DNA of 64,000 bases from Deuterostichococcus epilithicus (taxonomy: Eukaryota; Chlorophyta; Trebouxiophyceae; Prasiolales; Stichococcaceae). Below are positions 1 through 64,000 of this stretch, piece after piece. Within the stretch, counting starts at the first letter, position 1. The number at the start of each line of letters is the position of its first letter. The stretch lies in the NCBI GenBank assembly GCA_033439295.1, contig JAVTLE010000011.1:434082-498081 (forward strand), given 5' to 3'. Below the pieces are notes generated by a model, which was not told the DNA's origin, did not search any database, and worked only from the letters and a program-made list of their open reading frames with translations. The position numbers and the translations under genes were made by a program.

Positions 1-3000
1 AGGGGCCAGCGCGGCAGTGACTGCGGGGGGCACGGGGAGCGCACCACCGGCTCCGTTGTCGGTGCACCGACGTTTGATGCTCCAGCAGGGCGCGGATCGG
101 GTGTGCACACAACCTGCAGGCGGGCAGCGCGCTGACGGCGGGCCCCTCGGAGCTGCAGCGCTGGCTGCACGCGCTGGACATGCTGGATGCGGCGCTGTCG
201 CTGCTGGCGGAGGGTGACGCGGCGCGCTACGCAGGGCTGTCGGTGCGGCTGCTGCAGTCGGACGGCGAGGAGCCGGAGGGCTGGTCGGTGCCGGCGGGCA
301 GCCCCCACGGCCCTGCCAGCCAGCAGGTAGGCGGACGGGTGGAAGTAGGAAGTCGACTTGTGCTCGTGCGGGACCGGGACTGGGTGCCGTCTCAGGCAGG
401 TGCAGGGTGTGTCGCCCACCCCGCTGGTTCCTTGTCTGCACACTCCGCTGCACCACAGTCAGTGTGCACAGCCCTGCGCATGGGAGCAGCAAGTCACTCA
501 TCGCCGCCGGGCCGCAGCAGCACACGCCCAGCAGGGCTGGCCTCTCGCCGCGATGGGCCAGCTCGCCATGCGGGTAGCTGCTGCCTGTGCTGACTGCCGA
601 TCGGGTTCCTCACAGCAAATTTCTACTGTCTATTCTTGCTGCAGACGCACTGTTGTCGAGCAGCGGCCGCCTGCACCTCGTGGCAGACGAGGCGGCATAT
701 GGCAAACTGTCGGACTGTCAGCTGGGTGGAGAGGTCCATCTGTGTGGAGTCAATAATTCCCGAGCTCGACTCGACGTGCCGATGGGCACAGAAGCAACGT
801 GAAGGCTGTTTCACCATGCGCCACAGACACACGTGTCGAGCAGCGGCTGCCTGCACATCGTGGCGGACGAGCGGCACATGCTGGAGGCGATCGACTCGCT
901 GGACCTGCAGCGCGCACGGCTGCTGGCCCGCCTGTCTGCCTTCTGGAGCCAGCAGGCCCAGTGCGAGCCTCTGCCTACCAGACCCTGAACCCGCTCCCCT
1001 CCTCCCTGTGGGTAGATGCTGCTGCTGTCCGTCTGCCGTCCAGCAACGATCATGCTGCTTTATGTGAACTTTTGCAAACAAATGGATAAGCTTGACGTGT
1101 CCGGCGGCGTTGCCCGCTGCGTGAGGCAGTGCCGCTGCAGAGTTTGCAGAGTTGACGCCTGCGCCACACACCCCGCAGGTCACTGGTTCCGGCGGTGCGC
1201 CGCCTGCTGGGCGTGGCGGCGGTGTGGCATGACTCGGGCGCAGATCTGGCCTCGCAGCGCTTTGTGCTGTGGGCCAGCCGGCTGCTGGAAGCAGAGGAGG
1301 CGGCGGGCGCCTACCAGCACGTGCTCCAAGCGGCGGCGGAGCCCAGCGGCGGCGCAGATGCGAATGGCAGCAGCAGCGGCGACGCCATGGCGGGCGCCCG
1401 AGGCAGCGAAAACGCCGGCAGCAGCACGAGCGCTGCCGCTCGTACCAGCGGCGGCGGCGGGGCGCCGCTGCCGCTGTCGGTGCTGGTGCACTGCGATGCG
1501 GACGGGCCGCCCGTCGAGCTGCTCGCCTCCCGTCGCCTGCTGCAGGTGGGACATCGCTGCGTGTTGGGGGTTGGTTGCTGTCCTTGTGATCGTTCGACGT
1601 AGCTGCCGGCCCCTGCTGAAGGTGACTCCGCACAGGAGGCCGCCTGCTGCCTGACGCTGTCAGCGCTGCATATGTGCTGCCGGACCCGCCTGGCATTCGT
1701 GTTGCTAAGGGAAAACGCGACATCCTGGCAGCAGACCTCGGCAGACCAAAATACCTTGCCTTGGTCCTAATCAACCATTTCACCGCAACACTGCAGCAGT
1801 GACGCGCATCCCGACTGTCCAGCAGTCGGCGGCCGGTCGCCATGGGGACAAAATCCCAGCAGGGCACAGCTGCGCCATTCGCAAAGCCCAAACCCTGCTG
1901 CAGGCCCAACATCCCTGTTCTGAAGGTCTACTAGGAAGGCCGTCACCGGCGCCCCCGCTCGTGCGCAGGTTCGGCACGACTGCCCGCCGGAGGCGCTGCT
2001 GGCGGTGCTGACGCGGGCGGTGCGGCAGGACTCCCTCGCAGCGGCCGACTCGCAGGCCCGAGCGCAGTCCGAGGTGAGCAGCGGCCCTGGAGCCTAAAGC
2101 TAAAAATTATTAAAACCTGGAATCTACTGCAGGGCCACAAGCGGGCACAAACCATGCCGTCAGGCCACCAAATCGTGGGGAGCAGGCTGTAGCAGGCTGG
2201 CCCAAGGCACTTCCTCAAAGCAACGCAATTTGCGTGCCGACCTGTTGCTAGAATATTTCAAGTCCCCGACGGGTTGGCCATACGCCGGCGGCGCGTCTGC
2301 AGCCTCGGAGTTGCAACGGCGTGCTGAAACTACTGCCGCGCACAAGCCTGTGCATCCGTGCCTCTTACGGTTGGCGCGTGTGAGACCATTTTGGGTGCGT
2401 CCGCAGGAGGCGGCACTGCTGGAGGCGGCGCGGGCGGCGCTGGGTGCCCGACGCCTTGTGCGCGTGTGCACGCACTGCAGCCAGGTGCGACACCCGGCCT
2501 GACACTGTCGTAACGCCTGACGCCACTGCTGACGCCTCACCTCTGATGCACCGGCTGCGTGCCCTGCCTCGACATGCCGGCGGGTCGCCGTCTCGAACAG
2601 CGCGGTCCCATCAAATACCATAGCGGCGCGGTGCAGCAACAACGCGCAATCCCTGCCGGCACACGACAGCCGGTTTGCTGCGGCGCCTCTGCAATGTTGA
2701 ACCACAACTGAGTTCTGATGTTTCATCTGCCCCCGCTGCTGCTGCTAGGTAAATCGGCCAGATTGCCTGCACATTGCACCGCTCCTCAGCCCACGCTTAA
2801 CGCCTTTCCCGGTGCTGCTGCGTCAGGACGATGTGATGGCGGCGCTACACCGGCTGATCGACAATGCGCTCGAGATTTGCGGCGCGGTCGACCTCACAGG
2901 TGCCGCCCGCCTCAAACCCCTCCCTGTAAGTAAGTTTTGCCGTGTAGTAGCCGCTGGCTTCTGCACACAGACCTGCTGTGCCTGCACTGGTGGCCATCCA

Positions 3001-4079
3001 AGACGGACACCTTCCCCCCCCCACCTGGAGCGCACCCACCCTCTCATCTGAACGTTTTGCTGCGCAAAGGTCATCAAACGGAGCGGCTGCTCCCGCTCCC
3101 CTCACTGAGGACTGCCTGCACTGTCCCCTCCAGCACGCCTGTGTGCATGTGCGCAGGCGCCAGCATTGCGATCGACGACCGCTTCGAGGTGTGGGACTCC
3201 GGCTACATCTCCATTCCCTACACATTCCAGGTGAGCTGGAGGCACTCCAGCGCCATGACAGCCTCTTGGGGACTTGAGTGTGCCCTTGCGAGAGGCGCCG
3301 CGGCCAGGGGGCTCTGAGGCACACCAGCCCAGCGAGAGACGTCAAGGTCTTCGCAGCACCTCTTTCGACAGTCAGGCACGGCTTGGGAGTTCTGTCGCGC
3401 TGCGTGCTGCCCTTCCGCCGGCGCCCGACGCTGACGCAGGGCCCCCGCAATGTGCATCAGCGCTCCCCCGGGCCCAGGAGCCGGCCGGCCGTTGCCGCAG
3501 CGCGGCTGCTGCTGAAAGTCTCACCTGCAGGGTTGCTGCGCCTGCCCCTAGCATGGTGGCGAATAGTTGGCTTCACAGACCTGTAGTTGGGGGAGGGGCT
3601 TCTCCTATGCAAAAGGAGGGGGTGAGCCAGGATGGAGGACAGGACTGGACAAGGGCGATGCGGCAACCCATTTCCCTGCGCAGGTGGGTAATCTGCAAGC
3701 CAACCTGCGGCAGAAGCTGCTCGGCAGCGGCGGCGGCGGCGGCGGCGGGTCTGATTTCGCAGACGCCNCCGCCGCCGCTCCGACGCCCGGCGCCCGCGGG
3801 TCGCCGCCGCTGCAGGCATGCGCCACGGCGGCGGCGCCGCAGCGCGGCCNGCCACGCAACNGNNCGGCGCCAGGCGGCGGCCTCGGCTGCGGGTGCGGTG
3901 GGGCCGCCGCCCGCCAGTTGCCAGAGCGCACTGTGCAGCGGCGCCAGCTGGCTCCGTGCCATGTTGCGGTCAGCACGGCAGCCGCCTGGCGGGCTGGCCG
4001 ACCAGTGGTTCGGCTCGCTGGCCGCAGCATGCCGGCCCTCGCGCGGCACAGGCCTGTCGCTGTGGTGCCCTGGAGGTAG
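1..4079 (+). CDS. Unidentified multi-exon protein, 5' part outside window
   Basis: I do not recognise this gene. A chain of open, GT-AG bounded, phase-consistent exons runs on the + strand: about 119-326 (contains LHALDMLDAALSLLAEGD), about 829-960 (ERHMLEAIDSLDLQRARLLA), about 1178-1545 (VLWASRLLEAEEAAG, then Gly/Ser/Ala-rich), 1969-2073 (PEALLAVLTRAV), 2407-2484 (EAALLEAARAALGARR), about 2827-2899 (MAALHRLIDNALEICG), 3157-3230 (RFEVWDSGYISIPYTFQ) and 3684 onward (NLQANLRQKLLGS then poly-Gly). The exons from 1969 to 3230 join without a frame break. The protein looks mostly alpha-helical with repeated short helical stretches, as in tethering or scaffold subunits, but no family motif is visible. 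The C-terminal exon is damaged by undetermined bases at 3770-3864, so the stop (about 4079 or 4170, by frame) is uncertain. The start lies left of the window. Confidence 0.5.
645..885 (+). repeat. Tandem duplication of an exon start (gene 1)
   Basis: About 52 bp at 645-697 recurs at 829-881 with few substitutions, each copy just after an AG acceptor. The translations are SSSGRLHLVADEAAYGKL and SSSGCLHIVADERHMLEA. Only the second copy continues into a long open exon, so the first looks like a decayed pseudo-exon, or possibly an alternative one. Confidence 0.7.
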
Positions 4080-4656
4080 CTGCCGTGGGGGCGGGCTCGC
4101 CGTCAGGCCCAGTACTGCGGCCTGGTCATGGCATGCTAGCAGCTTGGCTCGTGTGGACTGCACATCCTGATTCTGTTAGTGAAAGCTGTACTCGTGGGTG
4201 GCTTACGTGACTTCAGTGGAAATCGTCCTCTGTGACGTATGAGTAGAAGAACACAAGCACACAAGAGACTATACAGCAAGGAAGGGAATGATGTTTCGCC
4301 TCTGCCCAAGCCTGTGCTATCTGTTACACACACTCATCAGTGCAGCTCCTGCCAGATATGTGCACAGATCATAGAATTACCTATGATATGTGGAATCCCT
4401 GATTGAGGTCGATCTGTAGTTTCAGGAGTAGGGGGCCCCCAGTACCATACATCCATCAGCCTGAGTGAGGCTGGAAAAGGTGTGCAACCATGGCCACATA
4501 CTCTGAGCCTCTGCTAAGATCTGGTATATAGCAGAGGGTCGTCTTTGCGGCGGTCATGGCGCCCATCAACGATGTACCAAACGAATTTGCAGCCAATGCC
4601 GGCCCAACACTCGATATGACGGTCCTCAGGGAACAGATGGCGGTCTGGGCTAGGTG
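4080..4656. other. Intergenic, no gene seen
   Basis: Lower-GC sequence between gene 1 and the convergent gene at 4657. It probably holds the 3' untranslated regions of both neighbours. I see no RNA gene or repeat. Confidence 0.5.
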
Positions 4657-6228
4657 CTAGTCGAGCTTTCGCCGCACTCCGAAAAAGGCGCAAGTAACAT
4701 CCAGCGCGTCGTCGAATGGCGGTCGCCTCCGCTTTGGCGCTGCTCTAGCATCCAGCAGCCGCATGAAACTTGCCTCCCCCTCATCGCGGCCGTCCATCCA
4801 CTCCGGCAACAAGCCGGGTCCTGCGCCGCTGCGGACACCGTCGCTGCTGGCGATGCCGCCGGCAGGCTGCACAGCTGCGGTCGTCGGCCGCGGCCCATCT
4901 TCCCCAGGGGCCGCACATGCTGTGCTGGCTGCTGTGGCCACCGCAGCCGCCGCCACCGCAGCCGCCGCTCGTGTCAGGCGCTGCTCCCGCTGCCGTTGCA
5001 GGCCGTCATGTCCCCGCTTCCATGTCGAGGTGACACGCCCAAACTCGCCTGGTCGGTGCCCTGGTGGCCCATTGCTGCCGCCAGCAGTGGTGGCCTCGCT
5101 GCTGTTTGCAACACCTTCGCTCAACTCATCGCCTGGGCTTTCACCAGCTGCGGCGCCGACGCTGCACCGTTGCTGAGCTGCTGGCATTCCCGGTGGCGTG
5201 GGCTGCTCCGCGGCGGCGTGACGGCCAGCAGCCGCTGGCGAGTCGGCTGCCTGCGATGCCTCGCCCGCACGCGGGGTGTCTGGCTGCATTGCTGCCGGCT
5301 GCGACGCCGGTGCAGACTGCGGTGCCGGCACGGACTGCAATGCTGCTGACCGGGACGTCTGTGGTTGCTGGTTGGATGCGATGGCAGCATCAGACGTCGG
5401 CTGGCTGCGGTCCGAGAGCTGGCTGTCACCTCCTGCCTGGTCGCTGCCGCCCCGCTGCGTGCAGGCGTCGACCTCAGGCGGCGCTTGGCCGCACTGAATC
5501 GGTTGCGACTCGGACAACAGTATGTCCTCACCCAGCAGGTCACCGCTCAGGCCGCCCGGCGATGCGGCAAAGTCCTGTGTGATGGGGTCCCGGCCGCCAA
5601 ATGGCCTGCGCGGCGAGTCTGCAATGTACTGATTTGCCAACATCATTCGATTGTGATGTATCTTGAAGCATGCAGGTAGGTTTCCTCGGCAAAGACACAT
5701 CCATCCAGCCGGGGCGGCGCGTCAAGCTCTGGATCAACGGTCGGGAGAAATCCTACCCGAGCGAAAACGCCTGGTCCTGCTGCGACGGTGACCGCTGACT
5801 GCTGGGTGTCTCGCCATCGACTAGCGGCGGCGGCAGCAGCGGCGACGCAGGCGCCGATTCCTGGGAAGCAGGCTGCTGATCCATCGCCAGTTCAGCATGC
5901 GGAGCCGCATCGGTGGCATCCGCTGCGTCGCCGTCCACGATCGATGCATGAATGGGTGAAACTGCGGTCGCATCCCTAGCCTGCTGCGCTGAGGCATCAT
6001 CCGGTGGTACCTGCGAGAAATCCTGGCTCCACCCTGCGGATCCATTCACATGATGAGGTTCAGATGTGATTAACTTAGGATGAGTACGTGATGATTTTGT
6101 AGGCGTGTAGGCAAACAGATCGCGGAGCTGGGGGATGACAGACCTGACATTGCATCGAAAGCCAGCTCTTGCTGCGTCGGAACATGCGTAGTGCGCTTCA
6201 GCGCCACAAAGTCCATCTTCTTCGACAT
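4657..6228 (-). CDS. Unknown low-complexity protein (Ala/Gln/Pro/Ser-rich)
   Basis: Function not recognised. Exon 1 (6228-6144) starts at an ATG giving MSKKMDFVALKRTTHVPTQQ. Its donor (6143) joins in phase to exon 2 (6033-5757), which begins GWSQDFSQVPPDDASAQQAR. The long last exon begins near 5640 (QYIADSPRRPFGGRDP) and stays open to a stop at 4657. It is rich in Ala, Gln, Pro and Ser, with a basic C-terminus (FFGVRRKLD). The intron 2 acceptor could not be fixed by phase, so that junction is uncertain. The protein has no membrane segment and looks largely disordered, as in nuclear or regulatory proteins; that is inference only. An in-frame upstream ATG at 6252 is an alternative start. Confidence 0.5.
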
Positions 6229-6730
6229 CTTGAAAGTCGTAGGACTGTGCATGAAGGAAAGCTATACTCTTGCACTACTTGAAGTTGTTCAAAATTGTCA
6301 CATGCCCCAGCACGCGTAGCACGTACTAAGGGTACGGGCAAATTCTCATCAGCGAATGGAGGCGTCGATGATGGGTTTCTTCAGGGATATTTCTTCTGAA
6401 GGTTTCTTCAGACGCGTCTGAAAGATGTTTTTGCATCACCTGAGGCGGCAAAGCACACCCAGTGAGGGCGTAGAGTGCAGCTAAAGGCCGCCCTCTGCTG
6501 CGACTCACAGACAAAGATCATTGCTGCAGGCGCACAACGCCAGACCGCATGCACACGCATCCGCACATGCATGCGAACATCAAGCAATCGAGCGCCCTCT
6601 GCCCTCTCCTCTCGCAGGGCAACGGGCCTTCAGGTCTGCACAAGCGCCGAGGAAATTGTAAGCTGCCACGCCGCGGCGTTCCCTCCCACCACACATCCCA
6701 TCACTTGGGTACAGGGCTTGTTATATATTC
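6229..6730. other. Intergenic, promoter of gene 4657-6228 and 3' region of DFRP1
   Basis: About 500 bp between the start of the low-complexity gene and the stop of DFRP1, both on the minus strand. I see no further gene in it. Confidence 0.5.
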
Positions 6731-9700
6731 TCAGTCGATAGCTGCCCTCCCCTTCAGGTCCGCCTCCAAAGCGTCCAGGTCTTCATCGTCGTCGTCATCG
6801 TCGAACAGCTCCCGGTCCTCTGCCGAAACCTGGTCTGCTGTGGCGCCGCCGCCGCCGCTCGATGGCCCTGCACGGCAAGCGCAATCCAGTCTCGGCGGTC
6901 TCCTTGCAACCGGCTCGTCCGAAGCAGGGAATGCGAACGGCAACTGGCGCATTTAACATGAAGCATTGATGCACACCAATGGCAAGGGAGCGTCAGAATA
7001 CGAATACGTTCTGTCAGAGCCGAGGCTCCAGAAGGGGAATCCAAAGTATCGTCACCCGCTCACATGCGCAGAGCTACATGTCACACCAAATGTCGCGACC
7101 AGACTCCGCAGCGACGTTGCCCCCAGCAGCTCGCAGTCAGCAACCGCAGGCACACCCAGACGAAGCGGGCCGGCAGCCGTGACAGTTCGCGAACACAGCC
7201 CCTCACCTGCGGCGCCGTTCTGCCCGGCCGTGGGCGCCGCCGCCGCCGCCGCCGCGCCGCCCTGCGGGGCGCGCGCCGCCGCATTGGCTGCCTCGGCGCG
7301 GGCTCGCTCCGCTGCGGCGGCGGCCTCGTCGTCATTCTCGCGCGTGTAGTGGTCCGACGCCCCCATGTCGTCCTCCGCCACGAAGCCCTCCTGCGGTGTT
7401 CAACAGGTGCGCAGCTTGCACAATGGTTACAGCTTGTGCCAAGTCCGAATCTGCTCTCCGGTTCTGTAACTTGGCCTTTCTGGATTGTGTACCTATTGTA
7501 ATATGTACATGAGATGCGCAGCGTCCCCTGTGCGGCGCGGCGCACGGACTCGCGCAGCAGCCGGACGGACACCCCCTTTGCAAAAGAGCCGTGCGGGTAT
7601 GTGCAAGGAGCCTGGGCCGGCGGATGGGCGTCCCGGAAGGCCTCCCTCCCCGCTACCCCCGCAGCACTGTGACACGGGCTGGCGTCTCACCACCTCGGCA
7701 AAGATCTCACGGCCGGTGAGGACGTTCTGGAGAACCTCCAGCCCAGCTGCCCTCACAGCATTGCAGCACGGACTGGCGTCTCTCTCACCTCGGCAAAGAT
7801 CTCGCGGCCGGTGAGGACGCCCTTGCGGCGGCGGGCCTCCGCCAGCGCGTCCACCTTCTTCCGCTCCTGGGCCGCTTTCCGGTCCGCCCAGCCTTTGAAG
7901 GACTGCGGAGGAAGGAAGCAGGAAGCAGCCACTCAGCGAGGAGCTTTTCCATGGTTTGAGGGCTCGGGCCTGACATACGCTGCCCGCCGTGCGACAGTCC
8001 GCCACGCCCCTGCTGTCGCCTGCATCTGCACCTTATCTTTTGAATGTGCTGAGCTGTGCCCCACCTGCCTCATTGATGCCCATATGTGCCCATGTTTGGG
8101 CACGCTCAAGAATGACTGAACAGCACGGCATGAGGTTCATTTTGCCACGCGACGTCCTACTGTCTGCCCGGGTTTCCAAGGGGGTTTCGGGTATATCCTC
8201 CCTGCCGTCGGACCTGCCGCGTGATCGTTCGAAACCGAAACTACGTAATCACTTTCACGCTTGCATATTCTATGCTTTCACTCCATCATCGGGCCAACAT
8301 GCACCTGGGACATTCCTGATGGACGCGCATGCCTCGCCGCCCGACCAGCAGGCGAGCCGCCGTTCAAAAAGTGCACAGTGTGCTTCTGATTGCCCGAACG
8401 AAAAGACAAAGCCTGGCCGGTCCGACCAGCCAGCCGTCCGCTGCAACCCCCCGCAACGGGTTTGTATGGCTGAAAAGCGCATGCCCGTGTGATTTGCACG
8501 GCTGCAGCGGCCTTTTCTCCCAGCGAAGCTGTTCGAACTGGATGGCCTTGACTGAACCGCGCAACTGCCTTTGGCGGCCTGCCTCCTGAACGGTGCTTTT
8601 GGAGATTGCCCTCAACCTCTTTGCGTGCAGCAACATCGTGCGCGGACGCTGACACCGGCCACCTGGTGGTCTGAAGGTCCAGCGCCACCAGGTGGCCGGT
8701 GCCAGCGTCCGCGCACATGGTGCTGCATGCAGGAGGGGCCCAAAGCGATCTGCAGAAGCACTGTTCACGAGAGGCTAGCTGCCAGATCAGTGGCGCACTT
8801 CAGGTGTATGCACCCAGTTCGGGCAGCTTTCGTCGGCAGAGCCGGTCGCTGCAGTCGTGCTGGCTCATGGGCTCGCGGTTCTGATTCAACCGCTTTGCGC
8901 GGGGCTGCGGCGGACGGCTGGCCGGCAAGGCTTCGTCCTTCGGGCAGTCAGAAGCAAAATGCGCGCACTCTGGTGAATGGCGGCTCACCTGCTGGTTGGG
9001 CGGCAAGCAACTCGCGTCCTCGTGAAACATCCCAGCTTCACGCCGGTCTGACGAATGGAGTGAAGCAGGATTATAAAGGCGCAACATCAAAGCGCCTGTT
9101 TTGGCCTGTAGCTGCTCTGCTTTCTGGGCTCGTGGCCAGGAAGACACACGACATGCACTCCACAAGCCGTGTCATATGACAGCCTGAGAGATGCCCCCTA
9201 GCGCCTAGGGGCCCCAGCCAGCCTGTTCATTCCTAGGTGTCGGGTTCGTTGATCGCCATGCCCCCGCTTCCCCATTGGTGGACATGCGCGTGTCCACCCT
9301 GGCGCGCAGCGCTCGGCATGTCGACAATTTTTACTTCACGGACGGAGTTAAGGGATTGCCGTCCTGTGAGACATCAGACTGATCCTGCTGGCCCACACGC
9401 AGGCAGTTCCCGAGCATCGAGGCCGAAAGCACTTGGCGCCGCATGCAGCCGCCCGACGGCCTCGGTGACGGGCGTGCGCGCATCAGCCTCGGCCCGCCGC
9501 GCCTCGAACCTCTCTTTCCCAGCGCTCGGCCCGGCCCCCCCGACCCCGAGCAGCACATTCTGCGCAGAGTTTAGAGTGTAGGGTTTAGGAGCTGTCATCT
9601 CAGAGTCGCTCGCCTCCTCGGTGATGGGCGTGCGCGCGTCGACTTTGGCACGCTCCGCCTCGATCTCCTCCTCGATGGACGGCGTGTTTGCCTTTTCCGC

Positions 9701-11917
9701 CTCCAGGAGCTCCTTCATCTGGCTCTTCAGCACGTAGCCCGGCGGCAGCGCGTGGCGGTACTTGCAGTCCTTGCCGTTGGGGCAGCTCCAGAACCTGCGC
9801 GGGCGCCGCGGCACGTGGAGCGGTGAGGGCGGTGACGGCAGATGACGGAATGTGCATTGTGCAAGCGCTGCTTTGCGACTCATTACAATGGGACGCACCC
9901 GCCTCTCCTCCCCTCCTGGGAATCAGAGTGACGAGGGTGCACAACAGCCACATTGGAGGACGGCTGCGCGCAGACTCTGCGCCGGGGTTTGAGGTTGAGG
10001 GTTTAGGGCAGGCGGCGGGAATGCGCACCAGCCGTACTGCTTCTTCTCCACGGCGTCGAGGAAAAACTTGCAGATGATGTCGGTGGCGTTGGACTTTTCC
10101 TTCGCGTGCTTGTCCGCGATGACCTTCTCCAGCTGCTCCTGGTCCCAGTCCTCCATGTCGTCGCCCTCCTCGCGCGAGCGCCTGTGGGGACAGAGAAAAT
10201 AAGATTAATTTTGACGAAGACAATATACTGGAATATATTGGATATATTGGAGGCCTTCCCTAGCTGCTCGCGATCAAAGGCGTCCAGGTTGCCGTGCCCT
10301 CCATATAAAAGGGGAAGACGACATGATGCATGTGCCCCATGTCCTGTGCGGCTCTGGAAGCTTCACCATCTGCAGATGGGGAGGATCGCGCTCATGGACG
10401 AGACAGATGTGACTGAAGGGACCATGCCATGCAGGATGCAGGCAGGGTCTGAGGAGGGCGCTGGCTGCAGGAGAGGCTTTATGGACGCGAAAGTGAAAAT
10501 GAAGTAGAAGATTATTGAGGGCGCGCACTGGTCTGTGAACAGGTCGATCTTGCCGCCCTTGCGCTCGACATCGAGGTCGTGGCTGTACTTGCACTTGAAA
10601 CCTTTGGTGCACTTGCCCTGCCGGAAGTACTCGCACACCATGGACTTGGGGTCCACGCCTGTGGGAGCGGATGCCCAGGAATGAGGGTTAGGGGAATGAG
10701 GGGCATGCACAAAGCAGATGGATCCTTTGCAGCAGAGCCATTCGGCTCCACATGGGGGGGCTGCGCTGCCGCCACTTGCTCGNACAACCACGCGGCGCCG
10801 CCTCTCAGCGCTTGTCGTGCACGCACGACCGCTGCAAGGGTCGGCTTGCACCCGGGGCGTGCGCGGCGTGCACATGCGTGCACACTCGCGTGTGTGCAGG
10901 GCAGTGGAAGCAGGTGCGCGGGGAAGCAGGTGCTGGTGTCGCACCAGGCGGCACTTTGGGCTGCTTGATGGCGACCGCGAACAGGTCGTTCAGCTCACGC
11001 TGCGCCGCCGCCTCCGCCTCCTTCTGCTTCTTCTGCGGGTGCGGGTGGAGGAGCAACCGCCGATCAGCATGGCAGATGCTCCTGGGTTTTGGGGTTACGT
11101 ACTGGAAGCCGAGCATGGTGTGCAGGATGCGAGTTCCTAGCGCCCGCCGTGTGCGCATTGGGCAGACCCAGCTTCCTTGCCAGTGGATGAGACACGCACT
11201 GTGGTGCATTTGCATGAGACACGCACTGTGGTGAGGAACCCCGTTATCGGCTGCAGTGATCGAAGGGACCAGTGTTTCACCTTCGCCTCCTTGTTTGCGG
11301 CAACGTCCTTTCCGTCGAGTTCCAGCTTGACGCCGCGTCGCGCCGCGGCGGCCTTGGCCGACTGCTCCATCGCATTGACATAGCTGCGGAGCAGACACAA
11401 GCAGAGATAGATGAGTGTTGCCGGCAGACATGGGGGGAGCATTCGTCCTCTGTCCGGCATGTGCCGATGGCCCACAGCGTGTGCGACTTGCAGCAACAGA
11501 TAGCAGGAGCTTGCGGAGGTGTGCTCACCTCTGCACGGACTTGCTTTTGTTCTTGTTCTGCAGAAAGAAATGGTGCATGGACTTCAGAACGGCGATCTGG
11601 TGGCTGGCGACTGATGCCCTGCCACAATGCATGCACGCACCCTGAGCGGCACATGCAAGTCAGAGAGCCGCATCATGCAGGCATGGCACACGGCCTTCGA
11701 CCACACCTTCAGGCCAAAGGTCTTGTCTTGCACAGCCTGCGCGTCACATCCATCGCAATCTCAGTTGCATCGTACGTAGGACCGCAGCTGGAGCGGCATG
11801 CATGGCGCTCTTCACCGGCAGCCGGCCCTGGAAGATGCTGCTGACCTGCTTCACTTTCTCAGCCTTCGCCTTGTTTCTGGCCTTGGCCTCCTTATCCGCC
11901 GCCTTCTTCGGCGCCAT
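6731..11917 (-). CDS. ZC3H15: DFRP1/ZC3H15 (Tma46-type) CCCH zinc-finger protein
   Basis: Homologue of DFRP1 (ZC3H15; yeast Tma46), which binds and stabilises the translational GTPase DRG1 and associates with ribosomes. Eleven exons join in phase to 406 aa: 11917-11846, 11736-11707, 11557-11529, 11383-11281, 11032-10945, 10658-10529, 10181-10029, 9794-9614, 7902-7789, 7390-7207, 6867-6731. Family marks in order are the lysine-rich start [26 protein letters not shown] across exons 2-3, [19 protein letters not shown] with the first CCCH finger, [12 protein letters not shown], a second finger region with [37 protein letters not shown], and the acidic tail [19 protein letters not shown]. Exon 8 appears to end at a GC donor (GAG|GCGAGC). 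The roughly 1.7-kb intron 8 holds a long inverted repeat and exon-fragment duplications. Confidence 0.93.
7680..7845 (-). repeat. Duplicated exon 9 3' end plus donor (DFRP1 intron 9)
   Basis: The last part of exon 9 with its donor (7789-7840, coding LTGREIFAE) is repeated downstream in the intron at about 7683-7740, with the same peptide and a GTGGTGAG donor-like end. Period is about 100 bp. The second copy could act as a decoy splice donor. Confidence 0.75.
8275..9064. repeat. Long imperfect inverted repeat in DFRP1 intron 8
   Basis: Left arm about 8275-8669 and right arm about 8684-9064 are reverse complements with substitutions and small indels. The inner 31 bp on each side (8639-8669 and 8684-8714) pair with a single mismatch around a loop of about 14 nt. 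Outer ends share the inverted motif CTTCACTCCAT. Both arms translate to related peptides ([10 protein letters not shown] and [10 protein letters not shown]), so a unit was probably duplicated head-to-head. I see no transposase and no clear target-site duplication. The intron transcript could form a hairpin with arms of about 390 bp. Confidence 0.85.
9461..9672 (-). repeat. Duplicated exon 8 3' end (DFRP1)
   Basis: About 57 bp at 9616-9672, coding the end of exon 8 (DARTPITE), recurs at 9461-9517 in the intron (DARTPVTE). Period is about 155 bp. The frame stays open between them, so a longer exon cannot be fully excluded. Confidence 0.7.
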
Positions 11918-12605
11918 GCTGGGCCACTGCTAGGTGCGCTGCAGTGGCCAGAAGGGTGGACCAGCAAACTGTGTCCGGCCGCTGTGGGGCTTCCGCTCAA
12001 CGGTCGAGATTCTTTCACATCCCAGAATGCTACGCAAACGCCCAAACAGCGCCTCAGACACCGACTGGAAAGCTGCACAGCCGGTCCGCCACCGCAATCC
12101 CTCAGCGACGCAGCGGCTTCGACGCGACTCAGGGTGCACCTCACGCGCTGACCCCCGGCGCAGCGCTGTGCACGCGTATGGTAGCAGTCAGATTGCCGGA
12201 CAGCCGAACGAGGCAAGACTGGATTTGCTGCACGGCGGGGCACACCTTCTTCGCAGGGGATCTGAAACCTGCTTCCTGATCCTGAGCGTCCCTTCCCCAT
12301 GGCGAACAATGCACATAACAAGCTCCCAGCCACAATCACGCTTTGCACCCATATAGGGATCCAGCAGGTACACGAGGCGATCGGCGCAGAGGTTGGAGTC
12401 TTGTGAGAAACTTGCTGAGGAGTTGCACTGCAGGCCTGACCAAGTCACTGCTGGCTTAGGAGGCACAACACACCATCATCATCGCTGCGGCAGAGCAGGC
12501 CCTGCACGGTGCTGGTGCGGATCGAGACGCTCGCTTCGTCGGACGAGATCTCTTGGCAGCGCCAGACAGAACCGCTCACCAGCGCGGCACCATCAGCGGC
12601 TCAAA
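11918..12605. promoter_or_regulatory. Shared 5' region of DFRP1 and the complex I-like gene
   Basis: 688 bp separates two divergent start codons, so it should contain both promoters and 5' UTRs. I could not identify a TATA box or a recognisable operator. Confidence 0.5.
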
Positions 12606-13055
12606 ATGTCCAGCCTCAACGCGCAGCTCAAAAATCTGTTCCACAGGGAACCAATCATCCTGTGGAGCTGTCTGATTGGCGCCACAGGTGAGGCGCTGGC
12701 GTTGTGTTGTGCTGCCCTCGCGATCTGCAGTGTTGCCGCCAAATGCGTGCTCCATGCCCGCAGCATGTAAGCTCTCGCGTGACGACTGAGTGCCTGCTGC
12801 CCCCTGGCACTGCTTAGGCCTGGCGCTGCCGATCGTGGTGCCACCCATCCGCGAGGCCCTGTACAAGCCTGAAACGAGGCACCCCCCGCGTGTGCAAGAG
12901 GTGTGCTCCGCACTGCACTCTTCCTGCTGCCGCCTGGCCCGTGTGACATGGCCAAGCATTCATGGCAGATGACTGCAAGCATTCACCCTCGTATGTTCAC
13001 ACACTGAGCGGCTGTTTTTCCGCATTTGCAGCTCATCAACAAGGGCAAGGCCTAA
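12606..13055 (+). CDS. Small single-helix protein, complex I NDUFA3/B9-like
   Basis: Three exons, 12606-12687, 12818-12900 and 13032-13055, join in phase to a 62-aa protein. The start is the only ATG giving this frame. The N-terminus has a basic amphipathic stretch followed by FHREPIILWS, then one transmembrane helix (about residues 16-37), then VPPIREALYKPETRHPP and a short basic tail. Length, the [K/R]EP motif before a single membrane helix and the PP-rich exposed segment resemble NDUFA3/B9-type accessory subunits of mitochondrial NADH:ubiquinone oxidoreductase. That would place it in the inner membrane arm of complex I. The protein is too short for certainty and another small membrane subunit is possible. 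Confidence 0.6.
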
Positions 13056-13848
13056 GCAGACGCGCAAGGCGAGGATCCCGCCTAACAGAGTATGCCTGGC
13101 GAGGCTGGCGGTTGCTGGATCCACCGCTCTGGAGCACCGCTACTGCCAAGCGACGAGGCAGCCGCTCACCATTCTGCTGAGGGCAGGATTGCATGCTGCT
13201 TAATCCGGGCATGTGAGACATTACTGACGTTGATTCTGCAAGTTCTGCCCAACAGAATGGTGCCCAGCAAGTTCTGGCGGTGATGCGCTGGGAGTCGCGA
13301 TGCCTTCCTGTCTCATTGTTCTTCTCAGCCACATCCCATTGCCTGACGCCAGATTTGAAACACCCAATAACGACGCATGTCGGCACCAGCAACACGATAT
13401 AGAACCTGTGTCAGCCTCAAAAGTCGCCTTCTATGGATACCTGTAATAATACACACCGTGGGTGCCCACCGTGAACCTGGTGCACTAGGTGCACTATAAG
13501 TAGTTTATTGGGTCGAGAGCAAATCGTAGAGCCTCTCGCACAGCACACGTGACTAGGCCCCTCTCGCCGCCTCGCGTCGCTCTCGCTTTACTCAAGCACA
13601 AAGAATGCTCAACGGACCGCTGCACAAGGCAATCAATTCACCCCCAACCGACCTGCAGGCCGACATTCTATTTGGGGGCTCTGCTGCCGAAGCTCTGAGG
13701 CAAGACGCGACAGCGGCTCTGTGTGCTGCCCCTCAACTCTGCAGCTCTGCTGCATTGCGCATTGGCGATCCATTCCCTGACATACCCCGAATTTGCAGGA
13801 CCCCTGGCGCCGCCCCAGTCCCGATGCCCAGAACGATGGCGGCACCCC
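13056..13848. other. Intergenic between two convergent genes
   Basis: About 790 bp holding the 3' regions of the complex I-like gene and of the plastid-protein gene. I see no coding potential or RNA gene. Confidence 0.5.
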
Positions 13849-15292
13849 TCAGGGGGAGGGCTCCTCTGCAGGGGCATCCGCGGCCGCGGGCTCCGCGGGC
13901 TCCGCAGCCATCATTTTTTCCAGACTGGAGGCCAGGGACTCGCGCAGCAGCGAGTTGTTCTCCTCGGCCACATCCTTGAGTTCCACGATGAACTCCTTGG
14001 CCATCTGGCGCCGGATCTGCAGGTTCACATGAACCTCTGGTGGGAATCAAATTGCCTCACCAGGCACCAGCACAGCCGACCAGGTCAGGGCCATGCCAGG
14101 CGCCGGCACACTAGTTGTCTCAAGCAAGCCGCAGCTGAACCCCGTCCTGGGCATGTGGCTGCTTGGGAAGGTACAGGCAGTGTCTGCAAGCAAGCAGTAT
14201 GACTCAGCCGTGTGGCTATCATGACGACAATGTTACCTCCATGACGCGTTGCGCAATGTTGCGAGGGTCAACGCCAATGCCAGTCACAGTGTCATACATT
14301 TGCTGCCGCCCCTGCAGATGCATACAGACTTCAACGACCCTATAAGACAAAGATCATCGACGCCCGCAAACTTGGTGTCGATCCGGATTTCGCAGTGCGT
14401 GCTGGCATCACGTACGAATTGCGCAAAGCACGCGTTGTACGCACCACGCTGTATTTGGCCTCCTGGATGGGCATTGTGAGCAGCCTCCGCAGGAAGGATT
14501 CCCCGCTGACGTCATCCCAGGCCCCGTCCTGTCGAGCACAGGAGACTCTGTTTTGGGCATTGACCGTCAGATCGTCCCGCAGTGCGGCATACTGCACACC
14601 ATTGCATATGCAATTCTGGCGTTTTAACTAAACATCTCCATCAGTGATTGCGCTGTTTCCGTCACGGCGGCGCATACCCGGGGAATGGGGTGCGCTTGCA
14701 TGAACGCCATCAGCCAGTGGTGCACATTCAAATTGGTCTCCTGCACACGCAGGATCGTTTGTTCAGAACCATGCTGTTCCGGATGTTTACAGGGTTTCAC
14801 CAAGCAACATGTGCTTCCTCCTCACCATGAGGTAGTAAACCAGCGTCTTTGCTGCCCTGCAGGAAGGCAAACACACCCTACTGCTGATCTGCATGTTGCA
14901 TGCTGTATGGGAAGCAACATGGTTGCAGACGGCATGCATGGAGGAGCTGGCCAGCGCAAATGCATCAAAAACCAGCAACTGAACAACTCTTGCCTTTCTG
15001 TAAGTAGACCCATCAGCCGGTCCCTGTTGCCGTCCCTGAGCGGCGTGTCGTCAGGGGAGCGCGTCCATGCCGGCCGGCCGCGCCGCCGGTTCTTGTTCGT
15101 GAATGACTTCCCTTTCCTGGAATTTGCTTTGTTAAACTGCCTGCGGGCTGGGTCTCCGTCTCTGCCGTCTGCCGTGACGACACATCCATGCTGGCTGCGG
15201 CGGGCTGCCGAATGGTGGCTGACTGCATGCCAGGAAGGCTGGAGGGATGGCGTCGAAAGCGGCAGGCGCTGCAGAGGGCCTGCCAGCATCAT
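13849..15292 (-). CDS. Conserved green-lineage plastid protein, unknown function
   Basis: Six exons join in phase to 239 aa: 15292-14994, 14856-14826, 14740-14678, 14528-14445, 14311-14237, 14016-13849. The first about 80 residues are Ser/Arg-rich without acidic residues, as in a chloroplast transit peptide. The core reads GLLTERAAKTLVYYLMETNL, WLMAFMQAHPIPRDGAWDDV, SGESFLRRLLTMPIQEAKY, GVDPRNIAQRVMEIRRQMAK and EFIVELKDVAEENNSLLRES, followed by an acidic tail. From memory this resembles an uncharacterised plastid family conserved in plants and algae, but I cannot name it. Intron 1 uses a GC donor (AAAG|GCAAGA), which is required for the in-frame TER|AAK junction. The start at 15292 preserves phase; an upstream ATG at 15425 in another frame also gives a transit-like peptide. 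Confidence 0.75.
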
Positions 15293-16033
15293 CAGGTTTG
15301 TGAGAGGCGACCGCTTCTAGGCTGCTTTGACGACGAAGATTGGCTCGCCTCAGTTGTTGCTGGACGGCCGAGTTGCGGTGCAGACCAAGAGGGTTTGCCA
15401 GATGCACAGAGGGTAGGTTCGCCACCCAGCACGCGATTCCGATGCTCAGCCTGCCAGCATAATCACCGATACGCTAAGTGGCTGGACGGCGGATGCAGCA
15501 CTCGTGCTGGTGTTGCGGGCATGAATCTGCAAGACAGGCTTGGGTAATGCATGGGTGGCCCAAGTTGAAGAATCATTCTCCGACACGTGCTGCTGAGCTG
15601 GTTCATCTCGGCCGGCAGTACGCATTCTTGCCCTGACAGAAGTAAGCTAAACTGGATCAGGCACGTTCGCAGCCGAGGTCGCACAAGGTGGCGCACTGCA
15701 GCGGTCTCTGAGCGGCTGATGAGCAGTCGCACCATTTCGGAAAGGCACATAGAGCACGGCGCTGCTCCGCAAACAATGGACTCAAGCAAGCCGCTCGAAC
15801 TACTCCAATACAGCAGCGGCGATGCGAAATCTGACTCATCGGCACAGCTTGAGCAAGCTTGTGCACCCTTTCCAGGTCTGCTGCAGGACTGACAGGCCGC
15901 CAACAGTACCAGTCGGCAGCACGCAAATCAACAGCTGGCTTGCTGCATACTAAGGCGGCCTGGGCGTCATCGCCGCTGGCTCGAGGGCCATTTGACGCTT
16001 CTGCCCTGCCGCAGCTGCCAGTGGGGCAGCGCC
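15293..16033. promoter_or_regulatory. Shared 5' region of plastid-protein gene and MED25
   Basis: 741 bp between divergent start codons. Both promoters should lie here. I found no recognisable motif. Confidence 0.45.
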
Positions 16034-18798
16034 ATGGCTGCGGCGGCGGCGGCCCAGGCGCCGCAGCCGGCGCCACCGCCGCCGGCGCTGACGCGGATCG
16101 TCTTCTGCATCGAGGCGACGGCCGCCATGGCGGCGGGCTGGGCGTTTGACCGCGCGACCTACATCGAGCCGCTGCTGCGGGCGTTGGATGCCGGGCGTCT
16201 GGGACCCTGCCAGCTGGCCTGTGTCTTCTACGCCACCTGCTCGCCAGCCAGGTGAGCGCGGCGGCCAGGCCTGAGTGTTGACAGAGCTGCTGCTCGCCCA
16301 AGGGCCACTGCATCCACCTAGTCGACGAGGGTCAGCCGGTTGAGTTTGCCCGCAGCAGGGCGGGCTGCCGGTGCTTTGCCGCCACGAGCGCAGCCCCACA
16401 GCACAATAGAACCCGAAGTGGTCAGGTACGTTGCCGGCTCTGCTGTGTGCAACGACCCCCTACTGCGAGCATCCTCCAAGCACACATGTCAACCTGAATG
16501 TTCAGACCCAGACGTGTCGCTGACCGCCGCCGCAGCCCGGCGATGGTGGAGCGCTCGCACTGGTCAGACAGCACCGCCGAAGCGCGCGCGTGGCTCGACG
16601 TGCTGCCGCTGGCTGGCGGCGGCGCCGACAGCGCCGCGCTCGCCGAGGGGCTCGCAGACGCGCTGTTCCTGCTGCACCAGGCCGCGGCCGCGCAGCCGCA
16701 GCCCCCCGGGGCGGGCGGCGCCGCAGCCGGCGGCGCGGGCGGCAGCGGCGGCGGGGGCGTGGGCACGGCCCTTGCGAGCGGCGTCAGCCAGCAGGTCGTG
16801 CTGCTGGCGCGCACGGACCCCCACCGGCTGGCCGTGCCGTGGCCCTTTGCCGAGGACGTCAGCCCGCAGGTGGGCGTCGCATCTCATGTACTAATTTAAG
16901 CATTTCACTGTGTGAAACACGTTGTGAATGTTGTTCACAACAGAAATGTTCGGCCTGAACCGCATCCTACTCTGCCTGAAGGCCTGCTGCCTTCATGGCC
17001 GTCGATGTGGTGCCGCGCGGTCGTTTTCGGGGAGACGGCTGCGCCGCTGCCGCAGTGGCAGCAGCGCCGCCGCTGCACTGAGGCCAGCGCTCAGCCGCGG
17101 CTGGCAGAGGCACTGCTGCAGGCTGCGGCTGCGGAGGCGCCTGGCGGTGCGGGCCGGGAAGTTCTTTCCCTGTGAAACGCTAGCCGCCCGGCAGGGTGCA
17201 AGCAAGCGACGCTCAGGGACTGCATCCTGCTTCCCCGCAGGCGCCACGCCAGGGCGCGGCGACATACACGGACCTGTTCATGGCGCTGCGGCGCCGCGAC
17301 ATCGGCCTGACCGTGGTCACGGGCCGCGTCCAGAACCACCTCTGGCTGACCAAGGCCGCCCTGGCGGCTGCGCAGGTACTTGTCGTCCCCACCGACCTGT
17401 GTAGTGACGCGTCATTAGAACAGCATGTTCCAGCAGCGCGCTCGCTTCCTGCTGCGAAGGGAAGGCAGCGGCGGGCGCCGGAAATGTGCGCTGACGTTGG
17501 GTGTCTGCCTGCGGCTCAAGAGTGTGCAGCCTGAAGGTTGCAGCTGGGGCGCTGCCTGCCGCAGAGTGAGGGGAAGAAAGCTGGACCACGGTGACCGTCA
17601 TTTTCTCCGCTTTTTTCCCGATAAACTTGCCGGAGCAGCCGATACATTGGAGCCAGACCTCTTCCATATCAGTGCTCTGCCCTTTGCAGAAGAAGGGGGA
17701 GCAGCCGACGCCGGAGCCGGAGCTGTTCCGCGCGATGGCGGTCAGCGCGGTCTCCGACAGCACCGCGCTCGCGTCGCAGCGCTGGCCGGCGGCGCTGCAG
17801 CTGCTGCAGGCACGTCTCAGGCCCTGACATCCAAAGACACGGACGCTCAAAACCCTGACACCGGCCTGGACGTTGGTGGTGCCTGTGCAGCACGGCTTTC
17901 AAGTGCGCCAGAGCTTCGCAGAGCAGAAGGGTGACCAGAGCCGTCAGTGACGGGCGTGGCGCCGAGTTGGTCAAGTGCGACTCCGGTTCTGGCTGCTGTC
18001 ATTCCTGGCGTCCCGGCCATCTAAACCTCAGGGTTTTGCTGGGCAGCCGCCACCGCGCCGGGAACTGTGGCGCTGTGGGGCAGCCCGCTGCCTTGTGCTG
18101 CGTCGTGCTTGCGATTGCAGCCGCGGCGTCGAACCCAGCTGGGCCGCGGCGCCTGTGGTTCGCAGCTCATCCTGCGGTGGTGTGCCTCTGCAGGAGCAGA
18201 AAGCCGCAGCCAAGGCGGCGGCCGCGGCAGCCATGTCGACTGGCATCGGCGGCGGCGGCGGCGCCGCCGCAATCGCCGGCCCCCCGGCGCCAGCGGGCTG
18301 CTGCAGGCCAGCCCGGCGACCGCCAGTGGCGCCGGCACGGAGCTGCCGCCGCTTGCGGTCAGTGCGCTGCAGGCGGCAGGTTCGGCGCCACCCGTGCAGT
18401 CAGGTGAGTCTCTCACACCGCGCCGGCGGCAAAGCCTGTGCCGCATTGGCCGCACGCAGCAGCCGGCAGCGCCCGTCGTTTCGTAGCTGTGCAAACTGGT
18501 TGTTTCCACTTCAGATGGCAAGATCAAATTCGAATTCAGATTCGAGTTCAGCGCAGCCTTCCTCCGCCATCGTATACTGCCCTCACAACAAGTCTGCGTA
18601 ACTGAGCAGCGGTCTGTCTGCCGCAGCACCTGCGCCAGGCATGGGCAGCGGCTTCATGCAGGCCATGGGGTCGCCAGCAGGCGTGGCGGGCGCCAGGTCG
18701 CCGGCTGGCATCGGAAATGGCGCCGCCACCTCGCCTGCGTTCTGGACGCCATCGCCGGGGCACAGCGCGGGGGCGGCGCCGGCGGTGGCGCAGCCTCT

Positions 18799-18834
<36 letters not shown>

Positions 18835-21153
18835 ATCGACGGCGTCGCAGCTGCCGCAGGCGCAGCAGTATGCGGCGGCGCCAGCCGGCCCTGCCTACCC
18901 GCAGCAGCAGATGCATGCCCAGCACAGCGGCGCGCTCGCAAACCCGCAGCAGCCGCGCCCGCAGCAGTATGTGCAGGCCAAATCGGCGGCCGGCCCGAGC
19001 AGCAGCGTCGCGACGAGCGTAGGCAGCGCCGCCGGCGATGGCCCGCAGCAGCAGCAGCAGCAACAGCAGTGGGTGCAGGCGCAGGGCTCGCCGCGGCAGG
19101 CGCCGTCGCCAGCACTGGGGCAACCGGCCGGGGCGCCGGCGCTGTCACGGGCTGCGCTGGACTTCAATGCCCGCCTGCGCGCTCTGCCGCCGGAGCAGCG
19201 GCAGCAGGTGTGTGCCACATGCAGGCTCGAGGCGCCGACGTCCACGCACCTGCCTTGAGCCACTCCGGCATGGACACCCTCTGCGCGTCCCAGACGTCAA
19301 CGCCTCGCACGTGGCTCCTGCGCCGCTGCCGCTCGGCATGCCCGCCGGCGGCACCGGCCCCCTGGCGACCCTGCTTCCACGAGGGGGGTTGGCATGCTAA
19401 CTTTGGACCGCCGCGCGCAGGAGGTGCTGAGGGTCAAGCGGGCCATGGAGCTCAAGCGGCAGCAGCAGGCGGAGCACCAGCGCGCCACGGCTGCGCAACG
19501 CGGATCACCGGCGCCCGCCACCGGTGCGACGCCACACCAGCGCGTGGGAACAATGCATCTGCTTGCCCATTTGTCAGGGCACACAGACTCGTCTGGCCTT
19601 TGGCCCCTGGCGTCAGTGAGCTTGGTGTGCCTTGAGGGCATGCGCCATGCTGCCGGCCCTGAGGTGCAAGTCCTTCCTGGTCGCTTGCGGCCGCTGCTGC
19701 AGCCAGGTACCTGATCCGTTCAAACACAAAAGGGCGTTTGCTCGCCCACGGCAGCTGCCGGCGTCTGCGGGCTGGTTGACAGAGAGCGAGGCAGCTCGGG
19801 TCCGAGCAGCGGCGCTCCTGCAGGCAGCGCGGCCACATGCTTTGTGTGATCCGCAGGGGCGCAGGCCGGCGGAGGGTCGCTGATGCCGCCCATTCCATCG
19901 CAGACGCCACCGCCGCAGCAGCAGCGGCAGCAGCCGCAGCAGTATGCGCCGCAGCCGCAGACCCAACAATATGCACCGCAGCAGCAGTATGCGCCGCTGC
20001 CGCCGCAGCAGCAGCAGCAGCAGCACGCTCCGCGGCAGCAGTATGCCCAGCATCCGCAGCACCCACAGCCGCTGTACCAGCAACAGCAGCAGCCGCAGCA
20101 GCCGCAGCTGTCCTCGCCCGGCGGTCCGGCGGCGCGGCCACCGCAGCAGGCGGTGGTTGTGTGGGAGGGCCAGCTACTGCTGCTGGGCCGCGCCTCCAAG
20201 AAGGCTGCAGACCAGGCGCTCGCCCGCGTGCGCGCTGTCGCCCTGCCGGGCGCTTGGCCGCCAGGTCCGCTGTCGCGGCGCGACGGACTGAAGCGCCTCG
20301 CGGTGCTGCCTGGTAGACACGCCTTGACTGCGCGTCCCTACCTGACGCCAACGCCCCAGTACGCAGTCAGGGTGCCTGCAACTGCATCCTGACGTTTCAG
20401 AGCCGTCCCCACCGCCCAGCTGCGTGGCCCGCAGGCGAGACCAACGACTGGCCGGCCAGCCTGGCCATCCACAAGATCGTGTCCCGCACCGCGCTGCTGG
20501 AGCGGCTGCAGCCGCTGCTGCGGGCTTCGCCCTGCTGCACCCTGCAGCTGGCGCAGCCGCTCAACCCGCAGCAGCCCGGCCACTCGGTGAGGCTGCAGTG
20601 GTTGTGGGCGAGTCGGGCCGGCCCCGCAGCCACTCTGTGTTGCCAGATGCGCGCTGCCGTTGCGCTCCCCCTTTCGTCTTGCGCGTCCCCATACTGCTGC
20701 GCTGGCCCGCTGCCTGCACATCCTCTGCAGGTCGGGCTGGCGGCAGCATTCAGTCACAGCAGCCTGTGCGGGGTGACACAGGGTGGCACATCTGCAGCGC
20801 CACCCCGCGTTTGGGGACGCGGCAGAGTGCCCCCCCTGCGCCGCCGCCATGGCCCGCAGGTGCCGCCGCGTAGACCGCTGCCCGGGTGCAGAAACCACTC
20901 CGTGATGCTCAACGAAAGTTCCAGCGCCAGTACGAGCTCAACGTCTGCGCCTGTCGTGACTCTTGCAGACGCTGCTGGAGCTGGCGACCAAGGATATCGG
21001 CGGCATCGTCGCGCTCAAAGGCCGCATGATGGTGGTGCTGGTCACGCTGCGGCCCGGCGGCGGCGCCGGCGGCGGCGCACTGGCGCAGCTGCTCAGCCGC
21101 AGCAGCTGGCCGCGCAGGCATACGTGGTGCCCGCAGAGAAGATGCCGGGCTGA
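16034..21153 (+). CDS. MED25: Mediator subunit 25-like (vWA domain, Gln-rich)
   Basis: Likely MED25 (PFT1 in plants), a Mediator subunit that bridges transcription factors and RNA polymerase II. Exon 1 (16034-16251) gives IVFCIEATAAM, matching the start of the MED25 vWA domain (VVVEGTAAL type). Exon 2 (about 16536-16869) has WLDVLPLAGGGADSAALAEG, like the conserved AGGGFNDAAIAEGL segment, and VVLLARTDPHRL. Further exons: about 17242-17375 (TYTDLFMALRRRDIGLTVVT), about 17692-17815, about 18196-18403, 18628-19207 (polyGln), about 19422-19500, about 19857-20263 (polyGln then VVVWEGQLLLLG), about 20436-20587 and about 20972-21153. The WEG segment fits the start of the activator-interacting domain. 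Exon 4 probably ends at a GC donor (CAG|GCACGT). In the last exon the frame must shift near 21090 to reach the tail AAQAYVVPAEKMPG, so a sequence error or small unseen intron is likely. The vWA core is partly diverged. Confidence 0.7.
18800..18832 (+). repeat. (CAG)11 trinucleotide tract in MED25
   Basis: Eleven perfect CAG units coding polyglutamine. Shorter CAG/CAA runs follow at about 19045-19070 and 19915-20100. Such pure tracts are usually length-variable between strains. Confidence 0.95.
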
Positions 21154-21802
21154 CGCGGCTGCCTGCGGCCGGCGGCGCCCGGCTGCGTTGCGGGGGACGG
21201 CAGCGGGGGCTGCGGCGGTGTTTTGTGCAGCGCAGGCCTAGCAGAGCAGCAGAGGAACGGGAAGAGGTAGAGGTAGAGCGTGAGGTCGCCTTTGCAACTG
21301 GACCAGATCTCGCAGACGAACTTGGCGATCGCGGTCTCACTGGATTCCAGCTGAGGGTGAGCAAGCAGGTGCAAAGGCAGCCGACAGTTTGTAAAAGCCA
21401 CCACAGCTCGAGCGTGACTGGCGCTTGAAACTTCGGCAGAGCCCCACCCAGTGATGATCTTTGCCTCCTGTCAACACGAGCATCAGGAGCAGGTGCCCAG
21501 CCAGGTGCGCCGTCAGGACTTAGCTTGAGAGCGGATGCTGCAGCTACGCAGCATCGACAAAACGACAGCACGCACCCTTACAGGGTGCTCGCCGATTCCA
21601 CCGCCATCAGTGTTTAAGCATGATTGCGTCAAACCAGGTCCAACAATCGCTTCTCGACCTACATCTCAGGGTATCAAAAGCCGCGCGGCCCTGCTCGCGA
21701 GACCCGGCTGCCTTCTATCGGTGGAAGGCTCCTCGCCAGTGCGCTCGGCAGACTTGATGACTGTCGGCATCGTGCCGTGCTGTGCTGGCAGGCTGAAGCA
21801 CG
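21154..21802. other. Intergenic, 3' ends of MED25 and PUS7
   Basis: About 650 bp between two convergent stop codons. I see no gene. An open stretch on the minus strand (21250-21350) lacks exon-like borders. Confidence 0.5.
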
Positions 21803-24800
21803 TCAGGGCGCCACTGCGGCGGCAGCTGCGCCGCTGTCACCGCCGCCACTGGCGGCAGCTGCGCCGCCGTTCTCTGCAGCCGGCTGCCCCGACGCCTCCG
21901 CAATGGCTGCCAGCGTGGCGGAGCGGTGCTCCGAGGTGGCGGTGCTGCCCTTTGTCGCCTGCCGCACCTGTGCGGTGTTTGGCATTTTCGATCGAGAACA
22001 ATGGGCATTATCGTGGGCAACATCGCGATGCTGTGCCAGCCTGACAGGCGTTGCGTGGCACATGACGTCATGTAGTGGCGGGGATGCAGTGGCCTTGCCT
22101 GGGGGCACAGCAGTAATCTGGCAGGCGGGTAAGGCAGAGCAGCAGTAATCTGGCAGGCGGGTTAGGCAGAGCAGAGCCGACGACAGCAGTGCGCCGCGCA
22201 GACACCAGGGCGCGTTCTCGGGGACGGTCTCACCGCCATGGTCGCATATGCAGACGGCGGCAGCTGGAAGCGCAGCTGCAGCGCCAGCGACTGGCCGGCC
22301 TCCACAGGTGCCGCAGCCGATGCGGCGGCGGCGGCGGCGGCGGCGGCAGCCGCCTCCGGGGCTTTGTTGGAAGGCGCACCGTCCCCATCGTAGAACTTTT
22401 CGGACGCCGCGACGACGCTGACGCCTGGCGCCCCTGTGCAATTGCAGCTAGGACATGAATCTTGCCTCGAAGCAGCTTGTCCGATTGCTTGTGCGCATGC
22501 GGCAAGCAAGCGGGTAGCACATCCAGTCCCTAGCACATTCAGTTTCTCGACAAAAAAACTGCGCAGCTGCAGCAAGCGCCCCGCCCAGACCCTCAGCAGC
22601 TGCCGCGCCCGCCGCACCGAGCCTCTACAACATTTCCGCCATCAGCCCCCCGCTCCGCCAACATCCCCAAGCTGCCGGGCTGGACATCCTGGCGCAGAAG
22701 CGAGTGGCGCGCACTCCTTACCCCAAGGGGTATGTGTTACATTCCATGCCTTACCCGATGCGCCGACACCGGACAGCTCCGCGTCGGGCGCCGTGTAGCG
22801 CAGCAGCCGCCACGCCAGCTGCCGCGGCCGCTGCACCAGGCGCCGGTAGTCGCCGGCCAGGCCCGTCACCGAGAAGCCGCGGGTGCCGTGCGGCGAGGCT
22901 TCCAGCGACACGCCGTCGAGCGCCGCCAGCTCGGAGTACACCTGCGGGCTTCGAACTCCGAGGTTCATGGCCAGAAGCGCCGCAATCAACGTGTTGCAGG
23001 GGGGCGTGAAGTCCACCTGCGGGGGTCGCACCCCGAGGACTCATGATGGTCAGAAGTGTTGCGATGAAAGCCTTTGCAGAGGGGTCGCTGTGCTCCAATC
23101 CTTCTGTACAGAGATCCGAGGGACCCCCCGGGATGCCACGGAGAGATGTGGCGAAACACGGGCAGTGCGGTGCACAGCTCAATTGCCGGCCGCGGGCGCG
23201 ATCCCGGGGCGGCAGCGCTGCCGAAGCCACGCCGCGACGCATCCTCCAGACGCCAAACCGTTCTTGGCGCCTTCACACGTGCGCCGCCGCCACACGTGCG
23301 CCGCTGTCCACTTTGTTTTCTTGCCTTGTTATCATTATTATTATTGTTATCATTAATATTATTGTCATGCACCTGCGCGGTGTCGTGCTCGGGGTAGCGC
23401 ACGCGCGCGCCCGGCAGCGGCAGCACCACGTCCTCGATGTCGAAGACGCCCGTCGCCGCCTCCTCTGCCGTGACGGTGTGCACAGCCGCCAGCCGCCCTG
23501 CGGCGCGCATGCCGCCCGCTTCCGGCCCCTCGGCATCGAGAGGCGCACCCGCCTCGCCGCCGGCGCCTGTGGTCAGGGATCGCGAGATGACACCGGTGTG
23601 AAACGTTTCGTGCTTTATCTGTTTCTGTACCTCAGCCTCATCGGCGTCCCCGTCGCCGCCGCTGGCGTCTGCGGCGGCAGGGTTCACAGAATATCAGGTT
23701 GTCAATCAGTGTCGTATGTCTCGGGGCCTCCGGCAACCGGCACCCCTTCCTCCGGTGTTGCTGCCACCGCCGGCGTCTGCGGCAGGACTGTCGGAACGTC
23801 ACTCCACAACACACGTCACTGTTGTCCTTGCATGATGCACCTCTCCGCCGCGGCACGCATGCGGCTGGCTGCGAGCCCTCGGCGAGCGGTATGACCTCAT
23901 TCGCGAGTTTTTGTTTGAGCATGCGTCTGAAATGGGCGACGACATGGTGCAAGTGTGCCAGATATGAGGCGGCGCACCCGTTGCGCCGGCGGCGGCAGCA
24001 GGAAGCACCAGGTCGCCTGCAATGACCGTCGCCGCGCCATGGTGCTCTATGCGGTGGCTGGCCGCGGCGTTCCACAGGTAGCTCTGTGAGATGCAACGTC
24101 AAACATCAGCTAATGACGCGAATTGCTCGTACAGACTGCACGTCCACAATGCCGACTCCCCTATGCGACCCTCCCCGGCAAGCACGTTTGAGCCAAGCAG
24201 CAAGCAGAGCGAAACAACAACCCGACAATTATCAGGTGGCCTGCAAAGCAGCCGCATAGGGTGCTGCTGTTAGTCAATGCTGTCAGTCAAAGAGTCGGGA
24301 ACCATCGAGCTGGTATACATCTACTCCGGGGCACACATCTGCTCCAGGGCACATGCAACCTTGGGCCACACACCCACCTGGTAGGCGTGCACGTACATCA
24401 TGCGCAGGGAGCGCGGGATGCACTCCAGGGCCGTCAGCCAGCAGTTTGGCCCGTGCTGCTGCAGGCCGTTCAGTATGGCCCGCTCCGCCGTCAGGAAGCG
24501 TGGCAGCCCCTCCAGCGCGGCACCTATGTTGCCTGCAGAGCAAGGAACGCGGGTCCGAATTCATGGCTGTCGAACAAGTTCCGAGGCGCCGATCGAAGGA
24601 GGGATAGACACCAATGTAGCGCATGTGGCGCAAAAATGGCACGGAAGCATCCCCGACCATGGCGTGCTAATCTGGCAGGCGTGCAGCTGCCAGTGCAGTG
24701 CTCCGCCGCTGTTGCAGTTGCGTGCACCCCCGTCACGACGTTCAAACCACCTCACACGCTGCCAGCGAGCAGCTGTGGCAGTGTGGGGAGGAGAACAGCG

Positions 24801-27800
24801 GTGGGAGCATTCGTGCTGGCAGCATTCGTCTAGAGGCAGATGCGTCACTCGAGTAAGACCACAAGCGATAGTTTCATGATGTTCGAGAGCCGGTCGCACC
24901 TCGCTCCAGGAAGGCGGCGCGCGCGGCGGCGATGTCGGGCCGGTCGTCCCGCTGGCCAGCCAGGATGAGGCGCGCCGCCGCCTCCCATTTGCCGTTCAGC
25001 AGCAGCGCGCCCACCCTGGGGCAGCAGCAAAGTGCACGGCGGCGGCGGCGTGAGCTTGAAGCTTGACAGGGGGCAGCTGGAGGAGAGCTTCTGTATACAG
25101 CATCTGCGCCCGCAGCGAAGGTTTGCGGACTGTTGCATGACAGTACTCAGAGCCCAAGGATGCCCTGCCCTGCCCTGCCATACGCACCGGCAAGACTGCC
25201 GCACACACCTGTGGGTGGCCGAAGCGCCGCTGCCAAAGCGCTGCAGCCCAAAGTAGTTCACGAAACCGTGCTGCGCCAGACCCTCCACCGCAGCCACCAC
25301 CTGCACGTCAAGGTTCTCCTACAGTTGCTGCCATGCGCCGGATCATACCACCACGGCCTTTGCTTGCCAAACACAAGGACGACGTGCGGAGTATTGGCGA
25401 AGCAGGCAGCTCAGTACAGTTGCGGCTGCAGGCAAGCCGCCTTTCATGCCGAGTGCATGGGCACCGGGGAATGGCCAGGCAGAAACATGTCTTGCCGTTG
25501 CTAATAAGGTTTTGTTGCTGGCATTGCCGGCTTTGATAGAAATTGCAAGAACGGCAACACTTATGAAATCGCTGTGACCGGGTTGGGCTGCGTGCGCATC
25601 ATCGCCGTCGCTACGCCGCGCAGCACTACATTGTGCTGCTTGCTGTGAAGGACGCATGATAAGGTGAGACACCACATCTTGTGTCGGACATCCCAAGACA
25701 CAGGCTTCTAGGTCCAAGATAGCTCGTGAACCACCTGCATCTCGTCGGCGCCCACCACGCCGCGCAGGACCAGGTCGAACTGGTTGCCGCCTGCAGCGCC
25801 CAGCCCCAGCGGTTCGGCCACGTACGAAAAGTTGCCCAGCTGTATGCCCCTGCGGCGCATGGGACATTTCCCTGTTGGCCTTGCCATGTCAAACGGAGAT
25901 AGCGTAGCACTTCTCAAGGCTGTGTGGATGATTGGCTGCTGTTGGCCGGGCAGCTCCTCAGTTGGTGTGCACTCTTCAGTCAGTGTGCAACACAGCGAGG
26001 GCAGGCGACGCCCCCGCTCGCAGCGACCGAAGGGTTAATGGCGCCCGGGAGACTGCGGCAATGGAGGCGCCAGCCGCACCGCATGCTGAGGGCCGAACTG
26101 CATGCTGAACAGCCATTTGCACCCACACTGCACCCCCGACAGAGCGCCATTGGCTCGAGACACGCATGTCCGTTGGTCATTCGTGCTGCAGGAGCGCGCC
26201 TGAGGCTGCGATTGCACCCCCCCCCCCCCCGGCGCCTCTCCCCCTGGGCCAGGCGTGCGTCCGCCGCCTCTGAAGGCAGCTGCCGGGAGAGACCTTCCAG
26301 CTTCCGCACACTGGTCGAGCATGCACACGCCTGAGCAGAGATGCGCGCCTGAAGCTGCGGTTAAAACCGGCGAGGCTGCCGTCTGCCACCTTGGAGGCTG
26401 TCGCCGAGTGCGGACTTACACAACTTCTGCACGCTTGAGCAGGAACGCTCACCTGAGGCTGCGGTTGAGGCCGGCGAGGCGGGCGTCCGCCACCTTGAAG
26501 GCTGTCGCCGCCTGCTCGGTGACCGCGCGCTTATCCTTCGTGCCCGCGAAACCGAACACGCCGGGGGAGCAGTGCAGCATGCGCGCCAGCACTGACAGCG
26601 CCGCCTGCGGGGGGCTGACGAGCAGGTTCAGGTGTGCTGTTGTGTGTGTCCATGCAGAGCCATGTTCAAAAGCACTTTCGCGGCGGCACCGCCTCTTTTG
26701 CACCCGGCAATTGTCAGGGATCGACTCGGTTCTGGGTCGTGCCTGAGAACAGGGAGCATGCTTGATGAAGTCTTACTGCAACCTTTGCCGATCCAGCTGA
26801 CCCAGCGGTGCTGGCGCGGCGAGACGCGGCCCTGCGCGGGGAGCTCTGCAACAGGCTGCTCCGGGTTGCGGCAGGTGTCCCTGCCACCGGGCAGGGGGCG
26901 CTGGCTCCAGCAGCTCCGCAGGTTCCCAAGGGCGAGGCGAGCTCATCACCAAGCCGATCACTCCAGCTTGAGGGGTCTGGGCCATTAGGAATCCAGGCTC
27001 GCCTGAACCCTGAACCCACCTGAGTGTCCATGTTCTCCTTGCGCATCACGAACCGCACGTACCGCGCGTTGCCGCCCGGCCACTGCTCGCGGCCGCCACC
27101 GCGGCCGCCGCCGCCGCCGCGGCCGGCTCCGCGCTTGCGCTTGCCCGCCGCCGCCGTGACCTGGATCACGCCCTCGCTGGGCGCCTGCAGCCGAAGGGGC
27201 ATGCGAGCGAGGCGGGCGTCAGGGCACACACGCGTGAGACATGGTGCTCTTGTCTGCACCTGCAGAGTGCTGGACCACGGCTGCAGTTCCGGGTCTGTGT
27301 TGCACGATTGGGCAAGTAGCCTGTCAAGAACCGCACAGCCGGGGTCACGGCCGGATCCTTCCCAACAGAGCTCAGCGAGCAGCAGTAGCTCGCGAGAGCA
27401 CACCGCAAATCAGACAGGTGGCAGGCGCCCACCACCTGCCGGCATGCAGGGTGCCAGCTGGAAGGCCACCAACAAGCGGTTGGATCAAAGCAGCCTGTTT
27501 CAAGGGGACCAGCACTGTACAGAGTGGAGGTTCGAGCACTCACAGTGTTGTTTCCCTCCCTGGCGGCGCTGGGCGCCGTCTCTGTGCGCATCGGCGGCAG
27601 CCGCGCCTCGCTTTTGAAGAACTCGTGCACCCCCGACCGCTTCTGCTTCTCCGGCATGGGCACCAGCCNCACGTGCCGCGGCGGCCGCGGCGCCGCGCGC
27701 CTTCCGCCGCCGCTGGCCGTGCCCCCGCCGCCGCCCGCGGCTGCAGCCTCTGGCCCCGCGGCTTCCGCCCCCGCAGGCTCTGCAGCCGCGCCGGGCTCGG

Positions 27801-28573
27801 CGGCAGGCTCTGCGGCTTCGGCAGCAGGTTCTGCGGTGGCAGCTGCCGATGCTGTCATGCCGCTGCCTGCGCCATTGGCCGCCGCTGCTGGATCCGCCGC
27901 CACCGGATGCGCCCATGGGCCGCCTCCGGCATCAGCGGCCTCCACGCTGGCCGGCGCACGGCCGAGCACCGCCGCCACGTATTCCCGCAGTATGGCAGCG
28001 TTCGCCTCGCCGGCCAGCGCAGCGAAGTCCTTCAGCGCTGCGTCGACGCCCTCTTGGGGATAGCCTGCGCAGGTCCAGCGGCCCCACCCATCAGCGGCGG
28101 CGGCCCCGGACAGCTACCCGGCAGTAAGCCGAAACAATTCAGCATGCAGCAATGACTGATGCTATTGTCGGTGCCCGTATGAGCACCCAGGTACAAGCGC
28201 CGCCCACTTATTCGTGCTCCCTCCCCACCTGCTTCAGCGCCACCACTTGCGGGCGCCGCCGGCGCTGTGGCAGCGGCGTCAGCGGCGGGCGGCGCCGGTG
28301 GCGCCGGCGGCATGACTGGCTCGGTGTCTGTCAGCCGCACCACCTCACCGTGCACCGTCAGCTCGTTGACCTTGAAATCGGTGTACCTGCGATGAGTGCC
28401 AAATGGAGCATGTCAGCCGCATCCTCAGGGGTCGTGCTTGGGGAGCGGCGTGGTCTCTCTGGGATGCGGTCATGGGCGCATGAGGTCACCCACCTCTGCT
28501 TGAGGATGCCCGTGAAGCCTGGCAGGTCGTTCGTCCACGCTTTGATGCCCACGTCAGCCTCGCTGACGGCCAT
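21803..28573 (-). CDS. PUS7: PUS7/TruD-family tRNA and mRNA pseudouridine synthase
   Basis: Fourteen exons join in phase to 830 aa: 28573-28494, 28386-28229, 28064-27544, 27184-27020, 26604-26453, 25849-25735, 25300-25209, 25015-24900, 24532-24378, 24083-23978, 23668-23373, 22941-22770, 22433-22234, 21967-21803. PUS7 enzymes isomerise uridine in tRNAs, U2 snRNA and mRNAs. Diagnostic motifs: ADVGIKAWTNDLPGFTGILK then QRYTDFKVNELTVHG at the start; VFGFAGTKDKRAVTEQ with the catalytic Asp of the TruD GxKD motif (about residue 332); VNYFGLQRFG (about 411-420); SLRMMYVHAYQSYLWNAAAS; and PPSAYATMAVR near the C-terminus. Ala/Glu/Pro-rich insertions in exons 2, 3 and 11 lengthen the protein beyond human PUS7 (661 aa). 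Base 27668 in exon 3 is undetermined. The ATG at 28573 was chosen because it begins the conserved segment; ATG 28768 in the same frame is an alternative start. Confidence 0.93.
22095..22168. repeat. Two-unit 33-bp tandem repeat in PUS7 intron 13
   Basis: A unit of about 33 bp containing CAGTAATCTGGCAGGCGGGT occurs twice in direct succession, nearly identical. It appears recent. Confidence 0.85.
22937..23073 (-). repeat. Duplicated acceptor region of PUS7 exon 12
   Basis: About 60 bp spanning the exon 12 acceptor (22937-22996) recurs with changes at about 23010-23073, a period of about 75 bp. Both copies carry a pyrimidine/AG acceptor-like core, so a decoy 3' splice site lies upstream of the real one. 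Confidence 0.65.
23322..23368. repeat. AT-rich ATT/TTG low-complexity tract
   Basis: A run of ATTATT/GTTATC units in PUS7 intron 11, strikingly AT-rich against the surrounding GC-rich DNA. Confidence 0.9.
26165..26540 (-). repeat. Three decaying copies of PUS7 exon 5 3' end
   Basis: The real exon end and donor (about 26440-26530, LAGLNRSLR) is followed in the intron by a copy at about 26330-26410 (LAGFNRSFR) and a more decayed one at about 26180-26290. Offsets are about 105 and 147 bp. Each copy preserves exon plus donor-flank sequence. Confidence 0.75.
26217..26230. repeat. Poly-C/G tract (14 bp)
   Basis: Fourteen consecutive C on the + strand (G on the transcribed PUS7 sense strand), inside the most decayed exon 5 copy. 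It may form a G-quadruplex with nearby G runs in the pre-mRNA. Confidence 0.9.
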
Positions 28574-31042
28574 GCCGCAGTCCGCACGGCTGCTCTTGGC
28601 AAGCGCGGACGCCCCCTCACGGGAGTGCAGAGGCTCCTCGGAGCCGTACGGGGTCAACACAACTAAACAGTAGTTGCGCAGTGTCTGAAGTGTATTGCCG
28701 TCAGTGCATCGTGCCAGGCGGTGCAGGGCTCTTGCAAAGGAAGGGTGCTGATGTCGAAGCAGGTTCATACACTGGAAGCGCGTGGTCTTCAAAATCACAG
28801 GATGCGATGCCTGCGATCGATCAAGAGCTTCAACTGTACGAATTTTTTTTAAAGCGCGCGCGCGCACGCAATATATATGTCCAGGCGGCCTCGAGTTTGA
28901 TACTTCCAGCCCTCATAACGTGATCGTCGAGTCTTCCCAGAGCGAGTGCACATCAGTCGCTCCCTGCACAAACAAGCCCTTTGTGTATGACCTTGCATTT
29001 CAAAATTGACCTTTGAATGCCCGCTTGGACCAAAGTTTTCGACTCCTTCTCGTGGAGTGACACGAACCTACTTGATGGCGGCTGCAATTCCCGTGGCACA
29101 TAGCCACATACCTCATGCAACGCGCCACAACGATGACAACGCAGGATGGTGGGTGTGGTGGTAGAGTTGTTCTTACCCCGCACGATCTGGACTCACGAGC
29201 TGGCACCAGCTCCTTGCAGTAGAGGCGTTGCTACGGCGGACGGCTTCTGCCAGTGGCGCGCAGCGGCGTCAGCATGCTGTTGCGCGCGAGGGTGCATGCA
29301 GAACTACAGCTAGAGTACAAGGTCCTAGAACCGCCACTCGGGCCCAGATCTCGACACCCAATGTGGCGCTGACATGTGTTTCCTGCCTGCCTGCCGTCTA
29401 AGGGTGTGGGTATGTGTGTGTGCTGGCAGGCGTCGGGCTAATCTCCACAGTTGCTGGCACTCTGGCAGTCAGTACTTGCTCTAACTTCTGTCGCATGGAG
29501 GTGCTGTCTCAAGCAGGAAGCATTGGGCGAGACACGGCAGCGTCAATTGGACCACGACGGCGTAACAACCTGCACCCTTGGATATTTGTCCACGCCGCTA
29601 GCTTGGCTAGCGGCGTGGACACAAGGGTGCACCACGCACAATACAGAGTTGCCACATGTCACCCAGTTGCGGTGACCATCTATTTGGAACAAGGCATACC
29701 GCCTGGGGAAGCGGTAGTATGGCGTCTCAGCATGGCGAAGCAAGGGTTGCGCAGTCGAAACGTTTGGAGGAAAATGTTTATATCTGGTTTCGTTACTAGC
29801 AGAATAAGTTTTTCTGCTTTGAACTGGCAGCAGACTGTGGCATTTGCGGCAGCCGCTTCACCGATACGGATCCTCATGGGCAGCTGAGGGTTGGGTCGTT
29901 CAAATGACAAGGAGCATTGGCTTACACGAGTTGTGTCGATGGACTTGTCTATCAGTCCTTTCATACTATGACGAACCAGGATTGGCTGCCGCCAACGCCG
30001 AGCACCCGCAAGCTGCGCTTAATAAGTAACTCCCTGAACTACTGCTGTCAGTTCCTGATGCCCCCACGCACCCCTGCCCCACCCCCGAGGTTGCAGCACT
30101 CGCAGCCGGTCAATAGTCTAGCAGAGGCCGTGGCGTCTCTCTGCGCAATGGTCTCTTACTGCAGCAAGCTGCCAGCTCTTGCTCAGCAATGAGACCTGTT
30201 GCAGGGCGCACACTGCGCAGCGGCACATCAACCCAAGGAAAATTCCCCAGAAACGGAGATGCATCACGCAATGGGTCAAATACAGGACAGACGTTCTAAA
30301 ATTCGTGCGTTTGCCACTGGCCATCCTGTCGATGGCCGCGCGTAGTGGGCCTGCGCAGGGCGACGCTCGAGCATGGCAACAGCAGTTTTGTTAGTTATAT
30401 TTGGGCGAGGTTCTATCTCGCGCAGACTAGTCGTGCCGCAAATGCTCACCAGGCGGCCAAGCACGAAGCTTGGGCTGCGGGCAGGCGCTAGCTGCCCTGC
30501 TGCAGCGCGGCTCGCCATGGGCCTTGCCCCTCCCAATAAATCACTACCATTATTTTATCGGGCCATCTCCGCACCGCTCAGCAGCAAGCTGGGCGGCTGC
30601 AACTGGCCTGGATGCCGCCTCCGCACATCGACGCGCCACTGCCCGCACCGGCGTTGGCAGGGCTGCTGGTGCATGTGACCATATTGCACCGTGCGGCACT
30701 GCATGTTGCCCCGGGCAGCGCCGCTTTCCGAGCAGCTCCCTATCAGGGCCAACAGTGCAGCCCCTGGCCCCATCCGATTGCCTACAGGGTCGTCCGCTCA
30801 GACTCGGACGATCGGCGGCGGCGCTTCTCCCCGTCCGCGCCCGCCTCAGCATCGACAGGCCTGCGGATCGGCCATTGCAGTGAGACGGAGGCACCATGGG
30901 ACCACATGCCAAGCTGGATGCGGCTGACAAGACAGGCAGGCACAGCTATTGGCAATGTAGCACCCGCGCCGTGCATGCACTGCTGCATTCCAAAGAAGCC
31001 CCACGATTGTCGGCATGTCGGTGTTCGAGGGAAGGCCCAGGC
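28574..31042. other. About 2.5 kb without a recognisable gene
   Basis: This lies upstream of PUS7 and downstream of the ankyrin gene. It includes the PUS7 promoter side, an alternating GC then TA stretch near 28855-28878, and the hairpin at 29572-29630. Open frames (such as 29414-29887 + and 29680-29964 -) have no exon borders, family motifs or codon bias like the neighbours. An untranslated or non-coding transcript cannot be excluded. Confidence 0.5.
29572..29630. repeat. Perfect inverted repeat (hairpin) with 3-nt loop
   Basis: The right arm 29606-29630 is the exact reverse complement of the left arm 29572-29602, except for six extra bases in the left arm. The inner 16 bp (core CCACGCCGCTAGC) pair perfectly around TTG. 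It is a cruciform/hairpin candidate, or the fused ends of a small foldback element. Confidence 0.9.
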
Positions 31043-33608
31043 TCAGTCAACAAAGGAATACCTAGCGCAGGCCTGCAGGAGGGTGTCCACAGCAGCATCG
31101 TGGCGCCCGCCGCTTCCACTGCTTCCTGCCGCCGCCAGCGGCACAGGCACGGTGTCCATGCCGCCAGTCTGGCGGGCGTCGCGAGGCTGCGAGCCAGACC
31201 CGTTCCCCAGCCCTGGCGCAGCCCTTGTCCTCTGCTGCTGCTGCTGCTGCTGGCCGAAGGCGGCCGCTGCGGCTGCCGCTGCAGCGCGGCCGGGCAGACC
31301 CTGGCGGCCAAGACCCAGGGGCAGCTGGCAAGCGGCGCCAGTGGCGCCGGCGGACCTCTGCACCGCAAGGCCTGCAGCGATGGCGGGAAGTGGGTGTCAC
31401 GGCACAGCAAACGACGGTCGCGCTAGTGACACGGCACACACTCAGAATCGATGGTCGGTGTCGAGGCAGCCTGCACTCCCTGGGCTTGATCGGCGTGTGG
31501 CATGTCAAGCCTCGCAACGACACAACCAACATGCGCCCAACCGAGGATTTGGAGATTTTGGCCCTGGAAACACGTTGCCATGCTGCGCCGTGCGGGGGCG
31601 GAAAAGGGGCGGAAAAGAATCTCGGACCTGCTGCCGGCGGCTTGCTGGCAGATTGCGGGTCCTGCCAGCCAGCAGCGGCGGCGGCGCCAGCGCCAGGCAC
31701 CAAGCCCGGCCACAGGCCAAAGGCGCCGCTAGGTCCGCCAGCGCCCGGGCTGCCGCCAGAGCTGCTTCTGTCGCTGCCCACGTCGCTCTTGCTCCCCATG
31801 GTGACGCTGCTGCTGCCGACGCCGTTGCTGCGGCCCGAGGCCAGTAGCAGCGTGGCAGTTGCGGCGGGCGCGCTGGCGGCGGCGGCGAGCGCCGGCGCCA
31901 GAGCGCTGCCGTGCGCCAGTTGCAGCGGTGTGAAGCCCACCGCGTCCTGTACGTTCACCTGCAATTTGGCAAAGGGCTTCCTCAGGGTCCCTTAGTTTCC
32001 GCTCACTCGTCACTCGCTCCTTGTGGCTGGAGCTGCTGACAGCTGCTGCCCTCCATTTACGGGCCCTGCCCCCGAGGCGACGCTTTCGAAAGCACAATGA
32101 GCGCTGCCGCGATTGGCGGCAGCACCGGTGTGGCGCGACTGTTCATTGCAGGTATGGTTCATTGCGGGGTCTGCATGTTTTGGAAGGCACCTGCGCGCCG
32201 CACTGCAACAACGTCCCGATGATGAACAGCGCCGCCTGCAGCGCACCCCCGCCAGCGGGGCCAGCTGCCGCCGCTGCAGCGGCAGCCACCTCGTGTGCGG
32301 GCGTGCGGCGGGTTATGGGGTCCTCGCTGCCGGCAAAGGCTCCCGCATGGAGGCAGGCGCCCACAGCCCCGGCGTCGAGGGCGGCGCACGCTGCCCGCAG
32401 TTGCCTTGCCAGCCTGCAGCCACCGGGCCGGAAGTCAGCGTGGGCGCTTGCTCGCAGGTCTCAGCTGATTTGACGGCATCGAACAGGTGCCCCCGGACCC
32501 AAAGGCAGGTGCATGTCAGGGATGCGCCTTGACGCCACTACTCGAGTCGTGGAGTTACTGCAGTGCAAGCGACGCTGCACAAGTGGAGGCAAGGGTGGAG
32601 GACAGCGCATGTCGTACAGCGAGCTGGCGTGTGTGGGGCTCACGCATCATCGCGTCCGGCCCCGGGGTGACGTCCGTACGTCGACGCCGCCGCCGCCGCC
32701 GCCGCCGCATCCACGCCCGCCTGCTCTGCTGCAGCCGCATGCAGCCGCCGCTGCTGCTCCTCCCAGGGGATGCTACTAAGAGATAGTATTCCCTGCTCCT
32801 CAGTCGGCCACGAGGCCTGCAGCTGCTGCAGCAGCTGCGCCTGCGCCAGCCGCGCCGCCTCCTGCTGCTCGGCTGTCGCGCCAGGCGGCTGCTGCCATGG
32901 GGGCTGCGGGTGAAGCGCCGACGTGGCCCCGGCAACGGCGGCGTCCGAAGCTCTGGCGCCGGCGGCGCATGCTGCCGCGGCCAGCTTGGCGGTGAAAGTG
33001 TCGAGGCCGGCGCCGTGCTGCAGCGCGGCGCCGTGGCAGCTGACCTGCTCAGCCGTGTGCGGCGGACAGCTGATGCCGCCACTACCAGCGTTGCTGCATC
33101 GCTGGGCCTCAGCGGCGGCAGCCACGAACGAATCGGCGGGACCCCACCCCATGGCACGGGAGTGTTGCCGAGACATTGCCGCCAAGCCCTCTGCCGCATC
33201 CGACACTGTAGCATCGCAGTGCTCGTTGGTGTGGCGCTGGCGGGACCTGCCATCTTCGTAACTGCCATGTAGGTAGGCCCCTGCATTTCCGCAGTTTGCA
33301 CTGCCATGACATTGGGCATGCATGACACGAGGACTTGAGGAAATCGGTGTTCCACACGTCTGCTGCAGCGCAATGGCGTGCAGGCGATGCAGCTGTGGGC
33401 AGGTCCACCCACGCCCCGCGGGTGCTCTGGACAGGGGTCCCTTCTGTATGGCAACCCACACAGGGGCAGGGCACGGACCTGGCGACAGGTCGGAATCGGC
33501 CAGCGGCGCCGCTGGCAGTCGCATGGGCCGTGGGCGGATGGGCAGATCAAGCCCGCCATGCTGCAATTCACTGCCGCTGCTGCTTGCACTGCCGCTGCCG
33601 GGCAGCAC
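31043..33608 (-). CDS. Ankyrin-repeat protein with low-complexity regions
   Basis: The last three exons are phase-consistent: 32413-32191 (ending ALFIIGTLLQCGAQ), 31958-31574 (starting VNVQDAVGFTPLQLAHGSAL) and 31371-31043 (Gln/Ala/Gly-rich to the stop). Across the first junction the sequence reads LLQCGAQVNVQDAVGFTPLQ, a classic ankyrin-repeat turn with the xGxTPLxxA signature. Preceding residues (VGACLHAGAFAGSEDPITRR) look like another diverged repeat. Upstream, an open region at about 32640-33608 is rich in Ala and Gln (EEQQRRLHAAAAEQAG) and is probably the N-terminal exon, but neither its donor nor its start codon could be fixed. Ankyrin repeats mediate protein binding; the partner is unknown. 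No catalytic domain or membrane span is visible. Confidence 0.6.
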
Positions 33609-33750
33609 CTGCTCACAGGCAGCACGGCGGGTTCATCTCAGCATGCAATCAGCTAGTCGATCCCCCTGCATGCTGCATCGTGCAGGAAGCCTTGCAAGTG
33701 CTGGTGTCGCCGGCCACTTGCCATGGCGGAGCAGCCATGCCAATGCATGT

Positions 33751-34410
33751 TCAACATGACCGTAACCTGCTTGCATGCTTGACCCTGCGCGCTTTGCGAT
33801 TCGGGCTGACACAGGATGGGTGCGGGCGCGCCTGCTGCTGGAAGGGCTGCTGCAAGGTTTGGTACTCCAGTCCTGGGAATGACGTCGCCTTGGGGCTGTC
33901 GGCACCCTTGCGCTTCAGACTGCCGGCGTTGAAGCGCATGTTTCGCCATTTGTCCTGTGCGTCGGCATTTGAATGTGTCGTCGGGCTCGGCGGCCGAAAC
34001 AAAGTGAGGGCGGCGGCTGAGGGACGGACGCCTTGGCCACGAAGAAATTAGCCACAAATTAATTTTCTTCTTTTGCTATGGAAAAACATCGTGGCAAGCG
34101 CACCTTCAGGTCGACATTCGAACGGCGGTGCAGGGCCTGGCTGAGGTCCGGATCGTTCGTGATCGCCTGCCACCTGCCAGCGCCATGCCTGCGCGTCAGG
34201 GACTTTGAACGTGTTAGGGACTTTGAACTGACTTTGAAGTGTGCATTTGAAGTGTGCATTGTGCTACTTGAAGGGTTTGTGATATAAGATACCGCTTCCG
34301 CGGTTGCGCCTCGGCACGCGCACACAGGCTGTTCAGGGAGGTGCGGTGAGAATGAGAGGAACCTTTGTACGCCGGCGAGCAGCGCCTCCTCCTCATCCTG
34401 AGTCCAACGC
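33751..34410 (-). CDS. Myb/SANT telobox (TRF-like) DNA-binding protein, 5' end unresolved
   Basis: Three exons join in phase: 34410-34363 (RWTQDEEEALLAGVQ), 34188-34104 (HGAGRWQAITNDPDLSQALH and NVDLK) and 33954-33751 (DKWRNMRF, then a basic Gln/Pro-rich tail). Joined, they give a single Myb repeat whose third helix reads NVDLKDKWRNM. VDLKDKWRN is the telobox signature of telomere-repeat-binding Myb proteins in plants and other eukaryotes, which contact TTAGGG/TTTAGGG DNA through that helix. A C-terminal Myb in a TRF/TRFL-type or single-Myb-histone-like protein is therefore likely. Sequence upstream of 34410 contains a decayed duplicate of these exons, so the true N-terminal exons, perhaps near 34980-35507, were not identified. 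Confidence 0.75.
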
Positions 34411-35000
34411 CTATTTGGTATCAGCCTACTGATGGTCTGCCCACGCCGCGGCATGTTGTCGCACTTGTCCTGTGCGTCAGCAATTGCTTCAAATTCGAGT
34501 GGCTCAATTGTTCTTGCGTTCCTTCTTTGAAAATTCAGAGGGCTCGGCGGCAGAACCAAAGTGAGGGCGGCGACGCTGGGGACGGACGCCTTGGTGCGGC
34601 GGCGCGCTGCTGGCTTGGTTTGCGCTGATGCGAGAAGTCACAGCAGGAGCTGCGCCGTTCTACCTGCCAATGCAAGCTCAGGCCCAGCTGCGCCGATCCT
34701 GTGCATTGAACATGATCGTCAAAGCGTTGGTGGCCAGCACTGGCGGGCAACTTTTGGCAACCTATGCAGCCCACCTTCAGCTCAAGACTGGACGGTGCAA
34801 GGCCGAACATGGGTTCGGATCATTCCTTCCGGAAGCTCGGATCATCCCACCTGTCCCTTGCCGGCGCCGTGCCTCCCTTTCCGATTAAGGGATTTCGCAG
34901 CTTGAAGTTCGCGTCGTGCTTCAAGGTTTATGACATAAGCAATGACGCTTCCGCGTCTGGATTTCCCAAGGGAGGGCGGAGACCATTCAGGGAGGTTGCT
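33930..35000 (-). repeat. Large tandem duplication within the telobox gene
   Basis: The DKWRN exon and its downstream flank (about 33935-34040) recur at about 34450-34600, offset near 515 bp, as the degraded reading DKCDNM. The HGAGRWQ exon (about 34128-34188) recurs, decayed, at about 34800-34875, offset near 670 bp. Both flanks share GGGCTCGGCGGC and GTGAGGGCGGC. So a block covering two Myb exons was duplicated, and the upstream copy has lost the frame. Confidence 0.75.
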
Positions 35001-35634
35001 GGCGCCGTGTCTGCGTTTCAGGGAGCGCGTTTTGGCACGGCACGAAGGGGGCAGTACGAACCTTTCACGCAGGTGCCGGGCGGCGCAGGACCCGCGGTCC
35101 ACACGTAGCTGCGATAGCCTCACAGCAGCGATCGAGATGTGCAACCAGGCCCGGCTTTGACCGTCAGGCTGCAAGGCATTGCGCTGGGACCTCTGGTACA
35201 AGCATGACAAAAGGATCCTCAGAAGGATACTCAGGTCAGTTGCACTTAGCATCCCTCTGACGATAATATGGGACGCCAGGAGAGGGGCACTGGGTCCGCC
35301 GGCGCAGTCAATACATCCATTGATTGTACTTGTTGCTTTATTGGTCGAATGGGGCATCGCTGAGCCGGCCCGCATCAGCTTTGATCGTCGCCGCCTGCTG
35401 ACGCCGCCGGTCGCTGCTGTCACCGCACGCCAGAAGGCGCCCTGTTGTCTATCCATCCCGCCTCCCACAGCGGCCACACCTGCGCCGACATGCAGCAGCA
35501 GCGGCAATGGGGGGGATTGCTATGCAGCGGCAGAGCCACGCAGGTCGCAGGCGCCGTCCAGAGTCTCACGTTGGGCAGCACTACACGCGACACGCTGGCT
35601 CTTGTCGCCGCGCAGGCTGGATGCAAGAAGCTGT
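34411..35634. other. Degenerate duplicate plus 5' region of telobox gene
   Basis: Holds the decayed copies described above and the space up to the IMP1 stop codon. An open minus-strand stretch at about 35250-35507 could contain an N-terminal exon of the telobox protein, but I cannot support it. Confidence 0.4.
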
Positions 35635-36809
35635 CTAGGGAGGTAAACCAAGCGGGTCGTTGAAAGGGTCGCCCACCTTGCAGAACGCGCGGCCCTTCAG
35701 CAGGGCGTACGGCACCGGGCCGTAGTGCCGTGAGTCCGTGGAGTTCAGTGTGTTGTCCCCCTGCAGCCATACGTGCCCCTCCGGAACCTGCAGCACATGT
35801 CGACATTGCCGTCTCTGGCACAGAGGAAGCAACGGCGGGTCACCAACTTTGCTCGGCGGTGACGCGTGGCCTGTTGCTTGGCCTGTTGCTGCTTCCACGA
35901 GCATGACCCACAGTGATGCGCGCGCCGGCTGCGCCTGCACCGCCTGCACCGCCTGCACCGCCGGCGCCGCTGCCGTGCCGGTCGAGATTTCGAGCGGGCC
36001 TCCTCTACTCTCCTCTGGGACTGCTGCGCCTTCCCGCCGCACCGTGACGGTGCGCGCCGCAGCGCTGGCTGTGCGGGAGACCGCCACCTCGTCGCCCGGT
36101 AGACCCAGCACCCGCTTGCACACCACATGCCGCGGGTTCTGCGGGCTGTACGCAACCACCACATCGCCTGCGCCAGAGCCCAGCGCCACCGCTGCATCAG
36201 CGGGACTCTCCAGCACCAGAAGCCGGGAGGGCGGTGCTCGCTGAGGCTTTGGGGAGAACCGATCGAGGCAGTTCAAGCACGAGCTCGTGCGCTTGCAGAG
36301 CCGAGGCATGTCCGTCTGGCGGCCAGGGTGCTGCTGCCTCTTTCCAACCTTGACACCTGCTGAACAATCCAAACCCATGACGGACCGACACACATGCTGG
36401 CGCCTCACCGATGCGGATGCGCTCTGCAAAGACTGACAGGTACTCCTGTAGCAGCAGGTCGCCACGCGCATTGAATGTCGGCAGCATGCTCGGGCCCACA
36501 CACTGTGGCCGAACAGGCAGTGTCAGCCTCGCATCGCCCCATTCCATGACGCCAGGGAGCCAGGTGTCCGATGTGGATGCATCGTCATGCGTAGCACAAC
36601 TCCAGCTGGATCCAGTGCATGATGGCGCGCAGTGGCAAGGGAGGAAAGGCAAAGCGGCGGCGCACCGCCGTGGCTTCAACGCCGTACGACCGCACGACGT
36701 GCACGAGGCAGGCGACGCGGGCGAAAAGGCTGCCCTTTTCTCTGACGTCCGACCAGAACTCAGGGGCACTAAGGTTTCTGATGAATGCCGCCCCGGCGGC
36801 CTTGAACAT
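35635..36809 (-). CDS. IMP1: Mitochondrial inner membrane protease subunit 1 (IMP1-type signal peptidase)
   Basis: Four exons, 36809-36666, 36502-36409, 36167-36043 and 35787-35635, join in phase to 171 aa, the usual IMP1 length. IMP1 is a type I signal peptidase of the mitochondrial inner membrane that removes sorting peptides on the int.-membrane-space side. It uses a Ser/Lys dyad: the Ser lies in CVGPSMLPTF (about residue 52) and the Lys in HVVCKRVLGLPGDEV (about residue 95). The C-terminal signature VPEGHVWLQGDN and DSRHYGPVPYALLKG is intact. Exon 3's acceptor at 36168 and donor at 36042 were chosen by phase and homology; sequence beyond the donor stays open and repeats GCCTGCACC units, so a read-through isoform with an insertion is possible. 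An in-frame upstream ATG lies at 36836. Confidence 0.9.
35928..35963. repeat. Short GCCTGCACC tandem repeat in IMP1 intron 3
   Basis: Three copies of a 9-bp unit, which would encode Ala-Val-Gln repeats on the minus strand if the intron were retained. Confidence 0.8.
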
Positions 36810-37499
36810 GCCGGGCCACGGAGCTTCTCGGGCCACAGAGAGCTGGCTGAGCCTCGCCGAGATCTTGGAACCAAAACAATTGCAGAGTTGGCCGGATGGC
36901 CCAGCGATGATCGAAGTGCAGAGCTCCGCAAAAAAGGCAAAGCAGGCGCAATGGGTGTCGAGGCCAACAATCGATGGCAGTCGTCAATCAGCAAAGGTGA
37001 ATCAGTGAATCAGTTTCTCCGATTCGTGTTATGCTTCCGGAATCCAGCTGCTTTAGTTCTGCATCCCAGGGCATTTCAACTGCAGGGATTGGTGAGGGAT
37101 GCCGAACAATAGAATTGAAACGGAGGGCCTCGAAGTTTAAGCCTGCAGAACTTCAGCCACTGGTCGATGGGTGAGGCATGAATGAGGATTTGCAGATTGG
37201 TGGAATGATGCATAAATCGTGCAGTGATGTAAGTCTGTTGCTGCAGGCATGCGGTTTCCATATCGGAGAAATTCATGCCGATGCCGCCAGTTGCCGCTAA
37301 GAATGATGATTTCGAGTGTCTGGCGGCAGACCGCGACCAACGCGCGCATCACTGTGCAATTGCGGCTTTACAGCCAGAATCAGAGGGCATACTCATTCGC
37401 AGGACATCCCCTTGGCACCACACACCACGGCGAGCATGCGGCGGCGCAGGCCCCCTCGTGTCATGTCCTGACGTACTCCTGTTCTGCGCTTTGAGGCGC
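36810..37499. other. Intergenic between IMP1 start and methyltransferase stop
   Basis: About 690 bp with the IMP1 promoter side and the 3' region of the methyltransferase gene. No gene is seen. Confidence 0.5.
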
Positions 37500-40461
37500 T
37501 CAGGCCTTGACGTTGTGCGCGATGAAGAACACGTAGCCGCTGCCCGGGGTCTCCTCGTCTGGGTCGAAGTTGAGGGTCCTGTCGGGGCCGCACACCGCCC
37601 GCGCGGAGGAGCTTGCAGAATCGTGGCCCGTCTGCCACCACCCCATCCCCTCGAAGAACGCCTTCGCCTGCACGTTTGCAACGAGTGCATCTCATATCGA
37701 TAGAAGGGGAAGCTAGCAGAACGGTCGCTCGCCTCTCAGCAGAGCGCATCTATGTGTGGACGATGCTCATGAACGAAGCCGGCGATGCCAGCTGCACCAC
37801 TGCGAGTAGCTGACGGAACACCAATGAAGCAGGTGATGCGCATCCCCGCAATGCCAGTGCGCCTGGACAGAACCCCCACCTCCGCGGGGTCGTCGGGAAA
37901 GCCCCAGTGGATCTGGTCATTGACGGACCTCATGGCGCCGGCGGCGGAGCGCTCCTTCATGGCCAGGACGTCGGCCATCGACGACATGGTGGCAATCATG
38001 GTGCTGCCCGGCGCCGCGTCCTGCGCCGCAGCAGGCCGTGTGCCCAGGCTTGGTAACGAGAGAGGGCGCGCCCAGGCACAGTCGCCGTGCAGCAGTGAGG
38101 CACTGTGGAGCTCAGGCCCTGCCGCGTGCCTCACAGCCTGCTTGGACCGCCTTGCTCTTGCATCTCAGGGCACCGTATTGCCTTTGAACCAGGGATCTGA
38201 AGCTCCAGACTCGACCCATGTCGTGCCTTTTCCTGATTGCGGGGGTTTGTGTCGCACCCGTGAGGCAGTGCAGAACACGGCCTCCAGAACTGCAGGCTTG
38301 AGGTAGCGCGTCAGTCCCTCTGCCAGGTACACTGTCGGCGCCGAAGGGTCCCAGCCTGCAGCGTTGCAACAGAGCCATCATCTCAGGCATCTGGCGTCGA
38401 ATGATGCCCCTCGTGGCTGTACTGAAAGTGCTTCCGGCGTCCTCATCGTCCATCATCTTGCAGCTGGCGCCTCAAGGTGCTCACTGTTTGCGGCTGGCGC
38501 CTCAGCGAGTTCACTGTGACGCTGGCTACCGGCTGAGGGTCAGCAGGAGACGCCTTCCTCAGCCACCGGGCCATTGCGCACATGGGTCACAGGCAGAGGT
38601 CGACTGTCTGGGGCAGTTTCCAGGGCTGTTCGTCATGAACAGAAGCCTTTCGAGGTGTTTCGTCCGAATTCGTATTCCATCACCCACCTGCAGCGCGCAA
38701 GGCGTCGGCCCAGGCGCCGTCCGCCAGGTCGCCGCTGGCGACGGCGTACGATGCGGCCCGCAGCGGGAACTTTGCGCCCTGCCCCTGCTCGCCCGTCATG
38801 TCGGCCCCCAGCCGCGTCAGCAGCCGGCGCTTGACGTCCAGCACGCTGGGCACGTCCACCTCGAACCACCTGGCGCAGCACCAGCACGAGCAGATGAAGA
38901 AAGGGTTGCGAGAGCTGGTATAGAGGGAAACATGATGCTTGGCCGCTGCCCCCGGGTCCGGCCTCTGCTCGGCGGAGCGTCGAGCGAGAGATTCGTGCTC
39001 AGCGCTGCACATGCCATGTGGGGATTGAACTGGACGTACGCAGTGCTGCCACTGATGCTGGAGGGGTGCTGCCCACCCTCGCCTACCCGAAGCTGTTACC
39101 CGCCTGCCCTGAAGAAAATTTCTTGCAGACGCATGTGCAACAGGCCCACATCCGCCTCGTGGGGAGCTCAAGGATTAGCCCACCGACACGAAGCGACTCA
39201 CCTGACGCCGGACGGCAGCTCCATGCGCCAGGCACGCGTGTCCATGCCTGCCCCCAGCAGCACCACCTGCGCCGCTCGGCGCCCTGGAGGGTTGTCTTGC
39301 GCCAGGTGCTGCTGCAGCGCCTCGTCCAGGTACTGCACCCGATTGGTTGAAACACTTGGAACGTTCTGGTGAGGCAATGTTCCGGGCATGTGACACGATG
39401 TTGATGGGCGCCTCGCACAGACAGGCGCGAGCTGTCCAGGCAGTGCCTCGTTCGGTGCTGCGAGATCTACCTACGGGTCGATCACAACATCTCGCTGGCT
39501 CTGTGTCGGGTGCCGACAAGGTGTATTAGGCACGCTCTGTCTGTAGGAGTGAGCTGCTGTGACGTGCAACCCAGCAGCCGCAGTACAGAAGCGCCTCGGC
39601 CACCAGGCAGGCGTGATGCCCTCTCCTAGCACGACAGTGTCTTGCGGCACACCTTGACGCGAATGCCGAAGCGACCGATGCGGTGCTCGCCGTGGCCGGC
39701 AGCATCCGGGTATGTCCCCAGAAACTCCTGCATCAGGTTCTCCTGCGCAGGGACTCGATGTTTCAGATGCCACAGTGCAACCCGGCAGACCCACGAGCCC
39801 TCGGCATGTCTGATGCCGCTGGCCTACACCACAATGCGTGCCTCCCCAGATGTGGGTTGAAGATCCGGAGTCGACATGCACAGCTCCGCTATCAGAGTGG
39901 ATGTCGGGCACTACAAAGATGGGAACCACTCACCGTGTCGGCTTCGGCCCCATCGCGCACAAAGGCCATGGCCTCCTCGCCGGCCAGCGCTTCGGCTAGC
40001 GGGTCAGCATACATCCGGTCTGGCTGCGCCGTCTCTAGCGCCCTGGCAGCTGCGAGTAAAGAAGGTTGAATGGGGGTTTGGAAGCAGTGCCATGTCAGCC
40101 AGCTGCTCCAGTCACCACGGCAATGATGACAGCGCCTGATAGCGGCAGCGGCCAGCGGCACCAAATTCTGGAGGCATCGAAGTGAAGGGCGTGCGTCACC
40201 CGCACAGATTCGAGACGTCCAGCCCACAAGTCCTGCAAGTCATGAGCCCGATCAATGTCGTTCGGTGCACTGCAAGGAGCGCCATAGGAGCTGCAGCTGC
40301 AGTTGTTGCTTCATACCGATCAGGTCCTTGTCAGTGGCTCCGTCCGGGAGAAGGTCAAAGACTTTCTTGCGTTTCGTCGCGAGAAACCATGCACCCGCTG
40401 CTGCTGCAGCCAGGGCAGCAACGCCCAGTGCCAGCCGATGCTGGTCCGACTTGGAAGACAT
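37500..40461 (-). CDS. LCMT-family SAM-dependent methyltransferase, membrane-anchored
   Basis: Nine exons join in phase to 360 aa: 40461-40317, 40232-40200, 40049-39934, 39742-39653, 39332-39202, 38869-38688, 38355-38279, 38020-37880, 37667-37500. It belongs to the leucine carboxyl methyltransferase (PPM1/LCMT-like) family of class I SAM-dependent methyltransferases. Marks in order: an N-terminal hydrophobic helix (about residues 10-28) followed by KRKK; WTSRICAAARALETAQPDRM; VVLLGAGMDTRAWRM, the SAM-binding motif I; WFEVDVPSVLDVKRRLLTRL, the acidic motif II; GWDPSAPTVYLAEGLTRYL, the family LAEG motif; and a C-terminal AKAFFEGMGWWQTGHDS. The substrate is unknown: the family includes PP2A carboxyl methyltransferases, tRNA-modifying TYW4 and bacterial secondary-metabolism O-methyltransferases, and this sequence looks closest to the bacterial-like branch. 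The helix suggests a membrane or organelle location. Confidence 0.9.
38460..38520. repeat. Two-unit 30-bp repeat in methyltransferase intron 6
   Basis: GCTGGCGCCTCA is repeated at about 30 bp spacing, followed in both copies by a TTCACTG/CTCACTG motif. Confidence 0.65.
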
Positions 40462-40769
40462 GATCGACTCTGCTAGCAGGTGTGCTTTCACTCGGCTCGC
40501 TGATGCCGGACTGAGATTGCAATTGCTGCATTCAAGCGCCGAATTGAAAGCGGAACACAAGCAGGCAATTGTGGCGTGAAGTTTACCACATATCACCCGT
40601 AGTTGCGCACTACCCACCCAGGCAGCTGGTCCGACAGTCTGACACAGCTGGCACCTGCAAGACGATGCATGCGCCTGCTGTATGTGTCCCCAGCTTCAAA
40701 GCAACTGTAACCGCATTGCGCAGGTGTCAGCGTGCGGCGGCAGACAGCCATGCATGCTGATACGACGGA
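40462..40769. other. Short intergenic region
   Basis: About 310 bp between the methyltransferase start and the NAA40 stop, presumably the promoter of the former. Nothing else is seen. Confidence 0.5.
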
Positions 40770-42760
40770 TCAGTTCACTGCCAGTGCCGCCATGGGCGTC
40801 CGCAAGCTGCCTCCCGACGCTGCTGCGCTCGAAGCCGCCCCCTCGCCTGCTGCCACAGGCTGCTTCGCCGCAGACTGGGCTGCCACCGGCTGCGCCAACA
40901 CCGCCGCTGGCTGCTGCAATGCCGAAGTCGCTGGTGCGCCGCCGCGCGCTGCCGCCGCTCCCGGCTTCCTCGCCGGCAGCTTCTTCGACAGGATCTCGTA
41001 GCCGGCCTCATCGAGCGCATCGCAGGCGCTGGGCGATGTGTCGTCCATAGTATACCCCATCGAGCTGTACAGCGCGAAGGCGTCCGCGTTGGCCGTCATG
41101 ACCGTCAGCATAACCCACTCCATGCCCGCCCTGCGCATGACAAGCTGTGGATTTCCACAGGAACGGCCTGCCGGGCACAGAAAGGCAGGCGACCAAGAGG
41201 ATCTCAGGCTGTTCAGGAGGTGGCTCGAACTCAAGCACGCACAATACATCCTGAACCCTAAACCCTGTTCTTGTCCATGGTAGCGCGCACCGGCACGCCA
41301 TCAGCTCCAGCAGCTGCATGAGGAAGCGGCCAAGTCCGCGGCGCTTGGCAGCCGCATCCACCTGCAGCTCCCAGCAGTACAGCACCGCGCACTCGCCTGC
41401 GGTGTGCAAAGACACAGCATGTGGGACAGCTCAAAATTCGAGCTGCACAATGGCTTTCAGGGGCGTGGTCATCGTAACTCTGCCGAGCCGGTGGGCTGCC
41501 CGCGTGAGGGAAGACTTGAGAGCTGCCAGTCGTGTCCGGGCGTGCACTCCAAATGCGCAAGGCCCAGTCTGTACGTGAGACCTGGCAAGGGCAGCAGGCG
41601 CAGGGTTGCAGGTGGGATGGAGTCAGCGAACACATATAGCTCGGTGGAGTTCACCTTCCATTTCAAAGCGGAAGTGGCTGTACGCCAGCGGCTGCACCTC
41701 CCCACCATCGACCTGTATGGTGTGATCTCGCAACCAGTCGAACAGGACAGTGCTCACTTGTGCTGCACTCGTACCGCTCCCCGGCAGGTGCAGCTGACTT
41801 GTGGCATCGATTGCTCCTTCTGCAGCAGCGGATGGCACATAATGGCAGCGCTGCAACGGATTTTCCGAATGTCTGCTCCGTTTTGTACATTGCTGTCAGC
41901 AAGTATCCAGGCTGCAACTGTCTCCACCTTGCCGGTGACGACCAGCAGGCGAGCTTCCGGCGCGGTTAGCTGCGCCCGCTTTTTCCTGTCCGACCACCCC
42001 ATGTCGCGCGCGTTTTCGTACAAGCCCTGCGCAGGGGCAGTGCACCCGGTTGGGCCGACAACCAGGTAGGTGATGTTGGTCTGGCTGTGAGCAGCCCGTG
42101 CCCAAGCCGCAGGACGTGCGAGCTGCAGTTGACCACCGTCCTGGCAACAGCGGCGCGCAGTCGGTAAGCTGACATTTACTGATCAACATGCACGCATCGC
42201 CTTCCTACACTGACCTGCATGTTGGCCTTGCACAGGCAGAATGCCCAGTCGGCGACACCCTCAGGCAGCTCCGCCGCGCGGCTGCAGCTGATGGTAGCCT
42301 CCACACCCTTGCGCTTGTAAGATTTGAAGGCCGCAAATGGCGCCAGCGGGTCTGCAACCTGCGGCAGCGGGCGTCGGCCAGTCCTCGAATCTCGAGGGCT
42401 GTGCGTACATAGCGCCAGGGTAAGCGTTCAGGTGCGGCGCGGTTCCGTCATATTGGCACACCCACCTGGCTCGCGGTGTGAACCACGGCCTCCTTCTGCT
42501 TCAGCTTCTCCAGCTCCTGCAGATGGAGCCACACCACTTGGCACACGCGTGGCCAGCCCAAGGATGGCGCGCAGACGGGCAGCTGTTTTCTGCCAGTTCA
42601 CACAAACTGTGCGTGCTTCGTGGGTTCTCACCGCCTTGCGCTGCAGCTTCTTCTCCTTGCCCTTCGCTACGGGCGCCTGCTGAGCCTGCGGGTCCACACC
42701 TTGCTGACTGCATGTTGCGTAACTGACCACGTCCGCTGAGCCGAAGACATCCACAGACAC
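40770..42760 (-). CDS. NAA40: N-alpha-acetyltransferase 40 (NatD, histone H4/H2A N-terminal)
   Basis: NAA40 acetylates the N-terminal serine of histones H4 and H2A. Seven exons are in phase: from at or before 42760 to 42632, 42526-42476, 42358-42215, 42026-41928, 41712-41655, 41396-41297, 41130-40770, giving about 313 aa. The order follows the family: a Lys-rich N-terminus (KGKEKKLQRKA); VADPLAPFAAFKSYKRKGV; GVADWAFCLCKANMQGLYEN then ARDMGWSDRKKR (compare [20 protein letters not shown] in human); PLAYSHFRFEMEG; VLYCWELQVDAAAKRRGLGR, with the acetyl-CoA motif RRGLG; and VMLTVMTANADAFALYSSMG then YTMDDTSPS. The C-terminal tail of about 75 residues, rich in Ala, Gln and Pro, is absent from the animal protein. 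The first exon's frame has no ATG before an upstream stop, so an unseen short first exon must supply the start. Confidence 0.93.
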
Positions 42761-43420
42761 ATCAGCAGACCTACCATTCCGATGCCGCTACTCTGAAACA
42801 CCGAATTCGCCAGGTGATGTCGGTACCAGGGTGCTGGTGCCCTGGGATGCCAATATTCTGTGTGATTGGACGTGTCAGGCTGGCAGCAGAGCTTCACAAA
42901 TACGACAGAACATCTATTCTGCTTGCAAATTGCAGCTGCTGGTCCAGCCCTGCGCAAGCTTCCCTCAAAAGTGCTGCAAAACGAATTTGAACAGGGACCT
43001 CGGGACCTCGTTGCTGTTTTTCTATCATTCCCTTCTCTAATGACTCATGATTCATCACCTGCGGTTCCCCGCGACCGAGCCTTTATATTCGAGCATATTT
43101 TTCGTCAGGCCACCTTGCCCGGCGTTCGGACCTGTACCGCGATCAGCTGGCCGTCACCGTGCCACTGTTCCACTGCTCCGCGATCGCGACACCCCGCAGC
43201 GTCAACCTGAGTGCAGGCGGCACGTGGGCTTCGGGCACAGAGCCTGTATTGCGAAACGGAATAACCCAATTTTGGAGAGGAGGGAGAAGGCCGCCCTTCT
43301 GGAAACTCTCCAGAGAGTTGGGAGCACACAGCGAGAGCGTGCATCGGCTATGCGATGCTCGAGGCGGTCGAGGGCCCTGACCTAATGCTGCGGCGAAGTG
43401 GTGGCCGGTAGCTTTCAAGA
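42761..43420. promoter_or_regulatory. Shared 5' region of NAA40 and the VTC gene
   Basis: About 660 bp between divergent genes. It must include the missing first exon of NAA40 and the promoters of both. In phosphate-regulated algal VTC genes the regulator PSR1 binds upstream, but I could not identify its site here. Confidence 0.45.
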
Positions 43421-46400
43421 ATGAAGTTTGGTGCGCCGGCAGCGCTCGGACCCGACGCATGCCGATGCAGCAGTGTAGCTGCAGGTCTCCCTGTGCACCT
43501 GTGTGCAACCCTTCAGCATCGTGGCGTGTTGCGGCACGCCACTCGCTCTCTCCGCTCGCAATCGAGGTGCAAATTGACGATCTCCCCAACCTGACAAGCA
43601 CACGGTGTTGTGCAGGAAAATACCTTGCGTCCCAGCAGCAGTCCCTCCCCTTCGCCTTGGCATCGTTCCTGGACTACAAAGGTAATGATGCAATGCCTGA
43701 ACTTCAGCCTGTGTCGGAGCTTGTACAGAACAGCTGACTCTGCAGCTGACTGCTGTTGCGAAGCAGCTGACCGCGACCAGATCCGTCATTGTCGCGATCC
43801 TCGCGTGTCCGAGCCATCCGGTCGTGCTCGTGCAGGTCTGAAGGACAGGATCAAGGCCAGTGCCGAGTCCAACCAGGATGCGACGGGCGGCGGAGTCGCC
43901 TTCAGCCCGCGGGAGACGTCGCTGTCGGTCAACCGGTACAGGTCGGAGCAGGAGCAACACGAAGCCGGCTTCTTCGAGCTGCTGGAGTCGGAGGTAAGGC
44001 CCCGAATCGGCCCATCATGCAACCTCCGGAATGGCCACACGAGCAGCAGAGACAGACGCTGTTTCCGAGGCCCCCGAGCGCCGGTGTGCTCCCTGGTGCT
44101 TGAACATCGTGAATAGAGCCGTCGAGCTGCAGAGGCAGGGGCGCAGTGCTGCTGCACGGACAGCTTGCCCGGTCCCGACCAGCCCCGACTACGGGTGCCC
44201 CGTAGGTCAAGTGCAGCGTTGCAGACAGCCGATCTCCTCGGCTCGAGGAGTACACTGCAGCTGAGGCCGGGTGCAAGGTCCATCCAGCCGCCTGGGGGAT
44301 GTGCAGCGACACAAGCTCACGACTGGTACAAGACAGGTGTACCATGTTTTGCCTACCATTGCGCGAGGAAGCATGCGCTGGCAGGTGGCCGCATGCAGCC
44401 GAGCAGCAGATGACGGCAGTGCATGCCGCCAGTCCACACTCGCACCAGCCTGGGACTGACGTTTAGCTGATGACATCATGCATGTGCCACGGCAGGCGCG
44501 GACCTGGGCATCAGCCGAAAATCCGCTGCGTGTGACCTCCGACCGCCGCTTGGAATCTTCCGATGCTCCTCGGGAAACTGCTCAGTATAGCGCTGGAAAT
44601 GGCTTGCCGCAGGTGGCAAAGGTGGGCGCCTTTACGGCGGAGCAGGTGAGGAAGCTGGGCGAGGACCTGGACTCGCTGCAGGACAGCGCCACCAGCGCCT
44701 CCCCCGGCGGGCGGGAGGGCCTTAAATCGGTGAGTCACCGCGCCCCAGTCCTGTTGCCCTCGGTGCTAGTCGCGCCATCGCTGCGGGGCGCCGGGGCCCA
44801 TGCGCGGCATGCTGGCTCCGTCTGGGATGCACGCTTTTTTTCCGCGCAATCATCTTTTGCACTCAGGCTGCTGGTTGAATGTGCCACTGCATCGTGGCTG
44901 CTGTTAGCCTGCTGCATCGCCTCTTCCTTGCTTGGCATACCCATGGTCAGGGCTGCGTCAAGCTGTGGCAAATGTTCTGTGCAGGAGGCCAAGCGCATTG
45001 GCGAATCGTTCCTGGCACTGGTAAGACCCATGCTGTGCTGCGGTAGCAGCTGCTTCTGCTTGTCGCACATGCGCCTGTGCCTGACCTCAATGCACCTATG
45101 CTGGACACAGCCAGAATGCGCTGACATGATCTGGCCATCGCTCGCAGGAGAAGTATGTGAACCTGAACTACCTGGTGCGTCGTATATCTCTGTTCAAGTG
45201 CCCACCTGATGTGCGGCGAGTCAGACCTGACCTTCTCGTGGCCACTACCCAATGGTGTCAGGGTTCTGAATCCTCGCGCGCCGCCCGCTGTGCAGGGCTT
45301 CCACAAGGCAGTGAAGAAGCATGACAAACAGCTGCCGCATGCGCCGTGCCAGCAGTTCTACATGCATGTGCTGCGCAACCAGCCATGGGTCCAGGCGCGC
45401 GTCTACTTGGTCCTCGCTGTTGTAATTTACTGCCCCAAATGCTCCTTCAATTGAGACCACTCCTCCTGACCGCCAGCAGTCCACCTCCCCATTGAGCGCT
45501 GCTTCCTGAGGCCCCTGCCGCTGCCGCCGCCGTGCGGGCTCCGCCGCCGTACATGAGCACATTTCTGCCGCTCTGCTAATAAAGAAATGCGAAAGACCGC
45601 AACGACGACCGAGGTGCATGTGCCGTGATCTCACTATCGTTGACCACCATCCCTGATTTCACCACAGGGCGACCACAGCCACCTGCTGGACAGGCTCAGC
45701 CACGTGTACAGCCAGCTGCGGGGCCCTGGGCGGGAGACCTCCTCCTCCGACGAGGAGGGTTTACCGGGCCTCATGCTGCGCGGCGCCGCGGCCCGCTCCA
45801 CCAGCTTTGCGGGCTCCGAATACGGAGGCTTCGGCCCCGACAGCCGTGTCACCCGCAGGTGGGGGCAGCCCGCTCGCCAGGCCCGGCCCCCGGCCGCTGC
45901 TTGGAGCCGGATGGCTGATTGACATGGTGGCGCAGGCAGTTGCTGGCGGAAGGGTGGCTGCATCCTCTGGTCCTGCGGACGCATCGGTTGGAAGCTTCCC
46001 CATGGTCATGGATTCACTGTCATGGCAATCAGTCGTTTCTGCTCAGTCAGAGACATGCTGATGGGCGGCTGCCGTGCGCCAATGCAGGTACTGGGTGCGA
46101 ACGGTGGATGTGTCGGCGGTGAAGCACCACATCCTGCAGCACCTGCCAGTCTCGGCGGCCGCGCCCGTGAGTCGCCGCCTGCTCACGGTTTTGGAAACTG
46201 CTGCAGATCTTCCACGATGCTCTGCATCTCATCGGCGCCATGCCGGCCTGCCTGCTGTATGCATGGGCACAATCATTGCGAGCAAGCTGATGCCTGCGTG
46301 TCAGTGCACAGTGGATTGGCGCTGCTCATCATGCATAAACTCCCCCTTGGCCCTTTAGCCGAGCGCCATGCCTGCTCTCTGTGCACCACCTGCCTCTGGC

Positions 46401-49400
46401 ACGGGCCCAGAATCCCTGAAACAGTCGCCGCGCAACACAGGGCCAGCGGGCGGAGGCATGCTTCGTCAACAGCGTGTACCTGGACAACTCCAGCCTGGAG
46501 CTGTACCATGGGCTGCTGGACAAGAAGCCCGGCGCCACCACCATGCGCATCAGGTGCGTGCAGCGGCGCACACGCCCGCAGGGCGGACCGCAGGGCGGCC
46601 CGCAGGGCGGGGCGCTGCGCGGAGACGAGACGCGTGGGCGCGGCGGGCGGAGATTTCGCTTCGATGCAGCCAGCTGTGCCGCTGTCTCCCGATCTGCCGA
46701 GGCATGCCGTGGGCAGCTAAGGGGATCACAAGATGCATTTCCCTTGAGTCAACTTTCACGCCCGCCGCGGTCGATCCAGAGTGGTAGCCGATCCATGCCG
46801 CGCAGGTGGTTTGGCACGGAGCCATCAGAGACGGTGCTGCTGGAGCGGCGCAGCCACGGCAGCGGCAACGACGCGGACACGACGCCGCTGCTGCTGCCGG
46901 AACGCTTTGTGGCGCCCTTCCTGACGGGCACGCTGTCGGAGAAGGACTTTGTGCGCAACGTGCGCCGCATCCAGGTGAGCCGTGTGTCACTCAGCTCACA
47001 TACAGCGTGAGCTGAGTGAACAGGCAGTGGAGCGAACTGGTGTTGGAAAGAGGAAAATCAAGGAAGGGGACACATTTTCGACCGTCGTGCTGTCGGAGCA
47101 GCACTTTTGTGTGCAGAGCGCGCCGCAGGTAGGTGAGTCGGACGGGAATGAAGGAAGGCAAGGAAGAGAGGTTGGAGGCACTGGAGGAGCGTGTCTGGGT
47201 GCCAGCAAGCCCCAGTGCCTGCCCTGCAGCGTTCAGGACTCAGCTGAGGCTGTTGGTGGGAGGGCTGCAGATAGTAACAGCCAGTAGAAGGGCAGGGAGG
47301 GATGGTACTTGTGTGGGCATGACTCTGATGTCCTGCTCCCCCTGGTGCAGGAGGTGAACGGGACAGCCGATGAGGGGGAGGTCCGGCGGTCCGCGCAGCT
47401 GTTCGGCGACCTCACGCGCGTGGTGTCCGCCAAGCAGCTGGCGCCCATGCTGCGCACGCAGGTGCAGCTGCGGCAAACTGCTCTCTGTTCCGGGGGCTTT
47501 ATGGCAGGGACCCTGTTGCGGCAGGTCACTGGTCGTGTGTCATACTTCCTGGCATGCGTCAACAACTGCGCCTGCAACCTAGCAGACGTGCAAACAGACC
47601 TTCGAGGGACCAGTCCAGCATGCTGCGGACCAGCCTGGGCACCATGGCGGCCCCCACCTCTTCAAGTGCGACCGACAGCTGAGGCGACACCTCTGCTCCC
47701 CTGCGGCAGGCCATGCGCTCGGCATACGGCGACTCGGCAGAGGGCGGCAGCTCGGGCGTGCGCCTCACGCTGGACACCAACGTCGTCATGCTGAAGGAGA
47801 ACCCCTACAGCGCGATGGTCTCCGACAGGTGCGCCTGCACCGGCAGCTCTATGTCTGGGTTTGCACTGACTCACTGTCTGTGCTTGCGGCTGTGCATGCC
47901 AGTGGCGCAGGCCAGGCAGTTCGCTGCGGCTGTGCACTGTGATGGTCCAGCGCGCCACCCGTGTGCAAGCATCTGCGCGCCATGCTTTCACCCGCCAGGC
48001 TCGCAGGCCGCCACGCACTGACCAAAGGTGGCGCAGCCGGGCTTGGAACGCAAAGCGGCTCAGTCACATCTCGAAGCCAGGATCATCTCCATCATGAGCT
48101 TGTGGCGTGCCTGGTTTCTTGGACACAAGGCTAGGCTTGATGAGGGTGCCGAGTACCTGATGCGTGCCTGCCGTGTGTCTCCCAGGTGGGCGCGGGACCT
48201 GAGCCAGCAGGTGTCGCGCACGGAGGTTACCCGCTTCCCGCACGCGGTGCTGGACGTGCAGCTGGACCAGGCCGCGCTGCACTCGCCCCCCAAGTGGCTG
48301 CAGGTGGGGCAGGGGAGCATATCGAGCTGCTAATGCGCGGCAGCAACCGCAGGCATCCGGTTGCCCAATGAAGCCTCGTGAGGCTGGGGCCGGCTGCCCG
48401 AGAGGCTGAACCCCCTCTCTCACCGAGCCGTTTCCGCCTGCATCGGCCACGCGGTGGTGGCACAGAACCAGGGCTGCAGAACCAGGGCTGCTTGATGTGC
48501 GGTCACCACGCACGCCTGATGCGCCTATTTGAACGGCCGGGCACCCGGAGATCACTCGATCTGCCACGGTGTTCGGCAGCCGGACGCGGCCACCTGCTAT
48601 CTGCTGCCTCAAGCGTGCGGCGCAACCCTGTACACTGCAGCGCAACATGAATTCCTCACACCCGTGTCGTTGAACATATATTTGCAGGACCTGTACAGCA
48701 GCGGCTACCTTACGGAGCTGCATGCCTTCAGCAAGATGTTGCACGGTGTCGCCACCCTGCTGCCCGACGCGCTCCAGGTGCCGCGTTTTCCCTCGGCAAA
48801 AAGCGGCACCTCCCGCTCCCGCAGCTGCCTGAGTCGCTGCCTGTTTCGCCCCCATGTGCCCGCGCTGCCTCGTTCTGAGGGCCGGCGCCGCCGCTGGTGG
48901 TGCCGCTCGCAGGGAACCGTCGCACCTGTTCTATGTCGCCCTGCTGGGGAGGCTTAGCAGTGGATTGCGGAGCAAGGAGTCTGCTCGCTGGCCCTAAATC
49001 CTGCCGCCCTGCCGTGCAGGCGGTGCCCTACTGGGTGGACGACGAATCGGTGCGCGCATCGATGGCCGCCTCCGGTCCCAGCCCGCCCCGCTCCATCGAG
49101 GGGTGCGCCTTCCTTCCTGCTTCCTACATCTGGCATTCCCAGGCCAAACCCCCTTCCGCCTGCATGTGCCGAGTTTGTCAGCTCGCGAGGCAGGCTTCCC
49201 CGGCAGCGCCGTCGCCACAGCGGCGCACGCTGCCAGCCGCACATGCTTCTCTGCAGGCGTGTTCCAAGCAACACAGCTTCTGAAGCCTGCCTCAGTGCTC
49301 CAACGCCTCACCGCTGCCGCTAGCGCCTGCAGGACGATACAGCCCGCCACGGCGGCGCACCGGGCGGGGCTGCCGCGCGCTGCGCCAAAGCTGGAGGAGC

Positions 49401-51344
49401 TCAGCCACCCACTGCTGGGCGATGCGCCCACCCTGCAGCTGCTGCCCGACCGCACGGACATCGCCGGTGCGCATCCGCAGATGGGGCGGAGCCGCGGCAG
49501 CTGCTTGCTCTGACTGATTAAGCAGTCGAATGGCAGGCTTGTGGAACTGCAGGCGTGGTCGCAGGAGGCTGAGCGATGTTGTAGCGTAGCAAGCAGCTGA
49601 TGTGTCGTGGTCATTGTAAACAGCCCGCCGTGACAGCGCAGCCGGCTTTATATGCCTGGCATGCGTGCTGCCTGCAGCCTGATGCCGCTGCTCATGGCTG
49701 GAGAGCATTTCGGAAAATGTGGTTGCACAGCTGGCGCGCGCAGCTCCCGCAGGATCCACCTGGGCAGTCGCAGCAGCAGCCGAAGGGCTGCTGGGTGGCT
49801 GAGCCGCGGCTTCAGTCGGAGCTCAACAAGCGTCCACCAGGAGCTCGTGCATTCAAGCTGCAGGTTCCACCAGCGGGCAGCCGGCCGAGTCGGCTGCGGC
49901 GCCGCTGGCCTGGCGGCTCCTGAACCGCGACCTCAGGCGAGGGTCACCGCCCAGTCACTCACTGGCACGTCTGCCGTGCTGCAGGCTTCACCGCCGGGCA
50001 GCCGTCCGAGGAGCCCCGCGGCCTGCTGGCCTGGTGGTTCCTCAACCGCGAGCGGGAGCACAAGCTGGACGCCCTGGACCTGCCGCTCCTCGGGGAGGCC
50101 GCGCGGCCCAAGGGGCCGCCGCCGAAGAACGTCTTTGCGCTGGAGAGGACCTACCTGGCCTGGGTGCACATGGCGATCACCGTTGGCGCGATTGCGGCCG
50201 CCATGGTGGGCGTCGCCGGCTCCAAGGACGCCCCCAGCACTAAGGTGGGATTGGATCCAGAGTGTCGAGAGACGGAGAGGCGAGTGGCCATTCCAGAATC
50301 GCAGGCGCAGCACGCTGCAGCGTGCATCATCGGACACATGGTGCACCTCGAGTGTCTAGTGCATGTACGGATTCCCAATTAGCTCTCACGAGAGTCCCTG
50401 CATCCAGGGGCGCTGCTTCTCAGAGCCGCAGAGCGTGGCGGGCATCGCTGCGGCTTTGCAGACCATTGATGCCCAGGTCTGCAGCGGCACACGTGTGCAA
50501 CATGTAGGGTGCAGGGTCATCGGAAAGCACAGCTCACTTGTCGTTGCTGCCTGCAGGGCATGGCGCGGGCGACGGATGTGGCGGCCATAACCATGCTGCT
50601 TCGCGCCATGCCTGCCATGCAAACACTGATCCAGACCTATGTCGCGCCTCCTCGCAGGGCGTGGTGTGCTCGACGGATGTCGTGGCGGTAATGATGCTGG
50701 CCATGGCAGCGGCTCCATGATGCCATGTTGCTGACGCCGATCGCCTTGGCTGCACTGCGCAGGGCCTGGCGCGCTCAACGGATGTGGTGGCCATGATCAT
50801 GCTGGTCATGGCGGCGGCCATCGCGGGCTACGCGCTGCTGCTGTACCTGCAGCGGGAGCGGCAGCTTCAGCACCACACCGACGAGGTGCGCCTTTTCGTT
50901 GATGATGTTGGCAGCCATTCAGACTGCTGCGGGCTCGACAAGCGGTGCCGGAGCCCTTGGGCGTGGTCCGGCACAATGTGGCCCGACGCTGCGGGCTCTT
51001 CCCGTGAACTGTCCAGCTGGGGTGTTGGCTGTTGCAGGGGTGACTACAAAACCCCCCAGCTGCAGCCCGCGTCTCATTGTGACAACGAGGAGTGGTGCCC
51101 TGCCGCCACTCCTGAAGTGTTGCTGCTCCTTTGACGCGTGGTCACAGCTGCGTTTCCGACAGCGTGTGATCCCAGTCGCGGCACCTGGACCTAGAGCACA
51201 CTCTTCACTCGATGCTCGGCCGCCTGTGCACAGGAGACCTTCAACATCGACGACCGGGGCACGCGGGTCATTGTGGGCGTCATCACGGCGTCGCTGTCTG
51301 CCATCTTCATCATCTCCCTCATCGACTTCTTCATGTGCCTGTGA
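43421..51344 (+). CDS. VTC4: SPX-VTC-DUF202 protein, VTC4-like polyphosphate polymerase subunit
   Basis: VTC proteins make polyphosphate at acidocalcisome/vacuole membranes and sense inositol pyrophosphates through the SPX domain. Twenty exons join in phase to 737 aa (yeast Vtc4 is 721): 43421-43430, 43616-43681, 43836-43993, 44613-44729, 44985-45020, 45148-45174, 45296-45394, 45668-45858, 46088-46166, 46441-46553, 46806-46974, 47351-47461, 47710-47828, 48186-48303, 48688-48777, 49020-49102, 49333-49466, 49985-50244, 50763-50885, 51234-51344. SPX (about 1-170): MKFGKYLASQQQ, FLDYKGLKDRI, YVNLNYLGFHKAVKKHDKQL. VTC core: YWVRTVDVSAVKHHIL, VNSVYLDNSSLELYHGLL, MRIRWFG, LERRSH, LTLDTNVVMLKE, FPHAVLDVQL. 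DUF202 with three helices: PKNVFALERTYLAWVHMAIT, STDVVAMIMLVMAAAIAGY, GVITASLSAIFIISLIDFF. The first exon has only 10 coding bases. Exon 7 ends at a GC donor or, six bases earlier, at a weak GT. Confidence 0.9.
46572..46612. repeat. Three-unit CCGCAGGGCGG repeat (VTC intron 10)
   Basis: Three near-identical 11-13 bp units just downstream of the exon 10 donor, each containing a CAGGGC acceptor-like core. Confidence 0.75.
48466..48494. repeat. Two-unit 14-bp repeat (VTC intron 14)
   Basis: AGAACCAGGGCTGC is present twice in direct succession. Confidence 0.9.
49857..50058 (+). repeat. Tandem copy of VTC exon 18 5' part
   Basis: About 78 bp from the acceptor into exon 18 (49980-50058) has an upstream copy at 49859-49936, offset 120-121 bp. 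Both contain a GCAG acceptor, then a CCGGGCAGCC-like core and a CTCCTGAACCGCGA / TTCCTCAACCGCGA end. The upstream copy is frame-damaged and not needed for the protein. Confidence 0.8.
50551..50830 (+). repeat. Three tandem copies of VTC exon 19 (TM2) start
   Basis: Copies at about 50551-50615, 50651-50720 and 50757-50825 each carry a CAG acceptor and code GMARATDVAAITMLL, GVVCSTDVVAVMMLAMAAAP and GLARSTDVVAMIMLVMAAAI. Only the third extends into the full transmembrane exon with a donor. Offsets are about 101 and 106 bp. Confidence 0.85.
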
Positions 51345-52309
51345 CGCGGGCGTCGCTGATGCAGACTCCGGGGGCGCACGGGGCCGTGCCGGCGGCTCTG
51401 GCACCGTCCACGGGCCCTGGAATGCTGCGCCGGTCCCTCACCTGGGGCAGGCTGCTTCAGCCTGGGATGGCCTACTACATTGAGAACACCTAGGGGCAAT
51501 GGGTCAGGCCATCTTAGGTGTACATGGACGGGGAGGATGCGATGCCGTCGGAGCTGTTGGCATTTTGGGGGCCACACGAAATGCGCTCAGGTCCGAGAGT
51601 GAGAAGTCTGGAAGTGGCATCGACTAGATGGCAAAACGGCCTGCAGAAACGGTCCTCGGCCAAAGAGAGACGGCGGGTCTCGGGCATCACAGCGGTGCCT
51701 GCTGCCGCTATGTGCCGCAAAGTTTCAGATTCGGATATTGGTTGTCGTCGCCCGCCATGCTCCCGTTTACAGGCTGCAGCTGCTTGCCTGTCTGTGCGGT
51801 GACCAGGTGATATAGAGAGGATCCCAGGGACGCAGAGAGGATCATTCATTGTCAGTGAGCTCACTGAGTCAGGGGTCTCGATTTGGTATTGGTCGCGCCT
51901 CGGCGTATGTCCCTTTCTTTCGTGGACGACGAGCGCGGCTGCCGCGTTTGTCCTCGTCATCAGTATTGGCGTTGCTGGTTCTTTGCACTACTAGTGGCGG
52001 TAAAGGAAGGCGTCGTGATGCACATGCAGCCTCGTCCTGCTGCTGGCCACGTGGCGTGGTCGCTACGCCAGATGGCGGTCAGCGCAATGGATGCAACCTT
52101 CACGAGACGCAACAGCATCCAAACAACGAGCCTGCATACCGCTCACGCTCACAAATTGATCGCGCCTTGCGCAAACCTCGAATCCGACTTGCTGTTTTCA
52201 GAAGACCGCAACCCATTTATTCGGCGGCTGCCAGCGCCACGCCATCGTCAGGTTGCAGCGCAGCCTGCGCTGCAGTGACCTCGTCCAAAACGCCCAACGC
52301 ACGGTGAAC
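51345..52309. other. Intergenic between VTC and NADPH oxidase genes
   Basis: About 965 bp, tandem orientation. It holds the VTC 3' region and presumably the oxidase promoter. No gene, RNA or repeat is seen. Confidence 0.5.
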
Positions 52310-55300
52310 ATGGCGACGCTGTCGGAGGCCTGGTCGTGATCGGCGGCGGAGCCCCGCCGGACGGGCAGCGACACCTTGCCCGTCTCGCAGGCCCCCGCCC
52401 CGCCGCTACTGAAGTCCCGGCCGTCGGCGCCTCTGCGGCGCCTCAAGACCGCCTTTTCCGGCAGGCTGCAGAGCTTCCTGCGGCAGCCAGACCACGAGTC
52501 TCGCAAGCAGCAGTACGTGAGCGCCATGCAGAAGGCGGGCTGGGAGGCGGGCCTGGCCGAATGGTTTTGGACTGCCTGTGAGGACGAAGGTGCGACACAT
52601 GCATGATGAAGCCACACGCATGCTGGAAAAGCCTCATGCTTTCTAGGTGTCACTGCCAAATGATCGAGTCGCACTGGCATCAGAAAACGTCTAGAGCCAG
52701 AAATGCCAAGCTTGGCCGAGCTCAAGTTTCCGCTGCTGCTGCGCACCCACTCCTGTCCTCCCTCTTGGCATGGTGCACCTGCTGACTGCTGCGCAAGCCT
52801 GCAATTCCGACTGGATCCTCGTTGGCGCAGGCATCATCAGCAGGCAGCAGGCGGATGATGCGCTGCAGCTGTCCGTCCGCTGGGGCCTGGGTGGCCGTCT
52901 GGAGGCCATCATCGGCCTCCACTCACGGGCGGAGCCGCGGCGTGCGTCCACGGCGGCCATGCCGCGGGTGTCTGTCACTGAGGAGACGCTCTTCGAAGCG
53001 CTGCAGGTGCGTATCATAGTATCAATGCTGCTGCTGGCTTAGAAGTTGCAGGTTATTGACGACGCCCCAAAGGTCTGGTGGTGCACCGATTGGAGGCACG
53101 AGTCTTCTGATTAGCATCGCTGCTTAAGATTGTTGCACGTGGTGCCAGCAAACACGCCCAAATGCCCAAATGTATAAGTTGCTGCCGGCACGGAAGCTGC
53201 CGCTTGGTGTGCCCGCCCAGACGCCACATCACCGCATCTGCAACTCAGCTAAACTCCGCTCGCCATGCCCCCAGTGGAGCTACTGCTGGCTTGGAGCGCC
53301 CGGCGGCGGCGCTGACCAACAGCGCGACGGCGAGGTCAGCGCCGCCTTCAGCGATAAATTTGTGCGCCGCGCAGCGCGTGCCCTGCACGAGCAGGTGACC
53401 ACGGATATGAGTCGCAGTTGCAGACACACCCCAGACGTGTTTGTACCGCACTTGTCTTTCGTTTCTGGCACACAGGGGCCGCTCATCTGCCTGGAAAGAT
53501 GCTCGCCCCATGGGCCCTGCACTACGACCCAGCCGGCGGCTTTGCCTGCCAGTATGCGAGTCGGCTCCCTGGGACAGTGAACGTACGTGAGCATCGCTGG
53601 ATGCGACGAGCCAATCTGGCGGAGGGACTACAGCAGCTGCAACCGAACCGTTCGACTGCTGCTGCAGGCAGCCAAGGAAGCCGGTGGCAGCAAACAGGGC
53701 TCCGTGACGGCGCGCGGGCTGGCAGGGCTGGCAGAAGGCCTCATCCGGCAGCCGCCCGCCAGGGGCAGCAGGTAAGACACTGTCTTGTGCCTGCTGCCGC
53801 AGCATCGGCATGTTTGCCGGCAGCCTGTTTGGTGCGGCACCATGTCTTCCCTGCAGCGGCATCAGTCGGACATACGGTTATTCAGTGCCTGGTATGCGGC
53901 TCGCCGGCTGCTGCTGCTGCTGCCATGCACAACGAAAAGCGTAATCAACTTGCACGGCCTTCCACGGCCAGCAAGCTGATCTTCTGACATCTGAGGTGGT
54001 CGAGCTGATATGAGAAGTCGCGCCGTGGCAGGAAGAAGCGGGCGTGCCTGGGCCGCTGCGCAACCAGCCTCTACCAGACGTGCAAGGCTGCCACCGTGAA
54101 GGCCTGACGCATAGAGTTCAAGCTCTTCTACATCTTCCTCGTGGCCATGTTTGGTGCGCTTCGGGGCCAGAAGACAGAAATCCATCTGGAACTCACTCAG
54201 CTGCTTGATCAGGGCGCCACGTTTTGTGGCTGTGAGGAGTGCCACGCTGTGCGATGTGTTGGATGCGCAATGTCGCCGCATTCGAAACGGGCTGCAGTAG
54301 GTTGGCGATCAATGGGGTGCGGCGTGAGATGCAACAGTGGTGGTCGCGCCTCCAAATCTGTTGACTGAGTGCCGCCGTCGTCGCGCCGCGCAGGGCTGGC
54401 ATTTGCGCTGGGGTGGGTGCAGAACGACTCGCTGCTGTTGGCGCCCATCTGCGGCGCCACCCTGGCGGCCGCAAAGGCCTTCGGCCAGCTCATCCAGGTG
54501 CATCGCAAGCAAGCAGCCGAGCCACATTTGTCAACGTCCTGAATCCGATGCCATGGCATCCGCATTGTGCAGCGAGATGAGCGAGAATCGACCAGCGCCC
54601 TCCGTGCAAGATACCCTGATGCAGCTTTCGCAGCCCTCCGCATGCCAGCCCCGGGGGACAGCACCTTATCACTGGCATGCAGGAAGGCATCAACTAGCTG
54701 CATCTCGATGAGTACTTGTGCTGTGCAGGTCGTCCTGCTGATGCTGCTGTTCCCGATCTGCCGGCGGACCATCACAGTTCTGAGGTGACGGGCATGACGA
54801 CCGTTCCCATCTCCTGCGCATGTCAATGTCTGGCTGCCTGTGCTGTGCAGCTCACCACTGCCACCCGCACGCCATGTCACGAGCCCCTGCAGCTGCCTTT
54901 TGGCATTGCGCTGCCTTACTGCCACTGGTAAAGGTGCAGCAACGAACCGGGCAATAACTGGCGCCAGCCGTGTTGGGTGACCCGGCGCCACTGCTCCCAT
55001 GACAGCGTGCTGGTTTTGTTTCTGCCGCTCCCCGCACCGGCTTTGCAGCAGCTGCCACCAGCTCCAGTGACGACAGATATCGCACAGCAGCACTTCTTTG
55101 CTGATTGTTTTTCGATTGCTAATGGTGTCCGGCCGCAGGGACACACCATTGCGGTACCTGGTGCCATTTGACGCCAGCATCTCGCTGCACCGTGCCCTGG
55201 GAGGCCGGCTTGTGGCGGCGGCGCTGGCGCACACCGGCTGCCACGTCAACAACTACATCCAGCAAGTATGTTTGAAGGCTCGAGCGCATCAACGGTCGAT

Positions 55301-58300
55301 CTAAACCTGCATGGGAAACGAACAGCAGCCTTCTAGCTGCGCACGCCCATTGCTGCGCACGCTTATTGCAGAAGTGCACGGGGCCAACAGCCGGCGTGTG
55401 AGGCTCAGTTACTGCGCATCATCAGCCTGACTTCTGTTCGATGAGAGTTTTCAAGAGGTTTCGCCTCGAGTTGTTTGGCTTGTGTCACTGCAGGCGTCAA
55501 ATAGCAACGCAGCGAAGTGGGCCGCACTCGGCGAGCCCCAACCCACCGCCCAGTACCTGTGGTCAACCCAGGTTTCCATCACTGGTACATCATCCGATGC
55601 TGGACAAGGCATGAGTATAGTAGTCGTTCTCAATCCTGATGCAATGAGCATGGCGCATGCGGCGATCAGCTTGTGTGCCCCAAGTGTTTGTGTTGCTCCA
55701 CGCAAACAGTCGCCACCGTGTCGCTACGCAGCAATCGGGACCTCATCGCTAGGGTGTGGCAGTGTCAGACTGTTCATGTAAAGCAGCAGTGTGAGCTCGC
55801 CAGGTGCAGTGACGTCGACCCTTTGCCGCCGGCCCAGCGATTTGCCGCCGCCTCAGCGCACGCTATGCCATTCGCAGGCTACATCATGCTGGCGGGCCTG
55901 CTCATCGGCATCCCCTTCGCCATCAAGCTGCCCGGCCTCATCCACGTGCGCATTCGCACGGACGCTCCCGCTGCTGACGCCAGCATGACGTCTCAGTGCT
56001 GCAGCAATCGCAGCCCCCGCGCTTGTGTGTCGCAGCCCCCGCCCTTGTTTGCATTCCACCTCTTGACTTGAGCACCGCATGCAGCCCGCCCGCCTGCTGG
56101 AGGCTCTGCGGCCCCTGTCAGGTGCCTGTCGCTCTGCCACATAGTCCCTCTGCCCGGTCTCCGCACGAGCCCTTTCCACAGGCCTTTGCTGGAGGGCCTT
56201 TCAGCTCCTGCATGCAGGGCCGCATCCTGCGCCGTCGGGCCGCCAGGAAGGCGCGCCTCGAGAAGGAGGGCCGCACGGCGCAGCTGCAAGCGTTGCTCGA
56301 GGCCCGCAGACGCCCGCGGCGGGGGCCACTGCGCTGGCTGGCGGCGCGGACGCGCACCTTCGAGCTGTTCCTGTGGACCCACCTGGCCATGGTCGGCCTT
56401 GTGTATGTCGCGGCCATCCTGCACCCGCAGCCTGGGCTGCCGGGCAAACAGCATGCGAACGGCCGTGGGACCACCTGGGTGCGCCCTTTTTTTATGTATT
56501 TCATCCATGTCTTGAGGAATGTATGTCGGGCGCATGCGCTTGTCCTTGTCTGGCTGTTTTCCGGCCGTCACGTGCTTGTCGTGCTAGTGCCGGCCGCTCT
56601 CTCCTTGCCAAACTGGGGACCACCAGCAGCCTTGCCCGAGCGGAAGGTTGTGTTGCTCGAGGGGTCTGTTCTCGGGAACACCAAGCAGCCTGTCAGACTG
56701 GACTCGATGCTGTTCGACCCGCAGATCTGGGCGGCGGTGGCGCGGTGCCGCTACTGCTGGTGGAATTACCAGGGCGAGTGCCCAAGCCGAGCGCTTCGCA
56801 CCACACCTGCTCATAAGGTTGTGTATCGAAGCTTGGCTCCTCTCAACAATTTGAAACGAGGCGCAGATTTGGGTGGCGGTGCCGCTGCTGGTCTACCTGG
56901 GCGAGTACCTGAGCCAGGCGTTGTGGCCCTGCGCTCAACCCGGATTTTAAACGTCGTCCTGGAGGAGGGGACAGAAAAGGTGCGCTGCCTAGCCTGATTT
57001 GAACTAAGTTCTGATCCATCACCCCGCCCGCATCCCGGAGGTCACCCTGAAGCTCTACAGGGCAACGAAGATGCATGCTTCCCCGATGGCATCTGGGCGC
57101 TTCTGCATAAGTAGTTTTTGGCTCTGCAGCCCGTAGTGAATGGGGTTGTGCGATCGCTGCTGGGAGGTTTTTTTGGCTTCCGTTGCCACTGCTGTGAGGC
57201 GAAAGTGGGTGTCAAAGAGAACATGTTTGAAAGCCTAAATTTTTAAGTCCCGGTCATCTACTCGGTGACAGGTCGTCTGCCTGCGGCTGGCCAAGCCAAC
57301 GTCCTTCCATTACAGGTGCCGCCGAACTCGTTGCTACTACCACTAGTTCGTCAACGTGAGAATATCCATGTTGTCAAAAGACGCTGAGCAAAGAATATAG
57401 CACGACATTGTGAATCGGTTCCCACCTCGCCGCTGCATGCCGGCCCTACTATGTGCAAGAGCATTTGCCACAGCGGAAACACCTATTGAGGGAATGTGAT
57501 GGCCGTCAGCTCCCAGGAAGCAGAGGTCTCAGTGCACCGCTGCCGGTGCACTTGGCAGTGGGCAGCTAATGCCCCGCTCACAAGGCGTGCGGGCAATGCT
57601 GACACACGCCCGCCAACCGTGGATGCAGCCCGGGCCAGTACCTGTTCCTCAAGGTGCCGGCGGTGGCGCGCGCCGAGTGGCACCCGTTCAGCCTCATCTC
57701 CGCACCCGGGGACCCCTACCTGGCCGTCAACATCCGCGTTGCGGGTGACTGGACCGGCGCGCTGTGGAAAGCCATGCAGGCCAACATCGAGGTGCGGGGT
57801 CGTCACAGCAGCTGCTTGCAACTCTGCTGCCGACATAATGTTGTCCCCACAAACTCGAGATGCGCCTCGCACACGGCGGCTGTGGATACCGCTGCAGGCG
57901 TGCGCGTGGGCTGTCTGATATAAGCTGATATAAGCGGGCAGAGCCGAAGTGCTGCAAATACGCGCCAAACCCTCCTACGTGCTCGCACAGGCGCACCAAA
58001 AGTCAGCAGCAGCGACGGCAGGCGTCACCACCAGCGGCCACGCTGCGATGCCCACGGCCCTTGGCGGAATAATCACAGAAGAGCTGTGTCCCGAGGTATG
58101 AGCGACTGCTGCCTTGCAGAGTAACGAAGCATAATGTTCCAAGCCAGTTTTCCACTTGCCGGTAGCAATGGCCGCGCTGTGCTTACCTGGCATCATCATG
58201 CCTCAGCCTCCCTTCTCAGTGGTATGCGGGGCATATCGGACACTGTATCGCCAACAGCACCTGCCGCAAAAATAGGGCGACAGCAATCTGTGTGCTGCGA

Positions 58301-61300
58301 ACTAAATCGTCTGATGGTCTGTCTCCTCAGGGCGGGGCGTTGGCGCCGGCACTGCCGCCAAGGTCCCGGCGGCGGCGCGCCGTCGACAAGCTGCTGCGGC
58401 GGTCGCCTGGCCCGACCAAGCACCAGGTTCGGCGGACTATGGGCAGAGCGCAGCAGGGAATATGTGTGATGCTGACGGCGTATTCCATTGGTGATATGGC
58501 AATTCTGGGCTGCCGGGCGGCGGGGGTTCGAAATAGGTGTGGGGGCTTGCCCCTCCCCCACTTCAGGACCACTGCCACAGCCGGCACAGCTGTGGCGCTG
58601 TGCAAATGCAAGTGAAGTCGAGGGTCTGGAGCTGTGCACGCGCATGACCAACAGTGGTGGTGATGGATGCAGGTGTGCATGCCGCTGCCCAGCTTCCCGA
58701 GTGTGCTGCTGGACGGGCCGTACAGCACGCCAGCTGCAAACTGGCAGGTTCGTACGCCAAGCATCCGATGGAAGCAGCTTGATTTGCTAGCTGCGCTGCT
58801 GAGGGACGCCTCAACGCCTCTGCACTCGAGGCGCCTGCGGCGCATCAGTGCCATGCACCTACAATTGGTGCCGCCATGTCAGAGACAACGCTGCCGTTCT
58901 GAGAGGGTGCAGCGGGCACCCGATGCTCCCTCGAATGTTCCTGGCGCAAACTCCTGGGCGAAGTATGCCCTGCCTCTGGCGAGACATAGTGCTCGCTCAC
59001 TTTCTCCTGACCGAACATCAATGTGGTGCCGTCTGTCCACCATCAAGTTCCGACCTTCCCACGGCCGCTAGGCACGATAACAAGGCAGCGGTGCTGGTGG
59101 GCGGCAGCATGGGTGTGATTCCGCTCGCATGAGACGCTTCTACTGTTTGTCTATGACATCCTGAAACCCTGTAACAAGTCTCCAAATTCGCTATGCCCCG
59201 TAGGACTATGAGACGGTGGTGCTGGTGGGCGGCGGCATCGGCGTCACTCCCTGGGCCTCCGTCCTGGCGGACCTGGTCAACCGCATTGAAGCCACCCGCT
59301 GCGTCAACTGCAACTACGTGCGCACACTGCTGTATCATGAGTTACCTGTCAGAGCGGGACTGCTGACGCGCATGTGTCCCTGCGCTTGGCGCTGTTTTCC
59401 TTCACAAGTTTGGACGCCAGCGATGCAGCAGCCATCATCCTGTGCATGGGAAGTCTTTGCAAAGGCGTACCCGTGGGCCGTGGGGATATCATGCATATCA
59501 TCATTTCGCATGTGCAAAGTCAGCTTGCCCAGCACTCATTGCCAGCATGCGTAACAGCCACATCGTGTGGATGAACGACTTTCAGCCACAATCTCTGAAC
59601 AATGCTGCTCCTTGGCTCGCAGCTGGACTCCAACAGGCTGCACCGTCATGTCGCTGGCGACGGCGCCGGCCTCATGACCCGCAAAGTCTACTTCTGTGAG
59701 TGGAATCCCTCCCGTGCATGCTGACCTGTCCCCTGTGCAGCCGCAATTCACCTGGAATCAGTTCAAGCCTAGACGTTGCATACCCTGCCTGCTTTTCTCA
59801 TGGGAGCAGCGATGCGTATCGTCGATATGTGCTTTGATCAAAGCAGATGTTGCTACCAGAACCGACCTGCTCACGCTGCGCAAACTGGATAGTGCGCGAT
59901 TGCCGGATGCCCACGTACTTGCGATCCACGCTGGAGGCCATCTGCCGCGACGACTCCCTGGGCCTCGTGGAGGCGCACATACACCTGACATGTCCCAGCG
60001 CTGCGGCGCTGCACACGGACCCGCGCTACGTACTTGCGCGGGTGCGCAAGCGCTTACATGTTCACATCTGACTGGAATTGTCCCGGGTCCGTCTGCATTC
60101 AGGCGTTGCACTTGCACTGCACTCTTATGTTTGCATCGTGAGTTGTTTCCGGAGCAAACCCAGCTTTCTCTGGAGGGTAGCGGCTGCTGCTTCGCATGCA
60201 CCTGCAGTTGTGGCGTGCAGGGTGGTTCGGACACTCAGATCAGCTGGCGAGGGTCCTGTCTGACAAACATGCTCGCAGCGCCACCACCTGGTCGCACGGC
60301 GGGCTGCATGCTTGAAGCGAAACCTTCTTTCCGCAAAACTAATGGGCTCTGTCTTCGCCTGTGCAGCTGGGGCAAGAGGCCCTGTGGCAGGCTGAGCAGA
60401 CGGATGTGGTAACAGGGTTGCGCTCGCGCTTCGTGACCGAGTATGGGCGTCCCGACTTCCACGGCGTCATGCGCGACCTGGCAGTGCAGCGCAGGGCGCC
60501 GGGACGGCGCGCCAAGATTGGCGTCTTCGTGTGCGTGCTCTCCCTGTGTGGCGCCTTGGGAAGGTCTCACAGGCGTGTGCATCGGGCGGTCGCGTTCCCT
60601 TGAAGTATGTAGGTCTCGAGTAGACTGTTTCTGGCGTAGTCTGGACGACCTACCACTTTACTTTCGTCAAGGCACAATCGCAAACTGCACAGGCGCCTGC
60701 CCGCAAGCTGCCAGGAGGTTACTGCGGCGCTGGCAGACGTTCTAAACTCCACAGCGGTTGCAATCAGTCACATGTGTGCTTGCAGTGAGGCGGGTTGCTG
60801 ACACCCCCCGCATGCCACCACATGCAGGCCCTGGCAGGCGGCATCCGAGATGCCTGCGCCGCAGCTGAGCCGTCGCTGCTGCAGCGCCGCGGCGCAGACG
60901 CTCCGGATCCGCCCACCCACAAAGCCGCCGCAGCCGCCGCACCGTCGCCCACCCCGGAGCCGTCGCTGCAAAGGCCACCATGGGGTGCCTCGCGGGCGAT
61001 TGCAGCTTGGCCCGGCAGCGACAGAAAGAAGCAGGAGCCAGAGGGTCTGCTGTTCGACATGCCGGAGCGCAGCGACACTGTGCCTGCAGATATCGAGCTC
61101 ACCGCCGCCAACTTTGGAACCGGCACCATGGAGCTGAGCGCCACCGGCTTCGGCATGGATGTCGAGGCGGCCGCGGCCTGGAACGCCGTCGACGGCGAGG
61201 CGGTGCCGGCAGCTGTGCCTGCTGCGGTCGCGGAGCGCCGTGGCGGGCCGGCGGAGCTCGCCGCGGAGGCCGCGGCGAATGAGGTGGCGGAGCTGGCGGC

Positions 61301-61421
61301 GATGAAGTCGTCGCCCTACGACGAGTTTGTGGAATTGCCGCTGGACGTGGAGGCCACTCTGCCACCGCTGCGGCGCCGGCGGTACGCGCCGCATTTTGCG
61401 TTCTACAAGGAGGATTTCTGA
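52310..61421 (+). CDS. RBOH/NOX-type NADPH oxidase (ferric-reductase superfamily)
   Basis: A flavocytochrome b that passes electrons from NADPH via FAD and two hemes across a membrane to O2 or ferric iron. About 20 exons: by 52389-52589, 52831-53006, about 53330-53393, 53669-53771, 54394-54497, 54730-54786, 55138-55265, 55494-55584, 55878-55960, 56216-56480, 56869-56935, 57034, about 57628-57791, 57990-58098, 58331-58428, 58672-58746, 59204-59319, 59625-59695, 59888-59990, 60366-60533, 60827-61421. Core marks: [32 protein letters not shown] and [11 protein letters not shown] with heme His residues; [20 protein letters not shown] with the second pair; [20 protein letters not shown] and LISAPG for [23 protein letters not shown] for NADPH. 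The N-terminus may be a diverged EF-hand-like region. The family CGP motif near the C-terminus is not seen (VFVC joins [10 protein letters not shown]). The N-terminal frame contains an in-frame TGA at 52337 after the ATG at 52310, so the start is unresolved. The C-terminal 190 residues are acidic and Ala-rich. Confidence 0.85.
56720..56935 (+). repeat. Tandem copy of a NOX transmembrane exon
   Basis: The exon coding [20 protein letters not shown] (56869-56935) has an upstream copy at about 56720-56800 coding [18 protein letters not shown]. Offset is about 142 bp, and both follow a GCAG acceptor. Confidence 0.8.
59087..59260 (+). repeat. Tandem copy of the NOX NADPH-binding exon
   Basis: The [12 protein letters not shown] exon (from 59204) has an upstream copy at about 59087-59135 reading [13 protein letters not shown] then a stop. 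Offset is about 127 bp. The copy is non-functional as an exon in that frame. Confidence 0.8.
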
Positions 61422-62483
61422 TCGGCTGCATCGCCACAGGTGGAGGTTATTCAGAGGAAAAAGGGCCGGAAGCTTGAGCCGGGTTTCACTACTTCACTCA
61501 AGCTGCGATTGAAGCAAGTGTTGTATGGTTGTTGTGGGTCAAGAGAGGACTTGGGGCGGGGGGCATGGCGAGGCATGCGCCACATTTGCAGGCAGTCCTG
61601 GATGCCCGCTTATGATTGAATAGGAGTGTAGAGGGCCTCCTGGGAGCTTTCGCTTCCAGCTTCTCATACATATCTAGTTGACGATCAAGGGTTTCCCTGC
61701 TTGACTGAACTGCATACATGACTCGTCTGTATTGTCGCCAAGGTTGGCGCACCTGCGAGGCCGCTGATGCGTGTCCATGTTCGAAGGCCGTGTTGTGGAA
61801 TTGAATGCAAAGAGCAATATTCGGAATAATATCCCCTAAGGCTGACAGGTCCTGCTGATAGATCCCTGCACATAACTCTGGAGCTTTATATATATACTGG
61901 GGAAACACAGCAGCTCGCAGTGACCTCATCCGCCGGTGCACCCCCTCTCACCGACGGTGCGTCTTGAGGCTGAACACTAAAGCCATAAACCCATGTTCGT
62001 TGGCGCACCAAAGTGGTTCGCCTGCTGTGCTGGCGCCTCTTCCTAACGTTTCATTCGCCTTCTCCAGTTCACATGTTTCAAAACATCCTGCCGCCAGCTG
62101 TTTCGCTGGCGGCCGTCCTCGATCATCGATGGCATGACCTCGATATCCATTGCCGCCGAAGGTTGCCAACCTTGCAGGTGTCGTTATGTTTGTATTGAAG
62201 CTCGTGTCAAAACCGTCTTCGAAACACGATCCTGCTACACATCGCCAGCAGCGCACAACAACTTAAATCAAGCACACGTGGTGCAGCATAGCGGTGGCTT
62301 ATTGCTGTGTTGCGCAGCTCGTAAGATCGAACATGAGCTTCCTGCTGAGCAAAAGCTCAGCCTTTTGCCAGGGGTTCGCTGAGGTTGACCTTGAACTGTG
62401 GCTGACCCGATGCACAACATGGCCTTCAGTCAGCAGACTCTGGCGCTGCACCTTGCCGCTGGGATGTCGTGCTTGCCAGCAGC
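61422..62483. other. Intergenic between NADPH oxidase and ferritin (convergent)
   Basis: About 1.06 kb between two convergent stop codons, lower in GC. A 147-codon open frame on the minus strand (61498-61941) has no motifs or splice borders. A short perfect hairpin lies at 62090-62113. No gene is called. Confidence 0.5.
62090..62113. repeat. Short perfect hairpin
   Basis: GCCGCCAGC, a loop TGTTTC, then GCTGGCGGC: a 9-bp perfect GC-rich stem. It may mark a transcript 3' end. Confidence 0.8.
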
Positions 62484-63774
62484 CTAGTCCGCTGTGCGCA
62501 GGTAGTTGTCAAACTGCGAGCAGGGGGTTCCACAATGAAGCGGTGAACCTTGCATGCGAGGGACCACCGGTCCCTGCGTAGCTGTGCACCTCACCAGGAG
62601 GCGCCTTCGTGCAGCTTTGCAGCAGGCAATCTGCGCAGCGCTCGACAGTGAAGACGCAACAAGCTGCGACACGATCTGAAGCCGGCGCTGCTTGTCGGGA
62701 GCCCATAAGAAGAGGAGGAGGCGGCATGGCGCCGGAATGAGGCATCCTCCGCACCTCGAAGACGCCAAGGCCCTGGCCCACGCGGCGCAGCTGCGAGACG
62801 TACACCGCCGCTTCCTTGACCGCCTTGGTCTGCTCCTCCAGCAGGTGGGCCTCTGCGCCCATGCCAGGGTTGTCAGTCCAGGGGTCGAGGAACGAATAAG
62901 AGGGCACATCAATGCCCTTTCACCGCGTTGATGTGCTGCTCGCGACTCTGCGTACTGCCGTCCGGGATTTAGGATCGAAGGGTCAATGGTATGCCATACG
63001 ACCACGTCTGCTGCTTCAGCAGCTCTGCGCCATGCCAACGCCCAGGTCTAGATGGGGCCACATTTTCAGCAGATATATATTGTTACTGCATGACCTCAAC
63101 TGACTGAGCAAGGCGTTCTGTGCCACCAGGCACATGTAGCTGCGCCTCTGCGTAGTCGTGCCAGGGTGTTGAGGTCAGGGGTTTTTCCAGGCCGGATGTG
63201 GGCACAAGTAACGTCGTTTCTGCTCCGCCAGCAGCTGCATCTCTATCTGCGCCATGCTACGACGTCCACTCGTCCGGACTATGCGGCAAGCGGGCAAGGC
63301 ATGTGCGGATGACCGAAAGCCGGCTACAATTAGAGGTACATGTTTTGTTGAGCTGGCAGTGCGCGCCAATGCCCCAGACACCACGTAATTTCACGACATA
63401 AATTTGGACATGTGTGCAGCGGAGGGCTCTGCCGGTGCTTTGGACAGGACAGCTTTCTCAGCTCCGGCAAGGCGGCCAAACGCATCAGACGGCCAAGCTT
63501 GCAAGACGCCACAGCCGTATGCACCATCTGCAGGCCATCAGACAAGCAGGTCCGGCGGCTGACCGCCACACAATTCGACATGCCAAACACAGAAGTGCTG
63601 AATGCAGGGTTTCGGAGCTGCAGTAGGCGCACACCAATGAAGTCCGCCATTTCCGGGTCGTCGTGCTTGTCGGCAACATCGTGCAGCAGGCGCAGCTTCT
63701 GGAAGCTGAGTTTCTCCAGCGACAGCGCCAGCTCCATCATGTACAGCGCGTCCCCCTTCTCCTCGTGCATAAAC
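62484..63774 (-). CDS. Ferritin, 3' part (5' exons beyond window)
   Basis: Ferritins form 24-subunit cages that oxidise and store iron; in plants and green algae they are plastid-targeted. Three 3' exons join in phase: 63774-63635, 62852-62755 and 62513-62484. The joined sequence reads [60 protein letters not shown] and [20 protein letters not shown], ending NYLRTAD. This matches helices C to E of plant ferritin ([29 protein letters not shown]). The Glu in MELALSLE and the Gln in LLEEQ correspond to ferroxidase-centre positions of the catalytic H-type. Helices A and B and the transit peptide are not found in 63775-64000 and must lie beyond the right edge. Loading and localisation are inferred from the family. 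Confidence 0.93.
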
Positions 63775-64000
63775 CTGCTTGAGGTTGGTGACTCAGCGTC
63801 GAATTGAATATGACAACGAATCGTACATGGCAACACCAGCAGAGCTTCCTTCTTGCTGTGTATCTGCGGCGGGTTTGCATTGCTGCCGGTCCAGAATGCC
63901 TCCAAAATCGACTGGCGTATATGTCCTGGGGACCGCCATTGCCGCTGCCGGCGCAGCCAGGCGATGCACATGTAAGGCGCAGCCAAATCGAGGACGCCAC
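63775..64000 (-). other. Ferritin upstream intron, unresolved
   Basis: Open in places on the minus strand but with no ferritin helix A/B motif, so it is most likely intron. Confidence 0.5.

Follow-up and report, generated by a model that had tools for sequence, protein, structure and literature searches.

Exon-like fragments recur inside introns of unrelated genes in a 64-kb stretch of a contig of the green alga Deuterostichococcus epilithicus (hereafter the window, that is, the whole stretch analysed), and we asked what produced them and whether they are functional. The DNA was compared with itself in a log-odds Smith-Waterman scan (75% identity model, offsets 20-2000, cut-off 22 nats), and direct matches with a trinucleotide entropy below 4.4 or an offset below 50 were dropped. 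The scan covered 364 kb, consisting of the window and a 300 kb sample of the same genome in 30 pieces; Markov-3 controls were built in 1-kb blocks with three seeds and modelled on the window and the first 200 kb of the sample (264 kb). A blastn scan (+5/-4) was abandoned as too permissive in GC-rich sequence, its long-range direct and inverted counts being similar. Gene models were predicted from the sequence alone by a self-trained HMM, which called several copies exons and left fused models (one joining PUS7 to the Myb gene and others, another joining VTC to NOX). The predicted median lengths were 101 bp for exons and 164 bp for introns (n = 1,020). Thirty-nine chlorophyll a/b-binding matches mark the genome as that of a photosynthetic eukaryote. 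Exon and copy roles were assigned by hand at several loci.

Local direct repeats were far in excess of chance. The window contained 24 direct matches of at least 22 nats, of which 9 were filtered out, leaving 15 direct matches against 1 inverted; three of the 15 lay at 18.2-20.1 kb, in predicted coding sequence rich in repeats. The first 200 kb of the sample held 27 direct and 2 inverted pairs (both inverted pairs in piece L016), and the entire 364 kb held 48 direct and 4 inverted local pairs. Per 264 kb, the Markov-3 controls gave 0, 1, and 0 direct and no inverted matches at 22 nats or more, and 9-21 direct matches at 18 nats or more. These counts agree with the first-pass annotation, which had listed ten loci with tandem copies of exon plus splice-site flank and had judged them to exceed chance and to involve unrelated genes. 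All ten were recovered, nine above 22 nats and one in NOX (56720/56862) marginally (19.0), and an eleventh locus, 46923/47080 in the VTC gene, was added. Outside the window, the sample pieces carried 33 direct pairs, and the comparison with shuffled-type controls that the annotation had called for yielded an excess over the 364 kb (controls, 264 kb). The pair density was higher in the window (15 in 64 kb) than in the sample (33 in 300 kb), the window having been chosen for its richness. The last ten pieces (L021-L030) held 6 pairs versus 27 in the first twenty, the latter being the only pieces covered by the Markov controls.

Table 1 Exon pieces and their tandem copies in the window (positions in the window; scores from the self-scan).
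Feature	Range	Strand	Evidence and remarks
Gene 1, decayed copy of exon start and acceptor flank	626..701	+	38.7 nats, 77% identity, offset 180; upstream of exon taken as real
Gene 1, exon start taken as real	806..880	+	Self-scan; role by hand
DFRP1-like, exon end and donor, taken as real	7720..7823	-	Self-scan; role by hand, DFRP1 order
DFRP1-like, decayed copy in downstream intron	7626..7728	-	56.8 nats; unit ~94 bp, nearly complete head-to-tail
DFRP1-like, exon taken as real	9616..9672	-	Self-scan
DFRP1-like, downstream copy	9460..9516	-	29.5 nats, offset 156; exon in gene finder (pair exon/exon)
PUS7, exon piece (PPCNTLIAALLAMNLG)	22935..23004	-	Self-scan
PUS7, decayed intronic copy	23010..23084	-	27.3 nats; unit 75 bp
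PUS7, real exon end and donor (ATAFKVADARLAGLNRSL)	26430..26515	-	Self-scan; gapless alignment to human PUS7 5kkp
PUS7, decayed copy in downstream intron	26326..26411	-	54.2 nats; donor GT now GC
PUS7, third, weaker copy of exon end at 26430..26515	26247..26285	-	20.5 nats (below 22 cut-off); offset 226 from 26473
Myb-like, exon and intron flanks, one duplication arm	33936..34342	-	Duplication offset 515-670 bp
Myb-like, decayed second arm, predicted intron	34451..34996	-	Self-scan
VTC gene, exon end and donor	46923..46982	+	28.8 nats, partner 47080
VTC gene, decayed copy in downstream intron	47080..47140	+	Self-scan; donor GT kept
VTC, decayed copy upstream of exon	49799..49930	+	38.6 nats; unit 121 bp, complete
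VTC, second arm with exon start taken as real (FTAGQPSEEPRG)	49920..50051	+	Self-scan; role by hand
VTC gene, DUF202 part, three head-to-tail copies, last running into open exon	50539..50818	+	50539/50640, 50.9 nats
NOX, exon-start copy (marginal)	56715..56795	+	19.0 nats; below 22-nat cut-off, not significant alone
NOX, exon taken as real	56857..56922	+	Self-scan; role by hand
NOX, decayed copy in upstream intron	59042..59122	+	24.2 nats
NOX, real NAD-binding exon start and acceptor flank	59173..59250	+	Self-scan; collinear with ferric reductase 8cak

The names TruD/PUS7, VTC, and NOX are backed by Pfam or PDB matches, and the real exons of PUS7 and NOX are supported by solved homologues. A Pfam search with gene 1 gave no match, and Pfam matches in the DFRP1-like gene were only of the Torus/CCCH type; its name, which we take from the first-pass annotation, is an assumption, and on the DFRP1 order 9460..9516 is presumably intronic, against the exon call of the gene finder. 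Myb-like is likewise a provisional label from that annotation; the pairs there are 33936/34451, 33947/34505 (43.6 nats), 34097/34768 (23.5), and 34247/34902 (25.9). The two three-copy arrays, each with copies similarly spaced, favour tandem duplication: the spacing is 104 and ~122 bp in PUS7 (26247-26515) and 101 and 105 bp in VTC (50539-50818); the DUF202 match in the VTC gene is stretched, with 118 residues for a 68-position model. The two VTC ranges at 49799 and 49920 overlap because their arms are head to tail.

Head-to-tail order was found in the clearer cases. The ratio of aligned length to offset was 0.83-1.73 at 7626, 22935, 26326, 49799, and 50539, and 0.10-0.90 in the remaining exon/intron pairs, where decay of the intron parts could account for the short aligned stretches. 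Insertion of mobile introner-like elements or of a repeat family would explain the recurrence across unrelated genes, and 7 of 41 repeat segments did have another match (24-123 bp) within the 364 kb. Against such an origin, which we regard as extremely improbable, the other 34 had none there, the loci 7626/7720 and 26326/26430 and the array 50539-50818 were single-copy genome-wide, and every copy in the alignments inspected stemmed from its own adjoining exon. One sequence family common to many genes, the mark of introners, was not found in these comparisons.

The decay of the copies is coding-neutral. In 20 exon/intron pairs, mismatches at codon positions 1, 2, and 3 numbered 76/382, 78/378, and 93/379 (0.199, 0.206, and 0.245), and 14 of the pairs contained at least one one-base gap. 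The splice dinucleotide was kept at 11 of 22 mapped predicted junctions and lost at the other 11 (three of the 22 are predicted GC donors and doubtful), compared with an estimated loss of about 8 under neutral decay at 20% per site. The offset was a multiple of three in 9 of 13 pairs with both copies called exonic, and in 7 of 22 exon/intron, mixed, or intron/intron pairs. Exon duplication can yield mutually exclusive exons, which resemble the present case in that an exon-like copy lies within the adjacent intron, and the first-pass annotation had suggested that the copies act as alternative exons or decoys. That selection keeps them for such a role is consistent with some copies (626, 7626, 9460, 49799) staying open and being predicted as exons, with the absence of an in-frame stop from the aligned stretch in 17 of 20 copies, and with the half of the splice dinucleotides that persist. 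The near-even decay over codon positions, the one-base gaps, a loss of dinucleotides no smaller than the neutral estimate, and offsets divisible by three in only 7 of 22 pairs argue against it: unlike mutually exclusive exons, the algal copies as a class decay without frame or splice-site constraint. The 20 pairs showed no reading-frame or amino-acid constraint in both copies, and at the 22 predicted junctions the copies, taken together, kept the dinucleotide no more often than neutral decay would leave it, although single copies may have usable sites. A role as alternative exons or decoys is therefore very unlikely.

Repeat-induced point mutation was rejected as a source of the mismatches, C>T and G>A not being dominant (C>T 37, G>A 37, T>C 42, A>G 25, C>G 34; 141 transitions, 106 transversions). 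Pooled identity was 78.3% in exon-derived parts (1139 sites) and 69.6% in intron-derived parts (352 sites), as expected if only one exon copy drifts. The lower value of the intron-derived parts argues for age, and the idea that the copies were born diverged through error-prone synthesis was discarded.

The first-pass annotation had further proposed that the process lengthens introns or creates new ones. If a duplicated exon segment with AGGT became an intron, that intron would be as long as the unit. AG|GT-type junctions do lie inside several units, and 2 of 15 copy-bearing introns are near unit length (141-269 in piece L011, 129 vs 120; 26355-26452 in the window, 98 vs 104). The latter intron is cut by a copy called an exon. 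Intron gain via tandem duplication has reportedly been seen in potato. It has also been described in Drosophila (PMC2891723); there, as in the alga, exon sequence with AG|GY is tandemly duplicated beside introns, but the new intron has the size of the duplication, whereas in the alga the offset differs from the intron length and the unit was apparently added to an existing intron. Of the 15 copy-bearing introns, 12 exceed the offset in length. Donor and acceptor surroundings compared at an offset equal to the intron length had a mean identity of 0.262, within the 0.258-0.280 spanned by offsets of -40 to +40 (introns of at least 80 bp), and no intron of at least 60 bp gave a strong ungapped match at its length -3 to +3. 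Ten matches at -60 are presumably 60-bp introns aligned to their own sequence. Gains of great age may have faded past the reach of this test; with similarity flat at the intron length among the predicted introns of at least 80 bp, the proposed creation of new introns was not upheld and is contradicted for the copies that can still be recognised, and we consider it highly improbable as their source. Lengthening fared better and is a likely effect: copy-bearing introns (n = 15) had a median of 270 bp, which falls to 153 bp once the unit is taken off, and the full set of 1,020 introns had a median of 164 bp. The excess is weak alone (P = 0.08 versus length-weighted sampling).

We conclude that the copies are probably the remains of short tandem duplications (~75-190 bp), neutral and in head-to-tail order, that occurred in many genes. 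As exons and introns are short, a unit of this size would often span a splice junction; with random placement, 43% of units (42.8%) span exactly one junction and 21.7% are intron-only. Duplication across a junction would keep one junction intact beside the correct exon, and splicing would presumably use it, leaving the protein unchanged and the event neutral at birth. The spare exon piece would remain inside a now longer intron and decay without constraint. Because the true exon is under purifying selection, exon-derived halves should stay recognisable longer than intron-derived ones, and this difference makes the process appear aimed at exon-intron junctions.

The duplications may have arisen by break repair with fill-in or by slippage; slippage, template switching, and break repair are left together here because the junctions are too decayed. 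Patch-mediated break repair is known in rice. Small tandem duplications have been attributed to end joining with Pol alpha-primase/CST fill-in at staggered breaks, and among insertions <100 bp in human DNA such small duplications are described as the commonest form (Schimmel et al. 2021, PMC8355091). The algal copies resemble these and the rice products in being short head-to-tail direct copies at unrelated sites with no common sequence, and differ from the end-joining duplications in their mode of 100-150 bp, their age, and junction microhomology that is no longer readable. A genome-wide account of such copies in an alga was not found in the open-licence literature, judged by titles and abstract starts.

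Several observations weaken the neutral reading. Pairs occurred in 16 of 30 sample pieces, an uneven distribution, and several pairs whose intron part was short (3-8 sites) were more alike there than in the exon part. At offsets up to 300 there were 2 intron/intron and 15 exon/intron pairs; the former are scarcer than random placement and simulated detection predict (detection of intron-only units, 84% at a copy divergence of 0.15-0.20 and 55% at 0.20-0.25). The copies are 12-33% diverged with blurred duplication junctions, and none of 28 non-repeat pairs reached 90% identity, versus 22-24% in the simulated steady state, although steady birth should leave young copies; with three in-frame coding-type repeats (at least 93%) added, the estimated P is ~0.06. 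The active process of the first-pass annotation, if read as one specially active at present, thus found no support in these pairs. What is most unusual about the copies is the distribution of unit sizes, which among ~30 hand-listed events peaks near 100-150 bp and includes few of 200-500 bp; the density corrected for detection peaks at 100-125 bp and falls to ~2% of the peak at 200-300 bp, where simulated detection is 98%.

This peak and the lack of young pairs would suit a distinct mutational process that favoured units near 100-150 bp, acted in a past pulse, and is now quiet; staggered-break fill-in or nucleosome-sized synthesis may be proposed for it. We regard this as a rather unlikely account: the ~30 events were listed by hand; only 2 of 13 pairs with offsets >300 entered the list, the others being exon/exon pairs, coding repeats, parts of a single duplication, or weak intron/intron pairs; selection may remove long units because introns become too long; and the age result is softened by the three coding-type repeats and by assumed simulation rates. 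It is doubtful, too, that a size-selective process of this lineage made ~100-150 bp tandem duplications genome-wide in such a pulse before slowing down, and was among the main sources by which introns lengthened. If it did, several thousand such duplications would survive by extrapolation, their exon-derived halves being dated fossils of the pulse.

Intron lengthening has mostly been tracked via transposons or small indels, as plain intron duplications fade fast. When a duplication carries exon sequence, the copy decays neutrally next to an exon that is conserved and serves as its reference, and the event can be recognised and dated much later, so that in a compact, intron-dense alga duplication events and their unit sizes can be counted directly. 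The copies also call for caution with gene finders, which may call decayed copies exons, as the HMM did here.

Direct and inverted repeats were sought with a purpose-written banded log-odds Smith-Waterman self-scan of the window and thirty 10-kb pieces sampled across the genome (364 kb in total; genome of 46.8 Mb in 21 contigs). Hits with a trinucleotide entropy below 4.4 bits or an offset (distance between copies) below 50 were removed, which took out 9 of the 24 window hits at or above 22 nats, the strict cut-off on the log-odds score. After filtering, 15 direct and 1 inverted pair were found in the window, 27 and 2 within the sample's first 200 kb, and 48 and 4 in all 364 kb, versus 0–1 pairs in each of three 264-kb controls (local third-order Markov sequences built for the window plus the first twenty pieces only). 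At 18 nats, the controls yielded 9–21 pairs versus 68 in the real DNA. The ten loci of the first-pass annotation, described there as decayed tandem copies of exon pieces with their splice-site flanks, were all recovered, nine of them with at least one pair at or above 22 nats. These results indicated that the duplication copies are real and exceed chance, both in the window and elsewhere in the genome. The pairs were unevenly spread: at least one occurred in 16 of the 30 pieces, and the first twenty pieces held 27 and the last ten 6. The density in the window (15 per 64 kb) was approximately twice that of the sample (33 per 300 kb) and is biased upward, the window having been selected as rich in pairs. 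A mobile family as the source of the copies was ruled out: three loci were single-copy in a genome search, and 34 of the 41 repeat segments had no other match in the 364 kb.

Exons were assigned with a small HMM gene finder of our own making, trained on the same DNA, which predicted 91 genes and 1,020 introns; median lengths were 164 bp for introns and 101 bp for exons. Pfam searches with part of the predictions identified TruD, VTC, SPX, DUF202, FAD- and NAD-binding, and GNAT domains and CCCH-type fingers; gene 1 gave no Pfam match. Human PUS7 aligned gap-free with one exon and then ran straight into the next conserved block, with a query that omitted a ten-residue predicted exon at that junction. 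A NOX exon was collinear with a ferric reductase, and the same query also matched NOX2. Therefore, the second copies of these two exons are intronic.

The 35 pairs at offsets of up to 300 comprised 15 exon/intron, 13 exon/exon, 5 mixed, and 2 intron/intron pairs; 13 more had larger offsets. Offsets were divisible by 3 in 9 of the 13 exon/exon pairs versus 7 of the 22 others, the latter being the chance expectation. The copies of two pairs called exon/exon at a multiple of 3 were reassigned to introns by inspection and by what we take to be the protein order. In simulated placement, 43% of random units of the observed sizes spanned exactly one junction, because exons and introns are short, and 22% were purely intronic. 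Where the reference copy is a constrained exon, one branch would drift; where both copies are intronic, two would. This single drifting branch accounts for most of why the duplications seem directed at exon-intron junctions, and the placement frequencies add to the effect; the shortage of intron/intron pairs is stronger than the two together fully cover.

Decay was analyzed in those 20 of the 49 examined pairs whose real exon was evident, from the gene models in 16 and by hand assignment in 4. Mismatches were near-even over codon positions 1, 2, and 3 (76/382, 78/378, and 93/379), one or more one-base gaps occurred in 14 pairs, and an in-frame stop in 3. The splice dinucleotide was kept at 11 of 22 mapped junctions, below the approximately 14 calculated for 20% decay per site. 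Thus, the copies decay like non-coding DNA, which argues against the proposal that they serve as decoy or alternative exons. Identity was 78.3% in the exon-derived part (1,139 sites) versus 69.6% in the intron-derived part (352 sites); in several pairs with only 3–8 intron sites, the intron part was the more alike.

Duplication of a segment containing AGGT, proposed as a source of new introns, predicts that donor and acceptor surroundings are alike when compared at an offset of one intron length. No such excess was observed: among introns of at least 80 bp, mean identity at that offset was 0.262, versus 0.258–0.280 at offsets within 40 bases, and no intron of at least 60 bp had a strong ungapped match at its length −3 to +3. 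The intron-gain model described by Lehmann et al. (PMC2891723) predicts a new intron equal to the duplication in size, unlike in this alga, where 12 of 15 copy-bearing introns exceeded the offset. Two were near it (129 vs 120 and 98 vs 104); the second of these reflects a PUS7 copy that the gene finder took as partly exonic. Intron lengthening agreed in direction, copy-bearing introns having a median of 270 bp (153 bp minus the unit) versus 164 bp for all introns; the excess over length-weighted sampling was only suggestive (P = 0.08). The duplications thus seem to have lengthened introns rather than made new ones.

With an assumed exon rate of 0.25 of neutral and one indel per 12 substitutions, a simulated steady state had 22–24% of detectable pairs at 90% identity or more. 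After leaving out seven exon/exon pairs with offsets at multiples of 3 (likely coding repeats), none of the 28 remaining pairs reached 90% (maximum 0.88; binomial chance approximately 0.001); including three coding-type pairs at 93% or more gave 3/31 (approximately 0.06). Hence, an active process is unsupported, and the duplication may have slowed. Extrapolation of 28 pairs per 364 kb gives roughly 3,600 genome-wide if the sample is representative, an estimate too high because the dense window inflates it. Unit density, corrected for detection and junction-spanning chance, peaked at 100–125 bp, was half at 125–150 bp, and was about 2% of the peak at 200–300 bp, despite 98% simulated detection; selection against very long introns could have sharpened this upper edge. 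The size analysis used 30 offsets listed by hand (about 30 informative events overall), omitting one 53-bp exon/exon pair. From the 13 pairs above 300, the list took only 381 and 558 (the latter outside the bins), and those left out included 473, which lies within an inverted repeat, and the intron/intron offsets 784 and 1183.

Break repair is known to produce short tandem duplications. Schimmel et al. (PMC8355091) describe them as the most common insertion form in human DNA for sizes below 100 bp and, from work in mouse and human cells, attribute them to fill-in by Pol alpha-primase where breaks are staggered. The algal copies are likewise short and may have arisen by a repair or slippage route, their junctions being too old to show which.

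Positions of individual repeats and sequence features (window positions unless a sample piece is named)
Feature	Position	Observation
VTC pair	46923/47080	Self-scan; beyond the ten loci
NOX pair	56715/56857	Self-scan; 19.0 nats, marginal
Reassigned pairs	626/806; 9460/9616	Copies intronic
PUS7 exon; second copy	26430–26515; 26326	
NOX exon; second copy	from near 59204; 59042	
Inverted repeat, predicted DFRP1-like gene	8258–8667/8687–9081	Arms nearly 400 bp, ~71% alike; short loop; ~30 bases perfectly paired at tip; fold −533 kcal/mol, z −20.9 vs 20 shuffles
Second long inverted repeat, sample piece L016	2246–4034	Arms ~430–450 bp, 70% alike; direct repeat (offset 473 bp) nested between arms
Young repeats, sample piece L019	1634–1778; 5903–6105	Identity 95% and 93%; offsets 72 and 114, each divisible by 3; predicted exons
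VTC gene, DUF202 membrane part and upstream exons	49799–50818	Predicted as several short exons, some being decayed copies
N bases	3768, 3850, 3861, 3863–3864, 10783, 27669	Seven, single or paired

The young repeats are probably in-frame coding repeats. In the VTC gene, the DUF202 match was stretched to 118 residues versus a 68-position model, and gene finders will add false residues there. The inverted repeat in the DFRP1-like gene, for which a genome search returned only its own two arms, looks like a candidate long-hairpin or small-RNA precursor born by inverted duplication; the second inverted repeat did not match it. The genome gave 39 matches to chlorophyll a/b-binding proteins. The GC content of the window was 62.9%, and its N bases look more like ambiguous or masked positions than gaps.
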